Source of the DNA: Ruania alba | Lineage (GTDB): Bacteria > Actinomycetota > Actinomycetes > Actinomycetales > Beutenbergiaceae | Direction of reading: 5' to 3' | Length of the DNA: 64,000 bases | NCBI RefSeq assembly: GCF_900105765.1 | Contig: NZ_FNTX01000002.1 | Span: 558,001 to 622,000 of the forward strand | Shown: positions 1 to 64,000 of the stretch, in pieces | Layout: each line of letters begins with the position of its first letter | Numbering within the stretch: the stretch's first letter is position 1 | Program-made: the position numbers and the translations under genes | The notes under the pieces: generated by a model | Told to the model about the DNA's origin: nothing | What the model saw: only the letters and a program-made list of their open reading frames with translations | Databases searched by the model: none

Positions 1-2
1 CC

Positions 3-2717
3 ATGGCTGGCCAGACCTCTGACACGCCGGCGCCGCCCCACGGCCCGGTGCGCTCGGTCTCGCTGCTGGATGTGCCACTCACCCGGGTGCGCCGACCGGT
101 GGACCTGGTGCTGATGCTCGCCACGCTCGCCACGATCGTGGTGGTGCTCGCGCTCTCCGTGTACGCCTACGGCACCACCACCGGCGTCACCCGGGACGTG
201 CAATCGGTGTTCTCCCAGGTGGTGCGCAACGTCCTGCTGGTGCCGGTGAACGCGATCGAGGGCTTCCTCACCCTGATCCTGCCGATGGTGGTGATCGTGA
301 ACCAGATCGTTCGCCGCCAGCCCCGCAACATCCTGGACGCGCTCGCTGCCGCGTTCGCGGCAGTGCTGGCGACGGCGGGGGCCAGCTGGCTGCTGGAGTC
401 GTACGCACCCGAGGAGGTGCTGAGGGCGCTGCGCCTGTTCGACTCAGGCGAGTGGGTGATGACGGTGACGCCGATGGTGGCCGGCCTGGCCGCCTTCCTC
501 ACCGCGATCGGAACGCGGTCCCGACGGCGTCTGGTGGCGATCTCCTGGAACCTGCTGTGGATCGTGCTGGTGGTCTCGGTCATCGCCGGTGAGTCGACGC
601 TGGTGGGTGCCCTGGTCTCGGTGCTCCTGGGCCGCGCGGTCGGGCTCGGCATGCGCTACGCCTCCGGGGTGCGCAGCGAGCGTGCCCATGGGCACACCCT
701 GGTGGAAGGGATCCGCCGAGCCGGGGTGGACGCCGTGAGTGTGATCCGGATCGGCGACACCACGGATTCGGCCGCGCTGCCGCGGGAGACGGTCACCATC
801 GCCACCCCGATCGGCTACGTCCCCGAGGCGCTCACGGCCAATCGCGCGGCCGCCGCCCGAGTCGCAGCAGCCGAGGCGGCCGCTCGCGAGTCCGAGACGG
901 CCAACCCAGCAGACTCGGACGGCACCGCAGCTCCCGTGGAGCCGGCGGCAGCGACGCCACTCTCCGGCACGGTTGCCCCCGGTACGGCGAACGATCCACC
1001 CGTCGTGCCCGACCATGTCCAGGACTCGGCCACCGTCGCCACCGAGCGCGAGGGCGCGAACCGGGTCTACGCCGTCACCGACACCTCAGGCGTGCGATGG
1101 GACGCGGTCGTGCTGGACGCCGACCGGCAGGTGATCGGCTGGATGAACGCCGTGATCGCCACCCTCGCCCGCCGGGGACTGGATCGTCGCGCCACCGTCT
1201 CGCTGCGCCAGTCCGCTGAGCGTGCCTCCTTGATGTACTACGCGGCCGCGGCAGCAGGCGTGAACTGCCCCCGCCTGCAGGGGATCGCCGAGGCCGGCGC
1301 CTCGGTGCTGCTGCTCGGTGAGCACGTGCCGGGCGCCCGCCAGCTCTCCGACGTGGACACCGACGTCATCACCGATGAGGTGATGTTGAACGCCTGGGAG
1401 CAGCTCGGGCGGGCGCACCGCGCCGGCCTGGCGCACCGCAACATCTCCGCCGACACCGTTCACGTGGTCACCAGCGGGGAGAACGCCGGTGAGGTGTGGC
1501 TGAACGGGTGGGAAGAGGGCGAGATCGCCTCCGGCTCGCTGGCGCGACGGGTGGACCTCGCCCAGCTGCTCACCCTGTTCACCCTCCGGGTGGGCGCGCG
1601 GCGAGCGGTGGCCGCCGCCTCACGGGCCCTCTCGATCACCCGCCTGGGTGAGATCGCCCCGTTGCTGCAGCCGATCGCGTTGCCGGCACAGACCCGCGCG
1701 GAGGCTCGCGCTGCGAAGGAGCAGATGGCCGAGCTGCGCGCCCACCTGGTGGAGTTCATCCCCACCACCGGCGAGGTGCAGCCGATCCAGCTGGCCCGCT
1801 TCACCGCCCGGACCGTGATCACGCTCACCGTGGCGGTGGTGGCCGGGTGGGTGGTGCTCACGACGCTGAACTTCGAGCAGATCGCCGACGTGGTGGCCGA
1901 CGCCAACCCGGCGTGGATGATCGTCGCCTTCGGTCTCGGTCTGCTCACCTACCTGGGCTCGGCGATGGGACTGGTGGCACTCTCGCCCGACCGGCTCGGC
2001 CTGTGGCGCACCATCCTGGTCCAGGTGGCAGCCTCGGTGATCACCCTGGTGGCTCCTGCCGGCGTGGGGCCTGCGGCGCTGAACCTGCGCTTCATGCAGA
2101 AGCGCGGGGTGCAGACCCCGGTGGCCCTGGCCACGGTGGCGTTGCTGCAGGTCTCCCAGTTCGTCACCACGGTGCTGCTGCTGCTCGCCATCGCCCTGCT
2201 CACGGGCAGTTCCAGCGCCCTGCAGCAACTCCCGTCCGGAGCAGTGCTGGTGGTGCTCGGTGTGATCCTGGTGCTGGCCGGCGCCGTGTTCGCCATCGGC
2301 TCGTTGCGCCGATGGGTGATCGCGAAGACCAAGCCGACACTGCAGCAGGTGTGGCCACGGTTGGTCTGGGTGATCGGGCAACCGCACCGGATCGCGATGG
2401 CGATCGGAGGCAACCTGATCATGACGATGGGCTTCCTGGCCGCATTCGGCGCAGCGCTCGCCGCATTCGGGCAGTCCCTGCCGCTGACGTCGCTGGCGAT
2501 CGTGTTCCTCACCGGTACTGCGGTCGGTTCCGCGATCCCCACCCCGGGCGGCATCGGTACCGTCGAGTTCGCACTCTCCACCGGTCTGCGCACCGCCGGT
2601 ATCGCGACTGCCGCAGCGGCCTCAGCGGCTGTGCTGTTCCGGGTCCTGACGTTCTGGATCCGCGTTCCGCTGGGCTGGTGGGCGCTGCGGTATCTGCAGC
2701 GTCGAGACATGTTGTGA
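3..2717 (+). CDS. Flippase-like (LPG synthase TM family) membrane protein with internal pseudokinase region
   Basis: This 904-residue protein has three parts. The N-terminal ~215 residues carry several hydrophobic segments. Residues ~345-590 resemble a protein kinase fold: the catalytic loop position reads HRNIS (H478-R479-N480) instead of HRD, no lysine is visible at the VAIK position (WDAVVLDAD), and the DFG position reads LNGWEEG, so catalysis is unlikely. Residues ~600-900 form the multi-helix lysylphosphatidylglycerol-synthase/flippase-like domain, ending with the family's TPGGIGTVE stretch. Such proteins act in the inner membrane, possibly moving or modifying lipids or lipid-linked sugars; the substrate is unknown here. 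The ATG lies 3 bases from the window edge, so an upstream start cannot be excluded. A PP2C phosphatase follows 61 bp downstream on the same strand, which hints at phospho-signalling around the kinase-like part. Confidence 0.8.
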   Translation: MAGQTSDTPAPPHGPVRSVSLLDVPLTRVRRPVDLVLMLATLATIVVVLALSVYAYGTTTGVTRDVQSVFSQVVRNVLLVPVNAIEGFLTLILPMVVIVNQIVRRQPRNILDALAAAFAAVLATAGASWLLESYAPEEVLRALRLFDSGEWVMTVTPMVAGLAAFLTAIGTRSRRRLVAISWNLLWIVLVVSVIAGESTLVGALVSVLLGRAVGLGMRYASGVRSERAHGHTLVEGIRRAGVDAVSVIRIGDTTDSAALPRETVTIATPIGYVPEALTANRAAAARVAAAEAAARESETANPADSDGTAAPVEPAAATPLSGTVAPGTANDPPVVPDHVQDSATVATEREGANRVYAVTDTSGVRWDAVVLDADRQVIGWMNAVIATLARRGLDRRATVSLRQSAERASLMYYAAAAAGVNCPRLQGIAEAGASVLLLGEHVPGARQLSDVDTDVITDEVMLNAWEQLGRAHRAGLAHRNISADTVHVVTSGENAGEVWLNGWEEGEIASGSLARRVDLAQLLTLFTLRVGARRAVAAASRALSITRLGEIAPLLQPIALPAQTRAEARAAKEQMAELRAHLVEFIPTTGEVQPIQLARFTARTVITLTVAVVAGWVVLTTLNFEQIADVVADANPAWMIVAFGLGLLTYLGSAMGLVALSPDRLGLWRTILVQVAASVITLVAPAGVGPAALNLRFMQKRGVQTPVALATVALLQVSQFVTTVLLLLAIALLTGSSSALQQLPSGAVLVVLGVILVLAGAVFAIGSLRRWVIAKTKPTLQQVWPRLVWVIGQPHRIAMAIGGNLIMTMGFLAAFGAALAAFGQSLPLTSLAIVFLTGTAVGSAIPTPGGIGTVEFALSTGLRTAGIATAAAASAAVLFRVLTFWIRVPLGWWALRYLQRRDML

Positions 2718-2778
2718 GCGGTAAGGTGGACCGCGCAAGCGGAGATGACGACGGACTCGATCTCAGAGGCGGTGCACG

Positions 2779-3966
2779 ATGGCGGTGAGGTTCCGCTACG
2801 CCTTGAGCACGCACCTCGGAACCGTCCGCACCAACAACGAGGACTCGGCCTTCGGCAGTGACCGGTTGCTCGTGCTCGCGGACGGGATGGGCGGTCACGC
2901 AGCCGGTGAGGTGGCCTCCGCCGTGGCGATGCGCGTCTTCGCCGGGTTGGGCACCGGCGACGCGCCCGCCGCCGAGACCATCCTCGCCGCCGGTCGACGG
3001 ACCCGCCGCGCCCTGCACACCATGTCCGAGGCCGACCCGATGCTGGAGTCGATGGGCACCACGCTGCTTGTCGTGGCGTGCGACGGCGATCAGGTGACCG
3101 TCGGTCACATCGGCGACTCCCGGGTGTACGCCCTGCGGGATGGCTCCCTGTACCAGGTCACCACCGACCACACGCATGTGCAGCGCCTGATCGACACCGG
3201 ACAGCTCACCCCGGAGCGGGCCCGTACTCACCCGTACCGGTCGATGCTGCTGAAGTCCCTGGACGACCAGCCCGCCGGTGCGGACCTCGACATCATCGAC
3301 GTCGAGCTGCAGGCCGGGGACCGGCTGCTCCTGTGCTCGGACGGCCTCTCCGACTACCTCTCCGCCGAGCACATCGGCGAGCTGCTCAGCGTGCCGGATC
3401 GCGAGGAAGCGGCCCACGCACTGGTGGAGGCCGCCCTTGCCGTGGGCACCCGGGACAACGTCACTGTGCTCGTTGCCGATCTGGAGGCCGATGCCCGGGC
3501 CACGGATTCCTCAACTCCCGACGGCGGAGTTCGCCTCCCCGGTCAGGAGAACCAGGTGGTGGGGGCTGCTGGGGAGGCCATCGGCCTGTCGGCCGAGGCA
3601 GCCGCCGCGCTGCGCGCGACCTTGCCGGACATGCCGTTGGACGCGACCGCTCCGATGGCCGGGATCGCCGGGATCGGTGCCACTGACAAGACCGACCACA
3701 CGAGCGATCCGGACGAGACCGCGACGGACGAACCGGCCGCCTCGGAAAGTGACCACCGGGACAGCACCGAGGCGGCACCGCACGACGACCAGGCCACGGA
3801 GGCTGCGCCGTCGGGCAACTCGGACACCTCCTCCGGTGAGGGCACGCGCACGGGCGAGCCTGCGCCGTCGGGGCTCTCCGCCAGCACCGGCTCCCGCCTG
3901 CCCGGGGCTCTGGCCGCCCTGACCGTGCTGGCGATCGTGATCGCCCTCTGGATCATCCTGGGTTGA
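2779..3966 (+). CDS. PP2C-family Ser/Thr protein phosphatase with C-terminal membrane anchor
   Basis: The N-terminal ~235 residues contain the complete set of PP2C metal-binding motifs: TNNEDSAF near residue 18, LADGMGGHAAGEV near 33, HIGDSRVY, CSDGLSDY and TRDNVTV. The family hydrolyses phosphoserine and phosphothreonine using Mn/Mg, reversing Ser/Thr kinases in Actinobacteria. A long low-complexity acidic linker (~240-370) leads to one hydrophobic helix in the last ~22 residues, so the catalytic domain probably faces the cytoplasm on a C-terminal anchor. It lies 61 bp after the pseudokinase-flippase gene and likely shares its transcript. It is convergent with the LssY-like gene, with a 12-bp gap. 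No kinase or FHA gene is adjacent, unlike the classic pstP cluster, so the pstP symbol is not assigned. Confidence 0.93.
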   Translation: MAVRFRYALSTHLGTVRTNNEDSAFGSDRLLVLADGMGGHAAGEVASAVAMRVFAGLGTGDAPAAETILAAGRRTRRALHTMSEADPMLESMGTTLLVVACDGDQVTVGHIGDSRVYALRDGSLYQVTTDHTHVQRLIDTGQLTPERARTHPYRSMLLKSLDDQPAGADLDIIDVELQAGDRLLLCSDGLSDYLSAEHIGELLSVPDREEAAHALVEAALAVGTRDNVTVLVADLEADARATDSSTPDGGVRLPGQENQVVGAAGEAIGLSAEAAAALRATLPDMPLDATAPMAGIAGIGATDKTDHTSDPDETATDEPAASESDHRDSTEAAPHDDQATEAAPSGNSDTSSGEGTRTGEPAPSGLSASTGSRLPGALAALTVLAIVIALWIILG

Positions 3967-3978
3967 CCTGCGGGTCGG

Positions 3979-5331
3979 TCAGTGCACGGCCCCTTCGGCG
4001 GACTGTCCCCTGGTGAAGACGCGCGCCGTCTCCCCGGAGAGCGCCAGCAGCACCAGGATCTCCACGGCCGTGCCGAGCAGCTGACTGGCCAGCGCCGCCT
4101 CCGGTGCACCGACGATCCACAGCACCGCGTAGGTGAGAACGCCGATCGCACCCAGCATGAGGGTGGCCATCCGCGCCCAGTTCGCGCGCCGGTAGAGGAA
4201 GCCGGCGAGCACCAGGTAGGCGAGCAGATACGCCATCAAGACAGAGCGCAGCGCCAGGTAGACCGCCTCGGGAGACACGCCGACCTGCATCAGCGGGATG
4301 ACGATCCCCAGCTCGTCGACCCGTTCCGGCGCGAGACCGACCAGCCAGGCTAGTCCGAGCACCCCGGTCACCACCCGCAGCACCATGAGCAGCATCCCGA
4401 ACGCCACCGTGAGTGGGATGGCACGCCGCTGGTGCGCTTCGGCGTCATCGCGCTCGATCTGCTCAGTCACCGCACCCTTCGGACCGGGGGTCGCCCGCAG
4501 GTCCACGATCGGCAGGTCGCCATCGGTGCGGATCGCGTCTCCCCCGCCGTTGCGATGGTGGTACCCGGTGGAGAAGTTGCGCAGGTGCTTCACCGCGATG
4601 TCCCGGTTCCCGGCGTCAGGGTCGGTGAGTGTGGCCAGGATGTGATCGCGCTCGGCATCGATCTCGGCATCGATCCGGTGGGTGATCTGCAGGGTGAAGT
4701 GCGAGAGTCCGACCGCTCGGTCGTAGGTACCGGCAGCGAGCCAGTCGACCTTCTTGCCTCCGGGCAGACGCCAACCGGTCGGGCACGGCCAGAACCGGAC
4801 GTGGTGCCGTTTCGCCGGGTTGCCCTCCACCTCCTGCTGGTAGGTGAACTGCTGGCGCCGGCCGAACAGGAACAGTGGACTCACCGGGGCGTCCGGATAG
4901 CTGCGCCGCAGCAGGGTGGACACGATCATCCGGCGGCTGGACTCGAGGTTCATCTCGTCGGCGCGGTGCCAGCCGGCTCGGAGCATGGCCGCATGGATCT
5001 GCGCCTCGCTCCCGCGCACGCCCAGGTTGACCGGGTCTCCGAGCAGTCCCTCACGGGTGCGGGACCTGCCGATGAAGTAGTTCGGCACATACACGCGCGT
5101 GAGCAACCGGTGCAGCCGTGGGAGCAGCAGGTAGGTCACGATCGCCCAGAACGGGAAGAATGCCCACAGGTGACGCCAGCCCTCGGTGAGGAGCTGGTGG
5201 ACGAGCAGGAACGCGAGCCAGCCGCAGGCCACCGTGCCCAGGAAGAAGAACACGTGATCCCAGAAGCGGATCGGGTTCTCATGGACGACCTCGACGGCCG
5301 CGTGCGCCCGCTCTGTGAGCGTACGTGCCAT
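3979..5331 (-). CDS. LssY C-terminal domain-like membrane protein
   Basis: About 450 residues. Two hydrophobic segments near the N-terminus (residues ~20-70) are followed by a soluble region with the pattern AMLRAGWHRADEMN, a YP-rich strand segment and RHHVRFWPCP. This resembles the LssY_C domain found on PAP2-type and membrane proteins. Several further helices occupy the last ~130 residues. Biochemical role is unknown. The open frame runs much further upstream, but the ATG at 5331 begins the first sequence that looks protein-like, and the upstream part is antisense to the channel gene. An ATG at 5352 (seven codons earlier) is an alternative. It is divergent from the ion-channel gene and convergent with the phosphatase gene. 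Confidence 0.75.
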   Translation of the reverse strand: MARTLTERAHAAVEVVHENPIRFWDHVFFFLGTVACGWLAFLLVHQLLTEGWRHLWAFFPFWAIVTYLLLPRLHRLLTRVYVPNYFIGRSRTREGLLGDPVNLGVRGSEAQIHAAMLRAGWHRADEMNLESSRRMIVSTLLRRSYPDAPVSPLFLFGRRQQFTYQQEVEGNPAKRHHVRFWPCPTGWRLPGGKKVDWLAAGTYDRAVGLSHFTLQITHRIDAEIDAERDHILATLTDPDAGNRDIAVKHLRNFSTGYHHRNGGGDAIRTDGDLPIVDLRATPGPKGAVTEQIERDDAEAHQRRAIPLTVAFGMLLMVLRVVTGVLGLAWLVGLAPERVDELGIVIPLMQVGVSPEAVYLALRSVLMAYLLAYLVLAGFLYRRANWARMATLMLGAIGVLTYAVLWIVGAPEAALASQLLGTAVEILVLLALSGETARVFTRGQSAEGAVH

Positions 5332-5400
5332 GTGTCCCACGGTAACCGGCATCGGTGACAATAGGGCGTCTGCCACGTTGGGATGAGGGGATCCATCTAG

Positions 5401-6384
5401 ATGAACGCGCCGTCCGCACCGCCTTCGGCTCACCGCCTCCGCCTCGCCGCCTGGGTGGAGTCCCGGCCGGTGCAGCGGATCGTGGTGGCCGTGATCGTCG
5501 TCAATGCGATCACCCTCGGCCTGGAGACGTTCGAGAATGCACCGGCGCGGGTGCTGCACGCCATCGACCTGGCGTGCCTGATCGTGTTCGTGGTGGAGCT
5601 GAGCCTGAAGCTGTACGCCAACGGCCTGCGCTTCTTCCGTAGTTCCTGGAACGTGTTCGACCTGCTCGTGGTGGTGGTGGCACTGGTTCCCGGTAGCGGC
5701 GGGTTCGCGGTGCTGCGTGCCTTGCGGGTGCTCCGCGTGCTGCGGCTCATCTCCGCGGTGCCGCGGCTGCGCCAGGTGGTGGGCGCTCTGATGGCGGCCG
5801 TGCCCGGGATGCTCTCCATCGGTGCCCTGCTGGGCCTGTTGTTCTACGTGAGCGCAGTGATGGCCACCATGCTCTTCGCGGACACGGACCCGGAACGGTT
5901 CGGCACCCTGTGGGCTTCGCTGTTCAGCCTGTTCCAGATCATGACTTTGGACAGCTGGTCGGCGCTGGTGCTGCCGATCATGACCGCGCACCCGTGGGCC
6001 TGGATGTTCTTCGTCCCGTTCGTGCTGATCAGCGCCTTCGCCGTGCTGAACCTGTTCATCGCGGTGATCGTGGACTCCATGCAGCACCTGAAGCCACCCG
6101 CAGCGGAGACCGATGAGGACGGGGCCGCGGTGGCAGCGTCGCCGGAGGACCTGCCTGACGACCCGTTCGACGAGGGGGTGCTGGTGCCTGCGGAGGAGCT
6201 CGGGCAGTTGCGGGCCGAGCTGGCCGCCCTGCGCGGGGAGGTGAGCACGCTCACCCAGGCACTGCGGGTCGGCGACGCCAGCGGTGCCACGGTATCGACG
6301 GTGACCCGGCCGGCGCCGCTGTCGGCGGCCGATGACAGAGTGTCTTCGGGAGGCGACGATGATCCATCCACGCATGTTCGATGA
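5401..6384 (+). CDS. Voltage-gated cation channel, NaChBac/NavBac family
   Basis: A 327-residue single-domain six-helix channel subunit that would form a tetramer in the cytoplasmic membrane. Helix S4 carries arginines at every third position (R106, R109, R112, R115, then R122 and R124), the voltage sensor. The pore filter reads TLDSWSA at residues 182-188, where characterised NavBac channels have TLESW. S6 (~200-225) ends in NLFIAVIVDSM. A Glu/Ala/Leu-rich segment near residues 262-285 (EELGQLRAELAALRGEV) is a predicted coiled coil, as expected for tetramerisation at the NavBac C-terminus. The gene is divergent from the LssY-like gene, and its last 26 bases overlap the start of the YjbR-like gene. 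Na+ versus Ca2+ selectivity cannot be read safely because of the Asp in the filter (see findings). Confidence 0.93.
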   Translation: MNAPSAPPSAHRLRLAAWVESRPVQRIVVAVIVVNAITLGLETFENAPARVLHAIDLACLIVFVVELSLKLYANGLRFFRSSWNVFDLLVVVVALVPGSGGFAVLRALRVLRVLRLISAVPRLRQVVGALMAAVPGMLSIGALLGLLFYVSAVMATMLFADTDPERFGTLWASLFSLFQIMTLDSWSALVLPIMTAHPWAWMFFVPFVLISAFAVLNLFIAVIVDSMQHLKPPAAETDEDGAAVAASPEDLPDDPFDEGVLVPAEELGQLRAELAALRGEVSTLTQALRVGDASGATVSTVTRPAPLSAADDRVSSGGDDDPSTHVR

Positions 6385-6796
6385 CGGCGACCCGTACCTC
6401 GCACGGGTACGTCACCTGTGCCTGGCGTTCCCGCAGGCGCAAGAGAAGGAGAGCCACGGGCGGCCCACGTTCCGGGCCACGAAGGTGTTCACCGTGTACG
6501 GCGGCGGCACCAAGGGCAACGCCCGCGAGCGCATCATGTACGACCACTCGCTCCTGCTGTTGCCCGACGATGCTGAACGGCTCGCCCTGGAGCAGGATCC
6601 GCGCAGCTTCGTCCCTGCCTACTACGGTCCGGCCGGGTGGATCGGCTGGGACCTCGCGCATGACGGCACTGCCGCCGAGGAGGTGGACTGGCCCGAGGTG
6701 TTCGAGCTGGTGGAGGCGTCCTACCGGGCACTGGCCACCCCCACGTTGCGGCGGCTCCTGGACGAGAGCGACCTGACGCCGGAGGCGTTCCGCTGA
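6359..6796 (+). CDS. MmcQ/YjbR family protein
   Basis: A 145-residue protein of the MmcQ/YjbR (CyaY-like fold) family. Members are small cytoplasmic proteins sometimes described as DNA-binding, with no firm biochemical role. Visible family features are the N-terminal CLAFPQAQEKESHGRPTFR segment, the central KVFTVYG strand and the YGPAGWIGWDL segment. The start is set by the GGGAGG ribosome-binding site at 6348-6353, five bases before the ATG at 6359. An upstream in-frame ATG at 6332 lacks such a site. It overlaps the channel gene by 26 bp in another frame, so the two are probably cotranscribed. Confidence 0.85.
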   Translation: MIHPRMFDDGDPYLARVRHLCLAFPQAQEKESHGRPTFRATKVFTVYGGGTKGNARERIMYDHSLLLLPDDAERLALEQDPRSFVPAYYGPAGWIGWDLAHDGTAAEEVDWPEVFELVEASYRALATPTLRRLLDESDLTPEAFR

Positions 6797-6872
6797 CCGG
6801 AGTGGGGCAGGCGCCGAGCAATCGGCTCACCTCGATCTCCCGACAGGTCGAGGCGTAGGGGAGGATGGCCCT

Positions 6873-8894
6873 ATGGTCGACTTTCTGGGGGCCCAGTTGA
6901 CGCTGTGGTCGGTGGCGATCTCGGTGCTGCTGTTCGCGCTGTTCGTGCGCCGGGTGATGGGCGTGCGGCTGAGTCTGCTGCGCACGGTGGTCGCGGCGCT
7001 GATCGGGGCGACCGCGGGCCCGGCGCTGCTGGGGGCGCTGCTGCAGCCACCGGCCACGGAGGCCGACCTGCTCACCCTCACGCTGTACGCCACCCTGACC
7101 GCGGCATTCGCCCTGATCATGGCGATGTTCGCACTCGCCACGATCGAGATGCTGATCCCGGACGGGTCGCTTCCAGGCCCGGTGACGGCGTGGCGCTCGC
7201 TGCGCGGCCGGGTGCGCCGCAGCGGGCGTTACCTGAAGCTGCTGCGTGTGGTGGTCCGGCACGGTCTGGTCCGGTTCCTGCGTGGCAGCTCGCACCGAGG
7301 CGTGCGCACCCCGGAGGAGCGGCGCGCGCTGGCACGCTCGCTGCGACGTGCGTTGGAGGACGGCGGCGTCACCTTCGTCAAGCTCGGACAGCAGCTCTCC
7401 ACCCGCAGAGACCTGCTGCCGGCGGAGTTCATCGCCGAGCTCACTCGCTTGCAGGACGACGCGTCCGCCCTGGACTGGCCGGTGGTGGAGCGGGTGATCA
7501 CCGCCGAGCTGGGCGCACCGCCGGAGGCCGTGTTCGCCACGATCGACCGGGAGCCGTTGGCAGCGGCGTCGATCGCGCAGGTCCACACGGCTACCACGCC
7601 CGACGGCGATCGCGTGGTCCTGAAGGTGCAGCGCCCCGGGATCACGGCGCAGGTCTCCCGGGACCTGGACATCCTGGAGCGGTTCGCCGGCACCCTCACC
7701 GCCCGCACCACCTGGGCTGCCGATCTCGGCCTCAGCGACCTGGTCCGCGGTTTCGCCGCAGCGCTGGGAGAGGAGCTCGATTTCCGGATCGAGCGCGACA
7801 ATCTGGCCACCATCGCCTCCGGCCTGGAGGCTTCCGGAGCCCAGGACATCCGCGTGCCGCGGGTGTGGCAGGGCACATGCACGGCTCGGCTGCTCGTGAT
7901 GGACCGGTTGGATGGCGTGCCGCTCGGGGACGCCCAGCCGGTACTGGCCGAACTGGGTGCGCAGCGGCGCGCCGAGCTGGCGACCGAGCTGCTGCGGGTG
8001 GTGCTCGATCAGGTCACCCGGCACGGGGTGTTCCATGTGGACCTGCACCCGGGGAACGTGCTCGTCGACAGCGCGCACGGCACAGACGACACCGGCAGGC
8101 GGGGCGCGCTGGCAATGCTGGACCTGGGGTCCGTGGGCCGCCTCGGATCTCAGTCGCGGTCCAGCCTGACCCGCCTGCTGGCCGCGCTCGGTACCGGCGA
8201 CTCCCTGGCCGCTTCGGACGCCTTGCTCGAAGCAGTCGATCGCCCGAACCGCGTGGACGAACGCACGTTGGAGCAAGAGCTCGGCGAGATCCTGCTCCGG
8301 TTCACCGACTCCGAGGGCGGCGGCAGCTCGAACGTGGCGGGTGCCGTGGCCGAATTGTTCCGCCTGGTGGCTCGGCACCGCTTGGGCATCCCGCCACAGT
8401 TGGCCGCAGCGTTCCGCGCCCTGGCGACGCTGGACGGCACGCTCGCTGTGATCGACCCCGGTTTCGACCTGGTTCGTGGCGCTCGGGAGGCGAGCCGGGC
8501 ACGCCTGGAGTCGAGCCTGCAGCCGAAGGAGCTGCGCCGGACCGTGGAGTCCGAGCTGGTCACACTGCTGCCGGTGCTGCGGCGTCTGCCCCGCCGGATG
8601 GAGCGGATCGCGGATGCGGCCGAGCACGGCCGGTTGCAGGTGCACACGCGGGTGCTCGCCGATCCCGCCGATCGTCGTTTCGTGATGCGCCTGTGGCACC
8701 AAGGTCTCCTCACGATCCTGGCTGCCACGGCCGGGCTGATGGCCACGGTGCTCTACCTGGTGGCGCCGGGGCCGATGGTCACCGACGAGGTCGGGCTGTT
8801 CCACGTGCTCGGCACCGCTCTGCTCGCCGGGTCGGTGATTCTGGTGATGCGACTGCTCGTGGTGTTCTTCCGGCAGGATGATGAGCCACGATGA
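6873..8894 (+). CDS. ABC1/UbiB-family atypical kinase-like membrane protein
   Basis: A 673-residue member of the UbiB/ABC1 (AarF) family. The family-specific KxGQ motif is present as FVKLGQQLSTR (K170, G172, Q173), followed by EFIAELTRLQDD, the AAASIAQVH alanine-rich loop, VVLKVQRPG and the catalytic-loop HVDLHPGN. Three hydrophobic segments precede the kinase-like core and two close the protein, so it is membrane-bound. UbiB proteins are ATPases that support isoprenoid-quinone or lipid metabolism; the exact substrate is unknown. It overlaps the following MarR gene by 17 bases. A purine-rich ribosome-binding site (GGGGAGG) sits about ten bases before the ATG. Confidence 0.9.
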   Translation: MVDFLGAQLTLWSVAISVLLFALFVRRVMGVRLSLLRTVVAALIGATAGPALLGALLQPPATEADLLTLTLYATLTAAFALIMAMFALATIEMLIPDGSLPGPVTAWRSLRGRVRRSGRYLKLLRVVVRHGLVRFLRGSSHRGVRTPEERRALARSLRRALEDGGVTFVKLGQQLSTRRDLLPAEFIAELTRLQDDASALDWPVVERVITAELGAPPEAVFATIDREPLAAASIAQVHTATTPDGDRVVLKVQRPGITAQVSRDLDILERFAGTLTARTTWAADLGLSDLVRGFAAALGEELDFRIERDNLATIASGLEASGAQDIRVPRVWQGTCTARLLVMDRLDGVPLGDAQPVLAELGAQRRAELATELLRVVLDQVTRHGVFHVDLHPGNVLVDSAHGTDDTGRRGALAMLDLGSVGRLGSQSRSSLTRLLAALGTGDSLAASDALLEAVDRPNRVDERTLEQELGEILLRFTDSEGGGSSNVAGAVAELFRLVARHRLGIPPQLAAAFRALATLDGTLAVIDPGFDLVRGAREASRARLESSLQPKELRRTVESELVTLLPVLRRLPRRMERIADAAEHGRLQVHTRVLADPADRRFVMRLWHQGLLTILAATAGLMATVLYLVAPGPMVTDEVGLFHVLGTALLAGSVILVMRLLVVFFRQDDEPR

Positions 8895-9408
8895 CCGAGA
8901 CGGCGAGGCAGGGCAACAGATGACGATCGACGCGGGAGCAAGCGGGAGCGACCCGCAGTGGCTCAACGACGACGAGCGGCACGCGTGGCTCGCGCTCACC
9001 GGGCTCCTGGTGCGCCTCCCCGGGGCACTGGACGCGCAGCTGGAGCGCGATTCGGACCTGCACTTCTTCGAGTACATGGTGCTGGCGATGCTGGCCGAGC
9101 AGGACGGCAATGAACTGCAGATGAGCAAGCTGGCAGCCCTCACGAACGGGTCGCTCTCCCGGCTCTCCCACGTGGTGCGGCGTCTGGAGCGGCAGAATCT
9201 GGTTCGCCGGACGCCCTGCCCGCAGGACCGTCGCGCCACGCATGCCGTGCTCACCGACGACGGTCTGGCGCGCGTGGAGGCTGCCGCTCCTGGCCATGTG
9301 GCGCACGCACGCGCGCTGGTGGTGGACGCCGTCGCCCCGGAGGATCTGGCGGCCTTCGAGCGGGTGGCCGCCACGATCCTGGACCGCGTGGACGGGTGGC
9401 ATCCGTAG
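8878..9408 (+). CDS. MarR-family transcriptional regulator
   Basis: A 176-residue winged-helix regulator. The recognisable core is LHFFEYMVLAMLAEQD, then MSKLAALTNGSLSRLSHVVRRLE (helix-turn-helix) and the wing LVRRTPCPQDRRATHAVLTDDG. MarR proteins bind palindromes as dimers and are released by ligands or oxidation. The ATG at 8878 overlaps the UbiB gene by 17 bases; ATGs at 8881 and 8920 are alternatives. The target is unknown: no divergent partner is present, and the GNAT gene follows after 9 bp in the same direction. Confidence 0.88.
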   Translation: MMSHDDRDGEAGQQMTIDAGASGSDPQWLNDDERHAWLALTGLLVRLPGALDAQLERDSDLHFFEYMVLAMLAEQDGNELQMSKLAALTNGSLSRLSHVVRRLERQNLVRRTPCPQDRRATHAVLTDDGLARVEAAAPGHVAHARALVVDAVAPEDLAAFERVAATILDRVDGWHP

Positions 9409-9417
9409 GCTGCCCGG

Positions 9418-9984
9418 ATGAGGATCGTCGGCACGAAAATACAGCTGCGGGACTGGACCGTCCACGACCTCCCGCGGGTGCACGACCTGCTGCGCCCGGA
9501 CCGGCCCTGGCACCGCACCAACGGCCCCTATTTCGGGCTTCCGGACGCCGCATCGATGGCGCAGGCTGCCGAGCGCACCATCGCTCGCGACCCCAGCGAG
9601 CCACGGGTGACCCTCGGCATCGAGACCGACGGTGTGCTCGTCGGGCAGGTGAACTGGTACTGGGAGTCCGAGGTGACGGACTGGCGGCGCCTCGGCATCT
9701 CCATCCAGGACGAGGCGTACTGGGGTCGAGGGCTCGCCACGGAGGCCCTGGCGCTGTGGACCAGCTACCTCTTCGACGCCACGGATACCCTCCGCCTGGA
9801 CCTGGCCACCTACTCAGGCAACCGCGGCATGCTCGGCGTGGCCCGCCGTCTGGGCTTCGTCGAGGAGGCGCGGATGCGCAAGGCGCGACGATGGTCCGGC
9901 GGGGTTCATGACGCCGTCGTGATGGGTGTGCTGCGGGAGGAGTGGGACGTCCTACGGACGGGGTGGACCGCCGTCGTGCGGTGA
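9418..9984 (+). CDS. GNAT-family N-acetyltransferase (RimJ/RimL type)
   Basis: A 188-residue acetyl-CoA-dependent transferase. The acetyl-CoA binding loop appears as EAYWGRGLATEAL around residue 100, followed by RLDLATYSGNRGMLGVARRLGFVEEARMRKARR. This is the pattern of RimJ/RimL-like enzymes, which acetylate protein N-termini or small amines. The ATG follows the MarR stop after 9 bp and probably shares its transcript. The substrate is not predictable. Confidence 0.87.
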   Translation: MRIVGTKIQLRDWTVHDLPRVHDLLRPDRPWHRTNGPYFGLPDAASMAQAAERTIARDPSEPRVTLGIETDGVLVGQVNWYWESEVTDWRRLGISIQDEAYWGRGLATEALALWTSYLFDATDTLRLDLATYSGNRGMLGVARRLGFVEEARMRKARRWSGGVHDAVVMGVLREEWDVLRTGWTAVVR

Positions 9985-10024
9985 CCTGGCCGACTCAACA
10001 CTCACCGGCTCAGGATTTCCCGGG

Positions 10025-10375
10025 TCAGTGCCCACCCGCCACGCAGAACTGGTTTCCCTGCGGGTCGGCCAGCACCACCCACCGGAAGTCGCCCATCACG
10101 TGGGTGTCCACCTGCTCGGCTCCGGCACCGACGAGGCGCTCGACCTCGGTATCCAGGTCGGCCGCGGCCAGATCCAGGTGGAGACGGTTCTTCCCCGGCG
10201 TCGGGTCATCGACCTTCTGGAACGCGAGGCGGTACCCGGCGCCAGGGATCTCCACCACGTAGAACCAACCGTCGTTCTCCGCCACGATCGATCCGCCGAC
10301 CTGCTCGGCCCACCAGGCAGCCAGGGGTCCGGGGTCGGTGGTGTCGAGCGTGATCATCTCCAGTGTGAGGGTCAT
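10025..10375 (-). CDS. VOC-family (glyoxalase/bleomycin-resistance fold) protein
   Basis: A 116-residue protein with the two beta-alpha-beta-beta-beta modules of the vicinal oxygen chelate fold. The pattern includes MITLDTTDPGPLAAWWAEQVGG at the N-terminus, NRLHLDLAAADLDTEVERL in the middle and FRWVVLADPQGNQFCV at the end. This short subtype is common in Actinobacteria and usually has no assigned substrate. The ATG at 10375 is chosen because it begins the conserved first strand; the longer open frame upstream runs antisense into the next gene's region. It is convergent with the GNAT gene. Confidence 0.87.
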   Translation of the reverse strand: MTLTLEMITLDTTDPGPLAAWWAEQVGGSIVAENDGWFYVVEIPGAGYRLAFQKVDDPTPGKNRLHLDLAAADLDTEVERLVGAGAEQVDTHVMGDFRWVVLADPQGNQFCVAGGH

Positions 10376-10416
10376 GCGGGTCAGGCTAGCCGCGACCTCT
10401 GACAACGGATGACCGC

Positions 10417-11037
10417 TCACCCGTGCTCGAGGGCGAGCAGCGCCTCCTTGGCGGGGATCCCGCCGCGGTAGCCGCCCAGGGAGCCATCGCTGCGGACCAC
10501 CCGGTGGCAGGGCAGCAGGAGCGGCACCGGGTTGGTGGCGCACGCGGAGCCGACCGCACGCACGGCGCGTTCGGACCCTGCTGCCCGCGCCATCTCGGCG
10601 TAGCTGGCCGTGCGGCCGTAGTCGATCGTGGGCAGCTGCTCCAGCACCCGGCGGCGGAAGCCGGTGGTCAGGCTGAGGTCGAGGGGAACGTCGAAGTGAC
10701 GGCGACGCTGGCCGAAGTACTCCTCGATCTGGCGAGCCGTGGCATCCAGGCGGCGGGGAGCGGCGAGCACGCGGGAACTGACGCGCTCGGCCAGATCGGA
10801 CAGGACGCCGTCGAACCCTTCGGAGGCGAACGCCACGCGCACCACACCGCGCTCGGTGGCAGCGAGCAGGAGGGGTCCGACGGCGGAGTCCACCGTCCGG
10901 TAGGCCACGTCCAGCAGTCCGCGCTGCTCGGCGTCACGGGCAAGGCGGTCGTGCAGGTCGCTCAGGCGGGTCTCGTCGACGGCGGGGGCCAGGTGGGCCA
11001 GATCGGCCGGCAGGTCGGGGGTGGTGGTCGGGCTCAT
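10417..11037 (-). CDS. ogt: Methylated-DNA--[protein]-cysteine S-methyltransferase
   Basis: A 206-residue suicide DNA repair protein that transfers alkyl groups from O6-alkylguanine to its own cysteine. The active site is LLLPCHRVVRSDG with the acceptor cysteine near residue 177. The preceding RAVGSACATNPVP and the closing GGYRGGIPAKEALLALE are the family signatures. The N-terminal ~60 residues form a longer-than-usual leader. The start ATG at 11037 overlaps the stop of the upstream sigma-factor gene in an ATGA arrangement, indicating translational coupling. Confidence 0.95.
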   Translation of the reverse strand: MSPTTTPDLPADLAHLAPAVDETRLSDLHDRLARDAEQRGLLDVAYRTVDSAVGPLLLAATERGVVRVAFASEGFDGVLSDLAERVSSRVLAAPRRLDATARQIEEYFGQRRRHFDVPLDLSLTTGFRRRVLEQLPTIDYGRTASYAEMARAAGSERAVRAVGSACATNPVPLLLPCHRVVRSDGSLGGYRGGIPAKEALLALEHG

Positions 11038-11513
11038 CGGGCTGCCTCCTCGGCGTAGGTGCGGCGTAGTCGTGCGATCCCGTCCGAGGCCGCCCGCCGG
11101 GCGGCGGCCGGGGTGCCGCCCAGCAGAGCCGCGACCTCCGTGTGTGGCAGGCCGGCGATGTGGTGATAGATGACGGCGCTCTGCTGCTTGGCCGGTAGGT
11201 CGCCGAGGGCTTCCCACAGGTCCCGCTCCCAGCTACCGGGCCGGCCCTCACGGGTGGGGCGTTCGGGGAGCCGGTCGGTGGGGTGGGTCCGTGATCGAGT
11301 GCGGGCGCGATGGGTGTCGATGGCCTTGCGTCGGGCGATGGTGACCAGCCAGGCCTGCACGTTCGCATCGGGCGGCAGGTCCGGGTAGGCGGTCATCGCG
11401 GCGAGGAAGGTCTCCGACCAGGCATCGTCTGCATGGTCGGGCCCGGCCACGGCACGGCAGACTCGGAGCACGGTGGCTCCGTGCTCGGCGACGACGGTTT
11501 CGAAGGGTGTCAC
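11034..11513 (-). CDS. ECF-type RNA polymerase sigma factor
   Basis: A 159-residue sigma-70-family protein with region 2 (VVAEHGATVLRVCRAV... DDAWSETFLAAMTAYPDL... VQAWLVTIARRKAIDTHR) and region 4 (LWEALGDLPAKQQSAVIYHHIAGLPHTEVAALLGGTPAAARRAASDGIARL). It starts with GTG at 11513 and overlaps the ogt start by 4 bp. No anti-sigma factor is next to it. The coupling suggests it drives its own operon in response to DNA alkylation, or that it is a sigma-like regulator dedicated to ogt; either is inference. Confidence 0.87.
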   Translation of the reverse strand: MTPFETVVAEHGATVLRVCRAVAGPDHADDAWSETFLAAMTAYPDLPPDANVQAWLVTIARRKAIDTHRARTRSRTHPTDRLPERPTREGRPGSWERDLWEALGDLPAKQQSAVIYHHIAGLPHTEVAALLGGTPAAARRAASDGIARLRRTYAEEAAR

Positions 11514-11585
11514 GCTAGGTAGACGCGCGGGAGGGCGGATGTGTGAGGTGCCCCTCTGGGGTGGGGCGGGTCCCCCATTCTGGAC

Positions 11586-12053
11586 TCATCCGTCGTCCTC
11601 GGGAAGGTCGAGCACCACGCGCACGTCGACCGGTTCGAGTTCGGTGCCGTCGGGGAGCACGATCCTGCGATCCTCGAGCGGGTCGTCCAGCCAGACGGTC
11701 TCGACCACCGAGTACAGGTCGTCGGTACATGCCTTCCCGAACACCCGGGTGCCGGTCGGGTCCACCCGGCGTCCGTCGAGGCGCACCGCGTCGTCAGTCT
11801 CGGTGACCTCGATCCCGTACGGGTCGTGGCAGCTCGAGGACCCCACCTCATACCGCACGAGCAGACCGTGATCGTCATTCACCGTGGCGACCGAGGTGAC
11901 CGTGGTGGAGGTGACCACCGGGAAACCGATGGCCACGGCATAAATGCCGGCCAGGGTGGCGAGCACGGTCGCCCCGGCAACCATCCACATCAGCAGCGCA
12001 CGGAGCCGGGTGCGTCGCTCCTCGGGAAGCTTCGCGTCCTCGTCGGTGCCCAT
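11586..12053 (-). CDS. Hypothetical single-pass membrane protein
   Basis: About 155 residues with a charged N-terminus, one hydrophobic helix near residues 20-45 (ALLMWMVAGATVLATLAGIY) and a ~110-residue extracytoplasmic part. The outer part has two cysteines (in SSCHDPYG and GKACTDD) that could pair in a disulfide. I do not recognise a family. The ATG at 12053 is preceded by a G-rich stretch on the coding strand. It lies 72 bp upstream of the sigma-factor GTG in the same direction and may belong to that transcript. Confidence 0.65.
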   Translation of the reverse strand: MGTDEDAKLPEERRTRLRALLMWMVAGATVLATLAGIYAVAIGFPVVTSTTVTSVATVNDDHGLLVRYEVGSSSCHDPYGIEVTETDDAVRLDGRRVDPTGTRVFGKACTDDLYSVVETVWLDDPLEDRRIVLPDGTELEPVDVRVVLDLPEDDG

Positions 12054-12141
12054 GCCCCCATCATGGCGCGTGCGAGCATGGACGGCTCGTCCCAGAGGTA
12101 CACGGGCGCGCAACTGGGCTCGGGTCCAGGCAGTGGGAAGC

Positions 12142-12192
12142 GGTCAGAGCAGCAGGTAGTGACGCGCTCGGGCGGGTCAGAGCAGCAGGTAG
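12142..12192. repeat. 18-bp direct repeat at the 3' end of the TauE gene
   Basis: The 18-base word GGTCAGAGCAGCAGGTAG occurs at 12142-12159 and again at 12175-12192, an exact repeat offset by 33 bp. The second copy encodes the last codons and stop of the TauE-like protein on the minus strand (reading YLLL then TGA). The first copy lies just beyond the stop, as if the gene end had been duplicated. No function is evident. Confidence 0.7.
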
Positions 12193-12986
12193 ACGGCACC
12201 ACCGATGGTGAGCACCACGACGAGCCGCTCGAAGAGCACCTGGTTCATCCGGGCCACCAGCCAGCGTCCGGCCAGCGCCCCGATCACCACCGCCGGCACG
12301 AGAGCCAGGTCCATCAGCAGGGTGGGCCCGGTGATGAGTCCCAGGCCGATCGAGAACGGGAGCTTGACCAGGTTCACGACGGCGAAGAACCAGGCGGCGG
12401 TGCCCAGGAAGGTCTTCATGGAGAACCGCGAGGCGAGGAAGTACATCGACATCACCGGTCCGGCGGCATTGGCGACCATCGTGGTGAACCCGCCGAGGGT
12501 GCCGTAGATGGCGGCCTGGGCGCGGCGTGCGCCGCGGGTCGGTGTCGACGCTTCGGAGCTGGATGTCGGCGCGCCCGTGGTCGTGGGGGCGACGGTCGTG
12601 CCTCCACGGGTGCTGCGATGAGCCGCCCAGCGGCGCCAGAGCGTGATCCCGATGACCAGGAGAAGGATGACGCCGATGACCCGGCGCACCCCCGCGTCGT
12701 CGGCAACAGCGAGGAAGCCTGCGCCGAGCAGCAGTCCGGCGAGCACGGTGGGCACCAGCCGTCGCAGCACCGTCCAGTCGGCATGCTTGCGGTAGGCCCA
12801 GATCGCGAACATGTCGGCCACGATGAGCAGTAGCAACAACGCGCCCGTGGACTCACGCGCCGGCAGCAGGGCAGCGAAGATCGCGATGGAGATCGTGTTC
12901 GCCCCGGGCAGCGCCGTCTTGGAGATGCCGACGAGCACTGCAGAGATCGCGAGCAACGCCCACGCGAGAAGAGTCAGCTCCGGCAC
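12177..12986 (-). CDS. TauE/SafE-family anion exporter/permease
   Basis: A 269-residue multi-pass membrane protein of the TauE/SafE family, which moves sulfite, sulfoacetate or other organosulfur anions. The family start (LAWALLAISAVLVGISKTALPGANTI) and the second-half repeat (YGTLGGFTTMVANAAGPVMSMYFL) are clear, with about eight hydrophobic segments. The middle contains a Ser/Thr/Ala-rich loop (~residues 125-155). No sulfur-metabolism genes are adjacent, so the substrate is open. The following intergenic region contains one copy of the 62-bp hairpin element. Confidence 0.9.
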   Translation of the reverse strand: MPELTLLAWALLAISAVLVGISKTALPGANTISIAIFAALLPARESTGALLLLLIVADMFAIWAYRKHADWTVLRRLVPTVLAGLLLGAGFLAVADDAGVRRVIGVILLLVIGITLWRRWAAHRSTRGGTTVAPTTTGAPTSSSEASTPTRGARRAQAAIYGTLGGFTTMVANAAGPVMSMYFLASRFSMKTFLGTAAWFFAVVNLVKLPFSIGLGLITGPTLLMDLALVPAVVIGALAGRWLVARMNQVLFERLVVVLTIGGAVYLLL

Positions 12987-13068
12987 CCGGCCACGCTACT
13001 GCCACCGGCACCCGTGGGACGCGATGATCCGCCTAGTGAGCACCAGTGAGCACCAGGCCTATCCCTCT

Positions 13069-13130
13069 CGCCGAACGCAACCTTGTGCGGCGAAAGATGC
13101 GGGTGGGCCCGCACAGGGTTGCGCTCGGCG
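13069..13130. repeat. 62-bp hairpin element, copy 1 (imperfect)
   Basis: Left arm 13069-13092 starts CGCCGAACGCAACCTTGTGC; the right arm ends at 13130 with GGTTGCGCTCGGCG. The loop is 14 nt. The left arm is identical to copy 2 at 14069, and the right arm differs at a few positions, leaving a slightly broken stem. It sits in the 250-bp gap between the TauE and MerR genes. Related copies are at 14069-14130 and 27623-27684. Confidence 0.9.
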
Positions 13131-13177
13131 CGGTGGGTGGGTGGCCGAGGGTGGCATGCGCTGAATCGGGAGAAGGC

Positions 13178-13208
13178 TTGACTTTGACGTGACGTCAACG
13201 TTCAGAGT
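13178..13208 (+). promoter_or_regulatory. MerR-type promoter with 19-bp spacer and inverted-repeat operator
   Basis: A -35 box TTGACT (13178-13183) and a weak -10 CAGAGT (13203-13208) are separated by 19 bp, the over-long spacing typical of promoters activated by MerR proteins. The spacer holds the inverted repeat TTGACG-TGA-CGTCAA (13184-13198). It precedes the MerR/TipAS gene by about 30 bp, so autoregulation is the simplest reading. Confidence 0.65.
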
Positions 13209-13236
13209 GAGTCATGTTCGGAAACGGAGGGCCGTC

Positions 13237-14019
13237 ATGACGGAGATCGACGAGTGGTCGATGCACGAGATCACCCGCAGTACCGGCACGACCAGCCGCA
13301 CGCTGCGTCACTACGACCAGATCGGCTTGCTCCCGCCGACGAGGATCGGTGCCAATGGGTACCGGTACTACGACACCGACGCGCTGGTGCGGCTGCAGCG
13401 CATTCTGCTGCTGCGCGAGCTCGGGCTCTCCCTGGCCTCCATCGCCGAGGTGCTGGCGGGTGGCCAGAGCGAGGCCGAAGCCTTGCGTACCCACCTGGAG
13501 CTTCTCGAGATCGAGCGCAGCCAGGTGGAGCGCAGGATCGCTTCGGTGCGCACCACATTGGCCAAGAGAGAAGGAGGTGAACATCTCATGGCATCCGAGA
13601 TGTTCGATGGTTTCGACCACACCCAGTACAAGGACGAAGTCACGGAGCGATGGGGACGCGAGGCTTGGCAGCAGGGCGACGCCTGGTGGCGCTCCCTCTC
13701 CGCCGAGGAGAAGGCCCGGTTCCAGGCGGAGCAGCAGCAGATCGCCGCGGACTTCATCGCCGCGCACGAGGCCGGGCTCGACCCGACGGGTGAGCAGGTC
13801 CGGGCGATCGCCGAGCGGCACCACCGCTGGCTGTCCCACCCGATGATGTCCGTCACGAAGGGCTACTACCTGGGCCTGGCCGACATGTATGTGGTCGACC
13901 CACGGTTCGGGAAGAACTACGAGCGTGACGGCGGCGCTGCAGCCGGTGATCGGAGCGGAGCCGAGTACGTGCGTGAGGCGATGCGTGCCTACGCCGACAC
14001 CGCCGCGTTCGATGCGTAG
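13237..14019 (+). CDS. MerR-family regulator with TipAS antibiotic-recognition domain
   Basis: A 260-residue protein. Residues ~1-75 are a MerR winged-helix (SMHEITRSTGTTSRTLRHYDQIGLLPPTR... RYYDTDALVRLQRILLLRELG), followed by a coiled-coil dimerisation helix. Residues ~115-260 match the TipAS domain (MFDGFDHTQYKDEVTERWG... RHHRWLSHPMMSVTKGYYLGLADMYVVDPRFGKNYE), which binds thiopeptides and other cyclic peptides in TipA homologues. The ATG at 13237 has the GGAGGG ribosome-binding site; an upstream ATG at 13189 lies inside the promoter. Hairpin elements flank it on both sides. No obvious target gene is adjacent. Confidence 0.92.
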   Translation: MTEIDEWSMHEITRSTGTTSRTLRHYDQIGLLPPTRIGANGYRYYDTDALVRLQRILLLRELGLSLASIAEVLAGGQSEAEALRTHLELLEIERSQVERRIASVRTTLAKREGGEHLMASEMFDGFDHTQYKDEVTERWGREAWQQGDAWWRSLSAEEKARFQAEQQQIAADFIAAHEAGLDPTGEQVRAIAERHHRWLSHPMMSVTKGYYLGLADMYVVDPRFGKNYERDGGAAAGDRSGAEYVREAMRAYADTAAFDA

Positions 14020-14068
14020 CACCCCTGCCGGCTCACCGCCCAGCCCACCGAACCAGCCCCACCCCATT

Positions 14069-14130
14069 CGCCGAACGCAACCTTGTGCGGCGAAAATCGC
14101 GGCAGACGCCGCACAAGGTTGCGTTCGGCG
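14069..14130. repeat. 62-bp hairpin element, copy 2 (perfect 24-bp arms)
   Basis: Arms 14069-14092 and 14107-14130 are exact reverse complements over 24 bp (outer ends CGCCGAACGC and GCGTTCGGCG), with a 14-nt loop. It lies 50 bp past the MerR/TipAS stop. It could act as a strong terminator, but there is no U-run, and the same sequence recurs elsewhere in the window, so it is better treated as a dispersed repeat. Confidence 0.95.
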
Positions 14131-14224
14131 GGTGGGTGGGCGGCCCCGCGGGGAGGTGGCCCCGCGGGGAGGTGACCCGGCGGTGGGTGGGCGTGGACGG
14201 CCCGGCGGGTGAGGGTGAGTTCGG

Positions 14225-15127
14225 TCAGCCCTTCACCGAGCCGGAGGTGAGCCCCCGGACGAAGAAGCGCTGCAGGCCGAAGAACACCAGGATCGGTAGC
14301 GCCATCGACAGGAAGGCACCGGCCGAGAGGAGTTCCTTACCCTGGCCCTGCGTACCGAGCAGCTGTTGCAGCTGCACGATCATCGTCGCGTTCGACGGCG
14401 CCAGGAACAGCTTCGCGATGAGCAAGTCGTTCCACACCCACAGGAACTGCAGGGTGGCGAACGCCGCGATGGCCGGCATCGCCATCGGCGCCACCAGCAA
14501 CCAGAACGTCTGGTAGTGGCTGGCGCCATCGATCTTCGCCGACTCCACCACCGAGTAGGGCAGCGTGGACATGTAGTTGCGCAGCGTGTAGACGCACAGC
14601 GGCATGCCGAACCCGGTGTGCAGCAACCAGACGGCCACGAACTCACCGGAGATCCCGATGCCGTTCGGGCCGAGCAGATCGAGCATGGGCTGGAAGGCCA
14701 CCTGAATCGGCACCACCATGACCCCGACGATGATCACGAACAGGGTCTCCTTGAACCGGAAGTTCAGGAAGGTGAACGCATACGCGGCAAAGGCGGCGAA
14801 CATGATCGGCAGGATGGTGGCCGGCACCGCAGCCACCACCGAGTTCATGAAGCCGACGCCCATCTGGGCAGGTCCGGTGAACACCCCGATGTAGTTGTCA
14901 CCGGTCCACCCTTGGCCGAACGGGTCGGCGAACACGGTCCACCACCCGCTGGTGATGATGTCGTCCCGGCTACGCAGGGAGTTGATCACCAGGCCCAGAG
15001 TGGGGATCGACCAGAGAATCACCAGGACGACCATCACGATGATCGAGGTCCAGCTCCGCGGCCGGCCGTCCTTCATCATCGAGGGCTGACGCTTCTGCTT
15101 GGGCGCTGCCTGGGTGCTGGTGCTCAT
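14225..15127 (-). CDS. Carbohydrate ABC transporter permease (MalG-type)
   Basis: A 300-residue inner-membrane permease with six expected helices. The EAA loop that docks the ATPase appears as YSVVESAKIDGASHYQTFWLLVAPMAMPAI. It is the MalG-like subunit of a sugar importer with the 375-residue permease and the binding protein upstream. The ATG at 15127 overlaps the preceding permease stop by 4 bp, so the three genes form one operon. No ATPase gene is nearby; Actinobacteria often use a shared MsiK-type ATPase. Confidence 0.92.
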   Translation of the reverse strand: MSTSTQAAPKQKRQPSMMKDGRPRSWTSIIVMVVLVILWSIPTLGLVINSLRSRDDIITSGWWTVFADPFGQGWTGDNYIGVFTGPAQMGVGFMNSVVAAVPATILPIMFAAFAAYAFTFLNFRFKETLFVIIVGVMVVPIQVAFQPMLDLLGPNGIGISGEFVAVWLLHTGFGMPLCVYTLRNYMSTLPYSVVESAKIDGASHYQTFWLLVAPMAMPAIAAFATLQFLWVWNDLLIAKLFLAPSNATMIVQLQQLLGTQGQGKELLSAGAFLSMALPILVFFGLQRFFVRGLTSGSVKG

Positions 15128-16251
15128 CGGGCCGCCTCCTTCCGGTAGTGCCGGACCTGGTAGATCAGGATCGGGGTGACGAGGATCAGCAGCACCACCA
15201 CGATCGCCGAGGCGTTCCCGGCCCGCTGGAACGTGAACAGCTCCTGGAAGAACAGGTTGGCGATCACGTTCGAACTCGCCTGCCCGTTCAGGAGCACATA
15301 GATGATGTCGAACACCTTGAGCACCAGGATCGTCACGGTGATGAAGACGGTGATCATCGTGCCCTTGATCTGCGGGATGATCACCTGGAAGAAAACCTGA
15401 ACCTCGTTCGCTCCGTCGATCCGGGCCGCTTCCAGGGTCTCCTCCGGCACGGCCTTGATCCCGCCGGAAAGCAGGATCATGGCGAAGCCGGCCTGCATCC
15501 AGATCAGGATCACCATCATCAGGAACGAGTTCAGCCGGAGCGTGTCGAGGCGGAGCCAGTTCTGCGCCTCCCCACCCAGCCCGGTGACGATCGCATTCAA
15601 CAATCCGATCTCCGAATCGGCGTCGTAGATCTGGATCGCCCAGATCGTCGAGGCCGCCACGAACGAGATCGCCATCGGTAGGAAGATGAAGGCCTTGGCC
15701 ACCTTCTCGCCCTGGGCGGAGAGCCGGTCCGCGAACAGTGCTACGACCAGGCCGACCACCACGGTGAGCGCCGGGACCACGATCAGCCACAGCGCGTTGT
15801 TGGTGATCGAGAGCCAGAACTCGCTGCTGCCGAAGATCGCCACGTAGTTGTCGAACCCGACGTATGCGGTGCTGTCCTGATTGGCGAAGCTGTAGTTGAT
15901 CGTCTGCAGGGTCGGGTACACGAGCACCAGACCCAGCAGGGCGAAGGACGGAAGCACAAAAATGTAGGGGATCACGCCCTCGGAGAGCCGTTGTGGCATC
16001 CCTTCGATGAAGACGTTCACGCAGTAGAACAGCAACGCCGCGCCGCCGACACCGGCAATCATGCCGACGACGGCCATCAACAGCCGGTTGTCGAAGAACC
16101 ACTCGGGGTAGTACGCGAGCGCCAGGAAGACGTTCCCGGCCGCCCATGCCACCACGATGGCTCCGACGAGTCCGACGACGAGGCGCAGCGGGCGTGCGCC
16201 GCCGACTTTCTTCGGAGGCGACTCGGCGGCCGTCGCAGTGGCGGCGGTCAC
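15124..16251 (-). CDS. Carbohydrate ABC transporter permease (MalF-type)
   Basis: A 375-residue permease. An extended N-terminal region with two or three helices precedes the transport core. The core contains FVLPSFALLGLVLVYPTLQTI and the EAA loop EETLEAARIDGANEVQVFFQVIIPQIKGT. It pairs with the MalG-type permease to form the translocation pore. It starts with GTG at 16251, overlapping the binding-protein stop (16248) by 4 bp. The layout binding protein-MalF-MalG resembles alpha-glucoside (Agl-like) importers, but the sugar is not determined. Confidence 0.92.
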   Translation of the reverse strand: MTAATATAAESPPKKVGGARPLRLVVGLVGAIVVAWAAGNVFLALAYYPEWFFDNRLLMAVVGMIAGVGGAALLFYCVNVFIEGMPQRLSEGVIPYIFVLPSFALLGLVLVYPTLQTINYSFANQDSTAYVGFDNYVAIFGSSEFWLSITNNALWLIVVPALTVVVGLVVALFADRLSAQGEKVAKAFIFLPMAISFVAASTIWAIQIYDADSEIGLLNAIVTGLGGEAQNWLRLDTLRLNSFLMMVILIWMQAGFAMILLSGGIKAVPEETLEAARIDGANEVQVFFQVIIPQIKGTMITVFITVTILVLKVFDIIYVLLNGQASSNVIANLFFQELFTFQRAGNASAIVVVLLILVTPILIYQVRHYRKEAAR

Positions 16252-17606
16252 GAGTCCTCCTCCCCGTCAGCCGGCCAGCTGGCCTCGATGTCGGCGGTGA
16301 CCTCCTCGGCCGGCTTGCCGTTCAACCAGTCGACCATGCCGGTCCAGAACGTCCCACCACCGACGGCGTTCGGCATCAGGTCGCTGCCGTCGAACCGGAA
16401 GACGTCCGCGTCCGCCACGATCTCCGCCGTGCGCCGGGTGAGCTCATCCGGGTACTGGCTCGCGTCGAAGGTGGCGTGCGGCGAGAGCCACCCGCCGGCC
16501 TGCGCCCACGGACCGCCGAACTCGGGTGAGGTGAGGAACCGCATCACCTCGATCGAGTCCGGGTCGTTGCCGTTCATCAGCGCAGCCAGGTCGCCGCCAC
16601 CGAGGATCGGCTGGTCGGTGTAGTCACCGGAGCCTGCCCGCGGGAAGACGAACAGCCCGACTTCGTTGTCCAGGTTCTCCTGGACGTCCGACGGCATGAA
16701 GCCGGTGATGAAGTTGCCCTGCCGTTCCATCAGGCACTCCGGCGGGTCCTCGAAGGCCGGCAGGATGGCCTCGCTGAACGGGGTGGCGATCACGTTCGAG
16801 GTGCCACCGAGCACGTTGCCCTCGGCGAACACCAGCTCGCCGTAGGCGTCGAACGCCTCCACCACGCGCGGGTCGTCGAACGGAATCTCGTGCGACGTCC
16901 ACTCGTCGTACACCTCGGGGCCGTGCAGCCGGAGCATGTACTCCTCGATCCAGTCCGTACCCACCCAGCCGGTGGCCTGGTCGGAGTTCCATCCCATGCA
17001 CCACGGGGCCATGCCGTCGGCGCTGATCTCCTCCTGGATCGCGGCCAGGTCCTCCAGCGTGTCCGGTTCGGTGTTGTACCCACCGTCGGCATACGCCTCC
17101 TGCGGGTACCAGACCAGCGACTTCACCGCCATCCGCATCGGCGCGCCGTAGGGCAGCCCGTTGGACGCCTCGGACGCGTCCAGGAAGCCGGGCACCAATG
17201 ACTCCTCCAGCGCGGGCACGTCCAAGTAGAAGTGGATCGGCTCGACGTTCCCGGCATCGGCCTGCTCGATCAGGCCACCGGGTTGCGGAAAGATTGCAAT
17301 GTCCGGTGCCTGACCGGACCCGGCCCGAGCCCGGACCGTGTTGGTGAAGTCCTGGTCCGAGCTGTACTGCACGTCGATCCCGGTGTCCTCCTCGAACTGC
17401 ACCAGCGATTCGTTGAACGCTTCGGCTTCCGCTCCGCCGAAGGCGCCGAGGATCGTCACCACTCCATCGCCGTCGGTCTGAGCGTTGTCCGCGCCGGATC
17501 CACGGTCGCTCCCGCTCCCCGGTGATTGCAAACATCCGGCCAGGAGTAAAGCCCCCGTCGCGGCCACACTGGTGACCGCCAGCTTCTGGCGCACAGACTT
17601 CGTCAT
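16248..17606 (-). CDS. Sugar ABC transporter substrate-binding lipoprotein
   Basis: A 452-residue secreted lipoprotein: a positively charged start, a hydrophobic helix and lipobox LLAGC with Cys25. The mature part has the solute-binding family 1 pattern (VVTILGAFGGAEAEAFNESL... GIDVQYSSDQDFTNTVRARAGSGQAPDIAIFPQPG). Later aromatic residues in the domain would line a sugar pocket. Overall it looks closest to alpha-glucoside binding proteins (AglE-like), which is inference from its general pattern. A strong AAGGAG ribosome-binding site precedes the ATG at 17606. It is the first gene of the three-gene operon. Confidence 0.9.
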   Translation of the reverse strand: MTKSVRQKLAVTSVAATGALLLAGCLQSPGSGSDRGSGADNAQTDGDGVVTILGAFGGAEAEAFNESLVQFEEDTGIDVQYSSDQDFTNTVRARAGSGQAPDIAIFPQPGGLIEQADAGNVEPIHFYLDVPALEESLVPGFLDASEASNGLPYGAPMRMAVKSLVWYPQEAYADGGYNTEPDTLEDLAAIQEEISADGMAPWCMGWNSDQATGWVGTDWIEEYMLRLHGPEVYDEWTSHEIPFDDPRVVEAFDAYGELVFAEGNVLGGTSNVIATPFSEAILPAFEDPPECLMERQGNFITGFMPSDVQENLDNEVGLFVFPRAGSGDYTDQPILGGGDLAALMNGNDPDSIEVMRFLTSPEFGGPWAQAGGWLSPHATFDASQYPDELTRRTAEIVADADVFRFDGSDLMPNAVGGGTFWTGMVDWLNGKPAEEVTADIEASWPADGEEDS

Positions 17607-17677
17607 CTGTCGACTCCTTCGTCCGATTGCGCAGGCTAGGACAACCTGCTGCCCTGCACGGTAGCCCGGCAGGCAGT

Positions 17678-17694
17678 TTTTGGCAGCGCCAAAA
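17678..17694. promoter_or_regulatory. Candidate operator upstream of the sugar ABC operon
   Basis: The inverted repeat TTTTGGC-AGC-GCCAAAA (7-bp arms, 3-nt centre) lies about 75 bp upstream of the binding-protein ATG. Sugar importers are commonly controlled by LacI- or ROK-type repressors binding such palindromes. No regulator gene is adjacent, so the factor is unknown. Confidence 0.4.
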
Positions 17695-17776
17695 GTTCCC
17701 CGATCCGGGCCGTTGCCGAATCGAGATCTCAGGTGCCGCGATGTGCGCGTTCACACCGGGTACGCCCACACACACA

Positions 17777-17823
17777 AGGCCACGCCCGACGGCGGAGGTG
17801 AGCTCCGCCGTCGGGCGTGGCCT
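17777..17823 (-). terminator. Strong hairpin terminator downstream of lpd
   Basis: Perfect 20-bp inverted repeat: 17777-17796 (AGGCCACGCCCGACGGCGGA) pairs with 17804-17823, with a 7-nt loop. It lies just past the lpd stop (17841) on the minus strand and would separate lpd from the divergently placed ABC-operon promoter region. No U-run follows, which is common for GC-rich actinobacterial terminators. Confidence 0.75.
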
Positions 17824-17840
17824 GAGTGCGTGGCTGGGTG

Positions 17841-19238
17841 CTACAGGTTCAGCATGTGCCCGGAGATCCCGTGCACGGCCTCCTTGACGGCCTCACCCAG
17901 GGTCGGGTGCGCGAACACGTTCCGGGAGACCTCGTCCGCGGTGAGGTCCCACCGCTGCGCGAGGTTGAGCACCGGGAGCAACTCGGTCACGTCCGGGCCG
18001 ATCAGGTGGGCGCCGATGATCTCGTTGTATTGCGCGTCGGCCACCACCTTGACGAAACCGACCGGCTCGCCCAGGCCCATCGCCTTGCCGTTCGCGGTGA
18101 ACGGGAACTTCGCGACCTTGACGTCGTAGCCCTTCTCCTTCGCCTGCTCCTCGGTGTAGCCGAAGGAGGCGATCTGCGGCTGGCAGTAGGTGGCGCGCGG
18201 GATGAAGTCGAACTCGATCTCCTGCGTCTCAGCGCCGCCGATGGTCTCGGCGGCCACCACGCCCATCGCCTCGGCCGTGTGCGCGAGCATCAGCTTGCCG
18301 GTGACATCTCCGATGGCGTAGACGTTCTCCACGTTCGTGCGCCCGCGCGCATCCACCACGATGGCGCCGCGCTCGGTGGCCACGCCGATGTTCTCCAGGC
18401 CGTAGCCCTCCAGGCGCGGCGCGAACCCGATCGCGGAGAGCAGCCGGTCGGCCTCGAGCACCTGTTGGTCGCCCCCCTTGGCCGGGCTCACGGTCACCTT
18501 CACGCCGGAACCGGTGTCCTCCACGGCCTCGACCTTGGTGGAGGTCATCACCGTCACACCAAGTTTCTTGTAGTGCTTGGCGAGCTCCTTGGAGATCTCC
18601 GGGTCCTCGGTGGGCACCATCCGGTCGAGGAATTCCACGATGGTGACGTCCACGCCGAAGTTCTTCAGCACGTACGCGAACTCCACGCCGATGGCGCCGG
18701 AGCCGGCGACGATCACCGATCCGGGCAGCTCGTCGTCGAGGATCTGTTCCTCGTAGGTCACCACGTTCTTGCTCAGCTCCACCCCGGGCAGCTTCTTCGT
18801 GGTGGCACCGGTGGCGATGATCAGGTGGCCGAAGGTGAGTTCGGTGGTGGAGCCGTCGTCGGCGGCCACCGACATGGAGGTGGGCGAGGTGATCGTGCCC
18901 CAGCCGTCCACCTCGGTGATCTTGTTCTTCTTCATCAGGAAGTGCACGCCCTTGACGATGCCGGCCGAGACCTGCCGGCTGCGGGCATGCGTGGGCCCGT
19001 AGGACATCGAGGCATCGCCGGTGATGCCGTACTTGTCCTTCTCGTGGTTCAGCGTGTGCGCGAGTTCAGCGTTCCGCAGCAGTGCCTTGGAGGGGATACA
19101 GCCCACGTTCAAGCAGACACCACCCCAGTACTGCTTCTCCACGACGGCGACATTCAGCCCCTGCTGAGCTGCGCGAATCGCGGCGATGTACCCACCGGGG
19201 CCTGCTCCGAGAACAACGAGGTCATAGTGTGAAGTCAC
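17841..19238 (-). CDS. lpd: Dihydrolipoyl dehydrogenase (E3)
   Basis: A 465-residue flavoprotein disulfide reductase. The FAD-binding GAGPGG is at residues 11-16 and the redox-active pair is C42/C47 in [13 protein letters not shown]. The NAD-binding [10 protein letters not shown] follows, then the second FAD motif YAIGDVTGK and a C-terminal His-Glu-containing interface ([16 protein letters not shown] region). It reoxidises lipoamide in pyruvate, 2-oxoglutarate and branched-chain dehydrogenase complexes. It is monocistronic here, ending in the strong hairpin. The length matches the family. Confidence 0.96.
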
Positions 19239-19363
19239 AGCACCGACTGTACTGGCGCGACAGGGCCCGTGCGCCCGCAGACGCCGAAAAGTATCGGGCC
19301 GTGAACCATCTCACTCTGTTGCCGGGTGGGCGCGGAGCCGTACACCCGCTACGGTGGCCTGCG

Positions 19364-19897
19364 ATGTCTGGCAAACCGGCGCCCTGCGTGCGCCTGCGTC
19401 CGTTGATCGATGCCGATGTGGCGGTGCTCTCCTCCTGGGCCCTCGACACGCGGTTCCGTGAGTTGGCCGAGTGGTCTCCCGACTGGTCGGTGGCCGAGTA
19501 CCGCGCGTTCTGGCGTGACCTGATCGCCGACCCGCCGCAGGACCTGCTCCGCCTCGGGGTGGAGCACGAGGGCGAGCTGTGCGGGTATGTGGACCTGCAC
19601 GGTCACGGGGACACTCGCGAGCTCGGCTTCCTGGTGGGCCCGCAGGACCGATGGGGACGCGGGCTCGGGGCAGCCGCCGCAGCAGCAGGCCTGGCGCACG
19701 GCTTCGACGTGCTCGGCCTGCACCGGGTGTGGGCGGAGGCGTACGACACCAACGCGGCCTCGGTCCGTATCCTGGCCCGCATCGGGATGGTCGAGACCGG
19801 CTCCGGGGCGAGCGGCGCGTTCGACGGGCAGCCAGCCACGTACCGGCAGTTCGCACTCCGGCGCGAGCACTGGCACCCGCTGGCCGCCTCCGCCTGA
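19364..19897 (+). CDS. GNAT-family N-acetyltransferase
   Basis: A 177-residue RimJ/RimL-type acetyltransferase, with VRLRPLIDADVAVLSSWALD at the start, the acetyl-CoA loop DRWGRGLGAAAAAAGLAHG, and LHRVWAEAYDTNAASVRILARIGMVETG. The ATG at 19364 is the first in-frame start that begins the conserved fold; the longer upstream frame overlaps the lpd gene antisense. The substrate is unknown. Confidence 0.85.
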   Translation: MSGKPAPCVRLRPLIDADVAVLSSWALDTRFRELAEWSPDWSVAEYRAFWRDLIADPPQDLLRLGVEHEGELCGYVDLHGHGDTRELGFLVGPQDRWGRGLGAAAAAAGLAHGFDVLGLHRVWAEAYDTNAASVRILARIGMVETGSGASGAFDGQPATYRQFALRREHWHPLAASA

Positions 19898-19948
19898 GCT
19901 GCACGATTCTTCCCCCGACCACGCCACCGGGGTGAAATACTCCGGACC

Positions 19949-20193
19949 ATGCGGGGGTCGGGAAGGTGGGTCGTCGGGAGCTGCGCGGCGGCGATCGTCG
20001 GATTCGTCGTGTTTCGCACGGCGCCCGATACGTGGTTCGCCTACACCCCGCTGACGAGCGGGGAGTACCACCCGGGAACTGGCAGAGACGACTCGGGACG
20101 GCCCTCATGCTCGTCGGCGGGACGACCGCCGCGCTCGCCGTGGGATACCGTGTGATTCGCGCTCTGCTTCCCAAGCGTGCCAAGAACGAGTAA
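19949..20193 (+). pseudogene. Small two-helix membrane protein gene interrupted by a single-base frameshift
   Basis: An ATG at 19949 opens a frame encoding a hydrophobic helix (VVGSCAAAIVGFVVFR) and AYTPLTSGEYHP, then loses coding character. From about 20074 the neighbouring frame continues with NWQRRLGTALMLVGGTTAAL and a basic tail RALLPKRAKNE, ending at 20193. Adding one C or G in the CCCGGG run at 20071-20076 would join both halves into an ~81-residue two-helix protein. Either a sequencing error or a true inactivation would explain this; I cannot separate them. Function unknown. Confidence 0.5.
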
Positions 20194-20225
20194 ATTTCCG
20201 CCCCGCACTCACTCATGGAGGTGCC

Positions 20226-20696
20226 ATGGTCGCCATGGAACGCGTCGACTGGACGGACCCGGACTTGCAGCGCCTGGTCAGCGACCAGGAGACGGAAGTG
20301 GACTCCCGCTACGACGATCAGGACCACGACAACCACCTGGACGCCGAGACCGTCACGGTGGCCGTCCTGGCACGGGACGACGACGGTACTGCAGTGGCCT
20401 GCGGTGTGCTGCGCGACCCAGCTCCGGCGTTCGACGCCGGCACCGGCGAGCTGAACCGGATGTTCGTGCACCCGGACCACCGCCGCCGGGGCATCGGTAA
20501 GGAGATCCTGCGTGCCCTGGAAGCGGCAGCGCAGGAGCGCAAGCTCGGCCAGCTCGTGCTCGAGACCGGCATCCAACAGCCGGAGGCGATCGGTCTGTAC
20601 ACCTCCGAGGGGTATCGGATCATCGACAACTACCCGCCGTACGAGGACGAGCTGGACTCGCGCTGCTTCGCGAAGGCCATCGGCGCCGAGGGCTGA
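20226..20696 (+). CDS. GNAT-family N-acetyltransferase
   Basis: A 156-residue acetyltransferase. The acetyl-CoA signature is GELNRMFVHPDHRRRGIGKEILRALEAAAQ, followed by LGQLVLETGIQQPEAIGLYTSEGYRIIDNYPPY, the pattern of the PhnO/YPEA-like subgroup. The ATG at 20226 has GGAGG four to five bases upstream (20217-20221), deciding it over the ATG at 20235. The substrate cannot be told. It is convergent with the membrane-protein gene at 20715. Confidence 0.87.
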   Translation: MVAMERVDWTDPDLQRLVSDQETEVDSRYDDQDHDNHLDAETVTVAVLARDDDGTAVACGVLRDPAPAFDAGTGELNRMFVHPDHRRRGIGKEILRALEAAAQERKLGQLVLETGIQQPEAIGLYTSEGYRIIDNYPPYEDELDSRCFAKAIGAEG

Positions 20697-20714
20697 CCTC
20701 ACCATCGGCGCGGG

Positions 20715-21347
20715 TCAGCGCTGCCGGAACGCCACCTGGTGGGCAGCCACCACCAGCCAGAGCAGGCAGGCGACCCACGCGAGCGCCGTGACCGCCGCGA
20801 GCTCACGGACCCCGATCGTGAGCAGGCACGCCACCGCGAACCATCCCGCGATCGCTCCGAGCACTCGCACCGCAGGGCTCCACGCATAGGAACGGGCGAG
20901 CAGGGCCAGGTACAGGCCGAGGGTGGCCACGTGCAGAACCCCACCGGCAAGCGCCGTGAGCGTGTACACCCCCTGCACGCCTGCGGGTGCGAGCACCGAG
21001 CCGAGCACCGCCAGCACCAACGCGCCCACGCCCGCCACGCCGAGCATGACGACGGCCCCCCAGTGAGCAATCCGGGTGCGGGCCGGCAGGGGCATGGCCA
21101 TCGCGAAGGCCACACCGAGCACGGCGAGCGCCGCCGCTGCCACCAGGGCGGCGGCCCCGGAGACCAGGACCTGCACCGGGTGCGCAGCGAAGTACTCGGC
21201 CACACCGGGGCTCCCCGGAACCGGGACCGGGCTACCCGCCAGACCGCTGCGCGCGATCGCCCCCGCAGCAGTGGCCACAACGAACACAGCCACAGATCCC
21301 GCCGCGGCGCCGCCGACGGGCCTCGGTGCCTCGCGAGGCCGCTCCAT
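20715..21347 (-). CDS. Hypothetical multi-pass membrane protein
   Basis: 210 residues, mostly hydrophobic, with about six predicted helices. Among them are VAVFVVATAAGAIARSG, VSGAAALVAAAALAVLGVA, GAVVMLGVAGVGALVLAVLG and LLWLVVAAHQVAF. It resembles small uncharacterised actinobacterial membrane proteins, but I cannot place it in a named family. It follows the GNAT gene convergently and is separated from the HepT gene by 50 bp. Confidence 0.6.
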   Translation of the reverse strand: MERPREAPRPVGGAAAGSVAVFVVATAAGAIARSGLAGSPVPVPGSPGVAEYFAAHPVQVLVSGAAALVAAAALAVLGVAFAMAMPLPARTRIAHWGAVVMLGVAGVGALVLAVLGSVLAPAGVQGVYTLTALAGGVLHVATLGLYLALLARSYAWSPAVRVLGAIAGWFAVACLLTIGVRELAAVTALAWVACLLWLVVAAHQVAFRQR

Positions 21348-21397
21348 CCCCCAACCCTAGGGCGGGACCATGGTCAACGGGCGGTCGAGGAGTGCGA

Positions 21398-21814
21398 TCA
21401 GTCCTCGGCGATGAAACCGGCCACCTGTGCCACGAACGCGGTAGGAGGCTCCAGCGAGGACAACCGCCGGATCACGATCTCGTCGTCGACATCGGCGTAC
21501 TCGTACACAAGGATGTTCCGGAATCCGACGGACTGCCGGACCGACACTGCCAACTCGGCATCGAGCACCCCGTGCGTCGCCAGGAGCCGAACCGCGTCAC
21601 CATTGTCCGCCGGAGGCCCCCACCCAGAGACGGCACAGAGGTGCTGCGCCACATCCATGCAGGACTCGATGGCGGTGACGAAGGAGTACTTCACACCGCG
21701 CAGCCACATCACATCCTGACGGCGCGCATCGTCAGCGAGCGCCTCCCACTCCAGGACCGTGACCTCGTCGCTGATCCGGCGCAACAAGCGCTGTACACGC
21801 ACCTGATCAGCCAT
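21398..21814 (-). CDS. hepT: HepT-like HEPN toxin with altered catalytic motif
   Basis: A 138-residue all-alpha HEPN protein (DUF86/HepT family). Its start overlaps the MntA-like gene by 8 bp, matching the two-gene MntA/HepT toxin-antitoxin layout. The family RNase motif RX4HXY reads R99-N-I-L-V-Y104-E-Y106, with Tyr in place of the catalytic His (codon TAC at 21505-21503). The second Tyr, which is adenylylated by MntA in the characterised pair, is kept. Loss of His would be expected to reduce or abolish RNase activity. The rest of the fold, including WLRGVKYSFVTAIESCMDVAQHL, is intact. Confidence 0.85.
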   Translation of the reverse strand: MADQVRVQRLLRRISDEVTVLEWEALADDARRQDVMWLRGVKYSFVTAIESCMDVAQHLCAVSGWGPPADNGDAVRLLATHGVLDAELAVSVRQSVGFRNILVYEYADVDDEIVIRRLSSLEPPTAFVAQVAGFIAED

Positions 21815-22199
21815 GGCGCACGCTCGCGATGAACTCGCGATGGGCTCGTTCAAACCGCGGGCGCTCGTCGAAGTAGATCTTCCGCGTCATGGCTTCCCAC
21901 CGGACCCGCAGGTCCGGATCTACCTCGAACAGCAGCACCCCGGTTGCGGCAACTCTGCCGGCAAGCTCGAGCGGTGCCGAGTCCAGCACCAGCAGGTCCG
22001 CACCAGCAGGGAGCAGCAGATCCGAGCCGAGCACATCACGACGGCCGAAGTATGCGGCCACATCCACGTCCGAGTCCGCCCGCGCACGATCGGTGGCATG
22101 GCTGCCATGGAGATAGCCGAACTGCGCCCCGGCAGCACGCAGCGCCTCGACCGAGATATCGAGGAGCTGGGTCACCGCCGGGTCCATAACGGTCATCAT
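21807..22199 (-). CDS. mntA: MntA-like nucleotidyltransferase antitoxin
   Basis: A 130-residue minimal nucleotidyltransferase. The GSX10DXD motif is complete as G32-S33 to D44-V-D46 in GSHATDRARADSDVDVAAYF, so AMP transfer chemistry looks possible. In the characterised system MntA adds AMP units to a tyrosine of HepT and thereby blocks it. It is the first gene of the pair, with an 8-bp overlap into hepT. No RNA antitoxin or extra gene is seen. Confidence 0.9.
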   Translation of the reverse strand: MMTVMDPAVTQLLDISVEALRAAGAQFGYLHGSHATDRARADSDVDVAAYFGRRDVLGSDLLLPAGADLLVLDSAPLELAGRVAATGVLLFEVDPDLRVRWEAMTRKIYFDERPRFERAHREFIASVRHG

Positions 22200-22241
22200 C
22201 GCACCCGCCTATGACGTCGGCCAGGTCGTCACCTGCCCGCG

Positions 22242-23291
22242 TCAGACCACGTGCCCGGCCAGCAGCTCGGCCGTCCGGTCGGCGTCCGTCTCGACATTGT
22301 GGACGTGGAACGAGAATCGCACCTTCCCCGCTCGGGCCGCGGTGATGACTCCCGCGTCCGCGAGCGCCGCCACGCCTGCCTCGTCCACGCCCAACGAGAC
22401 GATCGCCGAATCGGTGGGCGCCACGCCCAGCGCCGAGGTGAACCTCCGGGCGAGGCCCACCGCGTGCTGGTGCAACGCCGTCGGGCCGATCTCGGTGAGC
22501 AGCTGCAGCGAGGGTTCGGCTCCTACCCAGGCCGGCCACGCCGGGGACACGTCGAACCTGCGGGCGCCCGCCGCCAGGCGCAGCGGCCCGCCGTAGATGG
22601 CCGACCAGCGGTCCTCACCCGCGTACCAGCCGGCCTGCCCCGGCACGACGGCGTCCGTCAGATCCCCTCGGACGCTCAGGTAGCCGGTGCCCCGGGGAGC
22701 CAGCAGCCACTTGTATCCGCCGGAGACGGTGAACGCCACACCGTCGAGGTCCACCGGCAGCCACCCAGCAGACTGGGTGAGGTCGAGCAGGATCTCGGCG
22801 CTGCGCGCCCGACACGCGGCACGTAGCGCGGGCAGGTCAACGAGAGCACCGTCGGCGGACTGCACGGCGGCCACGGCGACGAGCGCCGTGTCGGGACCGA
22901 CCGCCGTCGGGAGTTCGGCCAGAGGCACCTCCCGCACCCGCACGCCGCGATGGGACTGGGCGAGGAACGGGAACGAGACAGAGGTGAACTCGCCGGCGGC
23001 CACCAGCACTTCGGCGCCGTCGGGCACCCAGTCCGCCACCGGTGCCACCATCGCCGAGACCTGACTGCCCACGGCGATCGTGGCCGGATCGAGCCCCACC
23101 AGTGCGGCGTACAGCTCGCGGCACCGATCCACCACCTCGTCGAACTCGGGCGCCTGGACGCGACCGGCGCTCCACCGGTCCAGGTGCGTGCGCAGGGCCG
23201 CCACGGTGCGCTGTGGCGGGAGCCCTGCGGAGGCGGTGTTCAGGTAGAGGTTCTCCGGCGCGAACTGATGCGCCCACGGCCAGTCGCTCAT
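22242..23291 (-). CDS. Aminotransferase class-V-fold PLP-dependent enzyme
   Basis: A 349-residue PLP enzyme of the class V (NifS/isopenicillin-N-epimerase-like) fold. The Schiff-base lysine lies in FTVSGGYKWLLAPRGTGYL, preceded by the cofactor aspartate in EILLDLTQSAGWLPVD. The C-terminal domain ends in VRFSFHVHNVETDADRTAELL. Specific desulfurase or racemase features such as an active Cys loop are not seen. The ATG at 23291 is 42 bp from a divergent small membrane protein gene. The substrate is unknown. Confidence 0.88.
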   Translation of the reverse strand: MSDWPWAHQFAPENLYLNTASAGLPPQRTVAALRTHLDRWSAGRVQAPEFDEVVDRCRELYAALVGLDPATIAVGSQVSAMVAPVADWVPDGAEVLVAAGEFTSVSFPFLAQSHRGVRVREVPLAELPTAVGPDTALVAVAAVQSADGALVDLPALRAACRARSAEILLDLTQSAGWLPVDLDGVAFTVSGGYKWLLAPRGTGYLSVRGDLTDAVVPGQAGWYAGEDRWSAIYGGPLRLAAGARRFDVSPAWPAWVGAEPSLQLLTEIGPTALHQHAVGLARRFTSALGVAPTDSAIVSLGVDEAGVAALADAGVITAARAGKVRFSFHVHNVETDADRTAELLAGHVV

Positions 23292-23326
23292 GCCGGTGAT
23301 CGTACGGCTCTTGATAGCGTCCCCGC

Positions 23327-23533
23327 ATGGGCGGCAGCGAGCAGGACGAACAGGAACCTGTGGACCCGAAGGGTGACCCGAACCAGTGGCTGGGCGTGGG
23401 TCTCGCCCTCGGCATCGGTGTCGGCGCTGCGCTCGGGGTCGCGATGGACAACCTTCCCGTGGGGATCGCTATCGGCGTGGCCCTCGGATTGGTGGCGGGC
23501 CTGGTCCTGGGCAAGATCAAGGACGGGCGCTGA
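23327..23533 (+). CDS. Small Gly-rich membrane protein
   Basis: 68 residues: an acidic-polar N-terminus (MGGSEQDEQEPVDPKGDPNQ) followed by two glycine-zipper-like hydrophobic segments (WLGVGLALGIGVGAALGVAM and IAIGVALGLVAGLVLGKI) and a short basic tail. It matches the look of small conserved actinobacterial membrane proteins without known function. It reads divergently from the PLP enzyme gene and converges on the response-regulator gene. Confidence 0.7.
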   Translation: MGGSEQDEQEPVDPKGDPNQWLGVGLALGIGVGAALGVAMDNLPVGIAIGVALGLVAGLVLGKIKDGR

Positions 23534-23539
23534 CGCTTC

Positions 23540-24211
23540 TCACTGCTCCCCCGGGCGCACCAGGTGCGTCTCGTAGGCGAGCACCACGAGCTGGGATCGG
23601 TCGCGGGCGTCGAGCTTGGCGAGTAGCCGGCTGACGTAGGTGCGCGCGGTGGCCGGACTGACGAACAGTGCGGTGGCGATCTCGTCGTTCGACTGCCCGC
23701 GCCCCACGCAGGCCAGCACCTCGCGTTCCCGGTCAGTGAGGCCGGCGAGCCGGGCGAGCGTCGTCTCGTCGGGGTTGGCGGCTCGGTGCTCGCTGACCGC
23801 CTGCACCAGCGCACGTAGGGCTGCCGAACCCAGTGCCCGCTCCCCCGCTGCCACGGTCCGGATCGCCTCGCGCAGCTCCTCGGGCGCGACATCTTTGAGC
23901 AGGTACCCGCTGGCCCCGGCGCGGACCGCGGCGAGGATCTCGGCGTCCTCGTCGAAGGTGGTCAGCACCAGCACCCGCACCTGGTCCAGCTCCGGGTCCG
24001 CGCAGATCGCCTGAGTGGCCTCGATGCCGTCCATCTCGGGCATCCGCAGGTCCATCAACACCACGTCCGGACGGGTGCGGCGCACCTCGGCCACCCCGGC
24101 CCGCCCGGTGCCGGCCTCGGCGACCACCTCGATGTCGCCGTCGTGGGTGGCCAGGGTGCGCAGACCGGTGCGCACCAGGGTGGAGTCGTCCACGAGCGCC
24201 AGGGAGATCAT
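23540..24211 (-). CDS. NarL/FixJ-family response regulator
   Basis: A 223-residue regulator: a receiver domain with the acidic pair D8/D9 and phospho-acceptor D54 (VVLMDLRMPEMDG), then a LuxR-type helix-turn-helix (LTDREREVLACVGRGQSNDEIATALFVSPATARTYVSRLLAKLDARDRSQLVVLAYE). It is translationally coupled to the upstream histidine kinase (ATGA overlap at 24208-24211), forming a cognate pair. The target is unknown, but the multicopper oxidase and small membrane protein genes are divergently adjacent. Confidence 0.95.
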   Translation of the reverse strand: MISLALVDDSTLVRTGLRTLATHDGDIEVVAEAGTGRAGVAEVRRTRPDVVLMDLRMPEMDGIEATQAICADPELDQVRVLVLTTFDEDAEILAAVRAGASGYLLKDVAPEELREAIRTVAAGERALGSAALRALVQAVSEHRAANPDETTLARLAGLTDREREVLACVGRGQSNDEIATALFVSPATARTYVSRLLAKLDARDRSQLVVLAYETHLVRPGEQ

Positions 24212-25431
24212 GGCTGCAGCCTGCCAGGCAACTCGGCCTTAACGGCAAAACCCTGGTCCCCGGTGCGCCCTGCCATGAGGGTGCCGCCGAGCAGCGTGGC
24301 CCTTTCGCGCATGCCGGTGATTCCCGACGGCGGAGCGTGCGTTCGCGAGTCGCCGGCACCGTCGGTGGTGGTCGCCTGAGGTGCGCCATCGCTGCCCTGT
24401 GCTGCGGGGGCCCCGCGGCCGTCGTCCCGGATCTCCAGCACCAGGCTGGCGCCCTCGAGTGCGGCAGTAACCGTGACGTGAGTGGCGCCGGAGTGCCGGA
24501 TCACGTTCGTGAGGGACTCCTGCACGATGCGGAAGGCGGCCGCGTCGATCGGTCCGGACAGTGCCCCCTCGGGGACCTGCACGTCCGCGTCCACCTGCAG
24601 TCCGGCACCCCGGGCGGCCTCCAGGAGCGGGGCGATACCCGCGAGACCAGGCGCTGTGATCGGCTCGCTGGAGTCCGGGGCGGTGCGCAGCAGCCGCACG
24701 GTGGCGCGCAGCTCACGCAACGTCTGGCCTGCGGACTCACGGATCTGCGCCAGGGCGCGTTCCGCCGTCGGGCGATCACGGCCGAGCGCCTCTGCGGCGA
24801 CACCGGCATTCATCGACACCACGGAAAGGCTGTGCCCGATCGAATCATGCAGGTCGCGGGCGATCTGCACGCGCTCGTCCTGCAGGCGGGCAGCGGCACG
24901 GCGTTCCTGCTCGGCCGTGGTCAGCTCGAGGATGCGGGCCTGCTGCGCACGGGCCTGCCGGCGGGTGCGCACACTCACCCCGAGCGCGATCGCGGCGGCG
25001 AGCAGGGCGACGTTGGTGAACATCTCGTAGGAGATGAGATACGCCGTCGGGAGGCCCTCGTCGATCCGGAAGAACGCCGCCACCGCCACCAGCACAGCGC
25101 CGGCGATGATCGCCGTCCGGGTGCGGCCCTGTTCGGCGGCAGAGTACGTCGCGGCCACGGCCGGCCAGGCGATCCCGATCGGCGGGAAGCCGAGCGCGTA
25201 GTAGGTGAAGATCCCCAGCACGGTCAGCGTGAGGACCACGCGCGGCACGCGCCGGCGCCACACCATCAGAGCGCCGAACGCGACGGCGAACAGGTAGGCG
25301 GCAGGCGGCCCGCCCGGATCGCTGTCGGCCTCGGCGGCGATCACCAGGGCCACCCCGAGGGCCACCCCGATGCCGAGCAGCGCGTCGAGCACGCGGGGGC
25401 TCACACCGAAGGGGTGCGGAGTGTCGGTCAC
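24208..25431 (-). CDS. Sensor histidine kinase (HisKA_3 family)
   Basis: A 407-residue kinase. Four or more hydrophobic segments occupy the first ~155 residues. The phosphorylated His195 lies in QIARDLHDSIGHSLSVV, typical of the NarL-partner class, and the ATPase domain has VQESLTNVIRHSGATHVTV, LEIRDDGRG and SGITGMRERATLLGG. The GTG at 25431 (MTDTPHPFG) is preferred because it begins the membrane region. The longer upstream frame has no matching ribosome-binding site. The signal sensed is unknown. The next gene upstream is divergent. Confidence 0.9.
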   Translation of the reverse strand: MTDTPHPFGVSPRVLDALLGIGVALGVALVIAAEADSDPGGPPAAYLFAVAFGALMVWRRRVPRVVLTLTVLGIFTYYALGFPPIGIAWPAVAATYSAAEQGRTRTAIIAGAVLVAVAAFFRIDEGLPTAYLISYEMFTNVALLAAAIALGVSVRTRRQARAQQARILELTTAEQERRAAARLQDERVQIARDLHDSIGHSLSVVSMNAGVAAEALGRDRPTAERALAQIRESAGQTLRELRATVRLLRTAPDSSEPITAPGLAGIAPLLEAARGAGLQVDADVQVPEGALSGPIDAAAFRIVQESLTNVIRHSGATHVTVTAALEGASLVLEIRDDGRGAPAAQGSDGAPQATTTDGAGDSRTHAPPSGITGMRERATLLGGTLMAGRTGDQGFAVKAELPGRLQP

Positions 25432-25670
25432 CGCTCCAGCGTATGAAGTGCCACCGACGGCGCACATCCACCGCAGGGGGTACGTCCCCTGAGTGCGGTG
25501 TCGCCTGCAAGCGACACCTCCTGTCCGCACGGGGCGAGTGCACGAGACCACAGGGGGTGGATGTGGCGAGGACGCGTGATTCCTAGCGTCGTAGCCATGA
25601 CGAATCACCCCCAGACGTACCCCGCTCGCCCCGGTCCATCCGGACCCCGTCCCCCATCGCATGGCCGCTG

Positions 25671-26057
25671 GTGTTCGGTCTCGCCGCCCTGACGTTGCTG
25701 TGGCCATTGACGAGCGTGACCGGCCTCGCCGATGCGATCGGCAACCCGGCCCGCGCGCTGCTTCTGATCACACTCATCGGTGGCGCCTGGATCGGTGTGG
25801 TCGGGCTGGGCCGGGTAGCCCGGCCGATCGCCACCCTGACCCTGACCGGACTGGCGGCCGGGGTGATCACCCTGGTGGCGTCCGTGGTGGTGACCGGGCT
25901 CGGCGCCGAGAGCGGGGGCCTGAGTGGGGCGCCGGCATTCGCGCTGCCGTTGGTGGCCGTGGAGATGGTCGGGAGCCAGACGCTGCTCGGAGCCCTCGCG
26001 GGGCTGGTGGCGGCCGGCGTGCAGCGTGCCCGCGGCGTGGCCGGAGGCACCCGATGA
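25671..26057 (+). CDS. Small membrane protein upstream of the multicopper oxidase (possibly frameshifted)
   Basis: From GTG at 25671 the frame encodes 128 residues with about four hydrophobic segments (FGLAALTLLWPLTSVTGLAD, LLLITLIGGAWIGVVG, LTLTGLAAGVITLVASVV, LVAVEMVGSQTLLGALAGLV). No ribosome-binding site precedes that GTG. A better ATG at 25597 opens MTNHPQTYPARPGPSG in another frame. One extra C in the run at 25651-25655 would join it to IAWPLVFG and give a complete protein of ~150 residues. Its stop overlaps the next gene's ATG (ATGA), implying an operon. Function unknown. Confidence 0.6.
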   Translation: MFGLAALTLLWPLTSVTGLADAIGNPARALLLITLIGGAWIGVVGLGRVARPIATLTLTGLAAGVITLVASVVVTGLGAESGGLSGAPAFALPLVAVEMVGSQTLLGALAGLVAAGVQRARGVAGGTR

Positions 26058-27556
26058 CCGGGCTCTCCCGCCGCGCGTTCCTCGCGGTGACCGGCGCGGG
26101 TGCCGCGGCGATCACCCTCGCCGGGTGCAATACGGCAAGCACGAGTGCGGTGAGTGAACCCGAGCGGTTCGACGCGGCGCTACCCATCCCGCCGCTGGCC
26201 GAGTCGGAGCTCGTCGACGGGATACGGGTGCTCCGGATCACCGCACAGGCGGGCACCCACCAGTTCCGCGCCGGCGAGGACGTGTCCACCTGGGGCTTCG
26301 ACGGACCGTACGGTGGCCCGACCGTGCGGGCGACGGTGGGCGAGCGGGTGGCTGTCGAGGTGACGAACGAGCTGGACGAGTCGACCAGCGCGCACTGGCA
26401 CGGGATGCACCTGCCGCCGGACATGGACGGCGGACCGCACCAGATGATCGAGCCCGGTGACACCTGGCGGGCCGAATGGCTCCTCGACCAGGCGCCCTGC
26501 ACGCTCTGGTACCACCCGCACCCGCACGGGGCCACGGAACGGCACGTCTACCGCGGGCTGGCCGGACTGTTCTACCTGGACCCGGCGCCCGGGTCTGCGG
26601 AGGCGGCAGTCGAGGAGCAGCTGCCGCACACCTACGGGGTGGACGACGTCCCGGTGGTGATCGGTGACAAGAGCTTCTCCGACGGCGGGGAGCTGGTGAT
26701 CGACGACGGCGGCAACGAGGTCGGGCTGCTAGGGGACGTCGTCACCGTGAACGGGGTAGTGGGTCCAGTGCTGCAGGTCAGTACCGAGCGGGTGCGACTG
26801 CGGTTGCTGAATGCCTCCACCGCCCGCACCTACTCGCTCGGGCTGCCCGGCCGTACGGTCACCCTGGTGGCCACCGATGGCGGCCTGTTGCGCCAGCCGG
26901 TGGAGCTGGAGCAGGTGCGCCTCTCCCCCGGCGAGCGAGCCGAGGTGGTGCTGGCGATGGAGCCTGGCGAGGAGGTGATGCTGCACTCCTTCGAACCGGA
27001 GCTGGGCAACGTGGTGGTGCCCTTCGCCGTCGGCGCGAACGACGCCTTCGACGTGCTGCGGATCGTGGCGGAAGGGGAGCTGTCGGCCTCGCCGGAGGTA
27101 CCCGGTGAGCTGGCCACGTTCGGACTGGATGCCGCGAGCGCAACGGTGCGGCGGGAGTTCCGGCTCTCAGACCGGGAGATCAACGGCGCAGAGATGGACA
27201 TGGCGCGCATCGACGAGACCGTCGAGGTGGGCACCACCGAGATCTGGACCGTGATCAACGACGACCTGTCGCCGCACAACTTCCACGTGCACGACGTGCA
27301 GTTCGAGGTACTCAGCGTCGGCGGGTCGGAGCCGCCGCCGGAGCTGGGAGGTCGCAAGGACACCGTGTACCTGGAGCCCGGGCGTGCGGTGGAGCTGATC
27401 ATGACCTTCGAGGACTACGCGGACCCGCAGTGGCCATACATGTACCACTGCCACCTGCTCCGGCACGAGGACGAGGGGCTGATGGGCCAGTTCGTCGTGG
27501 TGGAGCCAGGTGAGTCGGCGGACCCGTCGATGATCGCGGGGCACGGGCTCCACTGA
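26054..27556 (+). CDS. Tat-exported multicopper oxidase lipoprotein
   Basis: A 500-residue oxidase. A Tat-type signal (LSRRAFLAVTGAGAAAIT) leads into lipobox LAGC with Cys25, so it is likely folded in the cytoplasm and anchored outside as a lipoprotein. Copper ligands are HWHG (114-117), HPHPHG (154-159), HNFHVHD and HCHLLRHEDEGLM (His465, Cys466, His467, His471, Met477). These supply the type 1 and trinuclear sites of a laccase/bilirubin-oxidase-type enzyme. Substrates may be phenols, Cu(I) or metal ions; no Met-rich copper-binding insert is seen. The ATG overlaps the previous membrane-protein stop by 4 bp. The NarL-type two-component system is divergently adjacent and may regulate it, which is inference. 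Confidence 0.93.
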   Translation: MTGLSRRAFLAVTGAGAAAITLAGCNTASTSAVSEPERFDAALPIPPLAESELVDGIRVLRITAQAGTHQFRAGEDVSTWGFDGPYGGPTVRATVGERVAVEVTNELDESTSAHWHGMHLPPDMDGGPHQMIEPGDTWRAEWLLDQAPCTLWYHPHPHGATERHVYRGLAGLFYLDPAPGSAEAAVEEQLPHTYGVDDVPVVIGDKSFSDGGELVIDDGGNEVGLLGDVVTVNGVVGPVLQVSTERVRLRLLNASTARTYSLGLPGRTVTLVATDGGLLRQPVELEQVRLSPGERAEVVLAMEPGEEVMLHSFEPELGNVVVPFAVGANDAFDVLRIVAEGELSASPEVPGELATFGLDAASATVRREFRLSDREINGAEMDMARIDETVEVGTTEIWTVINDDLSPHNFHVHDVQFEVLSVGGSEPPPELGGRKDTVYLEPGRAVELIMTFEDYADPQWPYMYHCHLLRHEDEGLMGQFVVVEPGESADPSMIAGHGLH

Positions 27557-27622
27557 CCCCCACCACTAACCTCCACCCCGGCCGACCACTCCCCACCCCG
27601 CCGCAACGCCAGGCCCCCACCC

Positions 27623-27684
27623 CGCCGAACGCAACTCTGTGCGGCGTTTTCCGCGGAGAACGCCGCACAGGGTTGCGTTCGGCG
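27623..27684. repeat. 62-bp hairpin element, copy 3
   Basis: Arms 27623-27646 and 27661-27684 pair over 24 bp with one G-T wobble; the loop is 14 nt. Outer ends are again CGCCGAACGC and GCGTTCGGCG. It lies in the 144-bp gap between the multicopper oxidase and the FAD monooxygenase gene, 17 bp before the latter's ATG. Confidence 0.93.
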
Positions 27685-27700
27685 GGGGAATACTGGGCGC

Positions 27701-28834
27701 ATGCGCGTGACGATCAGCGGTGCGGGTGTGGGCGGACTGGCGTTGGCACGAGGCCTGCTGGACGCCGGGCACGAGGTGACCGTGCTCGAGGAGGCCCCGC
27801 GGCGGCGGTCCGGTGGTGCCGCCCTCACGTTGTGGCCGAACGGTACGGACGTGCTGAATCGGCTGGGCGTCCCGATCGATGACCTGGGCCGGCGTATCGA
27901 TGTACTGGAAGCCACGACCGGTCGTGGGGCGTCGCTGTCCCGGGTGGACGTGGCCGCGATCTCGGATCGGCTGGGTGCACCGACCCGGACCGTGCTACGG
28001 GACGAGCTGATCGAACGCCTCAGCGCCGGTCTCCCGGACGGCACGATCCGATTCAGCGCGAGCGTCGCCGATGCCGAGGTGGATGTGGCCGGTGTGACCC
28101 TGACGACCACGTCCGGCGAGCGGTACTTCAGTGATGTCGCCGTGGGCGCGGACGGAAACCGGTCCCGGCTGCGCGTCGTGCCGAGCACCCCAACCGAGTG
28201 GATCAGCTGGCAGGGGGTGACCCGCGTTCCGGCTACGATCAGCGACTCGCACGAGACCCGCATGATGATCGACCGCAGCGGGGCCGTCGGGCTGATGCCC
28301 TGTGGCGACGGCCGCCTGCTCTGGTGGTTCGACGTCGATCATGCCCAGACCAGCTGGGGCCCGGACGCACCGGCTCCTGAGGTAGTGGAGCGACTGCGGG
28401 ACCAGTTCGCCGACTACGGCGACCCAGTACCGACCATCCTCGAGGCCCTCACCCCAGGGATGGCCGAGCCGTACCCGCACCACACCCACCGGGTACCACC
28501 GGTGTGGGGCCGCGGAACGCTGACGTTGCTCGGCGACGCCGCGCACACGATGCCGCCAAGCATGGGACAGGGGGCGAACCAGACACTGCAGGACGTGCAC
28601 GCCCTGCTCGAGGCGCTGCGGCGTGCGGCGCCCACCGGCGGCCCCGCCCTGGAGGCCGCCCTTCGAGGGTACGAGCGGGACCGCGCCCGTCGCATCCGCC
28701 CGATCGCTGCGATGGCAGGGCGGGAGACCTCGATCAGCTACCGTCCCCCGGTCCTCACCCGGCTGCTCCCTGACCGAGTGGCGCAATCGCTCCAGGAGAA
28801 GTTGATCCGCCGGAGCAGCGCGTCCTTGAGCTGA
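27701..28834 (+). CDS. FAD-dependent monooxygenase (PHBH-like)
   Basis: A 377-residue class A flavoprotein monooxygenase. Rossmann FAD motif ISGAGVGGLALARGLLDAGH lies at the N-terminus with EEAPRRRSGG, and the GD motif reads LTLLGDAAHTMPPSMGQGANQTLQDVHAL. Substrate-domain residues are divergent, so the aromatic target is unknown; related proteins hydroxylate phenolics or degrade tetracyclines. Upstream the hairpin element ends 16 bp before the ATG, leaving no clear promoter. The following MgtC-family gene starts 84 bp downstream. Confidence 0.9.
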   Translation: MRVTISGAGVGGLALARGLLDAGHEVTVLEEAPRRRSGGAALTLWPNGTDVLNRLGVPIDDLGRRIDVLEATTGRGASLSRVDVAAISDRLGAPTRTVLRDELIERLSAGLPDGTIRFSASVADAEVDVAGVTLTTTSGERYFSDVAVGADGNRSRLRVVPSTPTEWISWQGVTRVPATISDSHETRMMIDRSGAVGLMPCGDGRLLWWFDVDHAQTSWGPDAPAPEVVERLRDQFADYGDPVPTILEALTPGMAEPYPHHTHRVPPVWGRGTLTLLGDAAHTMPPSMGQGANQTLQDVHALLEALRRAAPTGGPALEAALRGYERDRARRIRPIAAMAGRETSISYRPPVLTRLLPDRVAQSLQEKLIRRSSASLS

Positions 28835-28918
28835 CCTGCCCGATCCGGTCGCTCCAGCGGGAACGAAACCCTGACGAGATGACGTTCCTCTTCCATCGGT
28901 CCACCGAAGGAGGTACCC

Positions 28919-29629
28919 GTGAACATCGTCTGGGTGAGCGAATCGACCCTCACCGAACTCACACTGCTGGGCATCGCATTCGTCCTGTCCGCCACGATCG
29001 GCTTCGAACGACAGCGCCGCCTGAAGAGCGCGGGACTACGCACCCACACCCTGGTCGGGCTCGGAGCAGCCGTGTTCACCCTGGTCTCGGCCTACGGTTT
29101 CCAGGGAGTGACCGGTCCGGACGTGGTGGTGGATCCATCCCGGATCGCTGCCCAGATCGTCACCGGCATCGGCTTCCTCGGTGCCGGGGTGATTTTCGTG
29201 CGGCGCAACTCCGTCTCCGGGCTGACCACGGCGGCATCGATCTGGGTGACCGCCTCGATCGGGATGGCCTGCGGCGCCGGCGCACCGGTCCTCGCCGCCC
29301 TGGCCACTGCGCTCTACCTGATTGCGGTCTGGGTGCTGACCAAGCTCGGCCGTTGGGTCCGGCGCAGTCCTGGCGAGAATGCCGTCCTGATCCGATACCG
29401 GGAGGGCGCCGGCGCACTTCGGCATACGTTGAGCGTCGCCGCGGACCACGGTTTCGAGGCGGTCGTGACGAACACGCGAAGCACCTCGACGGCCGATCAG
29501 GCGACGCAGATCCAGGCCACCATCTCTCTCCGCTCACCCACCCGGGAGCCGGTCTCGCCACTGATCGCCGCCGTCGCCGACGTGCCAGGTGTGCACTCGA
29601 TCGAGTACGACGAGTCCGAGAACGACTGA
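28919..29629 (+). CDS. MgtC/SapB-family membrane protein
   Basis: 236 residues. The N-terminal ~140 residues hold the MgtC signature (LGIAFVLSATIGFERQRRLKSAGLRTHTLVGLGAAVFTLVSAYGF, then TGIGFLGAGVIFVR and VSGLTTAASIWVTASIGMACG) with four to five helices. The remainder is a cytoplasmic ACT-like domain. MgtC proteins support growth in low Mg2+ or acid and affect ATP synthase in pathogens. The purine-rich GAAGGAGG (28904-28911 region) serves as ribosome-binding site for the ATG/GTG around 28919. Confidence 0.93.
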   Translation: MNIVWVSESTLTELTLLGIAFVLSATIGFERQRRLKSAGLRTHTLVGLGAAVFTLVSAYGFQGVTGPDVVVDPSRIAAQIVTGIGFLGAGVIFVRRNSVSGLTTAASIWVTASIGMACGAGAPVLAALATALYLIAVWVLTKLGRWVRRSPGENAVLIRYREGAGALRHTLSVAADHGFEAVVTNTRSTSTADQATQIQATISLRSPTREPVSPLIAAVADVPGVHSIEYDESEND

Positions 29630-29654
29630 CCGACGGGCGGTCGGGGGTGCGACC

Positions 29655-30113
29655 TCAGAGGCCTGCCTTCTCAGTCACCTGCCGCTTGATCCTGCCGAGC
29701 ATGCCACCCATCCCGCGCAGACGCAGCGGGGTGATCGCTCGGCTGAGCCCGAGCCGGTCGGAGACGTCGTTCGGGACGGCGAGCACCTCGGCGGCGGTGA
29801 GCCCGTCGAGCCCTTCGTGCAGGATGCCGGCAAAGCCCCGGGTGGTGGGCGCTTCCGCAGGAGCGGAGAAGAACAGGCGCACCACCGCATCGCCGCCGGT
29901 CCCCGCACTCTCGTCGAGCTCGGTGATGAGGAAGATCGGCGACTGGCACTCCGGCACCGGCTCCAGCAACTCCGGGTGCTCGGCGTACCGCTCCGGCAGC
30001 TCGGGCAGACCTTCACTGAACTCCAGCAGCAGCTGCAGCCGGTCCGGCTCGCCGAGGGCGTTGAAGTCCTCCACGATCGCTGCGAGCGCCGGGGAAAGGG
30101 ACCCGTCCGTCAT
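29655..30113 (-). CDS. sufE: SufE-family Fe-S cluster sulfur acceptor
   Basis: A 152-residue sulfur-transfer protein. The acceptor cysteine is C56 in [13 protein letters not shown], with the flanking [10 protein letters not shown] motif and the later [16 protein letters not shown]. SufE accepts persulfide from a cysteine desulfurase for cluster assembly. The ATG at 30113 overlaps the upstream sulfurtransferase stop by 4 bp, so both are cotranscribed; such SseA-SufE pairs are common in Actinobacteria. The SUF operon itself is not in the window. Confidence 0.93.
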
Positions 30114-31009
30114 CGAGCAGAGACCTCCCCGGGCTGCTCGCCGCGGATGATCGGCACGCGCACGGCGTTGCCCCACTCGGTCCAGGAGCCGTCGTAATTG
30201 CGGACCTCGGGGAAACCCAGCAGGTGGGAGAGCACGAACCAGGTGTGGCTGGACCGCTCACCGATCCGGCAGTACGCGATCACCGGCTCGTCGGCGTTCA
30301 AGCCCTTCTCCTGCCGGTAGATGTCCTCGAGCTCGGCACGGGACTTGAAGGTTCCGTCCTCGTTCGCAGCGCGGGCCCACGGCACGGACTGAGCGCCGGG
30401 GATATGTCCGCCGCGGAGGCTGCCCTCGTCGGGGTAGTCGGGCATGTGAGTGCGCTCGCCGGTGTACTCCGGCAGCGAGCGCACGTCCACGAGCTGCCCG
30501 CCGAGGAAGTCGAGCACATCTTCCTTGAAGGCACGCACTCCGGCGTCGTCACGCTCCACCACGGGGTACTCCGCCGGCTCCGGGTTGGGCACCTCCTTGG
30601 TGAACTCCCGGCTCTCGGCCACCCAGAGGGCGCGACCGCCGTCGAGCAGTCGCACGTCCGGGTGCCCGAACAGGGTGAACACCCAGAGGGCGTAGGCGGC
30701 CCACCAGTTGTTCTTGTCGCCGTAGATCACCACCGTGGTGTCGCGGGTGATGCCCTTGGCGGACAGCAGGGCGGCGAACCCCTCACCGTCCACGTAGTCA
30801 CGGGTGACCGGGTCGTTCAGGTCGGTGTGCCAGTCGATCTTCACCGCACCGGGGATATGTCCGGTGTCGTAGAGCAGCACGTCCTCGTCGGACTCGACTA
30901 CTACGAGGTCCTCGGAGCCGAGGTGCTCGGCCAGCCAGGACGTGGTGACCAGCCGCTCCGGGTGGGCGTAGGCGGTGAACTTCGGGGCATCGTCGTACGG
31001 GAGTGGCAT
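30110..31009 (-). CDS. sseA: Thiosulfate/3-mercaptopyruvate sulfurtransferase (rhodanese)
   Basis: A 299-residue tandem rhodanese protein. The N-terminal domain is inactive ([27 protein letters not shown]), and the C-terminal domain has the active loop C247-R-I-G-E-R with [14 protein letters not shown]. It transfers sulfane sulfur to thiol acceptors. The upstream boundary is the divergent deaminase gene. It forms an operon with sufE, with a 4-bp overlap. Confidence 0.95.
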
Positions 31010-31115
31010 GTCTGGGTCCTCCTCGAGGGCGGATGGGGCACTGGTTCGATCTTCTCACCGCAGGGCCCCGATGGTCACACCGGCCGATCGGTCCCACATG
31101 GTGATCGGTGGCAGC

Positions 31116-31604
31116 ATGGCGTTCGTGATCACCGAGACGGACCGCACTCATCTGCGCCGCTGTGTCGACCTGGCGCGCGAGGCGCTCGAGCACGGGGACG
31201 AGCCGTTCGGGTCCGTGCTCGTGGGCGCCGACGGCACCGAACTGTTCGCCGACCACAACCATGTGGCCGGCGGGGACCACACGCAGCACCCCGAGTTCGC
31301 GATCGCCCGGTGGGCGGCGCAGCATCTCCGCCCGGACCAACGCGCTACTGCCACCGTCTACACCTCGGGCGAGCACTGCCCGATGTGTTCCGCCGCGCAC
31401 GGCTGGGTGGGGCTGGGCCGGATCGTCTACGCCACCAGCTCCGCACAGCTGACCGCCTGGCAGGCCGAGTGGGGCCTCACACCTGGCCCCGTACGGCCCC
31501 TGGCCATCACGGACGTGGTGCCGGACGCCGTCGTGGATGGACCTGACCCTGACCTGGCCGACGAGGTGCGGGAACTGCACCGGCGAAGCCTGCACACCCG
31601 GTAG
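31116..31604 (+). CDS. Nucleoside/base deaminase (CMP/dCMP deaminase fold)
   Basis: A 162-residue zinc deaminase. The metal site is H58-P-E60 together with C88 and C91 of the CPMC stretch (EHCPMCSAAHGWV). The catalytic Glu60 sits in HPE where related enzymes have HAE. It belongs to the tRNA-adenosine/guanine deaminase-like group, but the specific base is uncertain. ATGs at 31098 and 31116 are both possible; 31116 begins the conserved fold. It is divergent from sseA. Confidence 0.85.
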   Translation: MAFVITETDRTHLRRCVDLAREALEHGDEPFGSVLVGADGTELFADHNHVAGGDHTQHPEFAIARWAAQHLRPDQRATATVYTSGEHCPMCSAAHGWVGLGRIVYATSSAQLTAWQAEWGLTPGPVRPLAITDVVPDAVVDGPDPDLADEVRELHRRSLHTR

Positions 31605-31762
31605 GAACGCGATTTCGGCATGGGAACGCGGTTCCGGGCACCCGGCACCCCGTTCGAGCGCCGGAACCCCGTTCGAATGCGAGCAGAGCGGGTCGGACAG
31701 GCCGCCATTCTCACGCCATACCCGACCCGCGCGACCCGCGCGACCCCTGCGGCAGCTCGGAA
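31605..31762. repeat. Intergenic stretch of degenerate short repeats
   Basis: Between the deaminase and trkA. It contains repeated GGAACGCG (twice) and CCCCGTTCGA (twice, at ~31660 and ~31680), a GGAACGCGGTTCC palindrome, and a 9-bp tandem GACCCGCGC pair near 31728. No open reading frame or promoter is convincing. Confidence 0.5.
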
Positions 31763-32458
31763 TCACGCCATGTCGATGAAGCGTTCCGCCTTCTCCGCCG
31801 GTCCGACCACGATCACCGTGTCGCCCCAGTCGAGCACTGTGTCGCCGTCGGCATGCGCCCACCCGGCATCCCGCTTGCGGACGGCGGTCACGTTCAGGTT
31901 GTGCTTGGAGCGCAGTCCGATCGTTGCCAGCGAGGAGCCCACGAAGGACGGCGGCACCGTAGCCGTGATCATGGCGAACCCGCCGCCCAGGTCCTGGTAG
32001 TCGGCGATCGAGCCACGCAACAGGTGCGCCACACGCCGGCCCATGTCCGACTCCGGGTAGACCACGTGGTGCACCCCGATCTGCTCGAGGATCTGCCCGT
32101 GCGGGTCGGTGATCGCCTTCGCCCACACCTTGCCGATATCGAACCGCACGAACCAGGAGGCGGTGAGGATGGACGCCTCCAGGTCGCTGCCGATGCCGAC
32201 CACGGCATGGGTGAACTCCGGTACGGCGAGTTGCTCGAGCACGTCCTTCTTGGTGGAGTCGGCGCGCACCACGTGGGTCAGCACACCGCTGAGCTCCTGG
32301 ACGATCTCCGCGTCCGTATCGATCCCGAGCACGTCCACTCCGGCCTGCGCTAGCTCGATCGCCAGTGCGCTGCCGAAGCGGCCGAGCCCGGCCACGACCA
32401 CGGAGTCCGACGGGCTCAACGACGTGCGGGGAGCGCCCCCGCGTGAGTTCTCAGCCAA
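31763..32458 (-). CDS. trkA: Potassium uptake regulatory subunit TrkA/KtrA
   Basis: A 231-residue cytoplasmic protein with an RCK_N domain: nucleotide-binding VVVAGLGRFGSALAIELAQAGVDVLGID, HAVVGIGSDLEASILTA. An RCK_C domain follows from ~145 (MITATVPPSFVGSSLATIGLR). It gates the TrkH channel in response to NAD(H)/ATP or c-di-AMP. The start overlaps the TrkH stop by 8 bp, so the pair is cotranscribed. Single RCK length fits KtrA more than long TrkA. Confidence 0.93.
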   Translation of the reverse strand: MAENSRGGAPRTSLSPSDSVVVAGLGRFGSALAIELAQAGVDVLGIDTDAEIVQELSGVLTHVVRADSTKKDVLEQLAVPEFTHAVVGIGSDLEASILTASWFVRFDIGKVWAKAITDPHGQILEQIGVHHVVYPESDMGRRVAHLLRGSIADYQDLGGGFAMITATVPPSFVGSSLATIGLRSKHNLNVTAVRKRDAGWAHADGDTVLDWGDTVIVVGPAEKAERFIDMA

Positions 32459-33878
32459 CGATCGGCCTTTCCTTGGGAAGTTCGAACATGAGCGTGCGGG
32501 TCCGGAGTGCCAGTGCGGAACCGACGGTGATCGGTCCGAGCCGCCCCACGAACATGATGCCCACCAGGAGCAAATGGCCGCCGGTAGGCAGGTCAGCGGT
32601 GATCCCGGTGGACAGGCCGACCGTGCCGAACGCCGAGACCACTTCGAACAACACCTGGTCCAGGGTGAAGGACGTGGCGATCAGCAGGATCCAGGTGCCC
32701 AGCACCACCACGGCGACGGCGAGCAGCGCCACGGTGATCGCCTCCCGGTGCACCGCACGGGAGAGCCGGCGGCCGAAGATGTTCACGGCGGTCTCGCCGC
32801 GCAGCTCGGTGACGATGATGAAGAACAGCACCAGGAACGTGGTCACCTTCACCCCGCCGGCGGTGCCGGCCGGTCCGCCTCCGATGAACATCAGCATGTC
32901 CTGGGTGAACAGCGCCTGGGTATGCATCGCGCCGGTGTCGATGGCGTTGAAGCCGGCGGTACGGGTCATCACGGCGGAGAAGAAGCCGAGCAGCAACTTC
33001 TCCCCCACGCCGTATTCGCCGAGGGTGCCTGGGTTGTTCCATTCCAGGGCTGTGAGGGTGACGGTGCCCAGCAGCAGCAGCGCCACGGTGCCGGTGATCA
33101 CCAGCTTGGTGTGCATGCTCCACTGCTCGGGGAGCCGGAACTGCCGGCGCAGCTCGAACAGCACCGGGAACCCGAGGCCTCCGAGGATCACCGCCAGCGC
33201 CACCGGCACCAGCACCCACGGGTCGGTAGCAAACCCCATCAGGGAGTCGCTGTCGAGGGCGAAGCCGGCATTGTTGAACGCCGAGACGGCGGTGAACACG
33301 CCCTTCCAGACGGCGCTCGCGCCGTCCATCTCGTAGCTCACCCAGAACCGGGTGGTGAGGATGACGGCAACGACCGCTTCGATGCCGAGGCTCATCCGCA
33401 CCACACCAAGCACCACGGTGCGCACGTCCCCGATGCCGACCGCGCGCACCGAGGCGCTGGCCACGAGCCGGCTGCGCAGCCCGAGCCGCCGGGCCATCAG
33501 GATGGCGAGCACGGTGGCGGCGGTCATGATCCCGAGCCCGCCGATCTGGATCAGGACGGCGATGACCGCCTCCCCGAAGCCGCTCCAGTAGACGGGGGTG
33601 TCCACCACGATCAGCCCCGTCACGCAGACCGCGGAGGTCGCCGTGAACAGCGCCTGCTCCCAGGTGGGGGTACCGGCGGCCGGGTCGGCCACCGCGATCG
33701 GGAGCGTCAGCAGGAAGGTGCCGACGGCGATGGCGACGGCAAAGCCGAGCGCCAGCACTTTCGCGGGGTGCTGGGGCACCGGGATGGCCCGCAGGATGCG
33801 GCGGACACCCGTGCGCGAGCGAGGAAGACCGGCAGAGGGCACGACTGGCAACGTAGACCTGTGGCGGTCAGGTGCCAA
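32451..33878 (-). CDS. trkH: Trk/Ktr potassium channel-like membrane subunit
   Basis: A 475-residue potassium transporter of the TrkH/KtrB family. Four pore repeats are visible, the first as ALFTATSAVCVTGL and the second in the FTAVSAFNNAGFALDSDS region; the third is GFFSAVMTRTAGFNAIDTG and the fourth is EVVSAFGTVGLSTGIT. The glycine in each P-loop selectivity position is preserved. The frame starts with TTG at 33878; GTG at 33842 is an alternative start. It precedes trkA, with which it overlaps. NhaA lies immediately upstream, grouping K+ uptake with Na+ extrusion. Confidence 0.93.
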   Translation of the reverse strand: MAPDRHRSTLPVVPSAGLPRSRTGVRRILRAIPVPQHPAKVLALGFAVAIAVGTFLLTLPIAVADPAAGTPTWEQALFTATSAVCVTGLIVVDTPVYWSGFGEAVIAVLIQIGGLGIMTAATVLAILMARRLGLRSRLVASASVRAVGIGDVRTVVLGVVRMSLGIEAVVAVILTTRFWVSYEMDGASAVWKGVFTAVSAFNNAGFALDSDSLMGFATDPWVLVPVALAVILGGLGFPVLFELRRQFRLPEQWSMHTKLVITGTVALLLLGTVTLTALEWNNPGTLGEYGVGEKLLLGFFSAVMTRTAGFNAIDTGAMHTQALFTQDMLMFIGGGPAGTAGGVKVTTFLVLFFIIVTELRGETAVNIFGRRLSRAVHREAITVALLAVAVVVLGTWILLIATSFTLDQVLFEVVSAFGTVGLSTGITADLPTGGHLLLVGIMFVGRLGPITVGSALALRTRTLMFELPKERPIVG

Positions 33879-33908
33879 CTAGAACAGCGGTGACCTCGGT
33901 CACTACGC

Positions 33909-33982
33909 CGGAACTATCGACGGCCCTCAGCACACTGCTGCCGGATGAGGCATGAGCATACTGAGAGCCGTCGATAGTTCCG
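33909..33982. repeat. 22-bp inverted repeat with 30-nt loop between nhaA and trkH
   Basis: Arms 33909-33930 (starting CGGAACTATCGACGGC) and 33961-33982 (ending GCCGTCGATAGTTCCG) pair over 22 bp with one mismatch. The 30-nt loop is not symmetrical. It lies between the nhaA stop (33987) and the trkH start (33878), where a terminator for nhaA would be expected. It could also be a dispersed repeat; only this copy occurs in the window. Confidence 0.85.
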
Positions 33983-33986
33983 CAGG

Positions 33987-35318
33987 TTAGTCAGTGGCGT
34001 CCGGCCGGCGCCCCTCGGTCGGGATCGGGCCCGGGTCCGGGTCAATGAGTCCGGTCTCCTCGTCCGGGTCACCGATGTCGGTGCCCTCGGAGTCGAGCAC
34101 ACCGTCCTCGTTCATGTCGCGGCTGCGCTTCTCACCCGCGTCCCAGCGCAGCGTGATCGCCGCGAGCACGGCGGCCAGCAGCGAGGCGGCGAGGATCGCG
34201 GCCTTCGCCCCGGAGGTGTGCTCGGCGTCGGTGAAGGAGAGTTCGGCGATGAGCAGCGCCACGGTGAACCCGATACCGGCGAGCAGCCCCACCGGGAGCA
34301 GGTCCCGCACACCGATCCGGTCCGGAAGTCGCAGCGGGGTGATCTTGATGACCACCCAGGTCACGCCGAGCACACCGACGACCTTGCCGGCGATCAGGCC
34401 CAGCACGATCGCCAGCACCACCGGCTGGCCGAGGATGGTGCCGATACCCCCGCCGTCCACCACGGAGACCCCAGCGGAGAAGAACGCGAAGACCGGCAGC
34501 GCGATCCCGGCCGAGATCGGCTTGATGTGATGCTCGAGCTCATGGGTGCGGGTGTGCGCCTCGCCGTGCCGGATGATCGCCGGCACGGTCAGCCCGAGCA
34601 GCACCCCGGCGATCGTGGCGTGGATGCCGGCCTCATGCATGAACGCCCAAGCCACCAGCGCCAGCGGCAGCAACAGGTACCAGCGCATCTTCTTGAGCCG
34701 CACCAGCACGGCGAAGGCGGCCACCGCAGCCAGCGCCACGGCGAGGTACTGCAGGTGCAGTTCGTCGGTGTAGAAGACGGCGATCACGATGATGGCGAGC
34801 AAGTCGTCCACCACGGCGAGGGTGAGCAGGAAGGTGCGCAAAGCAGAGGGCAGGCCGCGGCCGAACACGGCGAGCACGGCGAGCGCGAAGGCGATATCGG
34901 TGGCCGCGGGGATTGCCCAACCGCTGAGCGCACCCGGGTCCCCGGCGAGCACCACCACCGCGGCATAGATCGCCGCCGGAACGGCCATCCCACCCACGGC
35001 GGCGAGCATCGGCACGCCGGCCTGTTTCACGTCGCGCAGGCTGCCGGCCACGAATTCGTGCTTGAGCTCCACACCCACCACGAAGAAGAAGATCGCGAGC
35101 AACCCGTCCGCCGCCCAGGTGCCGAGCGAGAGGTCCAGGTGGATCGCACTCGGCCCCACCACGAGCTCGGTGAGCGAGAAGTAGGACTCCCGGACCGGGG
35201 AGTTCGCCCAGATCAGGGCGATCACGGCTGCTCCGATGAGCAGGAAACCCCCGGTGGTCTCCTGGGTGACCCAGGAACGGGCGCGATCGCGGCGTGACGG
35301 ATTGCTGGTGGACGGCAT
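33987..35318 (-). CDS. nhaA: NhaA Na+/H+ antiporter with EF-hand-like C-terminal tail
   Basis: A 443-residue antiporter with the NhaA core: ETTGGFLLIGAAVIALIWANSP, FFFVVGVELKHEFVAGSL and the ion-binding Asp pair in TLAVVDDLLAI. The remaining helices follow to ~residue 395. Unlike most family members it adds an acidic tail. This contains DMNEDGVLDSEG (codons 34118-34086), close to a DxNxDGxxD calcium-loop pattern, then GDPDEETGLIDPDPGPIP. Na+ extrusion supports salt and alkali tolerance and fits the nearby Trk system. The ATG at 35318 begins the conserved region. Confidence 0.93.
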   Translation of the reverse strand: MPSTSNPSRRDRARSWVTQETTGGFLLIGAAVIALIWANSPVRESYFSLTELVVGPSAIHLDLSLGTWAADGLLAIFFFVVGVELKHEFVAGSLRDVKQAGVPMLAAVGGMAVPAAIYAAVVVLAGDPGALSGWAIPAATDIAFALAVLAVFGRGLPSALRTFLLTLAVVDDLLAIIVIAVFYTDELHLQYLAVALAAVAAFAVLVRLKKMRWYLLLPLALVAWAFMHEAGIHATIAGVLLGLTVPAIIRHGEAHTRTHELEHHIKPISAGIALPVFAFFSAGVSVVDGGGIGTILGQPVVLAIVLGLIAGKVVGVLGVTWVVIKITPLRLPDRIGVRDLLPVGLLAGIGFTVALLIAELSFTDAEHTSGAKAAILAASLLAAVLAAITLRWDAGEKRSRDMNEDGVLDSEGTDIGDPDEETGLIDPDPGPIPTEGRRPDATD

Positions 35319-35492
35319 ATGGCTCCTGTACAGGGGTCGGGCGCCCGGAGGGTCGCTGCGGCACTGCCGACCAGACTTCCCGGCACACCGCGTGCCAGTC
35401 TACCGATCGGGTCAGGCAGATGCAGGTTCAGCCACGGGAACATCCAGCGGCGACCGATCGTTGGGTAGCTGGCCAGATCGAAAGGGGAGCGC

Positions 35493-37799
35493 GTGCAGCA
35501 GGAGATCGAGTCCGAGCAGCAGTACCTGGATCTGCTCTACCGGAGAGTGGAGGAGCTCCGCACCGAGATCACCGACCAGCTCGCCCGAGCCCGCCGCTCC
35601 GACGCCGACGGTCCCACCGACCTGCTGGACCGGGACGCCCAGGTAGCGCGCCTCGAGGAACGAGCCACCATGCTCGACCATGCCGAGCACGCCTTGTGTT
35701 TCGGCCGGCTCGACCGCCACGACGGCACCGCCACCTACATCGGCCGGATGGGACTACGCTCGGCCGACCTCGAGCCCCTGCTGGTGGACTGGCGTGCCCC
35801 CGCCGCCGCTGATTTCTACACCGCCACGGCCCGCAGCGGGTCGGACGTCGTACGGCGCCGGCACCTGCGCACCCGGGGGCGCACCGTCGTCGGGGTGAAC
35901 GACGAGCTCCTCGACGGTTCCGGCTCCACCGCGCAGTCGTTCGTCGGCGAGGCCGCCCTGATGGAGGCCCTGACGGCGGAACGCACCGGGCGGATGCACG
36001 AGATCGTCGCCACGCTCCAGGCCGAGCAGGACGACATCATCCGCTCCCCCGCCGACGGCGTGCTGGTGGTGCAGGGCGGGCCGGGCACCGGCAAGACCGC
36101 AGTGGCGCTGCACCGCACCGCCTACCTGCTGTACACGCACACCACGATCGCCGAGCGCGGCGTGCTCGTGCTCGGGCCCAGCCCGGCCTTCCTCGAGTAC
36201 ATCCAGGACGTGCTCCCCTCCCTCGGAGAGACGCACGCCGTGCTGGCCACCGTGGACTCCCTGGTCCCAGGGCTGCAGGCCACCCGCGGCGAGCATGCCG
36301 AGACCGCCGCGGTGAAGGCGCTGCCCCTGATGGCGCAGGTGATGGCCGCCGCCGTCCAGGCCCGCCAGGGCGCCCACTCCGGGGAGGTGACGTTCACCTA
36401 TCAGGGCGACGAGTACCGCATCACGCCGGCCGCGCTCACCCGCCTGGTCCGCCACGCTCAGCAGACGGACTACCCGCACAACGTGGCCCGCCGCACCTTC
36501 CGGGCCGAGCTGCTCGACCACATCGTCGAGCTGGTGCTCACCCGCGAGCAGCAGCTCTACGACTCCACCGACTCGGGGTTCGAGGAGGAGCTTGGCCGGC
36601 TGGACCGCGCGCTGGCCAAGGGTGAGGATCACCTGCCGGCGAAGGTGGAGGGCGCCGGCACCGAGGTGACCGGCCTCGCCGGCCGGCACGAGGCCCCACG
36701 GCTGCTCCGCGAGCTGACCGCGGACGCGGCCGTGTCCGGCGTGCTCGAGGACCTCTGGCCACACCTGAGCCCGGAAGAGCTCCTGGAGGAGCTGCTCTCC
36801 GACGGCGACCGGCTCGCCGAGGCCGCGGGTCACCTGCTCGATGAGCACCAGCAGGCAGCCCTGGCTCGCCCTCCCCGGCAGGGCTGGACCAGCGGCGACA
36901 TCCCGCTCCTGGACGAGCTGGCCGAACTGCTCGGCGAGGACGAGGCCGATCAGGACGCCGCCGCCCAGGCCCGCCGGGAGGCCGGGGTCCGGTACGCCCA
37001 GCGGGTGCTTGCCGCGAGCGGGAACGCCGGGGCAGTGAGTGCGGAGGAACTGGCCGACCGGTTCACCGAGCGGGACGGCCGACCGCTGGCCGAGCGTGCC
37101 GCGGCCGACCGGTCCTGGGCGTACGGCCACGTGATCGTCGACGAGGCGCAGGAGCTCAGCGCGATGCAGTGGCGGATGGTGCTGCGGCGGGTGCCGAGCG
37201 GGTCGATGACCGTGGTCGGTGATGTGCACCAGACCGCGGCCGTGGCGGGCACCACCTCCTGGGACACCCTCGCCGCGGAGCACGACCACCGCCGCTGGCA
37301 CCGCCGGGAGCTCACCATCAGCTACCGCACCCCCGCACCGATCATGGCGGCCGCACTGCCGGTCCTGCACGCCCTCGACCCGTCCGCCAGCACGCCCACG
37401 TGCGCCCGCACCGAGGGCGACCACCCGTGGCTGCGCACCACCCACGGTGACCTGGCGGACCAGGTGCGTACCGCCGTCGGGGCCGAACGGGACGCTGGTG
37501 GCACCTTCGCCGTGATCGCACCCCACGAGCGGCTGGTGGAGATCGCGATGGCGGTGGAGCAGGCGGTTCCCGGCGCCTCGTTCGGGTCCGAGGTGGACAC
37601 CACTGCCCCGTGCGTGGTGCTCACCCCGCAGCAGGCGAAGGGGCTGGAGTTCGATCGCGTGCTGGTGGTGGACCCGGGCACCATCCTGGCCGGGCGGCGC
37701 GGGCACAGCCGGCTGTACGTCGCGATGACCCGGCCCACCCGGGAGCTCGGGCTGCTGGTCGACGGCGAGGTCCCGGCCGAGCTGGCTCACCTCGCCTGA
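35493..37799 (+). CDS. helD: HelD/HelR-like superfamily 1 helicase (RNA polymerase recycling motor)
   Basis: A 768-residue SF1A (UvrD-like) ATPase. An N-terminal coiled-coil arm (residues ~1-70) precedes the ATPase; Walker A is VVQGGPGTGKTAVAL at ~residue 195 and the DEAQ box is VIVDEAQELSAMQW. Later motifs are VVGDVHQTAAV, LTISYRTPAPIM and KGLEFDRVLVVDPG. Actinobacterial HelD (HelR) proteins pull stalled or rifampicin-bound RNA polymerase off DNA. The GTG start has AAAGGGGAGCGC upstream. Its stop touches the LacI stop in a TGATCA. Confidence 0.93.
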   Translation: MQQEIESEQQYLDLLYRRVEELRTEITDQLARARRSDADGPTDLLDRDAQVARLEERATMLDHAEHALCFGRLDRHDGTATYIGRMGLRSADLEPLLVDWRAPAAADFYTATARSGSDVVRRRHLRTRGRTVVGVNDELLDGSGSTAQSFVGEAALMEALTAERTGRMHEIVATLQAEQDDIIRSPADGVLVVQGGPGTGKTAVALHRTAYLLYTHTTIAERGVLVLGPSPAFLEYIQDVLPSLGETHAVLATVDSLVPGLQATRGEHAETAAVKALPLMAQVMAAAVQARQGAHSGEVTFTYQGDEYRITPAALTRLVRHAQQTDYPHNVARRTFRAELLDHIVELVLTREQQLYDSTDSGFEEELGRLDRALAKGEDHLPAKVEGAGTEVTGLAGRHEAPRLLRELTADAAVSGVLEDLWPHLSPEELLEELLSDGDRLAEAAGHLLDEHQQAALARPPRQGWTSGDIPLLDELAELLGEDEADQDAAAQARREAGVRYAQRVLAASGNAGAVSAEELADRFTERDGRPLAERAAADRSWAYGHVIVDEAQELSAMQWRMVLRRVPSGSMTVVGDVHQTAAVAGTTSWDTLAAEHDHRRWHRRELTISYRTPAPIMAAALPVLHALDPSASTPTCARTEGDHPWLRTTHGDLADQVRTAVGAERDAGGTFAVIAPHERLVEIAMAVEQAVPGASFGSEVDTTAPCVVLTPQQAKGLEFDRVLVVDPGTILAGRRGHSRLYVAMTRPTRELGLLVDGEVPAELAHLA

Positions 37800-38810
37800 T
37801 CAGCAGCCGCAACTGCGCCGGCGCACCAGTTCGGTGGGCAGCACGCTCTGCTCCGAGGCGGCGGAGCCCAGCAGGTCCAGGGCGCGCTCCACCATCTCCG
37901 CCATCGGCTGGGCCACCGCGGTGAGCGGCGGCCACGTGTAGGCCGAGGCGGCGGACCCGTCGAAGGCCACCACGGCGACCTCCTCCGGCACCGCCACCCC
38001 CGCCTCGTGGAAGGCGAGCAACGCACCCACCGCCTGCTCGTCGGAGCCCGCGAACACCGCCGTCGGGCGTTCGGCGAGCGCCAGCAGCTCCTGGGCCGCC
38101 CGGTACCCGCCCTCGCGGGAGAAGTCCTGATGGGCCACCGGGCCCTCGGGCAATCGGGCCGACCGGAGGGCGTCCGCCCAGCCGCGCCGGCGGTACTCCC
38201 CGACCCCGGCGCCGATGAAGCCGATCCGTCGGTGCCCGTGTTCGATCAGGTGCGTCACGGCGTCCCGGGCGCCGCCGTAGCGGTCCACGCCCACGCTCGC
38301 CATCCCGTCGGGCGCGCTGGCCTCGTTGATCAGCACCGCGCGCACTCCCGCCTCCGCCACCGCCGCGGCATCGGCGGCGCCCATCGATTGGGCGATGAGC
38401 ATCCCGTCCACCTGCCGGGAGGCGAGCTGTTCGATCGCCTCGGCCACGTCACCTCCCGAGTTGGTGCGCACCAGTAGTGCCAGGCCTCGCGCCCCCGCGG
38501 ACCGCTCCACCTGATCGGTGAGCTGACCGAAGTACGGGTTGCTCACCGAGGCCACCACCAGCCCGACCTGCCCGGTGCTGCCCAGCCGCAGCGCGCGCGC
38601 CGTGGCGTTCGGGCGGTAGCCGAGGTCGCGCACCGCCGCCAGCACCCGCTCCCGCGTGGCCGGGGCCACGTTCTTCGGCCCGCCGTTGAGGGTGTAGCTC
38701 ACGACGGCGGTGCTCACCCCCGCGTGTGCGGCCACGTCCGCACGGGTCACCCGGGCCCGGCCGCGGTCCGCACCGCCGCCGGTCCCCGATGAGCCGGTGC
38801 CGGAGGTCAC
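37800..38810 (-). CDS. LacI-family transcriptional repressor
   Basis: A 336-residue repressor. The HTH is VTRADVAAHAGVSTAVVSYTLNGGPKNVAPATRERVLAAVRDLGYRPN with the hinge helix ARALRLG, followed by a periplasmic-binding-protein-like effector domain. It starts with GTG at 38810, overlapping the Gfo stop by 4 bp, so it is the second gene of that operon. The operator TACTCGAGTA over the operon's promoter is its most likely site, implying autoregulation. A sugar or sugar acid is the probable inducer. It ends with RRRSCGC, a short Cys-containing tail. Confidence 0.95.
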   Translation of the reverse strand: MTSGTGSSGTGGGADRGRARVTRADVAAHAGVSTAVVSYTLNGGPKNVAPATRERVLAAVRDLGYRPNATARALRLGSTGQVGLVVASVSNPYFGQLTDQVERSAGARGLALLVRTNSGGDVAEAIEQLASRQVDGMLIAQSMGAADAAAVAEAGVRAVLINEASAPDGMASVGVDRYGGARDAVTHLIEHGHRRIGFIGAGVGEYRRRGWADALRSARLPEGPVAHQDFSREGGYRAAQELLALAERPTAVFAGSDEQAVGALLAFHEAGVAVPEEVAVVAFDGSAASAYTWPPLTAVAQPMAEMVERALDLLGSAASEQSVLPTELVRRRSCGC

Positions 38811-40006
38811 TGCGGCGCGTCGCCGAAGTCGTCGATCGGCAGGCGCTCGCCACCCCGCAGCGCGGACTCGTGCGCCACGATCCCGGGCAGGGTGTAGCGC
38901 GCGGCGACCCAGGCGTTCACCGTGGGCAGCGTCTGCTCGTTCACGGCGGTGACGAAGTCGTGCACGAGCAGGTGGTGGCTGCCCATGTGCCCGTTACCGA
39001 GGCCAGTGAGCTCGTCCGGGAGCGCCGAGGTGTCGTGGACTGGGGCGTGTCCGGAGATGAAGGAGTCGTGCAGCTTCGGGTCCACGTTGGCCAGCGCCGG
39101 ATCATTTTTCCCGGACGCCTGCCCGGGCCGGACCGACTCGGAGAGGTCCTCCAGTGCGCCGGACCGGTTGTGCCAGAGGGTGGACAGGGAGTTCTGCTCG
39201 AGGATCCCCTCGGTGCCGTAGAAGGTGAAGCGCGACTCCGGGACCCCCTCGGCCAGGCCCACCCGGCGGAACTCATTGGTGCGGAAGCTGCCGCCGTCGG
39301 CCGTCTCGAACAGGGCCGACGCGTTGGAGAAGTCGTTGTCGAACATGCTCACGGATGTGTCGAAGACGCCGTCACCGCGCTGGTCCGGCACCCCGACGGC
39401 GCTGACGCTCACCGCGTGAGTGTTCCAGGCCCCGAGCACGCCCCCGATGGCGTGGGTGGGGTACTTCATCGGCGGGTAGCTGGCGGTGCGCTTCCAGTCC
39501 GCACCGCCGCTGTACTGGTAGGCGGCGTAGAAGCCGTGGTCCATGTCGTGCACGTAGTCGCCCTCGGCGTAGAAGACGCGGCCGAACGCACCGGCGGCGG
39601 CCTTCTGCTGGGCGAGCACGGTGACCGGGTTGTACTGACTCGTCTCACCCATCATGTAGGTGAGGCCCGTCTCCTTGACGGCCTCGATGATGGCGGCGAT
39701 CTCCTCGCGCGTGAACGCCATCGGCACCGCCGAGTACACGTGCTTGCCGGCGCGCAGCGCCTGCACCACGAGCGGCCCGTGGGTCCACCGCTGGGTGAAG
39801 ATGGCCACGGCGTCCACATCGGAGGCCAGCATGGCCTCGAAATCGGGCTCGACACCGGCCAGGCCGAGTTCGCGAACGAGCGTGGTGGCGCGCTCGGCGA
39901 TCGCGTCGGTCACGGTGACGCGGGAGACCCCGGGGTGGGCGTTGAACAGCGTCGCGAATCCGCCGGCGAACTGCCCGGCGCCCACGATTCCCAGCGAGAA
40001 CGGCAT
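38807..40006 (-). CDS. Gfo/Idh/MocA-family oxidoreductase
   Basis: A 399-residue NAD(P)-dependent sugar or inositol oxidoreductase. N-terminal Rossmann LGIVGAGQFAGGFATLFNAHP, the mid-region HVYSAVPMAFTREEIAAIIEAVKETGL and the EKP-like region in this family (here SAVPMAFT) are visible. The C-terminal substrate domain is typical. A promoter with a LacI operator lies upstream (40043-40070). It is the first gene of an operon with lacI and is divergent from the FucP-like permease, suggesting a catabolic module for a deoxy-sugar or polyol. Confidence 0.9.
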   Translation of the reverse strand: MPFSLGIVGAGQFAGGFATLFNAHPGVSRVTVTDAIAERATTLVRELGLAGVEPDFEAMLASDVDAVAIFTQRWTHGPLVVQALRAGKHVYSAVPMAFTREEIAAIIEAVKETGLTYMMGETSQYNPVTVLAQQKAAAGAFGRVFYAEGDYVHDMDHGFYAAYQYSGGADWKRTASYPPMKYPTHAIGGVLGAWNTHAVSVSAVGVPDQRGDGVFDTSVSMFDNDFSNASALFETADGGSFRTNEFRRVGLAEGVPESRFTFYGTEGILEQNSLSTLWHNRSGALEDLSESVRPGQASGKNDPALANVDPKLHDSFISGHAPVHDTSALPDELTGLGNGHMGSHHLLVHDFVTAVNEQTLPTVNAWVAARYTLPGIVAHESALRGGERLPIDDFGDAPQ

Positions 40007-40042
40007 GTGTGTGGCTCCTTCGGAGGTGTATCGGTCCGGGCA

Positions 40043-40070
40043 AATCTACTCGAGTAACTCGCAGTGTCAA
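40043..40070 (-). promoter_or_regulatory. Promoter with LacI-type operator for the Gfo-lacI operon
   Basis: On the minus strand a perfect -35 TTGACA (40070-40065) and a -10 TAGATT (40048-40043) are spaced 16 bp apart. The perfect palindrome TACTCGAGTA (40047-40056, centre CG) lies in the spacer and over the -10, where a LacI repressor would block polymerase. No other LacI gene is near. Confidence 0.7.
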
Positions 40071-40195
40071 GATGCGTCCTCGGCGACCGACGGCGCACCC
40101 GCGCCGGCCAGTTCCCGGCCGGTTCGCCGTTCGCACGGACAAGCCCGCCGACGCGTGGTTGACTGCCAGGATCTGACCCGGGGCGAAGGAGCAGA

Positions 40196-41524
40196 ATGAA
40201 TTCGCGATCGAACGACCTCGATACCGCATTGAGCCACGAGCACAGTCGGTTCCTGCATCCGGGCATGCTGCTGCCGTTCATCCTCGTGGTGACCTGTTTC
40301 GCCGCATGGGGCACGGCGGCGAACATGACCGACACCCTCGTCTCCACCTTCACCGCGGTGTTCGACGACATGTCTACCCTGCAGGCCACGCTCGTGCAGT
40401 CGGCCTACTACGGTGCCTACTTCCTGCTCGCGCTGCCGGCGGCGTTCGTGAACCAGCGCTTCAACTACAAGGTCGGTGTGTTGCTGGGCCTGGGGATGGC
40501 CGCCGCGGGCGGATTCCTGTTCCTCCCGGCCGCGGAGGCGCAGACCTTCGGGTTCTTCCTCTCTGCGATCTTCCTGCTCGCCGCGGGACTCTCGGTCCTG
40601 GAGACCTCGGCGAACCCGTATGTGATGAGCATGGGACCGGAGTCGAACGCCACCCGGCGACTGAACTTCGCCCAGGCCTTCAACCCGGTGGGCACGAACA
40701 CCGGGGTGCTGCTGGCGGCACTGCTGATCGCGCCCAACCTGAGCACGCTCACCGCGGAAGAGCGCGACGAGCTCCCGCCGGCCGAGCGGGAGTCGCTGCT
40801 GACCTCCGAGCTGGACGCGGTGATGACGCCGTACGTGGGCCTGGCCGTGGTGCTGGTGCTGATCTGGGTGGGGATCGCCGTCACGAAGGTGCCGGGCCTG
40901 AAGGCCGGGGCCAGCCACGAGGTGGACACCCGCGGCTCCTCCTCCCGGGTGAAGCGCCTGGTCACCAACACGCACTACTCGTTCGGGGTGGTCGCGCAGT
41001 TCTTCAACGTGGCCGCGCAGACCTGCATCTGGACGTTCACGATCACCTACGCGCGGGACCAGATCGGGGCGACCCCGACGGCGGCGAACTGGTGGTTGCA
41101 GGCGAGCCTGATCGTGTTCCTGGTGGCCCGGTTCGCGATGGTGGCCCTGATGGGCAAGATCGACTCCCGGATCCTGATGCTGACCATGACAGGCCTGGGT
41201 GTGGTGCTGTGCCTGGTGGCGGTGGCCGTGCCGAGCATGGTCGGCCTGGTGGCCGTGGTGGCACTCTCGGCGTGCCTGTCGCTGCTGTTCCCGACGATCT
41301 ACGGGATCGCCCTGGAGGGCCTGGGCAATGACACCAAGTTCGGCGCCGCCGGCCTGGTGATGGCCATCGTGGGCGGGGCGACCGTGCCGCTGCTGCAGGG
41401 CCGGCTGGTGGACACGGTCGGCTCAGCGTTCTCCTACATCGTGCCGGCCGTGTGCTTCGTGGTGATCGTCGCCTACGCGATCTACACGCTGCGGGCGCCG
41501 AGGCCGATCCACGAGACGGGGTGA
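40196..41524 (+). CDS. FucP-like sugar MFS permease
   Basis: A 442-residue major facilitator of the fucose-permease type: H+-coupled sugar uptake with 12 expected helices. The family segments FILVVTCFAAWGTAANMTDTL, TLVQSAYYGAYFLLALPAA, VLETSANPYVMSMGPE and FAQAFNPVGTNTGVLLAALL match FucP-like transporters of L-fucose, glucose or galactose. It is divergent from the Gfo-lacI operon and probably works with it. AAGGAG precedes the ATG. Its end overlaps the VapBC promoter region. Confidence 0.92.
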   Translation: MNSRSNDLDTALSHEHSRFLHPGMLLPFILVVTCFAAWGTAANMTDTLVSTFTAVFDDMSTLQATLVQSAYYGAYFLLALPAAFVNQRFNYKVGVLLGLGMAAAGGFLFLPAAEAQTFGFFLSAIFLLAAGLSVLETSANPYVMSMGPESNATRRLNFAQAFNPVGTNTGVLLAALLIAPNLSTLTAEERDELPPAERESLLTSELDAVMTPYVGLAVVLVLIWVGIAVTKVPGLKAGASHEVDTRGSSSRVKRLVTNTHYSFGVVAQFFNVAAQTCIWTFTITYARDQIGATPTAANWWLQASLIVFLVARFAMVALMGKIDSRILMLTMTGLGVVLCLVAVAVPSMVGLVAVVALSACLSLLFPTIYGIALEGLGNDTKFGAAGLVMAIVGGATVPLLQGRLVDTVGSAFSYIVPAVCFVVIVAYAIYTLRAPRPIHETG

Positions 41525-41528
41525 ACGT

Positions 41529-41557
41529 CGTATATACTGTTGCGATATACGAGGAGG
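41529..41557 (+). promoter_or_regulatory. VapBC promoter with inverted-repeat operator and ribosome-binding site
   Basis: Inverted repeat CGTATAT (41529-41535) and ATATACG (41545-41551), 9 nt apart, contains a -10-like TATACT (41533-41538). GAGGAGG (41551-41557) precedes the antitoxin ATG by 6 bp. No good -35 is visible. VapB proteins usually bind such repeats to autoregulate. Confidence 0.6.
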
Positions 41558-41563
41558 CTCACG

Positions 41564-41794
41564 ATGCGCAGTACGGTGTTCCGGAACAACCGCACGCAGT
41601 CCGTTCGACTGCCGAAGGCGGTGGCCCTGCCGGAGGACGTCCGTGAGGTGAACGTGCGCGTCGTCGGTCGGCGTCGCGTGATCGAGCCTGTCAGCACCAG
41701 CTGGGACGAATGGTTCGAGCACGGCCTGCGCGCCACGCCCGACTTTCTCGACGATCGCGACCAGGGCACGGCCGAGGAGCGCCCGGCCCTGTGA
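41564..41794 (+). CDS. vapB: VapB-type antitoxin (AbrB/SpoVT fold)
   Basis: 76 residues: N-terminal AbrB-type swapped-hairpin DNA-binding region (STVFRNNRTQSVRLPKAVALPEDVREVNVRVVGRRRVIEP) and a toxin-binding C-terminus rich in Trp, Glu and Asp. The ATG at 41564 with GAGGAGG upstream is chosen over the ATG at 41540. It overlaps the toxin start by GTGA. Confidence 0.92.
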   Translation: MRSTVFRNNRTQSVRLPKAVALPEDVREVNVRVVGRRRVIEPVSTSWDEWFEHGLRATPDFLDDRDQGTAEERPAL

Positions 41795-42195
41795 CCACGC
41801 TCTACCTCCTTGACACGAACGTACTCGTCGCATTGCTGCGCAACCAGGGCGGACGCGCGCGGCCGAGGCTGCGTGCTGCGGAGGGCCGGGTGGCCGTCTC
41901 CACGATCAGCGAGATGGAGCTCGAATACGGGATCGAACGGTCCCAGCACCCGGTACAGAACCGGCAGGCGGCCGACGAGCTGCTCTCACTCGTCGAGGTC
42001 CTCGAGTTCGACACGATCGCCGCCATGCACGCCGGGCGCATCCGAGCCGTGCTGGCCGCTGCTGGCACCCCGATCGGACCGTTCGACAGTCTCCTCGCCG
42101 GCCATGCGCGCTCCCTCGGGCTGGTCCTCGTGACGAACAACACCCGCGAGTTCGACCGTGTGCCGGGGCTGGAGGTCCAGGACTGGTTGTCCTGA
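41791..42195 (+). CDS. vapC: VapC-type PIN-domain toxin
   Basis: A 134-residue PIN ribonuclease. Acidic active-site residues are D8 (LLDTNVLVAL), E43 (EMELEYG), D99 (GPFDSLLAG) and D122 (TREFDRVP), a complete set. It is coupled to the antitoxin by a 4-bp GTGA overlap. Likely targets are tRNAs or rRNA; the exact one is unknown. Its stop abuts the YdeI gene stop. Confidence 0.94.
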   Translation: MTTLYLLDTNVLVALLRNQGGRARPRLRAAEGRVAVSTISEMELEYGIERSQHPVQNRQAADELLSLVEVLEFDTIAAMHAGRIRAVLAAAGTPIGPFDSLLAGHARSLGLVLVTNNTREFDRVPGLEVQDWLS

Positions 42196-42792
42196 TCAGC
42201 CAGGCATGCGCTTCTGCGGGTGCAGCGTCTCGTGCCGAGCGAGCATCGCGACGAACTCGGCGATCTTGCGCTCCCGGGTCTCGGCCCGCTTCACGCTGTT
42301 CAGCCGGTAGATCATCGCGAACCGGTTGGTGGAGGTGAGCACCTCGAACATCGCCTGGGCATCCGGGTTCGCGGCGATCGCCGCGGCCAGATCCTCCGGC
42401 ATGACGGCGGTCGCCGGGCCTGCGTAGGCGGCGTCCCACCGTCCGTCGGCCTTGGCTTCGTCGACGGCGGCGCGGCCGGCAGGAAGCATCTTGCCGTCGG
42501 CTTCCAACTGGGCCACGCGCCCCACGTTCTTGGCCGACCATTGGCTGCGCGGGCGCCGCGGGGTGTAGCGCTGCAGGGAGGTGGCCTGGTCGCGGGACTT
42601 CGCCTGGCCGTCGATCCACCCGACGCAGAGCGCCTCGAGCACCGCACCCTCGTAGTTCAGCGTGGTGACGTTCCCGCCCTTCTTGCCCAGCACCAGCCAG
42701 ACCCCGGGCGAGGTGTCGTGGTGGGCGATCAGCCAGTCCCGCCAGGCGGCCGCATCGGGCAGGAGGAGCTCGGGGAGCGGCGACGCTGGCAT
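42196..42792 (-). CDS. YdeI/OmpD-associated family protein
   Basis: A 198-residue member of the YdeI-like family (bacteriocin-protection type). The N-terminal WRDWLIAHHDTSPGVWLVLGKKGG and the central YEGAVLEALCVGWIDGQAKSRD segment with the RRPRSQWSAKNVGR stretch are characteristic. The C-terminus holds EDLAAAIAANPDAQAMFEVL and RLNSVKRAETRERKIAEFVAML. Biochemical role unknown. The ATG at 42792 is used; the frame extends upstream without a better start. It is convergent with vapC with abutting stops. Confidence 0.85.
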   Translation of the reverse strand: MPASPLPELLLPDAAAWRDWLIAHHDTSPGVWLVLGKKGGNVTTLNYEGAVLEALCVGWIDGQAKSRDQATSLQRYTPRRPRSQWSAKNVGRVAQLEADGKMLPAGRAAVDEAKADGRWDAAYAGPATAVMPEDLAAAIAANPDAQAMFEVLTSTNRFAMIYRLNSVKRAETRERKIAEFVAMLARHETLHPQKRMPG

Positions 42793-42912
42793 GACACGAG
42801 CGTACCCAGCGGGACCGACAGCGACGAGGGTTGGCTGGATGTCGCATTTCGCCCGTTTCGCAACACTCAACCAACCCACGTCCACGGTCCATGGCCAGAC
42901 GCATCGATGGTG

Positions 42913-43872
42913 TCAGGCCCGCTGGACGCGACCGTCAGCAATGAGCCGGGCCACCGCCTCCTCGACGGCAGCGAAACTCGAGTAGCGCGGGACGTGCCCG
43001 AGCAGCCGCCGGGCCTTCTCGATCGAGTGCGAGGGGGAGCGGCTGATGTGGTCCAGCGTGGCATCGGCGTCACCCGGGTCCTGGGTGGTGCGCCACTGCT
43101 CGAACGGTTGGAACGCCAGGCGGGGCTCGTGGCCAAACCAGCGGGACATGTGCTCGGCGTATCCGCGCAGGTTCACCGCCTGCGGGGAGACGGCGTTGAA
43201 CGCCTCCCCCACCGCCGCACCCCACCCGGCGATCGCCCGCTCGACGATCTGCGCGACATCGTCGGCGTGCACGTGGTGGACGGTCTCCAGCCCCAGGTTC
43301 GGAAGCACCAGCTCCTCGCCCCGCGCGATGAGCGAGAACACCCCGGGATCGAAGTGTCCGGCCGGGTTCAGCGGCACCCAGCCCGGGCCGCAGATGTGCC
43401 CGGGGCGCACCACGGTGGTCGGGAACCCGGTACGCCGCGCCTCCTCAAGCAAGTACGTCTCGATGGCCGCCTTCTGGGTCCCGTAGCTGCCGAATGGGTT
43501 GAGCGGCTGGTCCTCGGTCGCGGGGACGGTGGCGTTGTGGCCGTACACCCAGATCGTCCCGCAGTGCACCAGGTGCTGCACGCGGCCGCGCAGCGCCTCC
43601 ACCAGTTCCCGCGCACTGTCCGGCGTGAAGCAGATCAGGTCCACCACCACGTCAGGCTCGAGAGCGGCGATGGCGGTGCCGAAGGTCCCGTCCCGCTCCG
43701 TGGCGTCCCGATCCAGCACCACCTGCTCCACCCGGCCCCAGGCCGCGTGCGGTGTGTACGGGACGGCCCTGCCACGGCTGACGCTGACGACCTGATGACC
43801 GGCCTCGACCAGGCGCGGCACCAGGTAGGTGCCGACGTGACCGCTGCCTCCGATGACGACGACGCGTGACAT
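42913..43872 (-). CDS. NAD-dependent epimerase/dehydratase (SDR)
   Basis: A 319-residue extended short-chain dehydrogenase. The N-terminal GGSGHVGTYLVPRLVEAGH binds NAD(P), and the YxxxK catalytic pair is Y-G-T-Q-K in FGSYGTQKAAIETYLL. The ending EKARRLLGHVPRYSSF matches sugar-nucleotide epimerase/reductase-like proteins. The substrate is unknown. It is divergent from the MBL-fold gene. Confidence 0.88.
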   Translation of the reverse strand: MSRVVVIGGSGHVGTYLVPRLVEAGHQVVSVSRGRAVPYTPHAAWGRVEQVVLDRDATERDGTFGTAIAALEPDVVVDLICFTPDSARELVEALRGRVQHLVHCGTIWVYGHNATVPATEDQPLNPFGSYGTQKAAIETYLLEEARRTGFPTTVVRPGHICGPGWVPLNPAGHFDPGVFSLIARGEELVLPNLGLETVHHVHADDVAQIVERAIAGWGAAVGEAFNAVSPQAVNLRGYAEHMSRWFGHEPRLAFQPFEQWRTTQDPGDADATLDHISRSPSHSIEKARRLLGHVPRYSSFAAVEEAVARLIADGRVQRA

Positions 43873-43989
43873 GAGTCCTCCAGCGCTGGATGGGTGACGG
43901 GACCGGCCCCGATGTCACGGTAGCCCCGGGAGGCCACCGCCGGGGTCTTGGGGGTTCCCCCACTGGCCCTCGTCCGCCATGATCACCTC

Positions 43990-44799
43990 ATGCTGATCTG
44001 TGCCACCTGCGCGGTGGAGTACGACGAGCCGACTCCTGAGGTCTGCCCGATCTGCGCGGACGAGCGGCAGTGGGTGCCCCGGGACGGGCAGCGGTGGACG
44101 AGCCTGACCGAGCTGCGCGAGGCGGGCACCAGGCTCACCTGGGCCGAGACCGAACTGGACGTGCATGGCATCAGCACACGGGACGCCGTCGGGATCGGAC
44201 AGACAGCGCAACTGGTGCGCACCTCCCACGGCTCCCTGCTGTGGGACCCGCCGGGATATCTGGATGCCGACGGCGTTGCGCGCCTTCGCGAGCACAGCCC
44301 CGTGCTCGCGGTGGCGGCCAGCCACCCGCACATGTTCGGGGTGCAGGTGGAGTGGGCGCGGGCGCTCGACGCGGAGGTGCTGGTGGCCGAGGCGGATGCT
44401 GCCTGGCTCGGCCGGACCGACGATCGGGTCCGGCTCTGGTCGGGCACGCACGAGATCCTGCCCGGGCTGAGGCTGCACCAGGTAGGCGGTCACTTCGCCG
44501 GGTCCGCCGTGGCGCACTGGGCCGAGGGGGCGGGTGGACGCGGGTTGCTGCTCACCGGTGACACGATCTTCCCCAACCCGGACCGGGCCTCAGTGGGGTT
44601 CCTGCGCAGCTACCCGAACAAGATCCCGCTCTCGGCCGCTGTGGTGGAGCGAATCGCCGAGCAGCTCGGGGAGCTGATCTTCGACCGGATCGTCGGGAAC
44701 TTCGGCAACGTGATCGACTCGGGCGGTCAGGAGGTGCTGCGACGATCGGCCGAGCGGCACATCGCGTGGGTGCGCGGGGATTTCGACCACCTCACCTGA
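43990..44799 (+). CDS. MBL-fold metallo-hydrolase with N-terminal zinc ribbon
   Basis: A 269-residue protein. A rubredoxin-like zinc ribbon opens it (C4, C7, C19, C22 in LICATCAVEYDEPTPEVCPIC). The beta-lactamase fold follows. The usual HxHxDH motif reads ASHPHMFGVQ, keeping two His but lacking the Asp-His pair; GGHFAGSAVAHW and LLLTGDTIFPNP provide later ligands. Metal binding may be altered. Function unknown. The ATG at 43990 begins the ribbon. Confidence 0.83.
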   Translation: MLICATCAVEYDEPTPEVCPICADERQWVPRDGQRWTSLTELREAGTRLTWAETELDVHGISTRDAVGIGQTAQLVRTSHGSLLWDPPGYLDADGVARLREHSPVLAVAASHPHMFGVQVEWARALDAEVLVAEADAAWLGRTDDRVRLWSGTHEILPGLRLHQVGGHFAGSAVAHWAEGAGGRGLLLTGDTIFPNPDRASVGFLRSYPNKIPLSAAVVERIAEQLGELIFDRIVGNFGNVIDSGGQEVLRRSAERHIAWVRGDFDHLT

Positions 44800-44944
44800 C
44801 ATCTGCACTACCCCGTCGACTGGCAGTTGGATCGAGCGATGGACGCGATCCTGCTGAGTTCTACCGCGTGCCCATCATGGGGTGGCGCCGGTCGTAGGTC
44901 GGACAGGGCACTCTGAGTGCTACGTGTTCCCGGCGAGCTCGCCG

Positions 44945-45403
44945 TCACGCGGTCCCGCCGGAGCTTCCACTCTCGAAACGCTTCCAGATCCCGGCGAGCG
45001 CACGCAGCTCATCGCCCTCCAGGTGAGCAAAGAAGAGTTCGTCCAGATCGGCACGGTGCTGGCGCCATGCCCGCCGCAACAGCGCGCGGCCGTCACGAGT
45101 GAGGAGCGCGTCGAAGCTGCGGCCATCCGTGGCAGACCGCCGACGCTCGATGAGCCCGCGCCCCTCGAGCCGATCCGCGAGTCTGCTGAATCCCGGTTTG
45201 CTCATCAGCCGCCGCGCGGCGAGATCCGACATCCGCATCCCCGCAGGCCCGGCCTCAGCGAGTAGTGCTAGCACGCTGTACTCGGCCATGCTCACTCCGA
45301 GCGGCGCGAGCCGCTCTTCCATCGCGCGCCAGAGCCGATCGTGCGTGTACAGAAACCCGCTCCACGCCGCGTACTCGACATCCCCCAGACCACCGCTTGC
45401 CAT
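44945..45403 (-). CDS. MarR-family transcriptional regulator
   Basis: A 152-residue winged-helix protein: EYSVLALLAEAGPAGMRMSDLAARRLMSKPGFSRLADRLEGRGLIERRRSATDGRSFDALLT is the DNA-binding core. The ATG at 45403 is used; the frame extends upstream without a clear start. It is divergent from the LLM gene across a 120-bp region containing overlapping palindromes (45430-45450), which are its likely operators. Confidence 0.9.
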   Translation of the reverse strand: MASGGLGDVEYAAWSGFLYTHDRLWRAMEERLAPLGVSMAEYSVLALLAEAGPAGMRMSDLAARRLMSKPGFSRLADRLEGRGLIERRRSATDGRSFDALLTRDGRALLRRAWRQHRADLDELFFAHLEGDELRALAGIWKRFESGSSGGTA

Positions 45404-45429
45404 GACCTCACGGTAACGCGTCGGAATAA

Positions 45430-45450
45430 TTGCGCGCGCAACTAAGTTGC
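45430..45450. promoter_or_regulatory. Overlapping palindromes, candidate MarR operator
   Basis: TTGCGCGCGCAA (45430-45441, perfect 12-bp palindrome) overlaps GCAACT-A-AGTTGC (45438-45450). Both lie between the divergent MarR and LLM genes. MarR dimers commonly bind such 16-20-bp symmetric sites, which would repress both directions. Confidence 0.6.
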
Positions 45451-45523
45451 CCGGGGTGCCGCCGCCAGTAGGTCCGGCGGATGAAGGAGCCAAACCAGCA
45501 CACCATCGGCCCTAGGAGCAGAC

Positions 45524-46585
45524 ATGGCCTTCGAAGTGGGAATCATGACCTTCGGCGAGATCACCGAAGACCCGGCAACAGGGAAGACGCCGTCGCCGCG
45601 CGAGCGCGTGCGCGAGACCATCGAGCAGGCACGCCTCGCCGACGAGGTGGGACTGGACGTGTTCGGCATGGGCGAGCACCACCGCACGGACTTCATCGGT
45701 TCCGCTCCCAGCATCCTGCTCGCCGCGGCTGCGGAGAAGACCGAGAACATCCGCCTGACCAGCGCCGTCACGGTGCTCAGCTCGGAAGACCCGGTCCGCG
45801 TGTGGGAGCAGTTCGCCACGATCGACCTGCTCTCCGCCGGCAGGGCGGAGATCATCGCGGGGCGCGGCTCGTACACGGAGTCCTTTCCGCTGTTCGGGTA
45901 CGACCTGCGCAACTACGCCGACCTGTTCCGCGAGAAGCTGGATCTGCTGCTGCAGATCCGCGAACGCAACCCGCTCACCTGGGAGGGACACTTCCGCGCT
46001 CCCCTCGTCGATGCGGACATCGCGCCGCGCGCCGACGGCGACACATTGCCGATCTGGGTAGGCGTCGGTGGATCGCCGGCGTCGGCCGTCAGCACCGGCC
46101 GACTTGGACTGCCCATGGCGCTCGCCCTGCTGCTGGGACCGATCACATTCCACGAGCAGACCGTCCAGCTGTACCGTCAGGCCGCCTCGGAGGCGGGGCA
46201 CGACATCTCTCGGCTGCCGATCAGCATCAACGCGCACGGTTACGTCGGCCGCACCAGCCAGCAGGCCCGGGACCTGATGTACCCCTACTTCGCGAAGGGG
46301 ATGGCCGACAACAACCACCAGCGCGGCGAGGGATTCACCATCCCGCGTGCGGCGTTCGACGCGCAGGCCTCTCCGGCGGCGGGGCTGCTCGTGGGCAGCT
46401 CGCAGGAGATCATCGACAAGATCATGAGTTACCACGAGCTGTACGGGCTGAACCGCGTCATGATCCAGATGGGCTTCGGCGGGGTTCCGCAGAGAGATCA
46501 CCTCGAAGCCATCGAGCGGCTCGGCACCGAGGTGGCTCCCGTCGTGCGCCGCGAGGTCGCTCAGCGCGAGAGGGATGCGGCATGA
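45524..46585 (+). CDS. LLM-class flavin-dependent oxidoreductase (luciferase-like monooxygenase)
   Basis: A 353-residue (beta/alpha)8 FMNH2-dependent monooxygenase. The pattern includes VGLDVFGMGEHHRTDFIGSAPSILLAAAAEKTENIRLTSAVTVLSSEDPVRVWEQFATIDLLSAGRAE. It lacks a built-in reductase, and the next gene supplies a flavin reductase, forming a two-component monooxygenase. GGAG precedes the ATG. It is divergent from the MarR gene, suggesting ligand- or redox-induced expression. Confidence 0.92.
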   Translation: MAFEVGIMTFGEITEDPATGKTPSPRERVRETIEQARLADEVGLDVFGMGEHHRTDFIGSAPSILLAAAAEKTENIRLTSAVTVLSSEDPVRVWEQFATIDLLSAGRAEIIAGRGSYTESFPLFGYDLRNYADLFREKLDLLLQIRERNPLTWEGHFRAPLVDADIAPRADGDTLPIWVGVGGSPASAVSTGRLGLPMALALLLGPITFHEQTVQLYRQAASEAGHDISRLPISINAHGYVGRTSQQARDLMYPYFAKGMADNNHQRGEGFTIPRAAFDAQASPAAGLLVGSSQEIIDKIMSYHELYGLNRVMIQMGFGGVPQRDHLEAIERLGTEVAPVVRREVAQRERDAA

Positions 46586-47232
46586 CGGTCACCCAGCAGA
46601 CCGGCACGCTTCCGGAAACCTCCGATCCGGAGGCACCCCTGCGCATCGTCGTGGTCAACGGCAGCCCGAACGAGCCGTCGAAGACAATGGGACTGGTCCA
46701 CGTCATCCTCGATGAGTTGCGGGGCATGATCCCGATCGTGGTCTCGCAGATCGACGTGTACCGGCTCGGGGAGGGATTCACCGGCGCCATCGGACGCGAC
46801 GAGACCGGCCCGGCGGCGGAACGCGCCCTTCGGCTCGCTGAGGAGGCTGACCTGCTCCTCGCGGCGACGCCGGTGTTCCGCGGCAGCTACCCCGGGATGT
46901 TCAAGCACTTCTTCGACCTCGTCGAGCAGTACGCGCTGGCGAACAAGCCTGTACTGCTCGCAGCCACCGGCGGTAGCGAACGCCACACGCTCGTCCTGGA
47001 GCACGCACTGCGCCCGCTGTTCGGCTTCTTCCAGGCGTTCACCGTCCCCGTCGCCTTCTTCGCCTCCGCCGGAGACTTCGACGGCGTGACCCTGCTGAAC
47101 CCGCGCGTGCACACCCGCATCCAGGTGGGACTCACCGACGTGATCGGCATCCTGCGCTCGCGGATGGCCGCAGAGTCGGGGCACTCTCCTCAGATGTCAC
47201 TCGCATGGGCGCCTCAGGGGCCGCGTTCGTGA
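46582..47232 (+). CDS. NADPH-dependent FMN reductase
   Basis: A 216-residue flavodoxin-fold reductase. It has VVNGSPNEPSKTMGLVH, the phosphate loop, EEADLLLAATPVFRGSYPGMFKHFFDLVEQYAL and a C-terminal dimer region. It likely provides FMNH2 to the LLM monooxygenase, with which it overlaps by 4 bp (ATGA). A short Ser/Gln/Pro tail follows the fold. Confidence 0.9.
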   Translation: MTVTQQTGTLPETSDPEAPLRIVVVNGSPNEPSKTMGLVHVILDELRGMIPIVVSQIDVYRLGEGFTGAIGRDETGPAAERALRLAEEADLLLAATPVFRGSYPGMFKHFFDLVEQYALANKPVLLAATGGSERHTLVLEHALRPLFGFFQAFTVPVAFFASAGDFDGVTLLNPRVHTRIQVGLTDVIGILRSRMAAESGHSPQMSLAWAPQGPRS

Positions 47233-47255
47233 TGGTCTTCTCGAGATCCGGCCCC

Positions 47256-47286
47256 TTGCCCTGGAGTGCACTCCAGGAGTGACACT
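47256..47286 (+). promoter_or_regulatory. MerR-controlled promoter, 18-bp palindrome, leaderless start
   Basis: -35 TTGCCC (47256-47261) and -10 GACACT (47281-47286) are spaced 19 bp. The perfect palindrome CCTGGAGTGCACTCCAGG (47260-47277) sits between. The MerR ATG (47293) lies 6 bp after the -10, so transcription would begin at or just before the start codon, a leaderless mRNA. Confidence 0.75.
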
Positions 47287-47292
47287 GGGTGC

Positions 47293-47673
47293 ATGGGACT
47301 GACCATCGCCGAGGCGGCACGCCAGCTCGGGCTCGCCGTGGACACACTGCGCTACTACGAGAAGGACGGTCTGCTGCTGCGGCCGGTGCCCCGGTCGAGT
47401 GCCGGGCACCGCCGCTACCAAGCGGAGGACCTGCGTTGGATCGAGCTCGTCACCCGGCTGCGCGCCACCGGGATGCCGATCCGCGAGGTGCGCCGGTACG
47501 CGGACCTGGTGCGCGCAGGTAGCGGGAACGAACGAGAACGCCTGGAGCTGCTGCAGGGGCACCGGGAGGCCGTGCTCGGCCAGCTCGTCGAGGTGCAGGC
47601 GCACCTGGCGGCGATCGAGTACAAGATCGACCTCTACACCGATCGACTCGGGGCGGAGTGTCTGTCGGCCTGA
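47293..47673 (+). CDS. MerR-family transcriptional regulator
   Basis: 126 residues: winged-helix [61 protein letters not shown], then the dimer helix [31 protein letters not shown]. It is short and lacks an effector domain, fitting the NmlR/AdhR-like subgroup that senses electrophiles or aldehydes; a single Cys lies in the tail. Identical-class operators occur in its own promoter and in the aldo-keto reductase promoter. Confidence 0.93.
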
Positions 47674-47723
47674 GCCCGTGGAGGGTGCGCCCCGGCACCT
47701 CGCGGGCAGGTCAAGAGCGCCAC

Positions 47724-47754
47724 TTGACCTGGAGCGCACTCCAGCGACTTCACT
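47724..47754 (+). promoter_or_regulatory. MerR-controlled promoter of the aldo-keto reductase
   Basis: -35 TTGACC (47724-47729), 19-bp spacer with CTGGAG-CGCA-CTCCAG (47729-47744) and -10 TTCACT (47749-47754). The operator matches that upstream of merR except for one central base. The ATG (47762) follows the -10 by 7 bp, again suggesting leaderless translation. Confidence 0.75.
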
Positions 47755-47761
47755 CGAGGTC

Positions 47762-48760
<999 letters not shown>

Positions 48761-48829
48761 GGTGCCACGAGGATGACGGTTGGATCGTGGTGATCGCGCG
48801 GCTGCCGTCGCCGGTCCGCCCGCGGATCG

Positions 48830-49885
48830 TCAGCCGCCCGTCCCCGCTCGTCTGCGTGACCTATGCCCCGCCTGCAGACCCCACCCGGCTTCCGCTGACA
48901 GGCCGACCGGGGCGCATCCCGCAGCGTCGTCGTGGTGGCGAACCTCTGACCGCACCCTGGTCCATCGCGTCGGGGAGATACCGAACGTCCTCGTGAAGGC
49001 CCGGATGAAGGAGGGCGCATCGGAGTAACCGCTCTGGCGCGCCACTGACTGGATCGTCATCCCCGGCCGCTCCAAGAGCAACCTGCAGGCGTGCTCCATC
49101 CGGATGCGTCGCAGGTAGGCCGCCGGGGTGTCGGCGTCGTCGGCGAATAGCGCGTGGACATACCGCGCCGAGATGAAGTGCTGAGCGGCCAGATCTTCCA
49201 CGGTGAGCTGCGTGTCGCTCAGCCGCTCCCGCAACGACGCTCGAAGCAGGTTCAGCTTCTCGGCTCGCACAGGGTCGGCCGGTCGCTCGTGGGTGAGCGC
49301 GGAGCGAGCCACTGAGCCCAGCACCTGGCCGACGGCGCTCGTCATGCTGGCGCCGGCGATCGGATCATCGAGGAACTGATCCGTCTGGAGGCTGAGCAGC
49401 ATCGCCTGCAGTGAGGGCTGACCAGGGGCATCGGCTCCGATCGGCGTCACCATCAGGTGATCGAGGAAGCCATCGCCGAGCCCGGCGATCGGGCGCGCCA
49501 GCTGAGCGAGGAGCAGATCCTGGGGCGCGCTGGGCGCCTCGATCGAGTAGGGAACTCGTGCATTCCACAGCACGATGCTTCCCGGTCCCAGAGAGGCAGT
49601 CCGGCCGTGCTGGTGCAGCGACCAGGCCCCGTCCAAGGTCACCGCCATCAGCACATCGTCGACCTGCGTTCCACTGACCCGTTCCGCGTGATGGGGCCCC
49701 ACACGGAGCCTGCTGATCGTCAGGCTGGGTGAGATGCGATACCGGCTGATGCTCGCGGAGAATCCCGGCGCTTCGGTGCGGCACCGGATCGGGTGGAAGT
49801 GCCAGCTGACGATGTCCTGCCAGCTCCCGATATCGGTGACGGTCACATTGGCGACGTGCGCGTCGTGCAACCGCTGCGGGCTCAT
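48830..49885 (-). CDS. AraC-family transcriptional regulator
   Basis: A 351-residue regulator. Residues ~30-220 are a cupin-like AraC-binding domain, and the HTH pair lies at ~225-320 (LTVEDLAAQHFISARYVHALFADD... MTIQSVARQSGYSDAPSFIRAFTRTFGISPTRW). It then continues ~35 residues with a basic/Gly tail (RSRRRAGTGG), longer than usual. It is divergent from the formaldehyde dehydrogenase gene across 174 bp and probably controls it. Confidence 0.92.
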   Translation of the reverse strand: MSPQRLHDAHVANVTVTDIGSWQDIVSWHFHPIRCRTEAPGFSASISRYRISPSLTISRLRVGPHHAERVSGTQVDDVLMAVTLDGAWSLHQHGRTASLGPGSIVLWNARVPYSIEAPSAPQDLLLAQLARPIAGLGDGFLDHLMVTPIGADAPGQPSLQAMLLSLQTDQFLDDPIAGASMTSAVGQVLGSVARSALTHERPADPVRAEKLNLLRASLRERLSDTQLTVEDLAAQHFISARYVHALFADDADTPAAYLRRIRMEHACRLLLERPGMTIQSVARQSGYSDAPSFIRAFTRTFGISPTRWTRVRSEVRHHDDAAGCAPVGLSAEAGWGLQAGHRSRRRAGTGG

Positions 49886-49934
49886 GGTCGGCGCCCGTGC
49901 CGCGCTCCCTGACGCATGCCAGAAACGCTACCAA

Positions 49935-49964
49935 GCGGTGCAGATCCTGCCTACCGCTGTGCAG
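49935..49964 (+). promoter_or_regulatory. Direct-repeat candidate AraC half-sites upstream of fdhA
   Basis: GCGGTGCAG (49935-49943) and GCTGTGCAG (49956-49964) match at 8 of 9 bases and are 21 bp apart, two helical turns. Such spaced direct repeats are typical AraC-family sites. They lie ~100 bp upstream of the fdhA ATG. Confidence 0.4.
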
Positions 49965-50059
49965 TTGCGGACAATCGACTCCGCGCGGTTCGACTTAGCG
50001 TGAAAGCACCGGCCGCGACGCTGCGGCCACGTCGGGCTCGTCTGCGGAAGGGAAGTCTC

Positions 50060-51271
50060 ATGACTGGAAACAAGACAGTCGTCTATCAAGGACCCGGACA
50101 GGTGTCGGTGGAGGATCTCGACTACCCCACCCTGGAGATCCCGAAGGAAGTCGCCGACGGTATGGGGATCAAACAGGCGGCACCGCACGCGGTCATTCTC
50201 AAGCTCGTCACCACGAACATCTGCGGCAGTGACCAGCACATGGTCCGTGGTCGCACCACGGCACCCGTCGGGCAGACGCTCGGCCATGAGATCACCGGCG
50301 AGGTCGTGGACGCCGGTGACGATGTGCTGTTCCACAGCGTGGGGGACATCTGCTCGGTGCCGTTCAATATCGCGTGCGGCCGGTGCCGCATGTGCAACGA
50401 GGGCAAGACCGGGATCTGCCTGAACGTCAACCCGGCCCGCGCGGGTGCCGCCTACGGGTACGTGGATATGGGTGGCTGGCTGGGCGGACAGGCCGAGTAC
50501 GTGATGATCCCCTACGCGGACTTCAACCTGCTGAAGTTCCCCGATCGCGATCAGGCGCTCGAGAAGATCCTCGACCTGACGATGCTCTCCGACATCTTCC
50601 CCACCGGATACCACGGTGCGGTCTCGGCCGGGGTCACCACCGGATCGACCGTCTACGTTGCCGGAGCCGGGCCGGTCGGGCTGGCCGCCGCATACTCCGC
50701 CCAGCTGCTCGGCGCAGCCACCGTGATCGTGGGCGACATGAACGCCGAGCGGCTGCGCCAGGCGGAGAGTTTCGGGTGCGCCACCGCGGATCTGTCCACC
50801 GGCGACGCATTGCCGGACATCATCGCCGACATCGTGGGAGAACCGGAGATCGACGCAGCAGTGGACGCCGTCGGGTTCGAGGCCCGGGGCCATGGCGAAG
50901 ATGCCGCCGAAGCACCCGCCACCGTGCTGAACGACGTGATGAGCGTGGCCCGTGCCGGCGCATCCCTCGGCATCCCGGGCCTCTATGTCACCGGTGACCC
51001 CGGTGCCGTCGACGAGGCCGCCCAGCATGGCCAGATCGGCGTCCGGCTCGGCCTGGGATGGGCGAAGTCGCACGTCTTCGTGACCGGGCAGTGCCCGGTC
51101 AAGAAGTACAACCGGCAGCTGATGAACCTCATCCTCGCGGATCGAGCCCACATCGCCGACGCGGTGAACGCCACCACCATCGGTCTCGACCAGGCGCCGG
51201 ACGGGTACGCGCAGTTCGACGCCGGTGCCGCCCAGAAGTTTGTGATCGACCCACACGGCATGGTCGCCTGA
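50060..51271 (+). CDS. fdhA: Glutathione-independent formaldehyde dehydrogenase (zinc MDR)
   Basis: A 403-residue zinc alcohol dehydrogenase family enzyme. The catalytic zinc ligands are C55, H76 and E77 (NICGSDQHMVRGRTTAP, LGHEITGEV). A structural zinc uses C106, C109, C112 and C120. The Rossmann VYVAGAGPVGLAAAYSAQLLGA binds NAD. The ICGSDQH-MVRGRTT stretch is the hallmark of Pseudomonas-type FdhA, which oxidises formaldehyde to formate without glutathione. A GGAAGGGAAG ribosome-binding region precedes the ATG. The AraC gene is divergent. Confidence 0.94.
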   Translation: MTGNKTVVYQGPGQVSVEDLDYPTLEIPKEVADGMGIKQAAPHAVILKLVTTNICGSDQHMVRGRTTAPVGQTLGHEITGEVVDAGDDVLFHSVGDICSVPFNIACGRCRMCNEGKTGICLNVNPARAGAAYGYVDMGGWLGGQAEYVMIPYADFNLLKFPDRDQALEKILDLTMLSDIFPTGYHGAVSAGVTTGSTVYVAGAGPVGLAAAYSAQLLGAATVIVGDMNAERLRQAESFGCATADLSTGDALPDIIADIVGEPEIDAAVDAVGFEARGHGEDAAEAPATVLNDVMSVARAGASLGIPGLYVTGDPGAVDEAAQHGQIGVRLGLGWAKSHVFVTGQCPVKKYNRQLMNLILADRAHIADAVNATTIGLDQAPDGYAQFDAGAAQKFVIDPHGMVA

Positions 51272-51387
51272 CGCTCAGCGGCGCCTCGCCCCGCCGCCCG
51301 GGGTGAGGCGCCGCTGTGCCTGCACCAACTGACGTCTCGTGGCAGGCTGCTTTCCATACGCTCAAGCCGGGCAAGTGGGGAGTTGCG

Positions 51388-52023
51388 ATGCCGGACGCGA
51401 TCGGGGACCTGACCCGGGCGCTCGACGCTGAGGACCCGGCCGCCGCACGGCAGGGGCTCCGTGACCTGCCGCCCGAGGTTGCCGGCGCCGAGGGTCTGGA
51501 CGTGCTCGCCGCGGCGGCTTCCGGCGGATCAGCCCTGGCCGTCGAACTATTCGTGGAGCAGTTGGACGCCACCGGGGTGGTGCACCGGTTCGTCCGGGGC
51601 GCTCTCCTGGACGAGTCCGCCATCGACGACGTCGCCCAGGACAGCCTGATCTCGGTGGCCTCCTCGATCGGCTCCTTCACAGGGGCATCGAAAGCGACCA
51701 CCTGGGTGCACAGCATCGTGCGCCGCCGGGTGACCGACCATCTGCGCCGCCAGCGCGCCACCACTCCACTGCCGCAGGACGACCTCGGCCCCGGCGAGCG
51801 GATGAGTTCGATGATCGCCACGCGCGCCACCGTGCGTGAGGCGCTCGCCGGCCTGCCGGACCTGTACCGCGAACCGGTGACCCTGCGGGACATCGAGGGC
51901 CTGCCCTACGCCGAGGTGTCAGAACGGCTGGACCGCAGTATCGGCACGGTGAAGTCGCAGGTGGCGCGCGGGCGCGCCCTGGTGGCCGCGGCGCTGGGCA
52001 GCACCGGCGAGGGTGAGCGCTGA
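51388..52023 (+). CDS. Sigma-70-family RNA polymerase sigma factor paired with a Ser/Thr kinase
   Basis: A 211-residue ECF-like sigma factor. After an N-terminal leader, region 2 is LFVEQLDATGVVHRFVRGALLDESAIDDVAQDSL and TTWVHSIVRRRVTDHLRR; region 4 is LPDLYREPVTLRDIEGLPYAEVSERLDRSIGTVKSQVARGRALV. The ATG at 51388 with GGGGAG upstream is preferred over the GTG at 51316. Its stop overlaps the kinase ATG (TGATG). No anti-sigma gene is present, so phosphorylation by the coupled kinase is a plausible control route. Confidence 0.88.
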   Translation: MPDAIGDLTRALDAEDPAAARQGLRDLPPEVAGAEGLDVLAAAASGGSALAVELFVEQLDATGVVHRFVRGALLDESAIDDVAQDSLISVASSIGSFTGASKATTWVHSIVRRRVTDHLRRQRATTPLPQDDLGPGERMSSMIATRATVREALAGLPDLYREPVTLRDIEGLPYAEVSERLDRSIGTVKSQVARGRALVAAALGSTGEGER

Positions 52024-53261
52024 TGGTGGAGCGGATCGGCCGGTACCGCCTGGAGGAGGTGATCGGCATCGGGTCCTTCGCCACCGTGCACCGCGGCGTG
52101 GACGACCGGCTCGAGGACACGATCGTGGTGAAGCTGCTCGCGGAGAACCACAGCCTCAACCCGGAGGTGCGGGAACGGTTTATCGCCGAGGGCCGCAGCC
52201 TGCGCCGGGTGCGCAGCCCGCACGTGGTGACCGTGCACGACCTGGGTGAGTCGGACCGCCAGCAGCCCTACCTGGTGCTCGAGCACGCGGACCGGGGGAC
52301 GCTCGCCGCCCGGGTCGCATCGCTGCGCGCTAAGGGCTGGACGGCGAGCCCGGAGGAACTGCTTGCTACCGCCCGCACCCTGGCGGCGGCGATCGAGGCG
52401 GTGCATCGGGCGCACCTGGTGCACCGCGACCTGAGCCCGGGCAACGTGCTGCTCACCACCGCCCGGGGTCCGGAGGGCGTCACGCCCGACGGCGGCCCTC
52501 CCGCCCCGAGCGCAGGCACGGCCGGGCCGCTGGTCCAGTCCGGCGAACGCCTTCTCGTGGCCGACCTGGGCATGTGCAAGGACCTCGCGCTCAACTCCGG
52601 GCTGACGGTGGCCGGCGGGACGTCCGGGTTCCGGCCGCCCGAGCAGCGGGACGGCCCCGGGATCGTCGACGCCCGGGCGGACTTGTGGTCGCTCTCGGCG
52701 CTGATGTTCTGGCTCGCCGAGGGTGCGGAGGTGCCCGAGGCGTTCACCGCGGCGCTGCGGGTCAGCATGGCGGAGAACCCCGAGGACAGGCACCCCGACG
52801 TGACCGGCTGGTTGGCCGCCGTCGAGGGTGCGCTGGCGCCGGAGCCGGCCGCCTCAGAACCGGACGCGCCGCACGTGGGCCCCTTCCCGGATGCGCGGCG
52901 GCGCGGCGGGCTGGTCGTCGCGCTGGCGACACTGGCGGTGCTCGTGGCGGCAGGGATCGGGCTGGCGCTCGGGGCACTGCTGTTCCGCGACGACGGCCAG
53001 CCGCCGGCGAGCACCGCTGACGCCTCTGTCGCGATCGACGGCCCTTCGCAGCTGACGGTCGGTGAGCCCGCGGAGTTCACGGCCGTGGTCGAGGGCGTCC
53101 AGACCATGGTCTGGGCCCTGCCCAACGGGACCTACGCCGTCGACGAGGAGGCCGTGACCCTCACGCCGCGCGGACCGGGCATCGCCTCGATCACGCTCAA
53201 CGCCCGCACCCCCGCCGGCACCGAGCTGGAGGCCGTGCACGAGGTGGAGGTGACCGAATAG
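52023..53261 (+). CDS. Membrane-anchored Ser/Thr protein kinase (PknB-like)
   Basis: A 412-residue kinase. The VAIK lysine appears in VVKLLAENH, the catalytic loop is H134-R-D136-L-S-P-G-N, and DFG is DLG (VADLGMCKD). TSGFRPPEQRD replaces the APE region. A basic linker and one helix at ~298-323 cross the membrane, leaving an ~85-residue outer domain with an Ig/PKD-like look (VAIDGPSQLTVGEPAEFTAVVEG). It is translationally coupled to the upstream sigma factor and followed by an OmpA-type lipoprotein. Confidence 0.93.
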   Translation: MVERIGRYRLEEVIGIGSFATVHRGVDDRLEDTIVVKLLAENHSLNPEVRERFIAEGRSLRRVRSPHVVTVHDLGESDRQQPYLVLEHADRGTLAARVASLRAKGWTASPEELLATARTLAAAIEAVHRAHLVHRDLSPGNVLLTTARGPEGVTPDGGPPAPSAGTAGPLVQSGERLLVADLGMCKDLALNSGLTVAGGTSGFRPPEQRDGPGIVDARADLWSLSALMFWLAEGAEVPEAFTAALRVSMAENPEDRHPDVTGWLAAVEGALAPEPAASEPDAPHVGPFPDARRRGGLVVALATLAVLVAAGIGLALGALLFRDDGQPPASTADASVAIDGPSQLTVGEPAEFTAVVEGVQTMVWALPNGTYAVDEEAVTLTPRGPGIASITLNARTPAGTELEAVHEVEVTE

Positions 53262-53333
53262 CACGCTCGATGCAACTTTCTGACGGCGTGGTGCGACTCA
53301 CGGGGGAACGCACCAGCTGCGAGGGAGAGAGTC

Positions 53334-54557
53334 ATGAAGTACACCACGTTCCAGATGGCGGCCGTGCCTGCGCTACTGGCGGTCACGCTGGCCGGCTGCG
53401 GCCCGCAGGAGGCCGAGTTCGACCCGCCGGCCACCGACGAGTCCAGCAGCGAGGCTCCGGAAGGGACCGGTGATCCGGCTGAACCGGAGGAGCCGAGCTC
53501 ATCGAACGAGGAACCCGGCGATGATCCGACCGCATCCGCCGAGCCGGTGGAGATTCCCGAGTGCCTGGAGGACGGGGACGACCGCACCATCGCGATGTTG
53601 GACGACGTGGTCATCCCGGCTGAGACGATCGCCGCCACCCCCAGCGAGACGATCGAGGTCGGCGGGAAGACCGTGGAGCTCCCCGGTATCCCCGAGACGG
53701 AGATCCCGGAGCGGGTGATCGAGGCGGGGTGCGTCATCGTGTACGACGCTCCGGGAGGTTGCCTGGGAGCCATCGAGATCAGTCGCGCCGTTATTCCCGA
53801 GGCGGTCATTCCGGAACGCGTACTGCCCGCGGTGACCCTGCCGGACGGCACCGTCATCGAGGAAGAGGTACTGCCTGCCGTCACCCGTGACGCCGTGGTC
53901 GTTCCCGGGGACCGTACCGAGGAGGTCTGCCAGAACACCGACGAGGCAAGCGAGGGCGGGTACGTGAGCCACGTGTATCGGGACGCCGTCTCCAGGTCGA
54001 GCCGGCACCAAAGGGTGCTGATCCAGTCCGAGCGCGTACGCCACCCTGTCTGGGTCGACGGAGAACTGGTCGGTCGGACGATCGTCAGCCGTGCCCGCGT
54101 CGACAGCACCCGCTATGGGGACCTGTTCATCGACGGGGCGAGTCTGCACGGTTTCTGGCTGGACGATGCCGAGAACACCGAGGTGGCTGAGGACGAGAAT
54201 CAGACGTTCTTCACCACGCCCTCCGACGTGCTCTTCGCGGTCGACGAGGCCACGATCGACCCGGCTGCGGAGAGTGAGCTGGAGACGATCGCCGCCGCCA
54301 TCGCCACGCTGGGTGATGATGTCCAGGTCCTCGTCGACGGGCACACGGACAACGTCCGCTCCGCTGAGCACAACCAGCGTCTCTCCGAAGAGCGGGCCGA
54401 AGCCGTCGCTGCCTGGCTGACCGACAATGCCGGTATCGACGCCGGCTCGATCACCACCAGAGGCTTCGGCTTCGACTACCCCCGCGCCGACAACAGCACC
54501 GAGGAAGGTCGCGCCGACAACAGGCGCGTCGTCATCACCGCCATCACCCAGGGCTGA
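53334..54557 (+). CDS. OmpA-like peptidoglycan-binding lipoprotein
   Basis: A 407-residue lipoprotein with lipobox TLAGC (Cys22). An acidic Ser/Pro/Glu linker is followed by repeats built on VIPxxVIPERVLPAV (e.g. ISRAVIPEAVIPERVLPAV). The OmpA/MotB domain fills ~290-407 (LFAVDEATIDPAAESELETIAAAI, VLVDGHTDNVRSAEHNQRLSEERAEAVAAWL, GFDYPRADNSTEEGRADNRRV), likely anchoring it to peptidoglycan. It follows the kinase, so it may be its surface partner. It ends with a strong hairpin. Confidence 0.9.
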   Translation: MKYTTFQMAAVPALLAVTLAGCGPQEAEFDPPATDESSSEAPEGTGDPAEPEEPSSSNEEPGDDPTASAEPVEIPECLEDGDDRTIAMLDDVVIPAETIAATPSETIEVGGKTVELPGIPETEIPERVIEAGCVIVYDAPGGCLGAIEISRAVIPEAVIPERVLPAVTLPDGTVIEEEVLPAVTRDAVVVPGDRTEEVCQNTDEASEGGYVSHVYRDAVSRSSRHQRVLIQSERVRHPVWVDGELVGRTIVSRARVDSTRYGDLFIDGASLHGFWLDDAENTEVAEDENQTFFTTPSDVLFAVDEATIDPAAESELETIAAAIATLGDDVQVLVDGHTDNVRSAEHNQRLSEERAEAVAAWLTDNAGIDAGSITTRGFGFDYPRADNSTEEGRADNRRVVITAITQG

Positions 54558-54564
54558 CGCCGGT

Positions 54565-54617
54565 AGGTGCCACCCGTCGTCGCCCGGCCGTGGCGAGAGC
54601 GACGAAAGGTGGCACCT
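54565..54617. terminator. Bidirectional hairpin terminator
   Basis: Arms AGGTGCCACC (54565-54574) and GGTGGCACCT (54608-54617) are perfect, and inner bases continue partially (CGTCGTCGCC against GGCGAGAGCGACG). It separates the convergent OmpA gene and the minus-strand hypothetical gene. Confidence 0.7.
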
Positions 54618-54630
54618 CGCGGGAGGTGAG

Positions 54631-55347
54631 CTACGCCGTCGGGCGTTCCGACTCGGGCGGTCCGCCGGTGCGGGGGGCCGGCGGGCTGAGCTCACCCGCG
54701 ATCCGCTGCTCGATCGCGTCGGTGGCGGCGTCGGGCAGCACCAGCAGACCCTCGAGCTCCTTGGTGGCCCGCCGGTAGGCGGACTGCCGCTCGGCGCGGG
54801 TGGCGCCGGAGTCGTCCGCGAGCGCGAGCAGCTTCTTCGCCCGGGCGAGGGCGTCCCGCTCGGCCACGGTGAAGTCCGACGTGCGGCGGCGTTTCGCCTC
54901 CCGCTCGGCGATGTCGAAGGTGAGCCCGAACTCGCGGACCGCCTCGCGGTAACGCCCGAGCATCCGCGCATCGCGCAACTCGTCGGGGTCGTCGGGCCGG
55001 AGCCCGTCGGCGTCACGCTTGGCCCGGTGGAAATCGATCGTGACCTGCTCGCGCATGTCGGTCATCACGGGAAAGTCGATCAGCTTGGCCACGTCGAGCT
55101 CGTAATCGAGCCAACGGCGATTGGTCTCCTCGTGCTCGGCGAGCACCCGCTCGATCTCACTGGTGCGGGCCTCTTCGGCCTCCTGAACGGCGAACCGTTC
55201 CGCGTTCTTGAGCTTCTGCAGCTCGATCTTGTCCCTGCGGCGGCGCTCGTCCCACTTCTGGGCGCCCTTGACCCAGCCGCCCACCACACCACCGAGGGGA
55301 AAGATCAGCCACCAGTAGCCGCCGACGAACTGCCAGAAGGAGTCCAC
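54631..55347 (-). CDS. Hypothetical membrane-anchored coiled-coil protein
   Basis: About 238 residues from GTG at 55347. An N-terminal hydrophobic segment (FWQFVGGYWWLIFPLGGVVGGW) is followed by a long Glu/Arg-rich helical region (KWDERRRRDKIELQKLKNAERFAVQEAEEARTSEIERVLAEHEETNRRW). The C-terminus ends with a Pro-rich tail. No family is recognised. The open frame continues upstream to 55593 but only as low-quality sequence. A GACTACCCT stretch just before the GTG could give a leaderless transcript. Confidence 0.6.
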   Translation of the reverse strand: MDSFWQFVGGYWWLIFPLGGVVGGWVKGAQKWDERRRRDKIELQKLKNAERFAVQEAEEARTSEIERVLAEHEETNRRWLDYELDVAKLIDFPVMTDMREQVTIDFHRAKRDADGLRPDDPDELRDARMLGRYREAVREFGLTFDIAEREAKRRRTSDFTVAERDALARAKKLLALADDSGATRAERQSAYRRATKELEGLLVLPDAATDAIEQRIAGELSPPAPRTGGPPESERPTA

Positions 55348-55478
55348 CGGTCCAGGGTAGTCACGGAATCGCACGTCGATTCGGCGACCGGCACGGGTGA
55401 ATCTTCGCGGAGGTGTCGATTTCGCCGATGTCCGTCCGTCACAGTATGGACAGATCCCCTCACGAAGAAGGAGCCGAC

Positions 55479-55859
55479 ATGACCGACACATGGGTATTCC
55501 TGATCCGCGAACCCGACTGGGACTCGGACGCATTCCTGCCCGAGAACCTCGCCGGCCGCGATCCGTTCGAGATCTCCGACGACATGGCCGCACAGGGCAA
55601 GTTCGAGCAGGTGGTGAAGGACCTGGGCGCGAAAGTCACCGGTGGCCAAGCGCTGCAGAACGCCTCCTACGGCGGCTGGGTGAAGTCGGGCCAGAACGGC
55701 GCAGAGCCGGTCTACACCGACGCTCCGTTCACCGACTCCTCGGAGGTCATCACGGGGTTCTACACCATCGAGTGCGACGAAGCGACCGCGCGCCGGCTCG
55801 CCGGTCTGCTGCCCAGCGGCAATATCGTCGAGTGGCGCAAGGTGCACCAGTTCGAGTGA
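55479..55859 (+). CDS. YciI (DGPF-domain) family protein
   Basis: A 126-residue protein of the YCII/DGPF family. It has WVFLIREPDWDSDAFLPENLAGRDPFEISDDMAAQGKFEQVV, VTGGQALQNASYGGWVKSG, and TGFYTIECDEATARRLAGLLP. Members precede ECF sigma factors and bind small metabolites; chemistry is unclear. AAGAAGGAG lies upstream of the ATG at 55479, deciding it over the ATG at 55413. The stop overlaps the sigma GTG (GTGA). Confidence 0.9.
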   Translation: MTDTWVFLIREPDWDSDAFLPENLAGRDPFEISDDMAAQGKFEQVVKDLGAKVTGGQALQNASYGGWVKSGQNGAEPVYTDAPFTDSSEVITGFYTIECDEATARRLAGLLPSGNIVEWRKVHQFE

Positions 55860-57067
55860 CGATCCACCGCGAGGAGTTCCGGACCGCCTGGCCGCAGGTG
55901 GTCCGGACCCTCGCGGCGCGCACCCACAGCCTGGACCTGGGTGAGGAGTACGCGGCTGAAGCCTTCGCTCGCGCAACCGAGCAACCACCGGGGTTGATCG
56001 ACGATCTGCCCGCCTGGTGCGTGCGGGTGGGGCACCGGGCGTGGCTGGACGATGTGCGCCGGGCCGAACGATTCGGCAAGCTCCGGTACGAACTCATCCA
56101 GCAGGCGAGCGAGCCCGACGGCGGAGCACCCGTTCTGGACGACCGGCTCGCCATGCTGTTCGTCGCCTGTGACGACGTGCTTGCTCCGGGCGCCCAGCTG
56201 GTCCTCGCGATGCGGCTCGTGTGCGGGTTGACCACTCGGCAGATCGCCACACACCTGGGCATCAGTTCCACGACGGCGGCCGCTCGCCTGACCCGGGCGA
56301 AGGCCAGTCTGGCCCGTGCTCGCCCCGGGTTCGAGGTGCCGGAGGCAGTTGCGCGCACCGCCCGCCTCCCGCTGGTGCTGGCATGCGTGTCCGCATTGCT
56401 CACGGTGGGACAACGTGAGCTGGTCGACCCCGACGATCCGGCCGTCGACCCTGGCCGGGACGCCCTCACCCTCGCCGAGACGCTGGCGCAGGAGTATCCG
56501 AAGGACGCGGAGGCGATCGGGCTTCGGGCGTGCTGCCGACTTGCGCTCGGGCGCCGCCCCGGACGCGTACGCGACGGGGTAGCCCTGCCGCTGGAGGAGG
56601 CCGACCGGACCGCCTGGAACCCGATCCTGCTGCGCGCCGGCCTGGCCGATGTGGCCCGCGCGAACGCCCTCACCCAGGCGCCGGGACGCTTTGTCCTCGA
56701 AGCGGCCATCTCGGGGCTGCACACCACGATCAGGCGACCGGACGCGGCCGACTGGGCGACCGTCGTCGGGCTCTATGACGCGCTCGTGAGGCAATGGCCC
56801 TCGCCGGCCGCCCACGTGGCTCGGTTGGTGGCCATGGGCCGGCGGGAGCTGACCGCAGGAGGTGACCTGACCGCCGTCGAGCGGGACCTGGAGCAGATCG
56901 TGACCGACGGACCGGACTATGCGGCGCGGGACGCGACGTTCGCCCTCGCTGACCTGGAGCACCGCACCAACCGGGCGACGGAATCTGCTGCGCGGTACCG
57001 CGAGCTGGCCGAGACCGTGCCGGAAGGACCGTTGCGGGAGTTCTGTCGGCTGCGAGCGAGAATCTGA
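55856..57067 (+). CDS. ECF sigma factor with C-terminal DUF6596-like domain
   Basis: A 403-residue large ECF sigma factor. Region 2 (EFRTAWPQVVRTLAARTHSLDLGEEYAAEAFARA) and region 4 (LVCGLTTRQIATHLGISSTTAAARLTRAKASLA) occupy the first ~185 residues. A ~220-residue TPR-like domain follows (LALGRRPGRVRDGVALPLEEADRTAWNP, LEQIVTDGPDYAARDATFALADLEHRTNRATESAARY). It is coupled to the YciI gene, an arrangement widespread in Actinobacteria, and has no anti-sigma partner; the C-terminal extension may control it. Confidence 0.93.
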   Translation: MTIHREEFRTAWPQVVRTLAARTHSLDLGEEYAAEAFARATEQPPGLIDDLPAWCVRVGHRAWLDDVRRAERFGKLRYELIQQASEPDGGAPVLDDRLAMLFVACDDVLAPGAQLVLAMRLVCGLTTRQIATHLGISSTTAAARLTRAKASLARARPGFEVPEAVARTARLPLVLACVSALLTVGQRELVDPDDPAVDPGRDALTLAETLAQEYPKDAEAIGLRACCRLALGRRPGRVRDGVALPLEEADRTAWNPILLRAGLADVARANALTQAPGRFVLEAAISGLHTTIRRPDAADWATVVGLYDALVRQWPSPAAHVARLVAMGRRELTAGGDLTAVERDLEQIVTDGPDYAARDATFALADLEHRTNRATESAARYRELAETVPEGPLREFCRLRARI

Positions 57068-57104
57068 CCGGCGCTGCCCAGGTTTCCCGATCGACCGGCA
57101 GTGA

Positions 57105-58787
57105 TCAACGGCTTGCCAGTTCGGCCACGATCCGCTCGTCGACGGCTCGTCGCGAGGTGAGGTACTCCTCCGCGTCATAGCTGAACCGGTCATAGCCGAG
57201 TGTGCCGCCCTGGTCGATGTAAGACTGCGCGGTCTCGTGGTCGGTGAGGTCGCGCAACAGTTGCAGGGCGCGATGGTCGTCCATCGCCTGCGCGAACACG
57301 CGGTACCGGATCGAGGGCAACGGCCGCCCGCCATCGCCCGGGTAGACGATGAACGCATCACCAGCGGGGAAGGCACCCCCGGCGCAGGTGTCCGTGAACG
57401 GATCGATCCTGCGTCGCGACTCCTGGGCCAGCCAGAAGTTGAACCCCCAGTGCAGGAACCCGGGCGCACCGGCAGCGAACAGCTGCCGGCCGAGCACACG
57501 GTTGCGCAACGACGGCATCCCGATGAACCGGTTGGCCACGTCCCGGTGCTGCGAGACGCAGTAGTAGACCCACGGGCTCAACCCCGCCGCGAGGAAGTCG
57601 GCCACGTGGTCGGTGGCCACGATGGGTGTCTGCACCACACCGTCACGAGCGAAGGCGTAGTCGCTGAGCGCGTCAGCCACCACGGCGCCGTCGAGCAGGT
57701 CGGCCACGACCTCGCGCGCTCGGCGGTAGTCGTCGACCATGTCCGCCCGGGGCTCGTCACTGATGTGGAAGAAGACGTCCCCCGGCCAGTGCTCAGCCAG
57801 GTACGCCCGCAGCTGCGGCAACAGCGCCGTCATCAGCTCCCGGTAGCGCGGGTCCGTGGCCGGCACGTCCCAGCCGAACCACCGCTCGGTCCCGGTCGGG
57901 GTGTCCACGTAGATGGCCGGCGTCGCGCGGGCACCCCACTGCGTGAACAGGTGCGCGATCTCCAGAGTTCGCATCCCGTGCTTCTCGCACAGGCGCAACC
58001 ACCTGCCCAGGTGCTCGAAGGAGAATCGGTACCCTCCGCCGTCGTGGGAGATCTGGACCAGCTGCACCGGTGTACGCGTGTGCCCGACGGCGGTGTCCAG
58101 CGGCGGGGTCCAGGTGGGCGTCAGCACCGAGTTCACGTGCATCTGCGCTGCAGCAGCGAGGTAGTGGTCCAGGATCCGCCAGTGCTCGTCGCTGAAGACC
58201 GCCACCTGGTAGTGGTCGGCCAGGCAGTCGGCGTGCAGCCAGTGCGTGTTGACGATGTCCAGCTCCGGAAGGCGGTGTGGGTGCACCCGCACCGGCAGCT
58301 CGGCCCGGTGCACCGTCTCGCCCGTGCGAGCATCAGAGATCACCACGCCGAGCTCGTGCCTACCAGCCGCCGTCGGGTCCTCCACACAGAGGTCGATCCA
58401 GATCGCCTGCCAGTAGCCGATCGCCGGACTGATCGTGCCTTCGTCGTTCAGCGGCCGTAGCAGGTCCGGGTAGAGCCCAGGCGTGTCCCGGAGGTAGCCG
58501 GAGTCGTGGCCGTCGAACGCCAGCAAGGTGGCCGGGACCAGCTCGACGGTGCTGAACCGGACCTGCCCGGCCAGGGGCCCGACCGCCTCGACCCGGAGCG
58601 ATGGGATCGCGGCCAGCGACTCTGCGGCCGGTGGCAGGAACGCGATCTGTGCCGAGAGCACCTCCCCCAGGAAACCGCTCAGCTCCGCCCCCGCCCGGGC
58701 CGGGCGCGGGCGCTCGTCGGCGAACACCTTCTCCAGCGAATCGACGGTCAGGAACGTCCAGTCCGGGCGCGACGCCGGATCACCCAT
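57105..58787 (-). CDS. DUF4091 glycoside hydrolase-like protein
   Basis: A 560-residue cytoplasmic-looking protein (no signal seen). N-terminal beta-rich domain, then a TIM-barrel-like region with YRELMTALLPQLRAYLAEHWPGDVFFHISDEPRADMVDDY and FLHWGFNFWLAQESRRRIDPF, matching DUF4091, related to GH123. The HISDEP and WGFNFW motifs resemble a catalytic centre. It is the last gene of the operon with a glycerophosphodiesterase and sugar-type ABC importer; it starts 4 bp after that gene's stop. Substrate unknown. Confidence 0.85.
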   Translation of the reverse strand: MGDPASRPDWTFLTVDSLEKVFADERPRPARAGAELSGFLGEVLSAQIAFLPPAAESLAAIPSLRVEAVGPLAGQVRFSTVELVPATLLAFDGHDSGYLRDTPGLYPDLLRPLNDEGTISPAIGYWQAIWIDLCVEDPTAAGRHELGVVISDARTGETVHRAELPVRVHPHRLPELDIVNTHWLHADCLADHYQVAVFSDEHWRILDHYLAAAAQMHVNSVLTPTWTPPLDTAVGHTRTPVQLVQISHDGGGYRFSFEHLGRWLRLCEKHGMRTLEIAHLFTQWGARATPAIYVDTPTGTERWFGWDVPATDPRYRELMTALLPQLRAYLAEHWPGDVFFHISDEPRADMVDDYRRAREVVADLLDGAVVADALSDYAFARDGVVQTPIVATDHVADFLAAGLSPWVYYCVSQHRDVANRFIGMPSLRNRVLGRQLFAAGAPGFLHWGFNFWLAQESRRRIDPFTDTCAGGAFPAGDAFIVYPGDGGRPLPSIRYRVFAQAMDDHRALQLLRDLTDHETAQSYIDQGGTLGYDRFSYDAEEYLTSRRAVDERIVAELASR

Positions 58788-58790
58788 CGA

Positions 58791-59594
58791 CTACACCGCC
58801 TCCGGCGCAGAGCGCTCGACCCCACGCGCGCTCAGCCATCCGGCGAGCCGGTCCGGACGGTCGGTGATGATGCCATCCACGCCCCACGCGACCGCCTCCT
58901 CCCAGGCAGCAGCCTCGTTCAGAGTCCACACGAACACCCTCATCCCCGCGTCATGGATGGCCTGCACCAGGTTCGGGTCCTCAGCGAGCAGGTCGTAGCG
59001 CGGGTTGCACGCCATCGCGCCCACCTCTGCCGAGAGCAGGAACATCACCTCGTTCGGTGCCACGTGGCTCCCCACCAGCAGCCCCAGTCTCATGGCGGGG
59101 TCCACCGCCCGCAGGGCCCGGATGGTCTGCGGCCAGAACGTCTGCACGATGGTCCGCTCCCGCATCCCGGCCGCGTCCAGGGTGGCCAGCACCACCGTCG
59201 CCTGCACCACGGTGAGGTCGCCCTTCACCTCGAGCAGCAGATCCGTGCCGTCATGATCGGAGAGGAACCTGGCGACGTCGGCCAGCAACGGCACCCGGTG
59301 CGCGGCGAACACAGGGGAGAACCAGGATCCCGCGTCCAGCTCCCGCGCCTGCGCGCCAGTCATCCCGGCCACCTCACCCGCTCCGGTCGTGGTCGCATCC
59401 ACCGTGGCGTCGTGGATCACCACCGGGACGCCGTCGGCGGACATCCGCACATCGACCTCCACCAGGTCCGCACCGGCACGCCAGGCGCCTTCCACCGCAG
59501 GCATCGTGTTGCCCGGTGCCACCGAGGCGTTGCCACGGTGCGCCACCACCAGAGGACGATCGGGCGCCCTCGTGGCGGACGGCACTGCGCTCAC
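58791..59594 (-). CDS. Glycerophosphodiester phosphodiesterase
   Basis: A 267-residue GDPD. The HRG motif is VVAHRGNASVAPGNTMPA (PGNT where most have PENT), metal ligands lie in VEVDVRMSADGVPVVIHDATVD, and the Glu in LLLEVKGDLT and the WTLNEAAAWEEAVAWGVDGIITDRP segment complete the barrel. It hydrolyses glycerophosphodiesters to glycerol-3-phosphate. The GTG at 59594 overlaps the binding-protein stop by GTGA, showing coupling. Confidence 0.9.
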   Translation of the reverse strand: MSAVPSATRAPDRPLVVAHRGNASVAPGNTMPAVEGAWRAGADLVEVDVRMSADGVPVVIHDATVDATTTGAGEVAGMTGAQARELDAGSWFSPVFAAHRVPLLADVARFLSDHDGTDLLLEVKGDLTVVQATVVLATLDAAGMRERTIVQTFWPQTIRALRAVDPAMRLGLLVGSHVAPNEVMFLLSAEVGAMACNPRYDLLAEDPNLVQAIHDAGMRVFVWTLNEAAAWEEAVAWGVDGIITDRPDRLAGWLSARGVERSAPEAV

Positions 59595-60967
59595 AGGTAC
59601 GGCTCGACGTTGTCCTCGAAGGCACGGTCCAGCTGGTCGCTCACACCGGGGAAGACGTCCTCCGGGTCGGCACCGGCCAGCACCAGCTCCTCGATCCCGT
59701 CGGTGAGGATCTGGTCCCCGCCGGGGGTGAACACCCGCACCCAGTCCTGCACCCGGGTGCGCTGCTGCAGCTGGTCCACCGAGGTGCGGAACTGCGGCGT
59801 CTCTTCGTACACGGCGCTCATGATGTCGCCCTCGATCGCGGAGGTCCGCACCGGCATGTACCCCGTCTCCTGGGAGAAGGTCGCCGTGTTGTCCCGCTCG
59901 GTGATGAACTTCAGGAACATCGCGGCCGCGAGCTGCTGCTCCGGGGTCCGGGAGGACGGGATCGCCAGACCGGTGCCACCGGTGGGAACGTTCGGTCCGT
60001 CCACGGGCCCGTTGGGCAGGAATGAGGTGCCCAGCTCGAACTCCGCGGCATCGAGGTGACCGGTCAAGGAGCCGGTGGAACCGATCAACGACGCGAAGAC
60101 GCCCACCTGGAAGTCGGCATTGGTGTCCGAGCCCAGTCCGGCGAAGGCGGACTCGCCGTTGTACATGTCCCGAGCGAACCGGCCCGCTTCGAGCGCTTCC
60201 TCGGTGTCGAGCGTGACGGTCCAGTCCTCGCTCATCGCGCCACCGTGGCCCCAGATGACGTTGGAGAACCACCACGCCGACCAGGAGGGGCCGATGCCGT
60301 TGCCGAGCACATTGCCATCGCTGGGCACGTGCTCCTTCAGTGCCGGCGCCCACTCCTTGAGCTCTGCCCAGGTCTCCGGGCCACGGTCGGGCAGTCCGGC
60401 GGCGGCCCAGATGTCGCGGTTGTAGTAGAAGATCGGGGTGGATCGGGCGTAGGGAGCGGCGTAGTGCTTGCCCTGGTACTCGTAGTCGCTGAACAGCGTC
60501 TCCACGTAGTCACCGGTGTCCACACCGAGGTGGGAGAAGACGTCGTCGATCGGCATGATCTGGCCGTTGACGAAGTAGCGGAACCACCACACGTCGGAGG
60601 CGATCACCAGGTCCGGGATCTCGTCGGTGCCGGACGCCGCCTGGAACCGCTGGGCGATCTCGTCGTATCCCGCGCCCGCGGTGACGTGGTTGATCTGAAT
60701 GTCCGGATACTCCTCGTTGAACGCCTCGATGTAGGAGGCCTCCAGCTCCTGGGTGTTGCCCGGGTGGTTGGACCACCAGGTGATCTCCGATGCCGGCTCG
60801 ATGCTGGCCCAGTCGATCTCCTCGGCGGGTTCGTCGTTGCCACCGCCTCCGTCGAGCGAGGGCCCGCAGGCGGTGAGCAGGCCTCCGGCGGCGCTCAGGC
60901 CGCTGAGCTGAAGGAGCTGGCGGCGGGAGGGGCGGGCGAGGGAGCCGGGGCGGCGGGCTGAGGTCAT
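59591..60967 (-). CDS. ABC transporter substrate-binding protein (UgpB-like lipoprotein)
   Basis: A 458-residue secreted binding protein with Tat-like PSRRQLLQLSGLSAAGGLL and lipobox LTAC (Cys34). The mature region has ITWWSNHPGNTQELEASYIEAFNEEYPDIQINHV and AAPYARSTPIFYYNRDIWAAAGLPDRGPETWAEL, like UgpB and related glycerol-phosphate or sugar binding proteins. AGGAGACATC precedes the ATG. It is the third gene of the operon; the permeases precede it and the GDPD follows. Confidence 0.9.
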   Translation of the reverse strand: MTSARRPGSLARPSRRQLLQLSGLSAAGGLLTACGPSLDGGGGNDEPAEEIDWASIEPASEITWWSNHPGNTQELEASYIEAFNEEYPDIQINHVTAGAGYDEIAQRFQAASGTDEIPDLVIASDVWWFRYFVNGQIMPIDDVFSHLGVDTGDYVETLFSDYEYQGKHYAAPYARSTPIFYYNRDIWAAAGLPDRGPETWAELKEWAPALKEHVPSDGNVLGNGIGPSWSAWWFSNVIWGHGGAMSEDWTVTLDTEEALEAGRFARDMYNGESAFAGLGSDTNADFQVGVFASLIGSTGSLTGHLDAAEFELGTSFLPNGPVDGPNVPTGGTGLAIPSSRTPEQQLAAAMFLKFITERDNTATFSQETGYMPVRTSAIEGDIMSAVYEETPQFRTSVDQLQQRTRVQDWVRVFTPGGDQILTDGIEELVLAGADPEDVFPGVSDQLDRAFEDNVEPYL

Positions 60968-61003
60968 GATGTCTCCTAAGGATCGGTGAGCGGGCACTAC
61001 GGG

Positions 61004-61906
61004 TCAGCCGGTGACGGCGCCGGCGGTCAGTCCGGCGACGAGGCGGCGCTGGAGGATGAGGAAGATCAGCAGCATCGGGACCGTGACCACCACGGTGGCG
61101 GCCATCAGCACACCCCAGGCCTGCATCCCGTCCAGGCTCTGCAGCAGGGTCAAGCCCACCGGCAGGGTCATCGTGTCGGTGTTGTCGGTGACGAGCATCG
61201 GCCACAGGTAGTCGTTCCACTCGTTCACCAACGAGATCAGGCCCACTGCGGCGATCGTGGGGATCGACATCGGCACCGCGAAGGCCCAGAGCCGACGCCA
61301 GTGGCTGGCACCGTCCACCTGGGCGGCCTCGAACACCGAGATCGGCAGGGAGAGGAAGTGCTGACGGAACAGGAACGTCCCGAACGCGCTGGCCAGGCCG
61401 GGCACCAGGATGCCCTGATAGGTGTTCAGCCAGCCGAGGCTCGCGATCAGCGAGTAGTTCGGGATGATCGTGATCTGACCGGGGATGAGCAGCGCGAACA
61501 GCACCACCACGAACACGGCCTTGCGGAACGGGACGTCGATGAACACCACGGCGTAGGCGCAGCACAGGCCCAGGAAGACCTTCAGGCCGGCGCCGGCGAT
61601 GGTCAGGCCCACGCTGTTGAGGAACATCCGCTCGATCGGGATGCTGCTGGAGACCTGTTCGTAGTTGAAGAAGGCGAAGGCGTCCGGCAGCCACTGCAGC
61701 GGCATCGAGTAGATCTCGCCGTTTTCCTTGAAGCTGGCCAGGAACATCCAGACCAGCGGCACCGCCATCACCAGGATGGAGGCGAGCATGATCAGGTACA
61801 GGCCGGCGTCCAGGTGCCCACGGAACGGCCGACGGCGCGTGGCCGGCGTGGCCGGGGCGGGCGCCTCGGTCCGAGGTGCGTGGGTGCGCTCCACGGTCGT
61901 GCTCAT
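61004..61906 (-). CDS. ABC transporter permease (UgpE/MalG-like)
   Basis: A 300-residue permease with six helices. The EAA loop is SVFEAAQVDGASHWRRLWAFAVPMSIPTIAAVGL, with TFLFRQHFLSLPI preceding. It is the second permease of the importer. A 36-bp gap separates it from the binding protein, and it overlaps the first permease by 4 bp (ATGA). No ATPase gene is in the operon. Confidence 0.93.
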   Translation of the reverse strand: MSTTVERTHAPRTEAPAPATPATRRRPFRGHLDAGLYLIMLASILVMAVPLVWMFLASFKENGEIYSMPLQWLPDAFAFFNYEQVSSSIPIERMFLNSVGLTIAGAGLKVFLGLCCAYAVVFIDVPFRKAVFVVVLFALLIPGQITIIPNYSLIASLGWLNTYQGILVPGLASAFGTFLFRQHFLSLPISVFEAAQVDGASHWRRLWAFAVPMSIPTIAAVGLISLVNEWNDYLWPMLVTDNTDTMTLPVGLTLLQSLDGMQAWGVLMAATVVVTVPMLLIFLILQRRLVAGLTAGAVTG

Positions 61907-62865
61907 GAGTAGTGCACCTTCTTCTCCATGTACTTGAGCTGCACAGCCGTGATCACGAGCAGGATGACGAACAAGATCGTGGCCGACGCCGAGGCGTAGC
62001 CGGCTCGCCCGGTCTGGAAGCCTTCGATGTAGATCTGGTACATCAGCGTCGTGGTGGAGCCCAGTGGCCCGCCGTCCGTCATCGCCTTGATCAGGTCGAA
62101 GGACTGCAGCGAGCTCAGGATCGTCGTGATCAGCAGGAAGAACGTCACCGGGCCGAGTAGCGGTAGCACGACCGAACCGAACGTCCGCAGTTTGGTGGCG
62201 CCGTCCAGCGATGCGGCGTCACGTAGGTCCTGCGGGATCCCCTGCAACCCGGCGAGATAGATGAGCGCCACATACCCGATGTGCTTCCACAGGTACACGA
62301 TGATGATCATGATCAGCGCCCAGGGTGAGGACGTGTACCACTGCGGTGAGTCCAGTCCGATCGCGCCGAGCAGCGTCGACAACAACCCGTAGCGGGGGTC
62401 GAAGATGTACAGCCAGAGCATGCCGACTGCGATCCCGGACAGGACGTAGGGCGCGAACACCACGGTGCGGGCGACCCCTCGTCCCCAGAGTTTGCGATTC
62501 AACAGCAGAGCGAGTGCGAGGCCGAGGACCAGCGCGCCGCCCACGGTGGCCACAGCGAAGATGAGCGTGGTGCCCATCACCATGGGGGTATCCGGATCGG
62601 TGAACCACGCAATGTAGTTGTCGAATCCGATGAACCGGGCCACGGACGAGCCCATGTTCCACTGCAGCATCGAGTAGTAGAAGCTCAGCAGCAGCGGCCG
62701 GTAGACGAAGATCAGCAGCAGGGCCACATTGGGGCCGGCGAGCAGGGCGAAGATCCCGAGGTTCTTCAGCCGGCGTCGCTTGATCGCGGCGTGGCGCACC
62801 TTCGACGTGCCCGAGCGAGCCAGGGGCGGCGCGGTTGGTGCCTGCGACGTCACGAGCGGCACCAT
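61903..62865 (-). CDS. ABC transporter permease (UgpA/MalF-like)
   Basis: A 320-residue permease: ALLLIFVYRPLLLSFYYSMLQW, VFAPYVLSGIAVGMLWLYIF and the EAA loop GIPQDLRDAASLDGATKLRTFGSVVLPLLGPVTFF. First gene of a five-gene operon: UgpA-like, UgpE-like, UgpB-like, GDPD, DUF4091. An upstream 507-bp gap ends with a truncated AraC-type gene transcribed in the same direction, its probable regulator. Confidence 0.93.
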   Translation of the reverse strand: MVPLVTSQAPTAPPLARSGTSKVRHAAIKRRRLKNLGIFALLAGPNVALLLIFVYRPLLLSFYYSMLQWNMGSSVARFIGFDNYIAWFTDPDTPMVMGTTLIFAVATVGGALVLGLALALLLNRKLWGRGVARTVVFAPYVLSGIAVGMLWLYIFDPRYGLLSTLLGAIGLDSPQWYTSSPWALIMIIIVYLWKHIGYVALIYLAGLQGIPQDLRDAASLDGATKLRTFGSVVLPLLGPVTFFLLITTILSSLQSFDLIKAMTDGGPLGSTTTLMYQIYIEGFQTGRAGYASASATILFVILLVITAVQLKYMEKKVHYS

Positions 62866-63372
62866 GCGCTGGTTCCACCCAGCGCGGACGAATACGAAGC
62901 AATCACAGTCTCTCCCTCGGGACCCGCGATCGGCCGATACCCCTCGGCGTCATCGATCTGCGTGGCGATCCGCTTGTCCGATCCTGGACGAAACGCTCAC
63001 CTTGCTTGCGGGCCACAACGTATCCAAACGACTCGAGATGTAGCAACCACCAACACCAGGTGACTGGAAGGTGAACTCACACCGATCCGCGGTGAGACTC
63101 ACGCCTGGAACTGTCTACATCTGTTGTATTTACAGGCATTCTGGCGCGCTGATCGACACGTCACCGATCCACGCATTTGAGCAATCGTGCTTGCTCGAAC
63201 GCCTGGGAACGAGCAAATGTGCCAGGGATCGCGGCGAGGTTAGCTCCGGTCGCAGCGATCGACCATGGATCATTCCATGAGAATACTTGGACTTTTCTGG
63301 GACAACAGAGCGGACAGCGACAACCCGCAACGGATTCTCGTCAGGCACTCAGTGCGCAGGGCAGCCCGGCCC
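62866..63372. other. Gap without a recognised gene
   Basis: 507 bp between the ABC operon and the AraC gene, more AT-rich than the neighbouring coding sequence. No credible ORF is seen. The region contains GAGCAA-TCGTGC-TTGCTC (~63179-63196) and another GAGCAA near 63212, which could be AraC-type half-sites, but no promoter is clear. Confidence 0.5.
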
Positions 63373-64000
63373 TCATTGACGGCGCGCGGCCTCCTGGCGC
63401 CGGAACTCACTCGGTGACATGCCCACCCGGCGGCGGAACAGCCGTGAGAAGTAGGCAGGATCGTCATATCCGACCTGGGTGCCGATGGCGCCGACGTCAC
63501 TGGAGGTGTCCGCGAGCAGGTGCTGGGCCCGGGTGATCCGGGCCTGGATGATGAACTCGTGCGGACTGAGCCCACTGGCTTCGCGTGCAGCGTCGTGCAG
63601 CGCATCAACCGTCAGCCCCAGCTCAGCAGCTCGTTCAGCCACGCTCAACGGCAGCGTGGCCGATTCCAGCAACGCGCCGGTCACCGAGGCCGCGCGCTGC
63701 CGTGGACCGCGAGTGGTCGCGTCCAGCGCGACCCCGATCAGTTGCGCGACGACGGTGGCCGCCACGAGCTGGGAGCGGCGGTTCGGCAGTTGGAGGGCGC
63801 GGCGCAGCCTGGAGAATGCTTCGGGCAGGCCGGTCAGGGCTGCTGGGTCGGCCGACCGGACCGCCTCGGTGGATGTCCAGTGGTCGGCGCCTTCGAGCAC
63901 GCGGGTCATCGTCCCCTCGAACAGCACCCAGTGCTCCTGCCACCCTTCCTGGCGTGGCCCGTAGGCGTGCCTGGCGCCGGGCGTCAGCCAGATCACCGAC
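63373..64000 (-). CDS. AraC-family transcriptional regulator (5' end outside the window)
   Basis: At least 208 residues; the frame is open to the window edge, so the start and likely N-terminal ligand domain are missing. The C-terminal HTH pair is clear: LSVAERAAELGLTVDALHDAAREASGLSPHEFIIQARITRAQHLLADTSSDVGAIGTQVGYDDPAYFSRLFRRRVGMSPSEFRRQ. The partial ligand domain includes LTPGARHAYGPRQEGWQEHWVLFEG, an AraC cupin end. It is upstream of the UgpA-operon in the same direction, likely its regulator. Confidence 0.88.
   Translation of the reverse strand, partial: SVIWLTPGARHAYGPRQEGWQEHWVLFEGTMTRVLEGADHWTSTEAVRSADPAALTGLPEAFSRLRRALQLPNRRSQLVAATVVAQLIGVALDATTRGPRQRAASVTGALLESATLPLSVAERAAELGLTVDALHDAAREASGLSPHEFIIQARITRAQHLLADTSSDVGAIGTQVGYDDPAYFSRLFRRRVGMSPSEFRRQEAARRQ

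What the first reader, a model, noticed from the sequence alone, without database searches (positions are those of the whole stretch)
13069..27684. Three copies of a 62-bp hairpin repeat with constant architecture
Copies at 13069-13130, 14069-14130 and 27623-27684 each have 24-bp arms and a 14-nt loop. Copy 2 has perfectly complementary arms; copy 3 has a single G-T wobble; copy 1 has drifted in the right arm. The outer arms (CGCCGAACGC...GCGTTCGGCG) are conserved while the loops differ in sequence, so selection or mobility appears to act on the stem. All copies are intergenic. This is the pattern of REP-like or miniature inverted-repeat elements, possibly moved by a transposase elsewhere in the genome.
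Basis: seen in the sequence. Interest (0 to 1): 0.75.

Follow-up and report, generated by a model that had tools for sequence, protein, structure and literature searches.

The report
Swappable palindromes at shared genome sites
Bacteria of the genus Ruania carry dozens of 62-letter DNA palindromes, mostly just after genes; sister species often keep a palindrome at the same place but with different letters on both arms, and a few sit in frame inside protein genes, so this looks like an old family of small repeats that are copied and replaced by an unknown agent.

Summary
The three hairpins are real and far beyond chance. They belong to a family of at least 57 palindromes (about 62 bp) in this Ruania genome. 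Relatives occur in all 8 Ruania genomes held and in some other lineages. Two stem blocks, CGARCGC and TKCGGC, are nearly constant; the seven pairs between them vary and covary.

Many sites are old: 14 of 15 palindromes examined in Ruania G002 lie where this genome also has one. Of 31 occupied gaps of this genome mapped in G002, 15 hold a family-A palindrome, 2 a second family (B), 14 none detected. Mid-stem letters are species-typical. Palindromes also sit in frame in genes: a binding protein's signal peptide (4 of 8 species), and a 159-bp insertion found only in this genome among four compared.

No Y1/RAYT transposase was found in 8 of 8 Ruania genomes, U-runs are absent, and the exact half-arm never occurs alone.

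Best explanation: REP-like palindromic repeats, largely inherited, copied and replaced as precise units, mostly at gene 3' ends. The copying agent is unknown.

The parts
13069..13130 (.). Family-A palindrome copy 1 (62 bp), between divergent genes: TauE/SafE-type exporter (12177-12986 -) and MerR/TipAS regulator (13237-14019 +); right arm drifted
14069..14130 (.). Family-A palindrome copy 2 (62 bp, perfect arms), between convergent genes: MerR/TipAS regulator and ABC-transporter permease (14225-15127 -)
27623..27684 (.). Family-A palindrome copy 3 (62 bp, 29-bp stem), 66 nt after a multicopper oxidase gene and 16 nt before an FAD-binding monooxygenase-like gene; G002 has a palindrome with TGGGTTG/TGACTTC mid-stems after the orthologous oxidase gene. 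Its loop, read in reverse complement, is the same as that of the copy at G000 C1:268398
14072..14078 (+). Example of the nearly invariant outer block CGAACGC (repeated inverted at the other end)
   Evidence: columns 4-10
14079..14085 (+). Example of the covarying, species-typical mid-stem block (AACCTTG here)
14086..14091 (+). Example of the nearly invariant inner block TGCGGC (TTCGGC in the G006 copies seen; TTCGGC or CTCGGC in G004 copies)

Best explanation
This is a family of about 62-bp palindromic interspersed repeats, REP-like in anatomy and old in Ruania. Shown: the palindrome is the repeated unit; many sites are shared between species; both arms mostly change together; each species has typical mid-stem letters; at least one copy is present in this genome and absent at the alignable site in two sister species; palindromes of different type occupy the same place in sister species. 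Inferred: palindromes are copied element-for-element to other sites, including sites that already hold one. This could be template switching or conversion of hairpin-forming single strands seeded by the constant blocks, or the work of an unidentified enzyme that recognises those blocks. Selection then leaves most copies just downstream of genes, where the stem probably serves as a transcript 3' end (terminator or stabilising hairpin).
For: Number and unit: 57 places; all 47 exact half-arm matches in the genome lie inside those places, 0 for the reversed control; two copies 1.1 kb apart in G006 match at 58 of 61 positions while their flanks look unrelated; window copy 3 and C1:268398 share the loop in opposite orientation. 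Structure: 15 of 24 pairs change on both sides, covariation score 0.408 versus 0.135 shuffled (58 sequences); in 21 hits found with the mid-stem left free, 121 of 147 mid-stem positions pair, versus 44.6% when arms of different copies are combined. Shared sites: 14 of 15 G002 palindromes examined; C2:137269 shared by four species. Species-typical letters. Gain: 159-bp in-frame insertion in G000, absent in G002 and G004. In-frame copy in a TPP-riboswitch-preceded binding protein in 4 of 8 species with differing letters. Family A versus B at the same place in three cases. Position: 21 convergent, 29 tandem, 4 divergent, 3 in genes. An unrelated hairpin stands in its place at C2:129048 in G004 and G006 and at C2:2112041 in G004.
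Against: No copying enzyme identified. No clean target-site duplication: the one alignable empty site has C-rich and G-rich flanks that blur the junction. Of 31 A-occupied G000 gaps mapped in G002, 14 hold no detected palindrome, so gain and loss are frequent. Arms are not always paired: 325 of 399 mid-stem positions in the 57 G000 copies. Loops at orthologous sites are slightly more alike than at non-orthologous ones (0.487 vs 0.432, permutation p = 0.029, 17 pairs), which fits change in place better than wholesale replacement at some sites. The in-gene A/B case lies in a variable linker where two independent insertions are possible.
Confidence: 0.58

Rival explanations
1. Plain transcription terminators: hairpins that arose at gene ends and are kept by selection, with no copying between sites.
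For: Location mostly just downstream of genes; unrelated hairpins at some orthologous gaps; compensatory changes.
Against: The same two blocks at 57 places do not follow from selection for any hairpin; 5 or more T in 8 nt after 1 of 114 hairpin sides, control 5 of 456; in-frame copies in coding sequence; copies alike over the unit but with unrelated flanks.
Confidence: 0.15
2. Sites recognised by a sequence-specific DNA- or RNA-binding protein that changes specificity between species and so drives all sites to a new mid-stem.
For: Species-typical mid-stem with constant flanking blocks.
Against: Within G000 positions 14 and 15 of the stem vary among copies; G002 holds several types at once; the coding copy in the binding-protein gene differs between species too. 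No candidate protein was looked for.
Confidence: 0.12
3. RAYT/TnpA-REP-mobilised REP or REPIN elements.
For: Dispersed palindromes mostly at gene ends, with species-typical families; REPs are so described in the listing and abstract starts seen.
Against: PF01797 not found in 8 of 8 Ruania genomes, although the search rings in 5 of 14 control genomes; of 24 family genomes only G008, another genus, has it, 2 matches. A lost transposase or another HUH family was not tested.
Confidence: 0.08
4. Paired DNA-uptake sequences (DUS/USS dyads) at gene ends with species dialects.
For: Dialect-like species differences at shared sites.
Against: The exact half-arm never occurs alone: 47 of 47 matches are inside palindromes. 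That uptake sequences number in the thousands is recalled, not looked up.
Confidence: 0.01

Closest known systems
REP / REPIN elements with RAYT (TnpA-REP)
   Same: Short palindromes, many dispersed copies, mostly extragenic, species-typical families (listing and abstract starts)
   Different: About 62 bp versus the 20-40 bp in the abstract start of PMC3733652; no Y1 transposase found in the genus; some copies in frame in genes; no GTAG/CGTC tag seen by eye in the consensus, not tested further
Rickettsia palindromic elements (RPE)
   Same: Palindromes inserted in frame in protein genes (passages of PMC10969869)
   Different: 62 bp versus about 150 bp in those passages; unrelated actinobacterium; mostly intergenic; many orthologous copies stay paired with new letters, whereas RPEs are reported to lose repeat identity over time (passage of PMC6649704). 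No sequence comparison was made
Coding palindromes in Nematomorpha mitochondria (PMC6649704)
   Same: Palindromes inside coding genes, gained and lost between species; template switching proposed for arm homogenisation (passages)
   Different: Mitochondrial inverted repeats within genes, not a dispersed repeat family with constant blocks and near-constant length
SPRITE repeats of Streptococcus pneumoniae
   Same: Dispersed terminator-like repeat enriched at gene 3' ends (passages of PMC3049150)
   Different: SPRITE is AT-rich with a U-rich tract; these are GC-rich without one
Stem-loop sequence families of the 2008 survey (PMC2267715)
   Same: Repeat families defined by a shared stem-loop (passages)
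   Different: The table passage seen lists Corynebacterium and Mycobacterium as the high-GC Gram-positives; I did not search that paper for Ruania or compare sequences

Membership tests
REP/REPIN with RAYT | Dispersed short palindromes, mainly extragenic, tens to hundreds of copies | tested here: met
   At least 57 places, 54 outside called genes
REP/REPIN with RAYT | RAYT / Y1 transposase in the genome or genus | tested here: not met
   PF01797 in 0 of 8 Ruania genomes; control rings in 5 of 14 genomes
REP/REPIN with RAYT | GTAG or CGTC tag at the palindrome foot | tested here: inconclusive
   Not seen by eye in alignments A1 and A2; no dedicated test was run
MITE | Terminal inverted repeats matching a transposon in the same genome | not tested
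   Only Y1_Tnp was searched
MITE | Target-site duplication | tested here: inconclusive
   One alignable empty site (G002 and G004 versus G000 C2:1001077): by eye an imperfect repeat of TACCGACCCGGACG on both sides, blurred by C/G-rich flanks
Rickettsia palindromic element-like | In-frame copies in protein-coding genes | tested here: met
   Three genes in G000: binding-protein signal-peptide region, oxidoreductase C-terminus, variable linker of a protein without Pfam match
Rickettsia palindromic element-like | Sequence homology to RPE | not tested
   No RPE sequence was fetched or compared
Intrinsic (Rho-independent) terminator | Stem followed by a U-run | tested here: not met
   5 or more T in 8 nt after 1 of 114 hairpin sides; control 5 of 456 gene ends
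Intrinsic (Rho-independent) terminator | Transcript 3' ends at the stem | not testable with these tools
   Needs Term-seq or a reporter
DNA-uptake sequence dyad | Single copies of the arm also abundant | tested here: not met
   47 of 47 exact half-arm matches are inside palindromes
Known structured RNA (Rfam) | Match above gathering score | tested here: not met
   0 matches in the window

The most novel reading that the evidence does not exclude
Ruania chromosomes have long-lived 'palindrome sites' at which the palindrome itself is exchangeable. A resident 62-bp hairpin, even one translated inside a gene, is replaced by another hairpin of the species' current type or of family B, with both arms switching together and length kept. 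That would be block-guided hairpin exchange in bacteria without a RAYT, giving genome-wide concerted evolution of a repeat at fixed sites.
Probability: 0.3. Interest if true: 0.8.

Novelty: new variant of a known kind. Interest (0 to 1): 0.6.

Why it matters
REP-type palindromes are usually explained by a resident RAYT. Here is a genus with an old, still changing palindrome family, no Y1 transposase found, sites shared across species, in-frame coding copies, and letters that differ on both arms at once. It is a natural test of whether bacterial palindromes can spread and homogenise by replication or conversion alone, and of whether 3'-end hairpins are interchangeable parts. R. albidiflava DSM 18029 and R. 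rhizosphaerae LNNU 22110 are named strains (titles), so the test is practical.

Tried and rejected
Y1/RAYT mobilisation: searched, not found. Known RNA family: none in the window. DNA-uptake dyads: rejected for the exact half-arm. U-run terminators: rejected. Integron-like cassettes: considered because close pairs flank single genes (9 neighbouring pairs under 2.5 kb versus 1.6 expected). At two loci a gene block lies between two palindromes in G000 while others have one palindrome and no block: C2:961516-963849 against G002, G004 and G006, and C2:2184657-2185596 against G006, where G002 keeps the gene with one palindrome. But other pairs are shared between species with their gene, and in G002 no palindrome was detected at either window position of copies 1 and 2. 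Integrases and attC cores were not searched, so recombination between neighbouring palindromes is only suspected. Leading-strand bias of tandem sites (26:3 versus 52:32 in control gaps, p = 0.005) rests on an origin and terminus that I inferred from collinearity with G002 and on regions chosen for having palindromes; not used as evidence.

Literature, by listing titles and abstract starts, open-licence PMC only: 'repetitive extragenic palindromic' with Actinobacteria and hairpin, 0 papers; 'Ruania' with genome, 34 papers, 15 listed, none on repeats by title; some searches listed 3, 11, 2, 5, 7 and 1 papers, none naming this family in the titles and abstract starts shown.

Caveats on counts. 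One search scored 150 of 8610 candidates, so 57 is a lower bound. The 15 G002 palindromes come from truncated listings, found with models or patterns made from G000 copies but not chosen by site. Of the 14 at G000 sites, one (3217923) is degenerate, two gaps have extra genes in G002 (175223, 1466742), one has the gene block in G000 (961516), and one matches through the left neighbour only (window copy 3). The fifteenth (2351819) lay outside the G000 stretches fetched. The position-chosen G002 stretches were fetched mainly for G000 sites without a listed G002 partner, so they lean towards absence. G000 stretches were fetched because they hold palindromes, so 'G002 only' sites are under-seen. 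In one search, site 430521 counts as 'none' though a degenerate palindrome is visible, and 1566939 has a remnant half-arm. Gene calls are from my own codon-usage caller.

Full report
OBSERVATION. The 24-nt arm matches five times in the window with up to three mismatches, all in these copies, and never in 100 shuffles. DNA folding gives z-scores of -5.09, -10.14 and -10.02. Copy 3 is a 29-bp stem with a 4-nt loop, so its 14-nt loop is partly paired. A general model built later finds no fourth copy in the window, and Rfam has no match.

COPY NUMBER. The window lies in a 4.83-Mb genome in two contigs. An exact half-arm pattern has 47 matches (26 forward, 21 reverse) and none for the reversed control. 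A covariance model from 23 copies gives 114 hits, that is 57 places each seen on both strands; 150 of 8610 first-look candidates were scored, so this is a lower bound. All 47 half-arm matches lie inside those 57 places: the exact half-arm is never found alone.

HOST AND BREADTH. With the exact half-arm of this species, one of 58 other genomes has matches, G002. With the model, all 8 Ruania genomes have hits at E up to 1 (the listing was cut). A pattern that fixes the outer and inner blocks and leaves the seven middle positions free finds 21 stretches in the collection of 84,980 species: 9 in R. albidiflava, 5 in R. rhizosphaerae, 2 in Ca. R. gallistercoris, 4 in two Actinomycetales MAGs and 1 in a Streptomyces (records near the window's own genome may be left out there). 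A genus-wide model has hits at E up to 0.001 in 21 of 59 genomes: the 8 Ruania, 10 other members of the family, two genomes of a further family (G035, G052) and one other genome with two weak hits; 38 of 59 have none (stricter filters).

ANATOMY. Each arm is an outer block CGARCGC, seven middle positions and an inner block TKCGGC; the copies aligned in A2 are 60-62 nt long, with a variable, sometimes self-complementary loop. In 58 sequences from Ruania and two MAG lineages, 15 of 24 pairs change on both sides; the covariation score is 0.408 against 0.135 in shuffles and at most 0.092 with slid partners. Related sequences can exceed shuffles without structure, and many were found with a structure model, so I repeated the test on the 21 hits of the pattern that leaves the middle free: 121 of 147 middle positions pair within a copy, against 44.6% when arms of different copies are combined. 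In the 57 G000 copies 325 of 399 middle positions pair. Flanks are C-rich on the left (53% C) and G-rich on the right (52% G).

POSITION. With my own gene calls, the 57 places are 21 convergent, 29 tandem (26 plus strand, 3 minus), 4 divergent and 3 inside called genes. Neighbouring copies under 2.5 kb apart number 9 against 1.6 expected; none of 20,000 simulations reached 9. A T-rich stretch follows 1 of 114 hairpin sides, 5 of 456 control gene ends, so these are not classical intrinsic terminators.

SHARED SITES, DIFFERENT LETTERS. I fetched 35 stretches around G000 palindromes, 14 around 15 G002 palindromes, and others from G002, G004, G005 and G006. Of the 15 G002 palindromes, 14 lie in the gap orthologous to a G000 palindrome site, with the qualifications given under Tried and rejected; the fifteenth lies outside the G000 stretches fetched. 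Of 7 G006 palindromes in 6 stretches, 5 lie at G000 sites, one in a neighbouring gap, one outside the fetched G000 stretches. In a table of all mapped gaps of at least 60 nt, stretches chosen for G002 palindromes give 14 A-A, 2 B-B, 6 A-none, 46 none-none and no none-A. Stretches chosen by position give 1 A-A, 1 B-B, 2 A-B, 8 A-none and 42 none-none: occupied in G002 4 of 12 G000-occupied gaps against 0 of 42 G000-empty gaps, p = 0.0016. Together, of 31 A gaps of G000, 15 hold A, 2 hold B and 14 hold nothing detected in G002. At shared sites the middle block mostly differs. In G000 left arms it begins AAC in 48 of 57 copies. Over both arms in G002 (21 copies) it is AAA 20, TGA 7, TGG 7, others 8; in G006 (7 copies) TGA 14 of 14; in G005 (8 copies) TC-types 12 of 16. 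One pair keeps the G000 type in G002 (C2:1852687). C2:137269 holds a palindrome in G000, G002, G004 and G006 with different spellings. In G004, of 7 G000 sites whose gap could be mapped, 4 hold a family-A palindrome, 2 an unrelated hairpin and 1 has no gap; G006 has nearly the same unrelated hairpin at C2:129048. Window copy 3 has a G002 counterpart after the same oxidase gene, with TGGGTTG/TGACTTC mid-stems. For window copies 1 and 2 no palindrome was detected in G002, which instead has three extra genes at one position and one at the other.

INSIDE GENES. (1) C2:276418 lies in frame in the signal-peptide region of a solute-binding protein (SBP_bac_6) just after a TPP riboswitch (RF00059). 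The palindrome is present in G000, G002, G004 and G006 and absent in G001, G003, G005 and G007. Its spelling differs: AACCTGG with CAAAGTT in G000, TGGCTTC with CAACCCA in G002; in G004 and G006 the two arms have diverged from each other. (2) C2:1001077 is a 159-bp in-frame insertion near the C-terminus of a pyridine nucleotide-disulphide oxidoreductase in G000; G002, G004 and the more distant G001 lack it, and the other four Ruania gave no match for the protein at E up to 1e-60. This is the clearest gain, though loss in the others is not excluded. (3) C2:285003 is an in-frame copy in a variable linker; at the same place G002 has a family-B palindrome, also in frame.

FAMILY B. A second 62-nt family, about CGCGAGTGCGGNNNATCTCGCTCA...GAGATAT..., has 28 half-pattern matches in G000 and 15 in G002, and none in the other six Ruania genomes with that exact pattern. 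It is oriented and often has a further GAGTGCGG-like copy just downstream. Thirteen were found in the fetched G002 stretches. Five lie in mapped gaps: three opposite a B in G000 (C2:138161, 1329112, 2184005) and two opposite an A (C2:1730360, 1739076). One is the in-gene case; the other seven could not be mapped.

UNIT OF COPYING. In G006 two palindromes 1.1 kb apart match at 58 of 61 positions, the mismatches at one end, and their flanks look unrelated. In G000 the palindromes at C2:961516 and 963849 share a loop, flank three genes, and stand where G002, G004 and G006 have a single palindrome between the same neighbours. Window copy 3 and C1:268398 share their loop in opposite orientation. 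So the palindrome itself appears to be what is copied; whether gene blocks come or go by recombination between palindromes is not decided.

MECHANISM. Shown: a palindrome family with many shared sites, mostly paired change of both arms, species-typical mid-stems, one presence/absence difference at an alignable site, and different palindromes at the same place in sister species. Inferred: element-for-element copying or conversion, arm homogenisation (template switching is proposed for palindromes in a passage of PMC6649704), and a 3'-end role for most copies. Against wholesale replacement, loops at orthologous sites are slightly more alike than at non-orthologous sites (0.487 vs 0.432, permutation p = 0.029, 17 site pairs). 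The agent is unknown: Y1 transposases were not found in 8 of 8 Ruania genomes; other enzymes were not searched.

KNOWN RELATIVES. It works like REP elements (dispersed palindromes at gene ends) and like Rickettsia palindromic elements (in-frame copies in genes). I do not file it as REP/RAYT because the defining transposase was searched and not found, nor as RPE because no sequence relation was tested. Papers: PMC3733652 and the other REP papers were seen as listing and abstract starts, with an empty term search in PMC3733652; PMC10969869, PMC6649704, PMC3049150 and PMC2267715 as passages.

Noticed in passing
G000 C1:535113, C1:563298, C1:661048, C2:138161, C2:1329112, C2:2184005 and others; no exact-length copy seen in the window (one 3-mismatch half-pattern at 31129-31149): A second 62-nt palindrome family (B), often with a GAGATAT loop and a further GAGTGCGG-like copy downstream; exact half-pattern only in G000 and G002 among 8 Ruania.
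   Followed up: partly
L118 6139-6200 (G000 C2:276418), TPP riboswitch at L118 6250-6353: A palindrome translated in frame in the signal-peptide region of a riboswitch-preceded solute-binding protein in four of eight Ruania species.
   Followed up: yes
G000 C2:961516-963849 (L122): Three genes flanked by two palindromes with the same loop, where three sister species have one palindrome and not these genes.
   Followed up: partly
window 12987-14224: Copies 1 and 2 start exactly 1000 bp apart and flank the MerR/TipAS regulator gene; in G002 the same gene has extra genes on both sides and no palindrome was detected.
   Followed up: yes
upstream of G000 C2:399379 (L119) and C2:2119606 (L133): Partial extra copies of the outer arm just before the palindrome, as slippage or aborted copying might leave (seen).
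   Followed up: no
G000 tandem sites genome-wide: Tandem-gene palindromes follow leading-strand genes 26 to 3 against 52 to 32 in control gaps, with an inferred origin and terminus.
   Followed up: partly
window 17777-17823, 33909-33982, 51273-51319, 54565-54617: Other strong intergenic hairpins of unrelated sequence, perhaps ordinary gene-end hairpins.
   Followed up: no
L204, L205 (G008): Two Y1 transposase matches in a family member of another genus, the only ones among 24 family genomes.
   Followed up: no
L167 1297-1359 (Streptomyces sp. XM83C): A single palindrome with the same blocks in a Streptomyces; perhaps a one-off.
   Followed up: no
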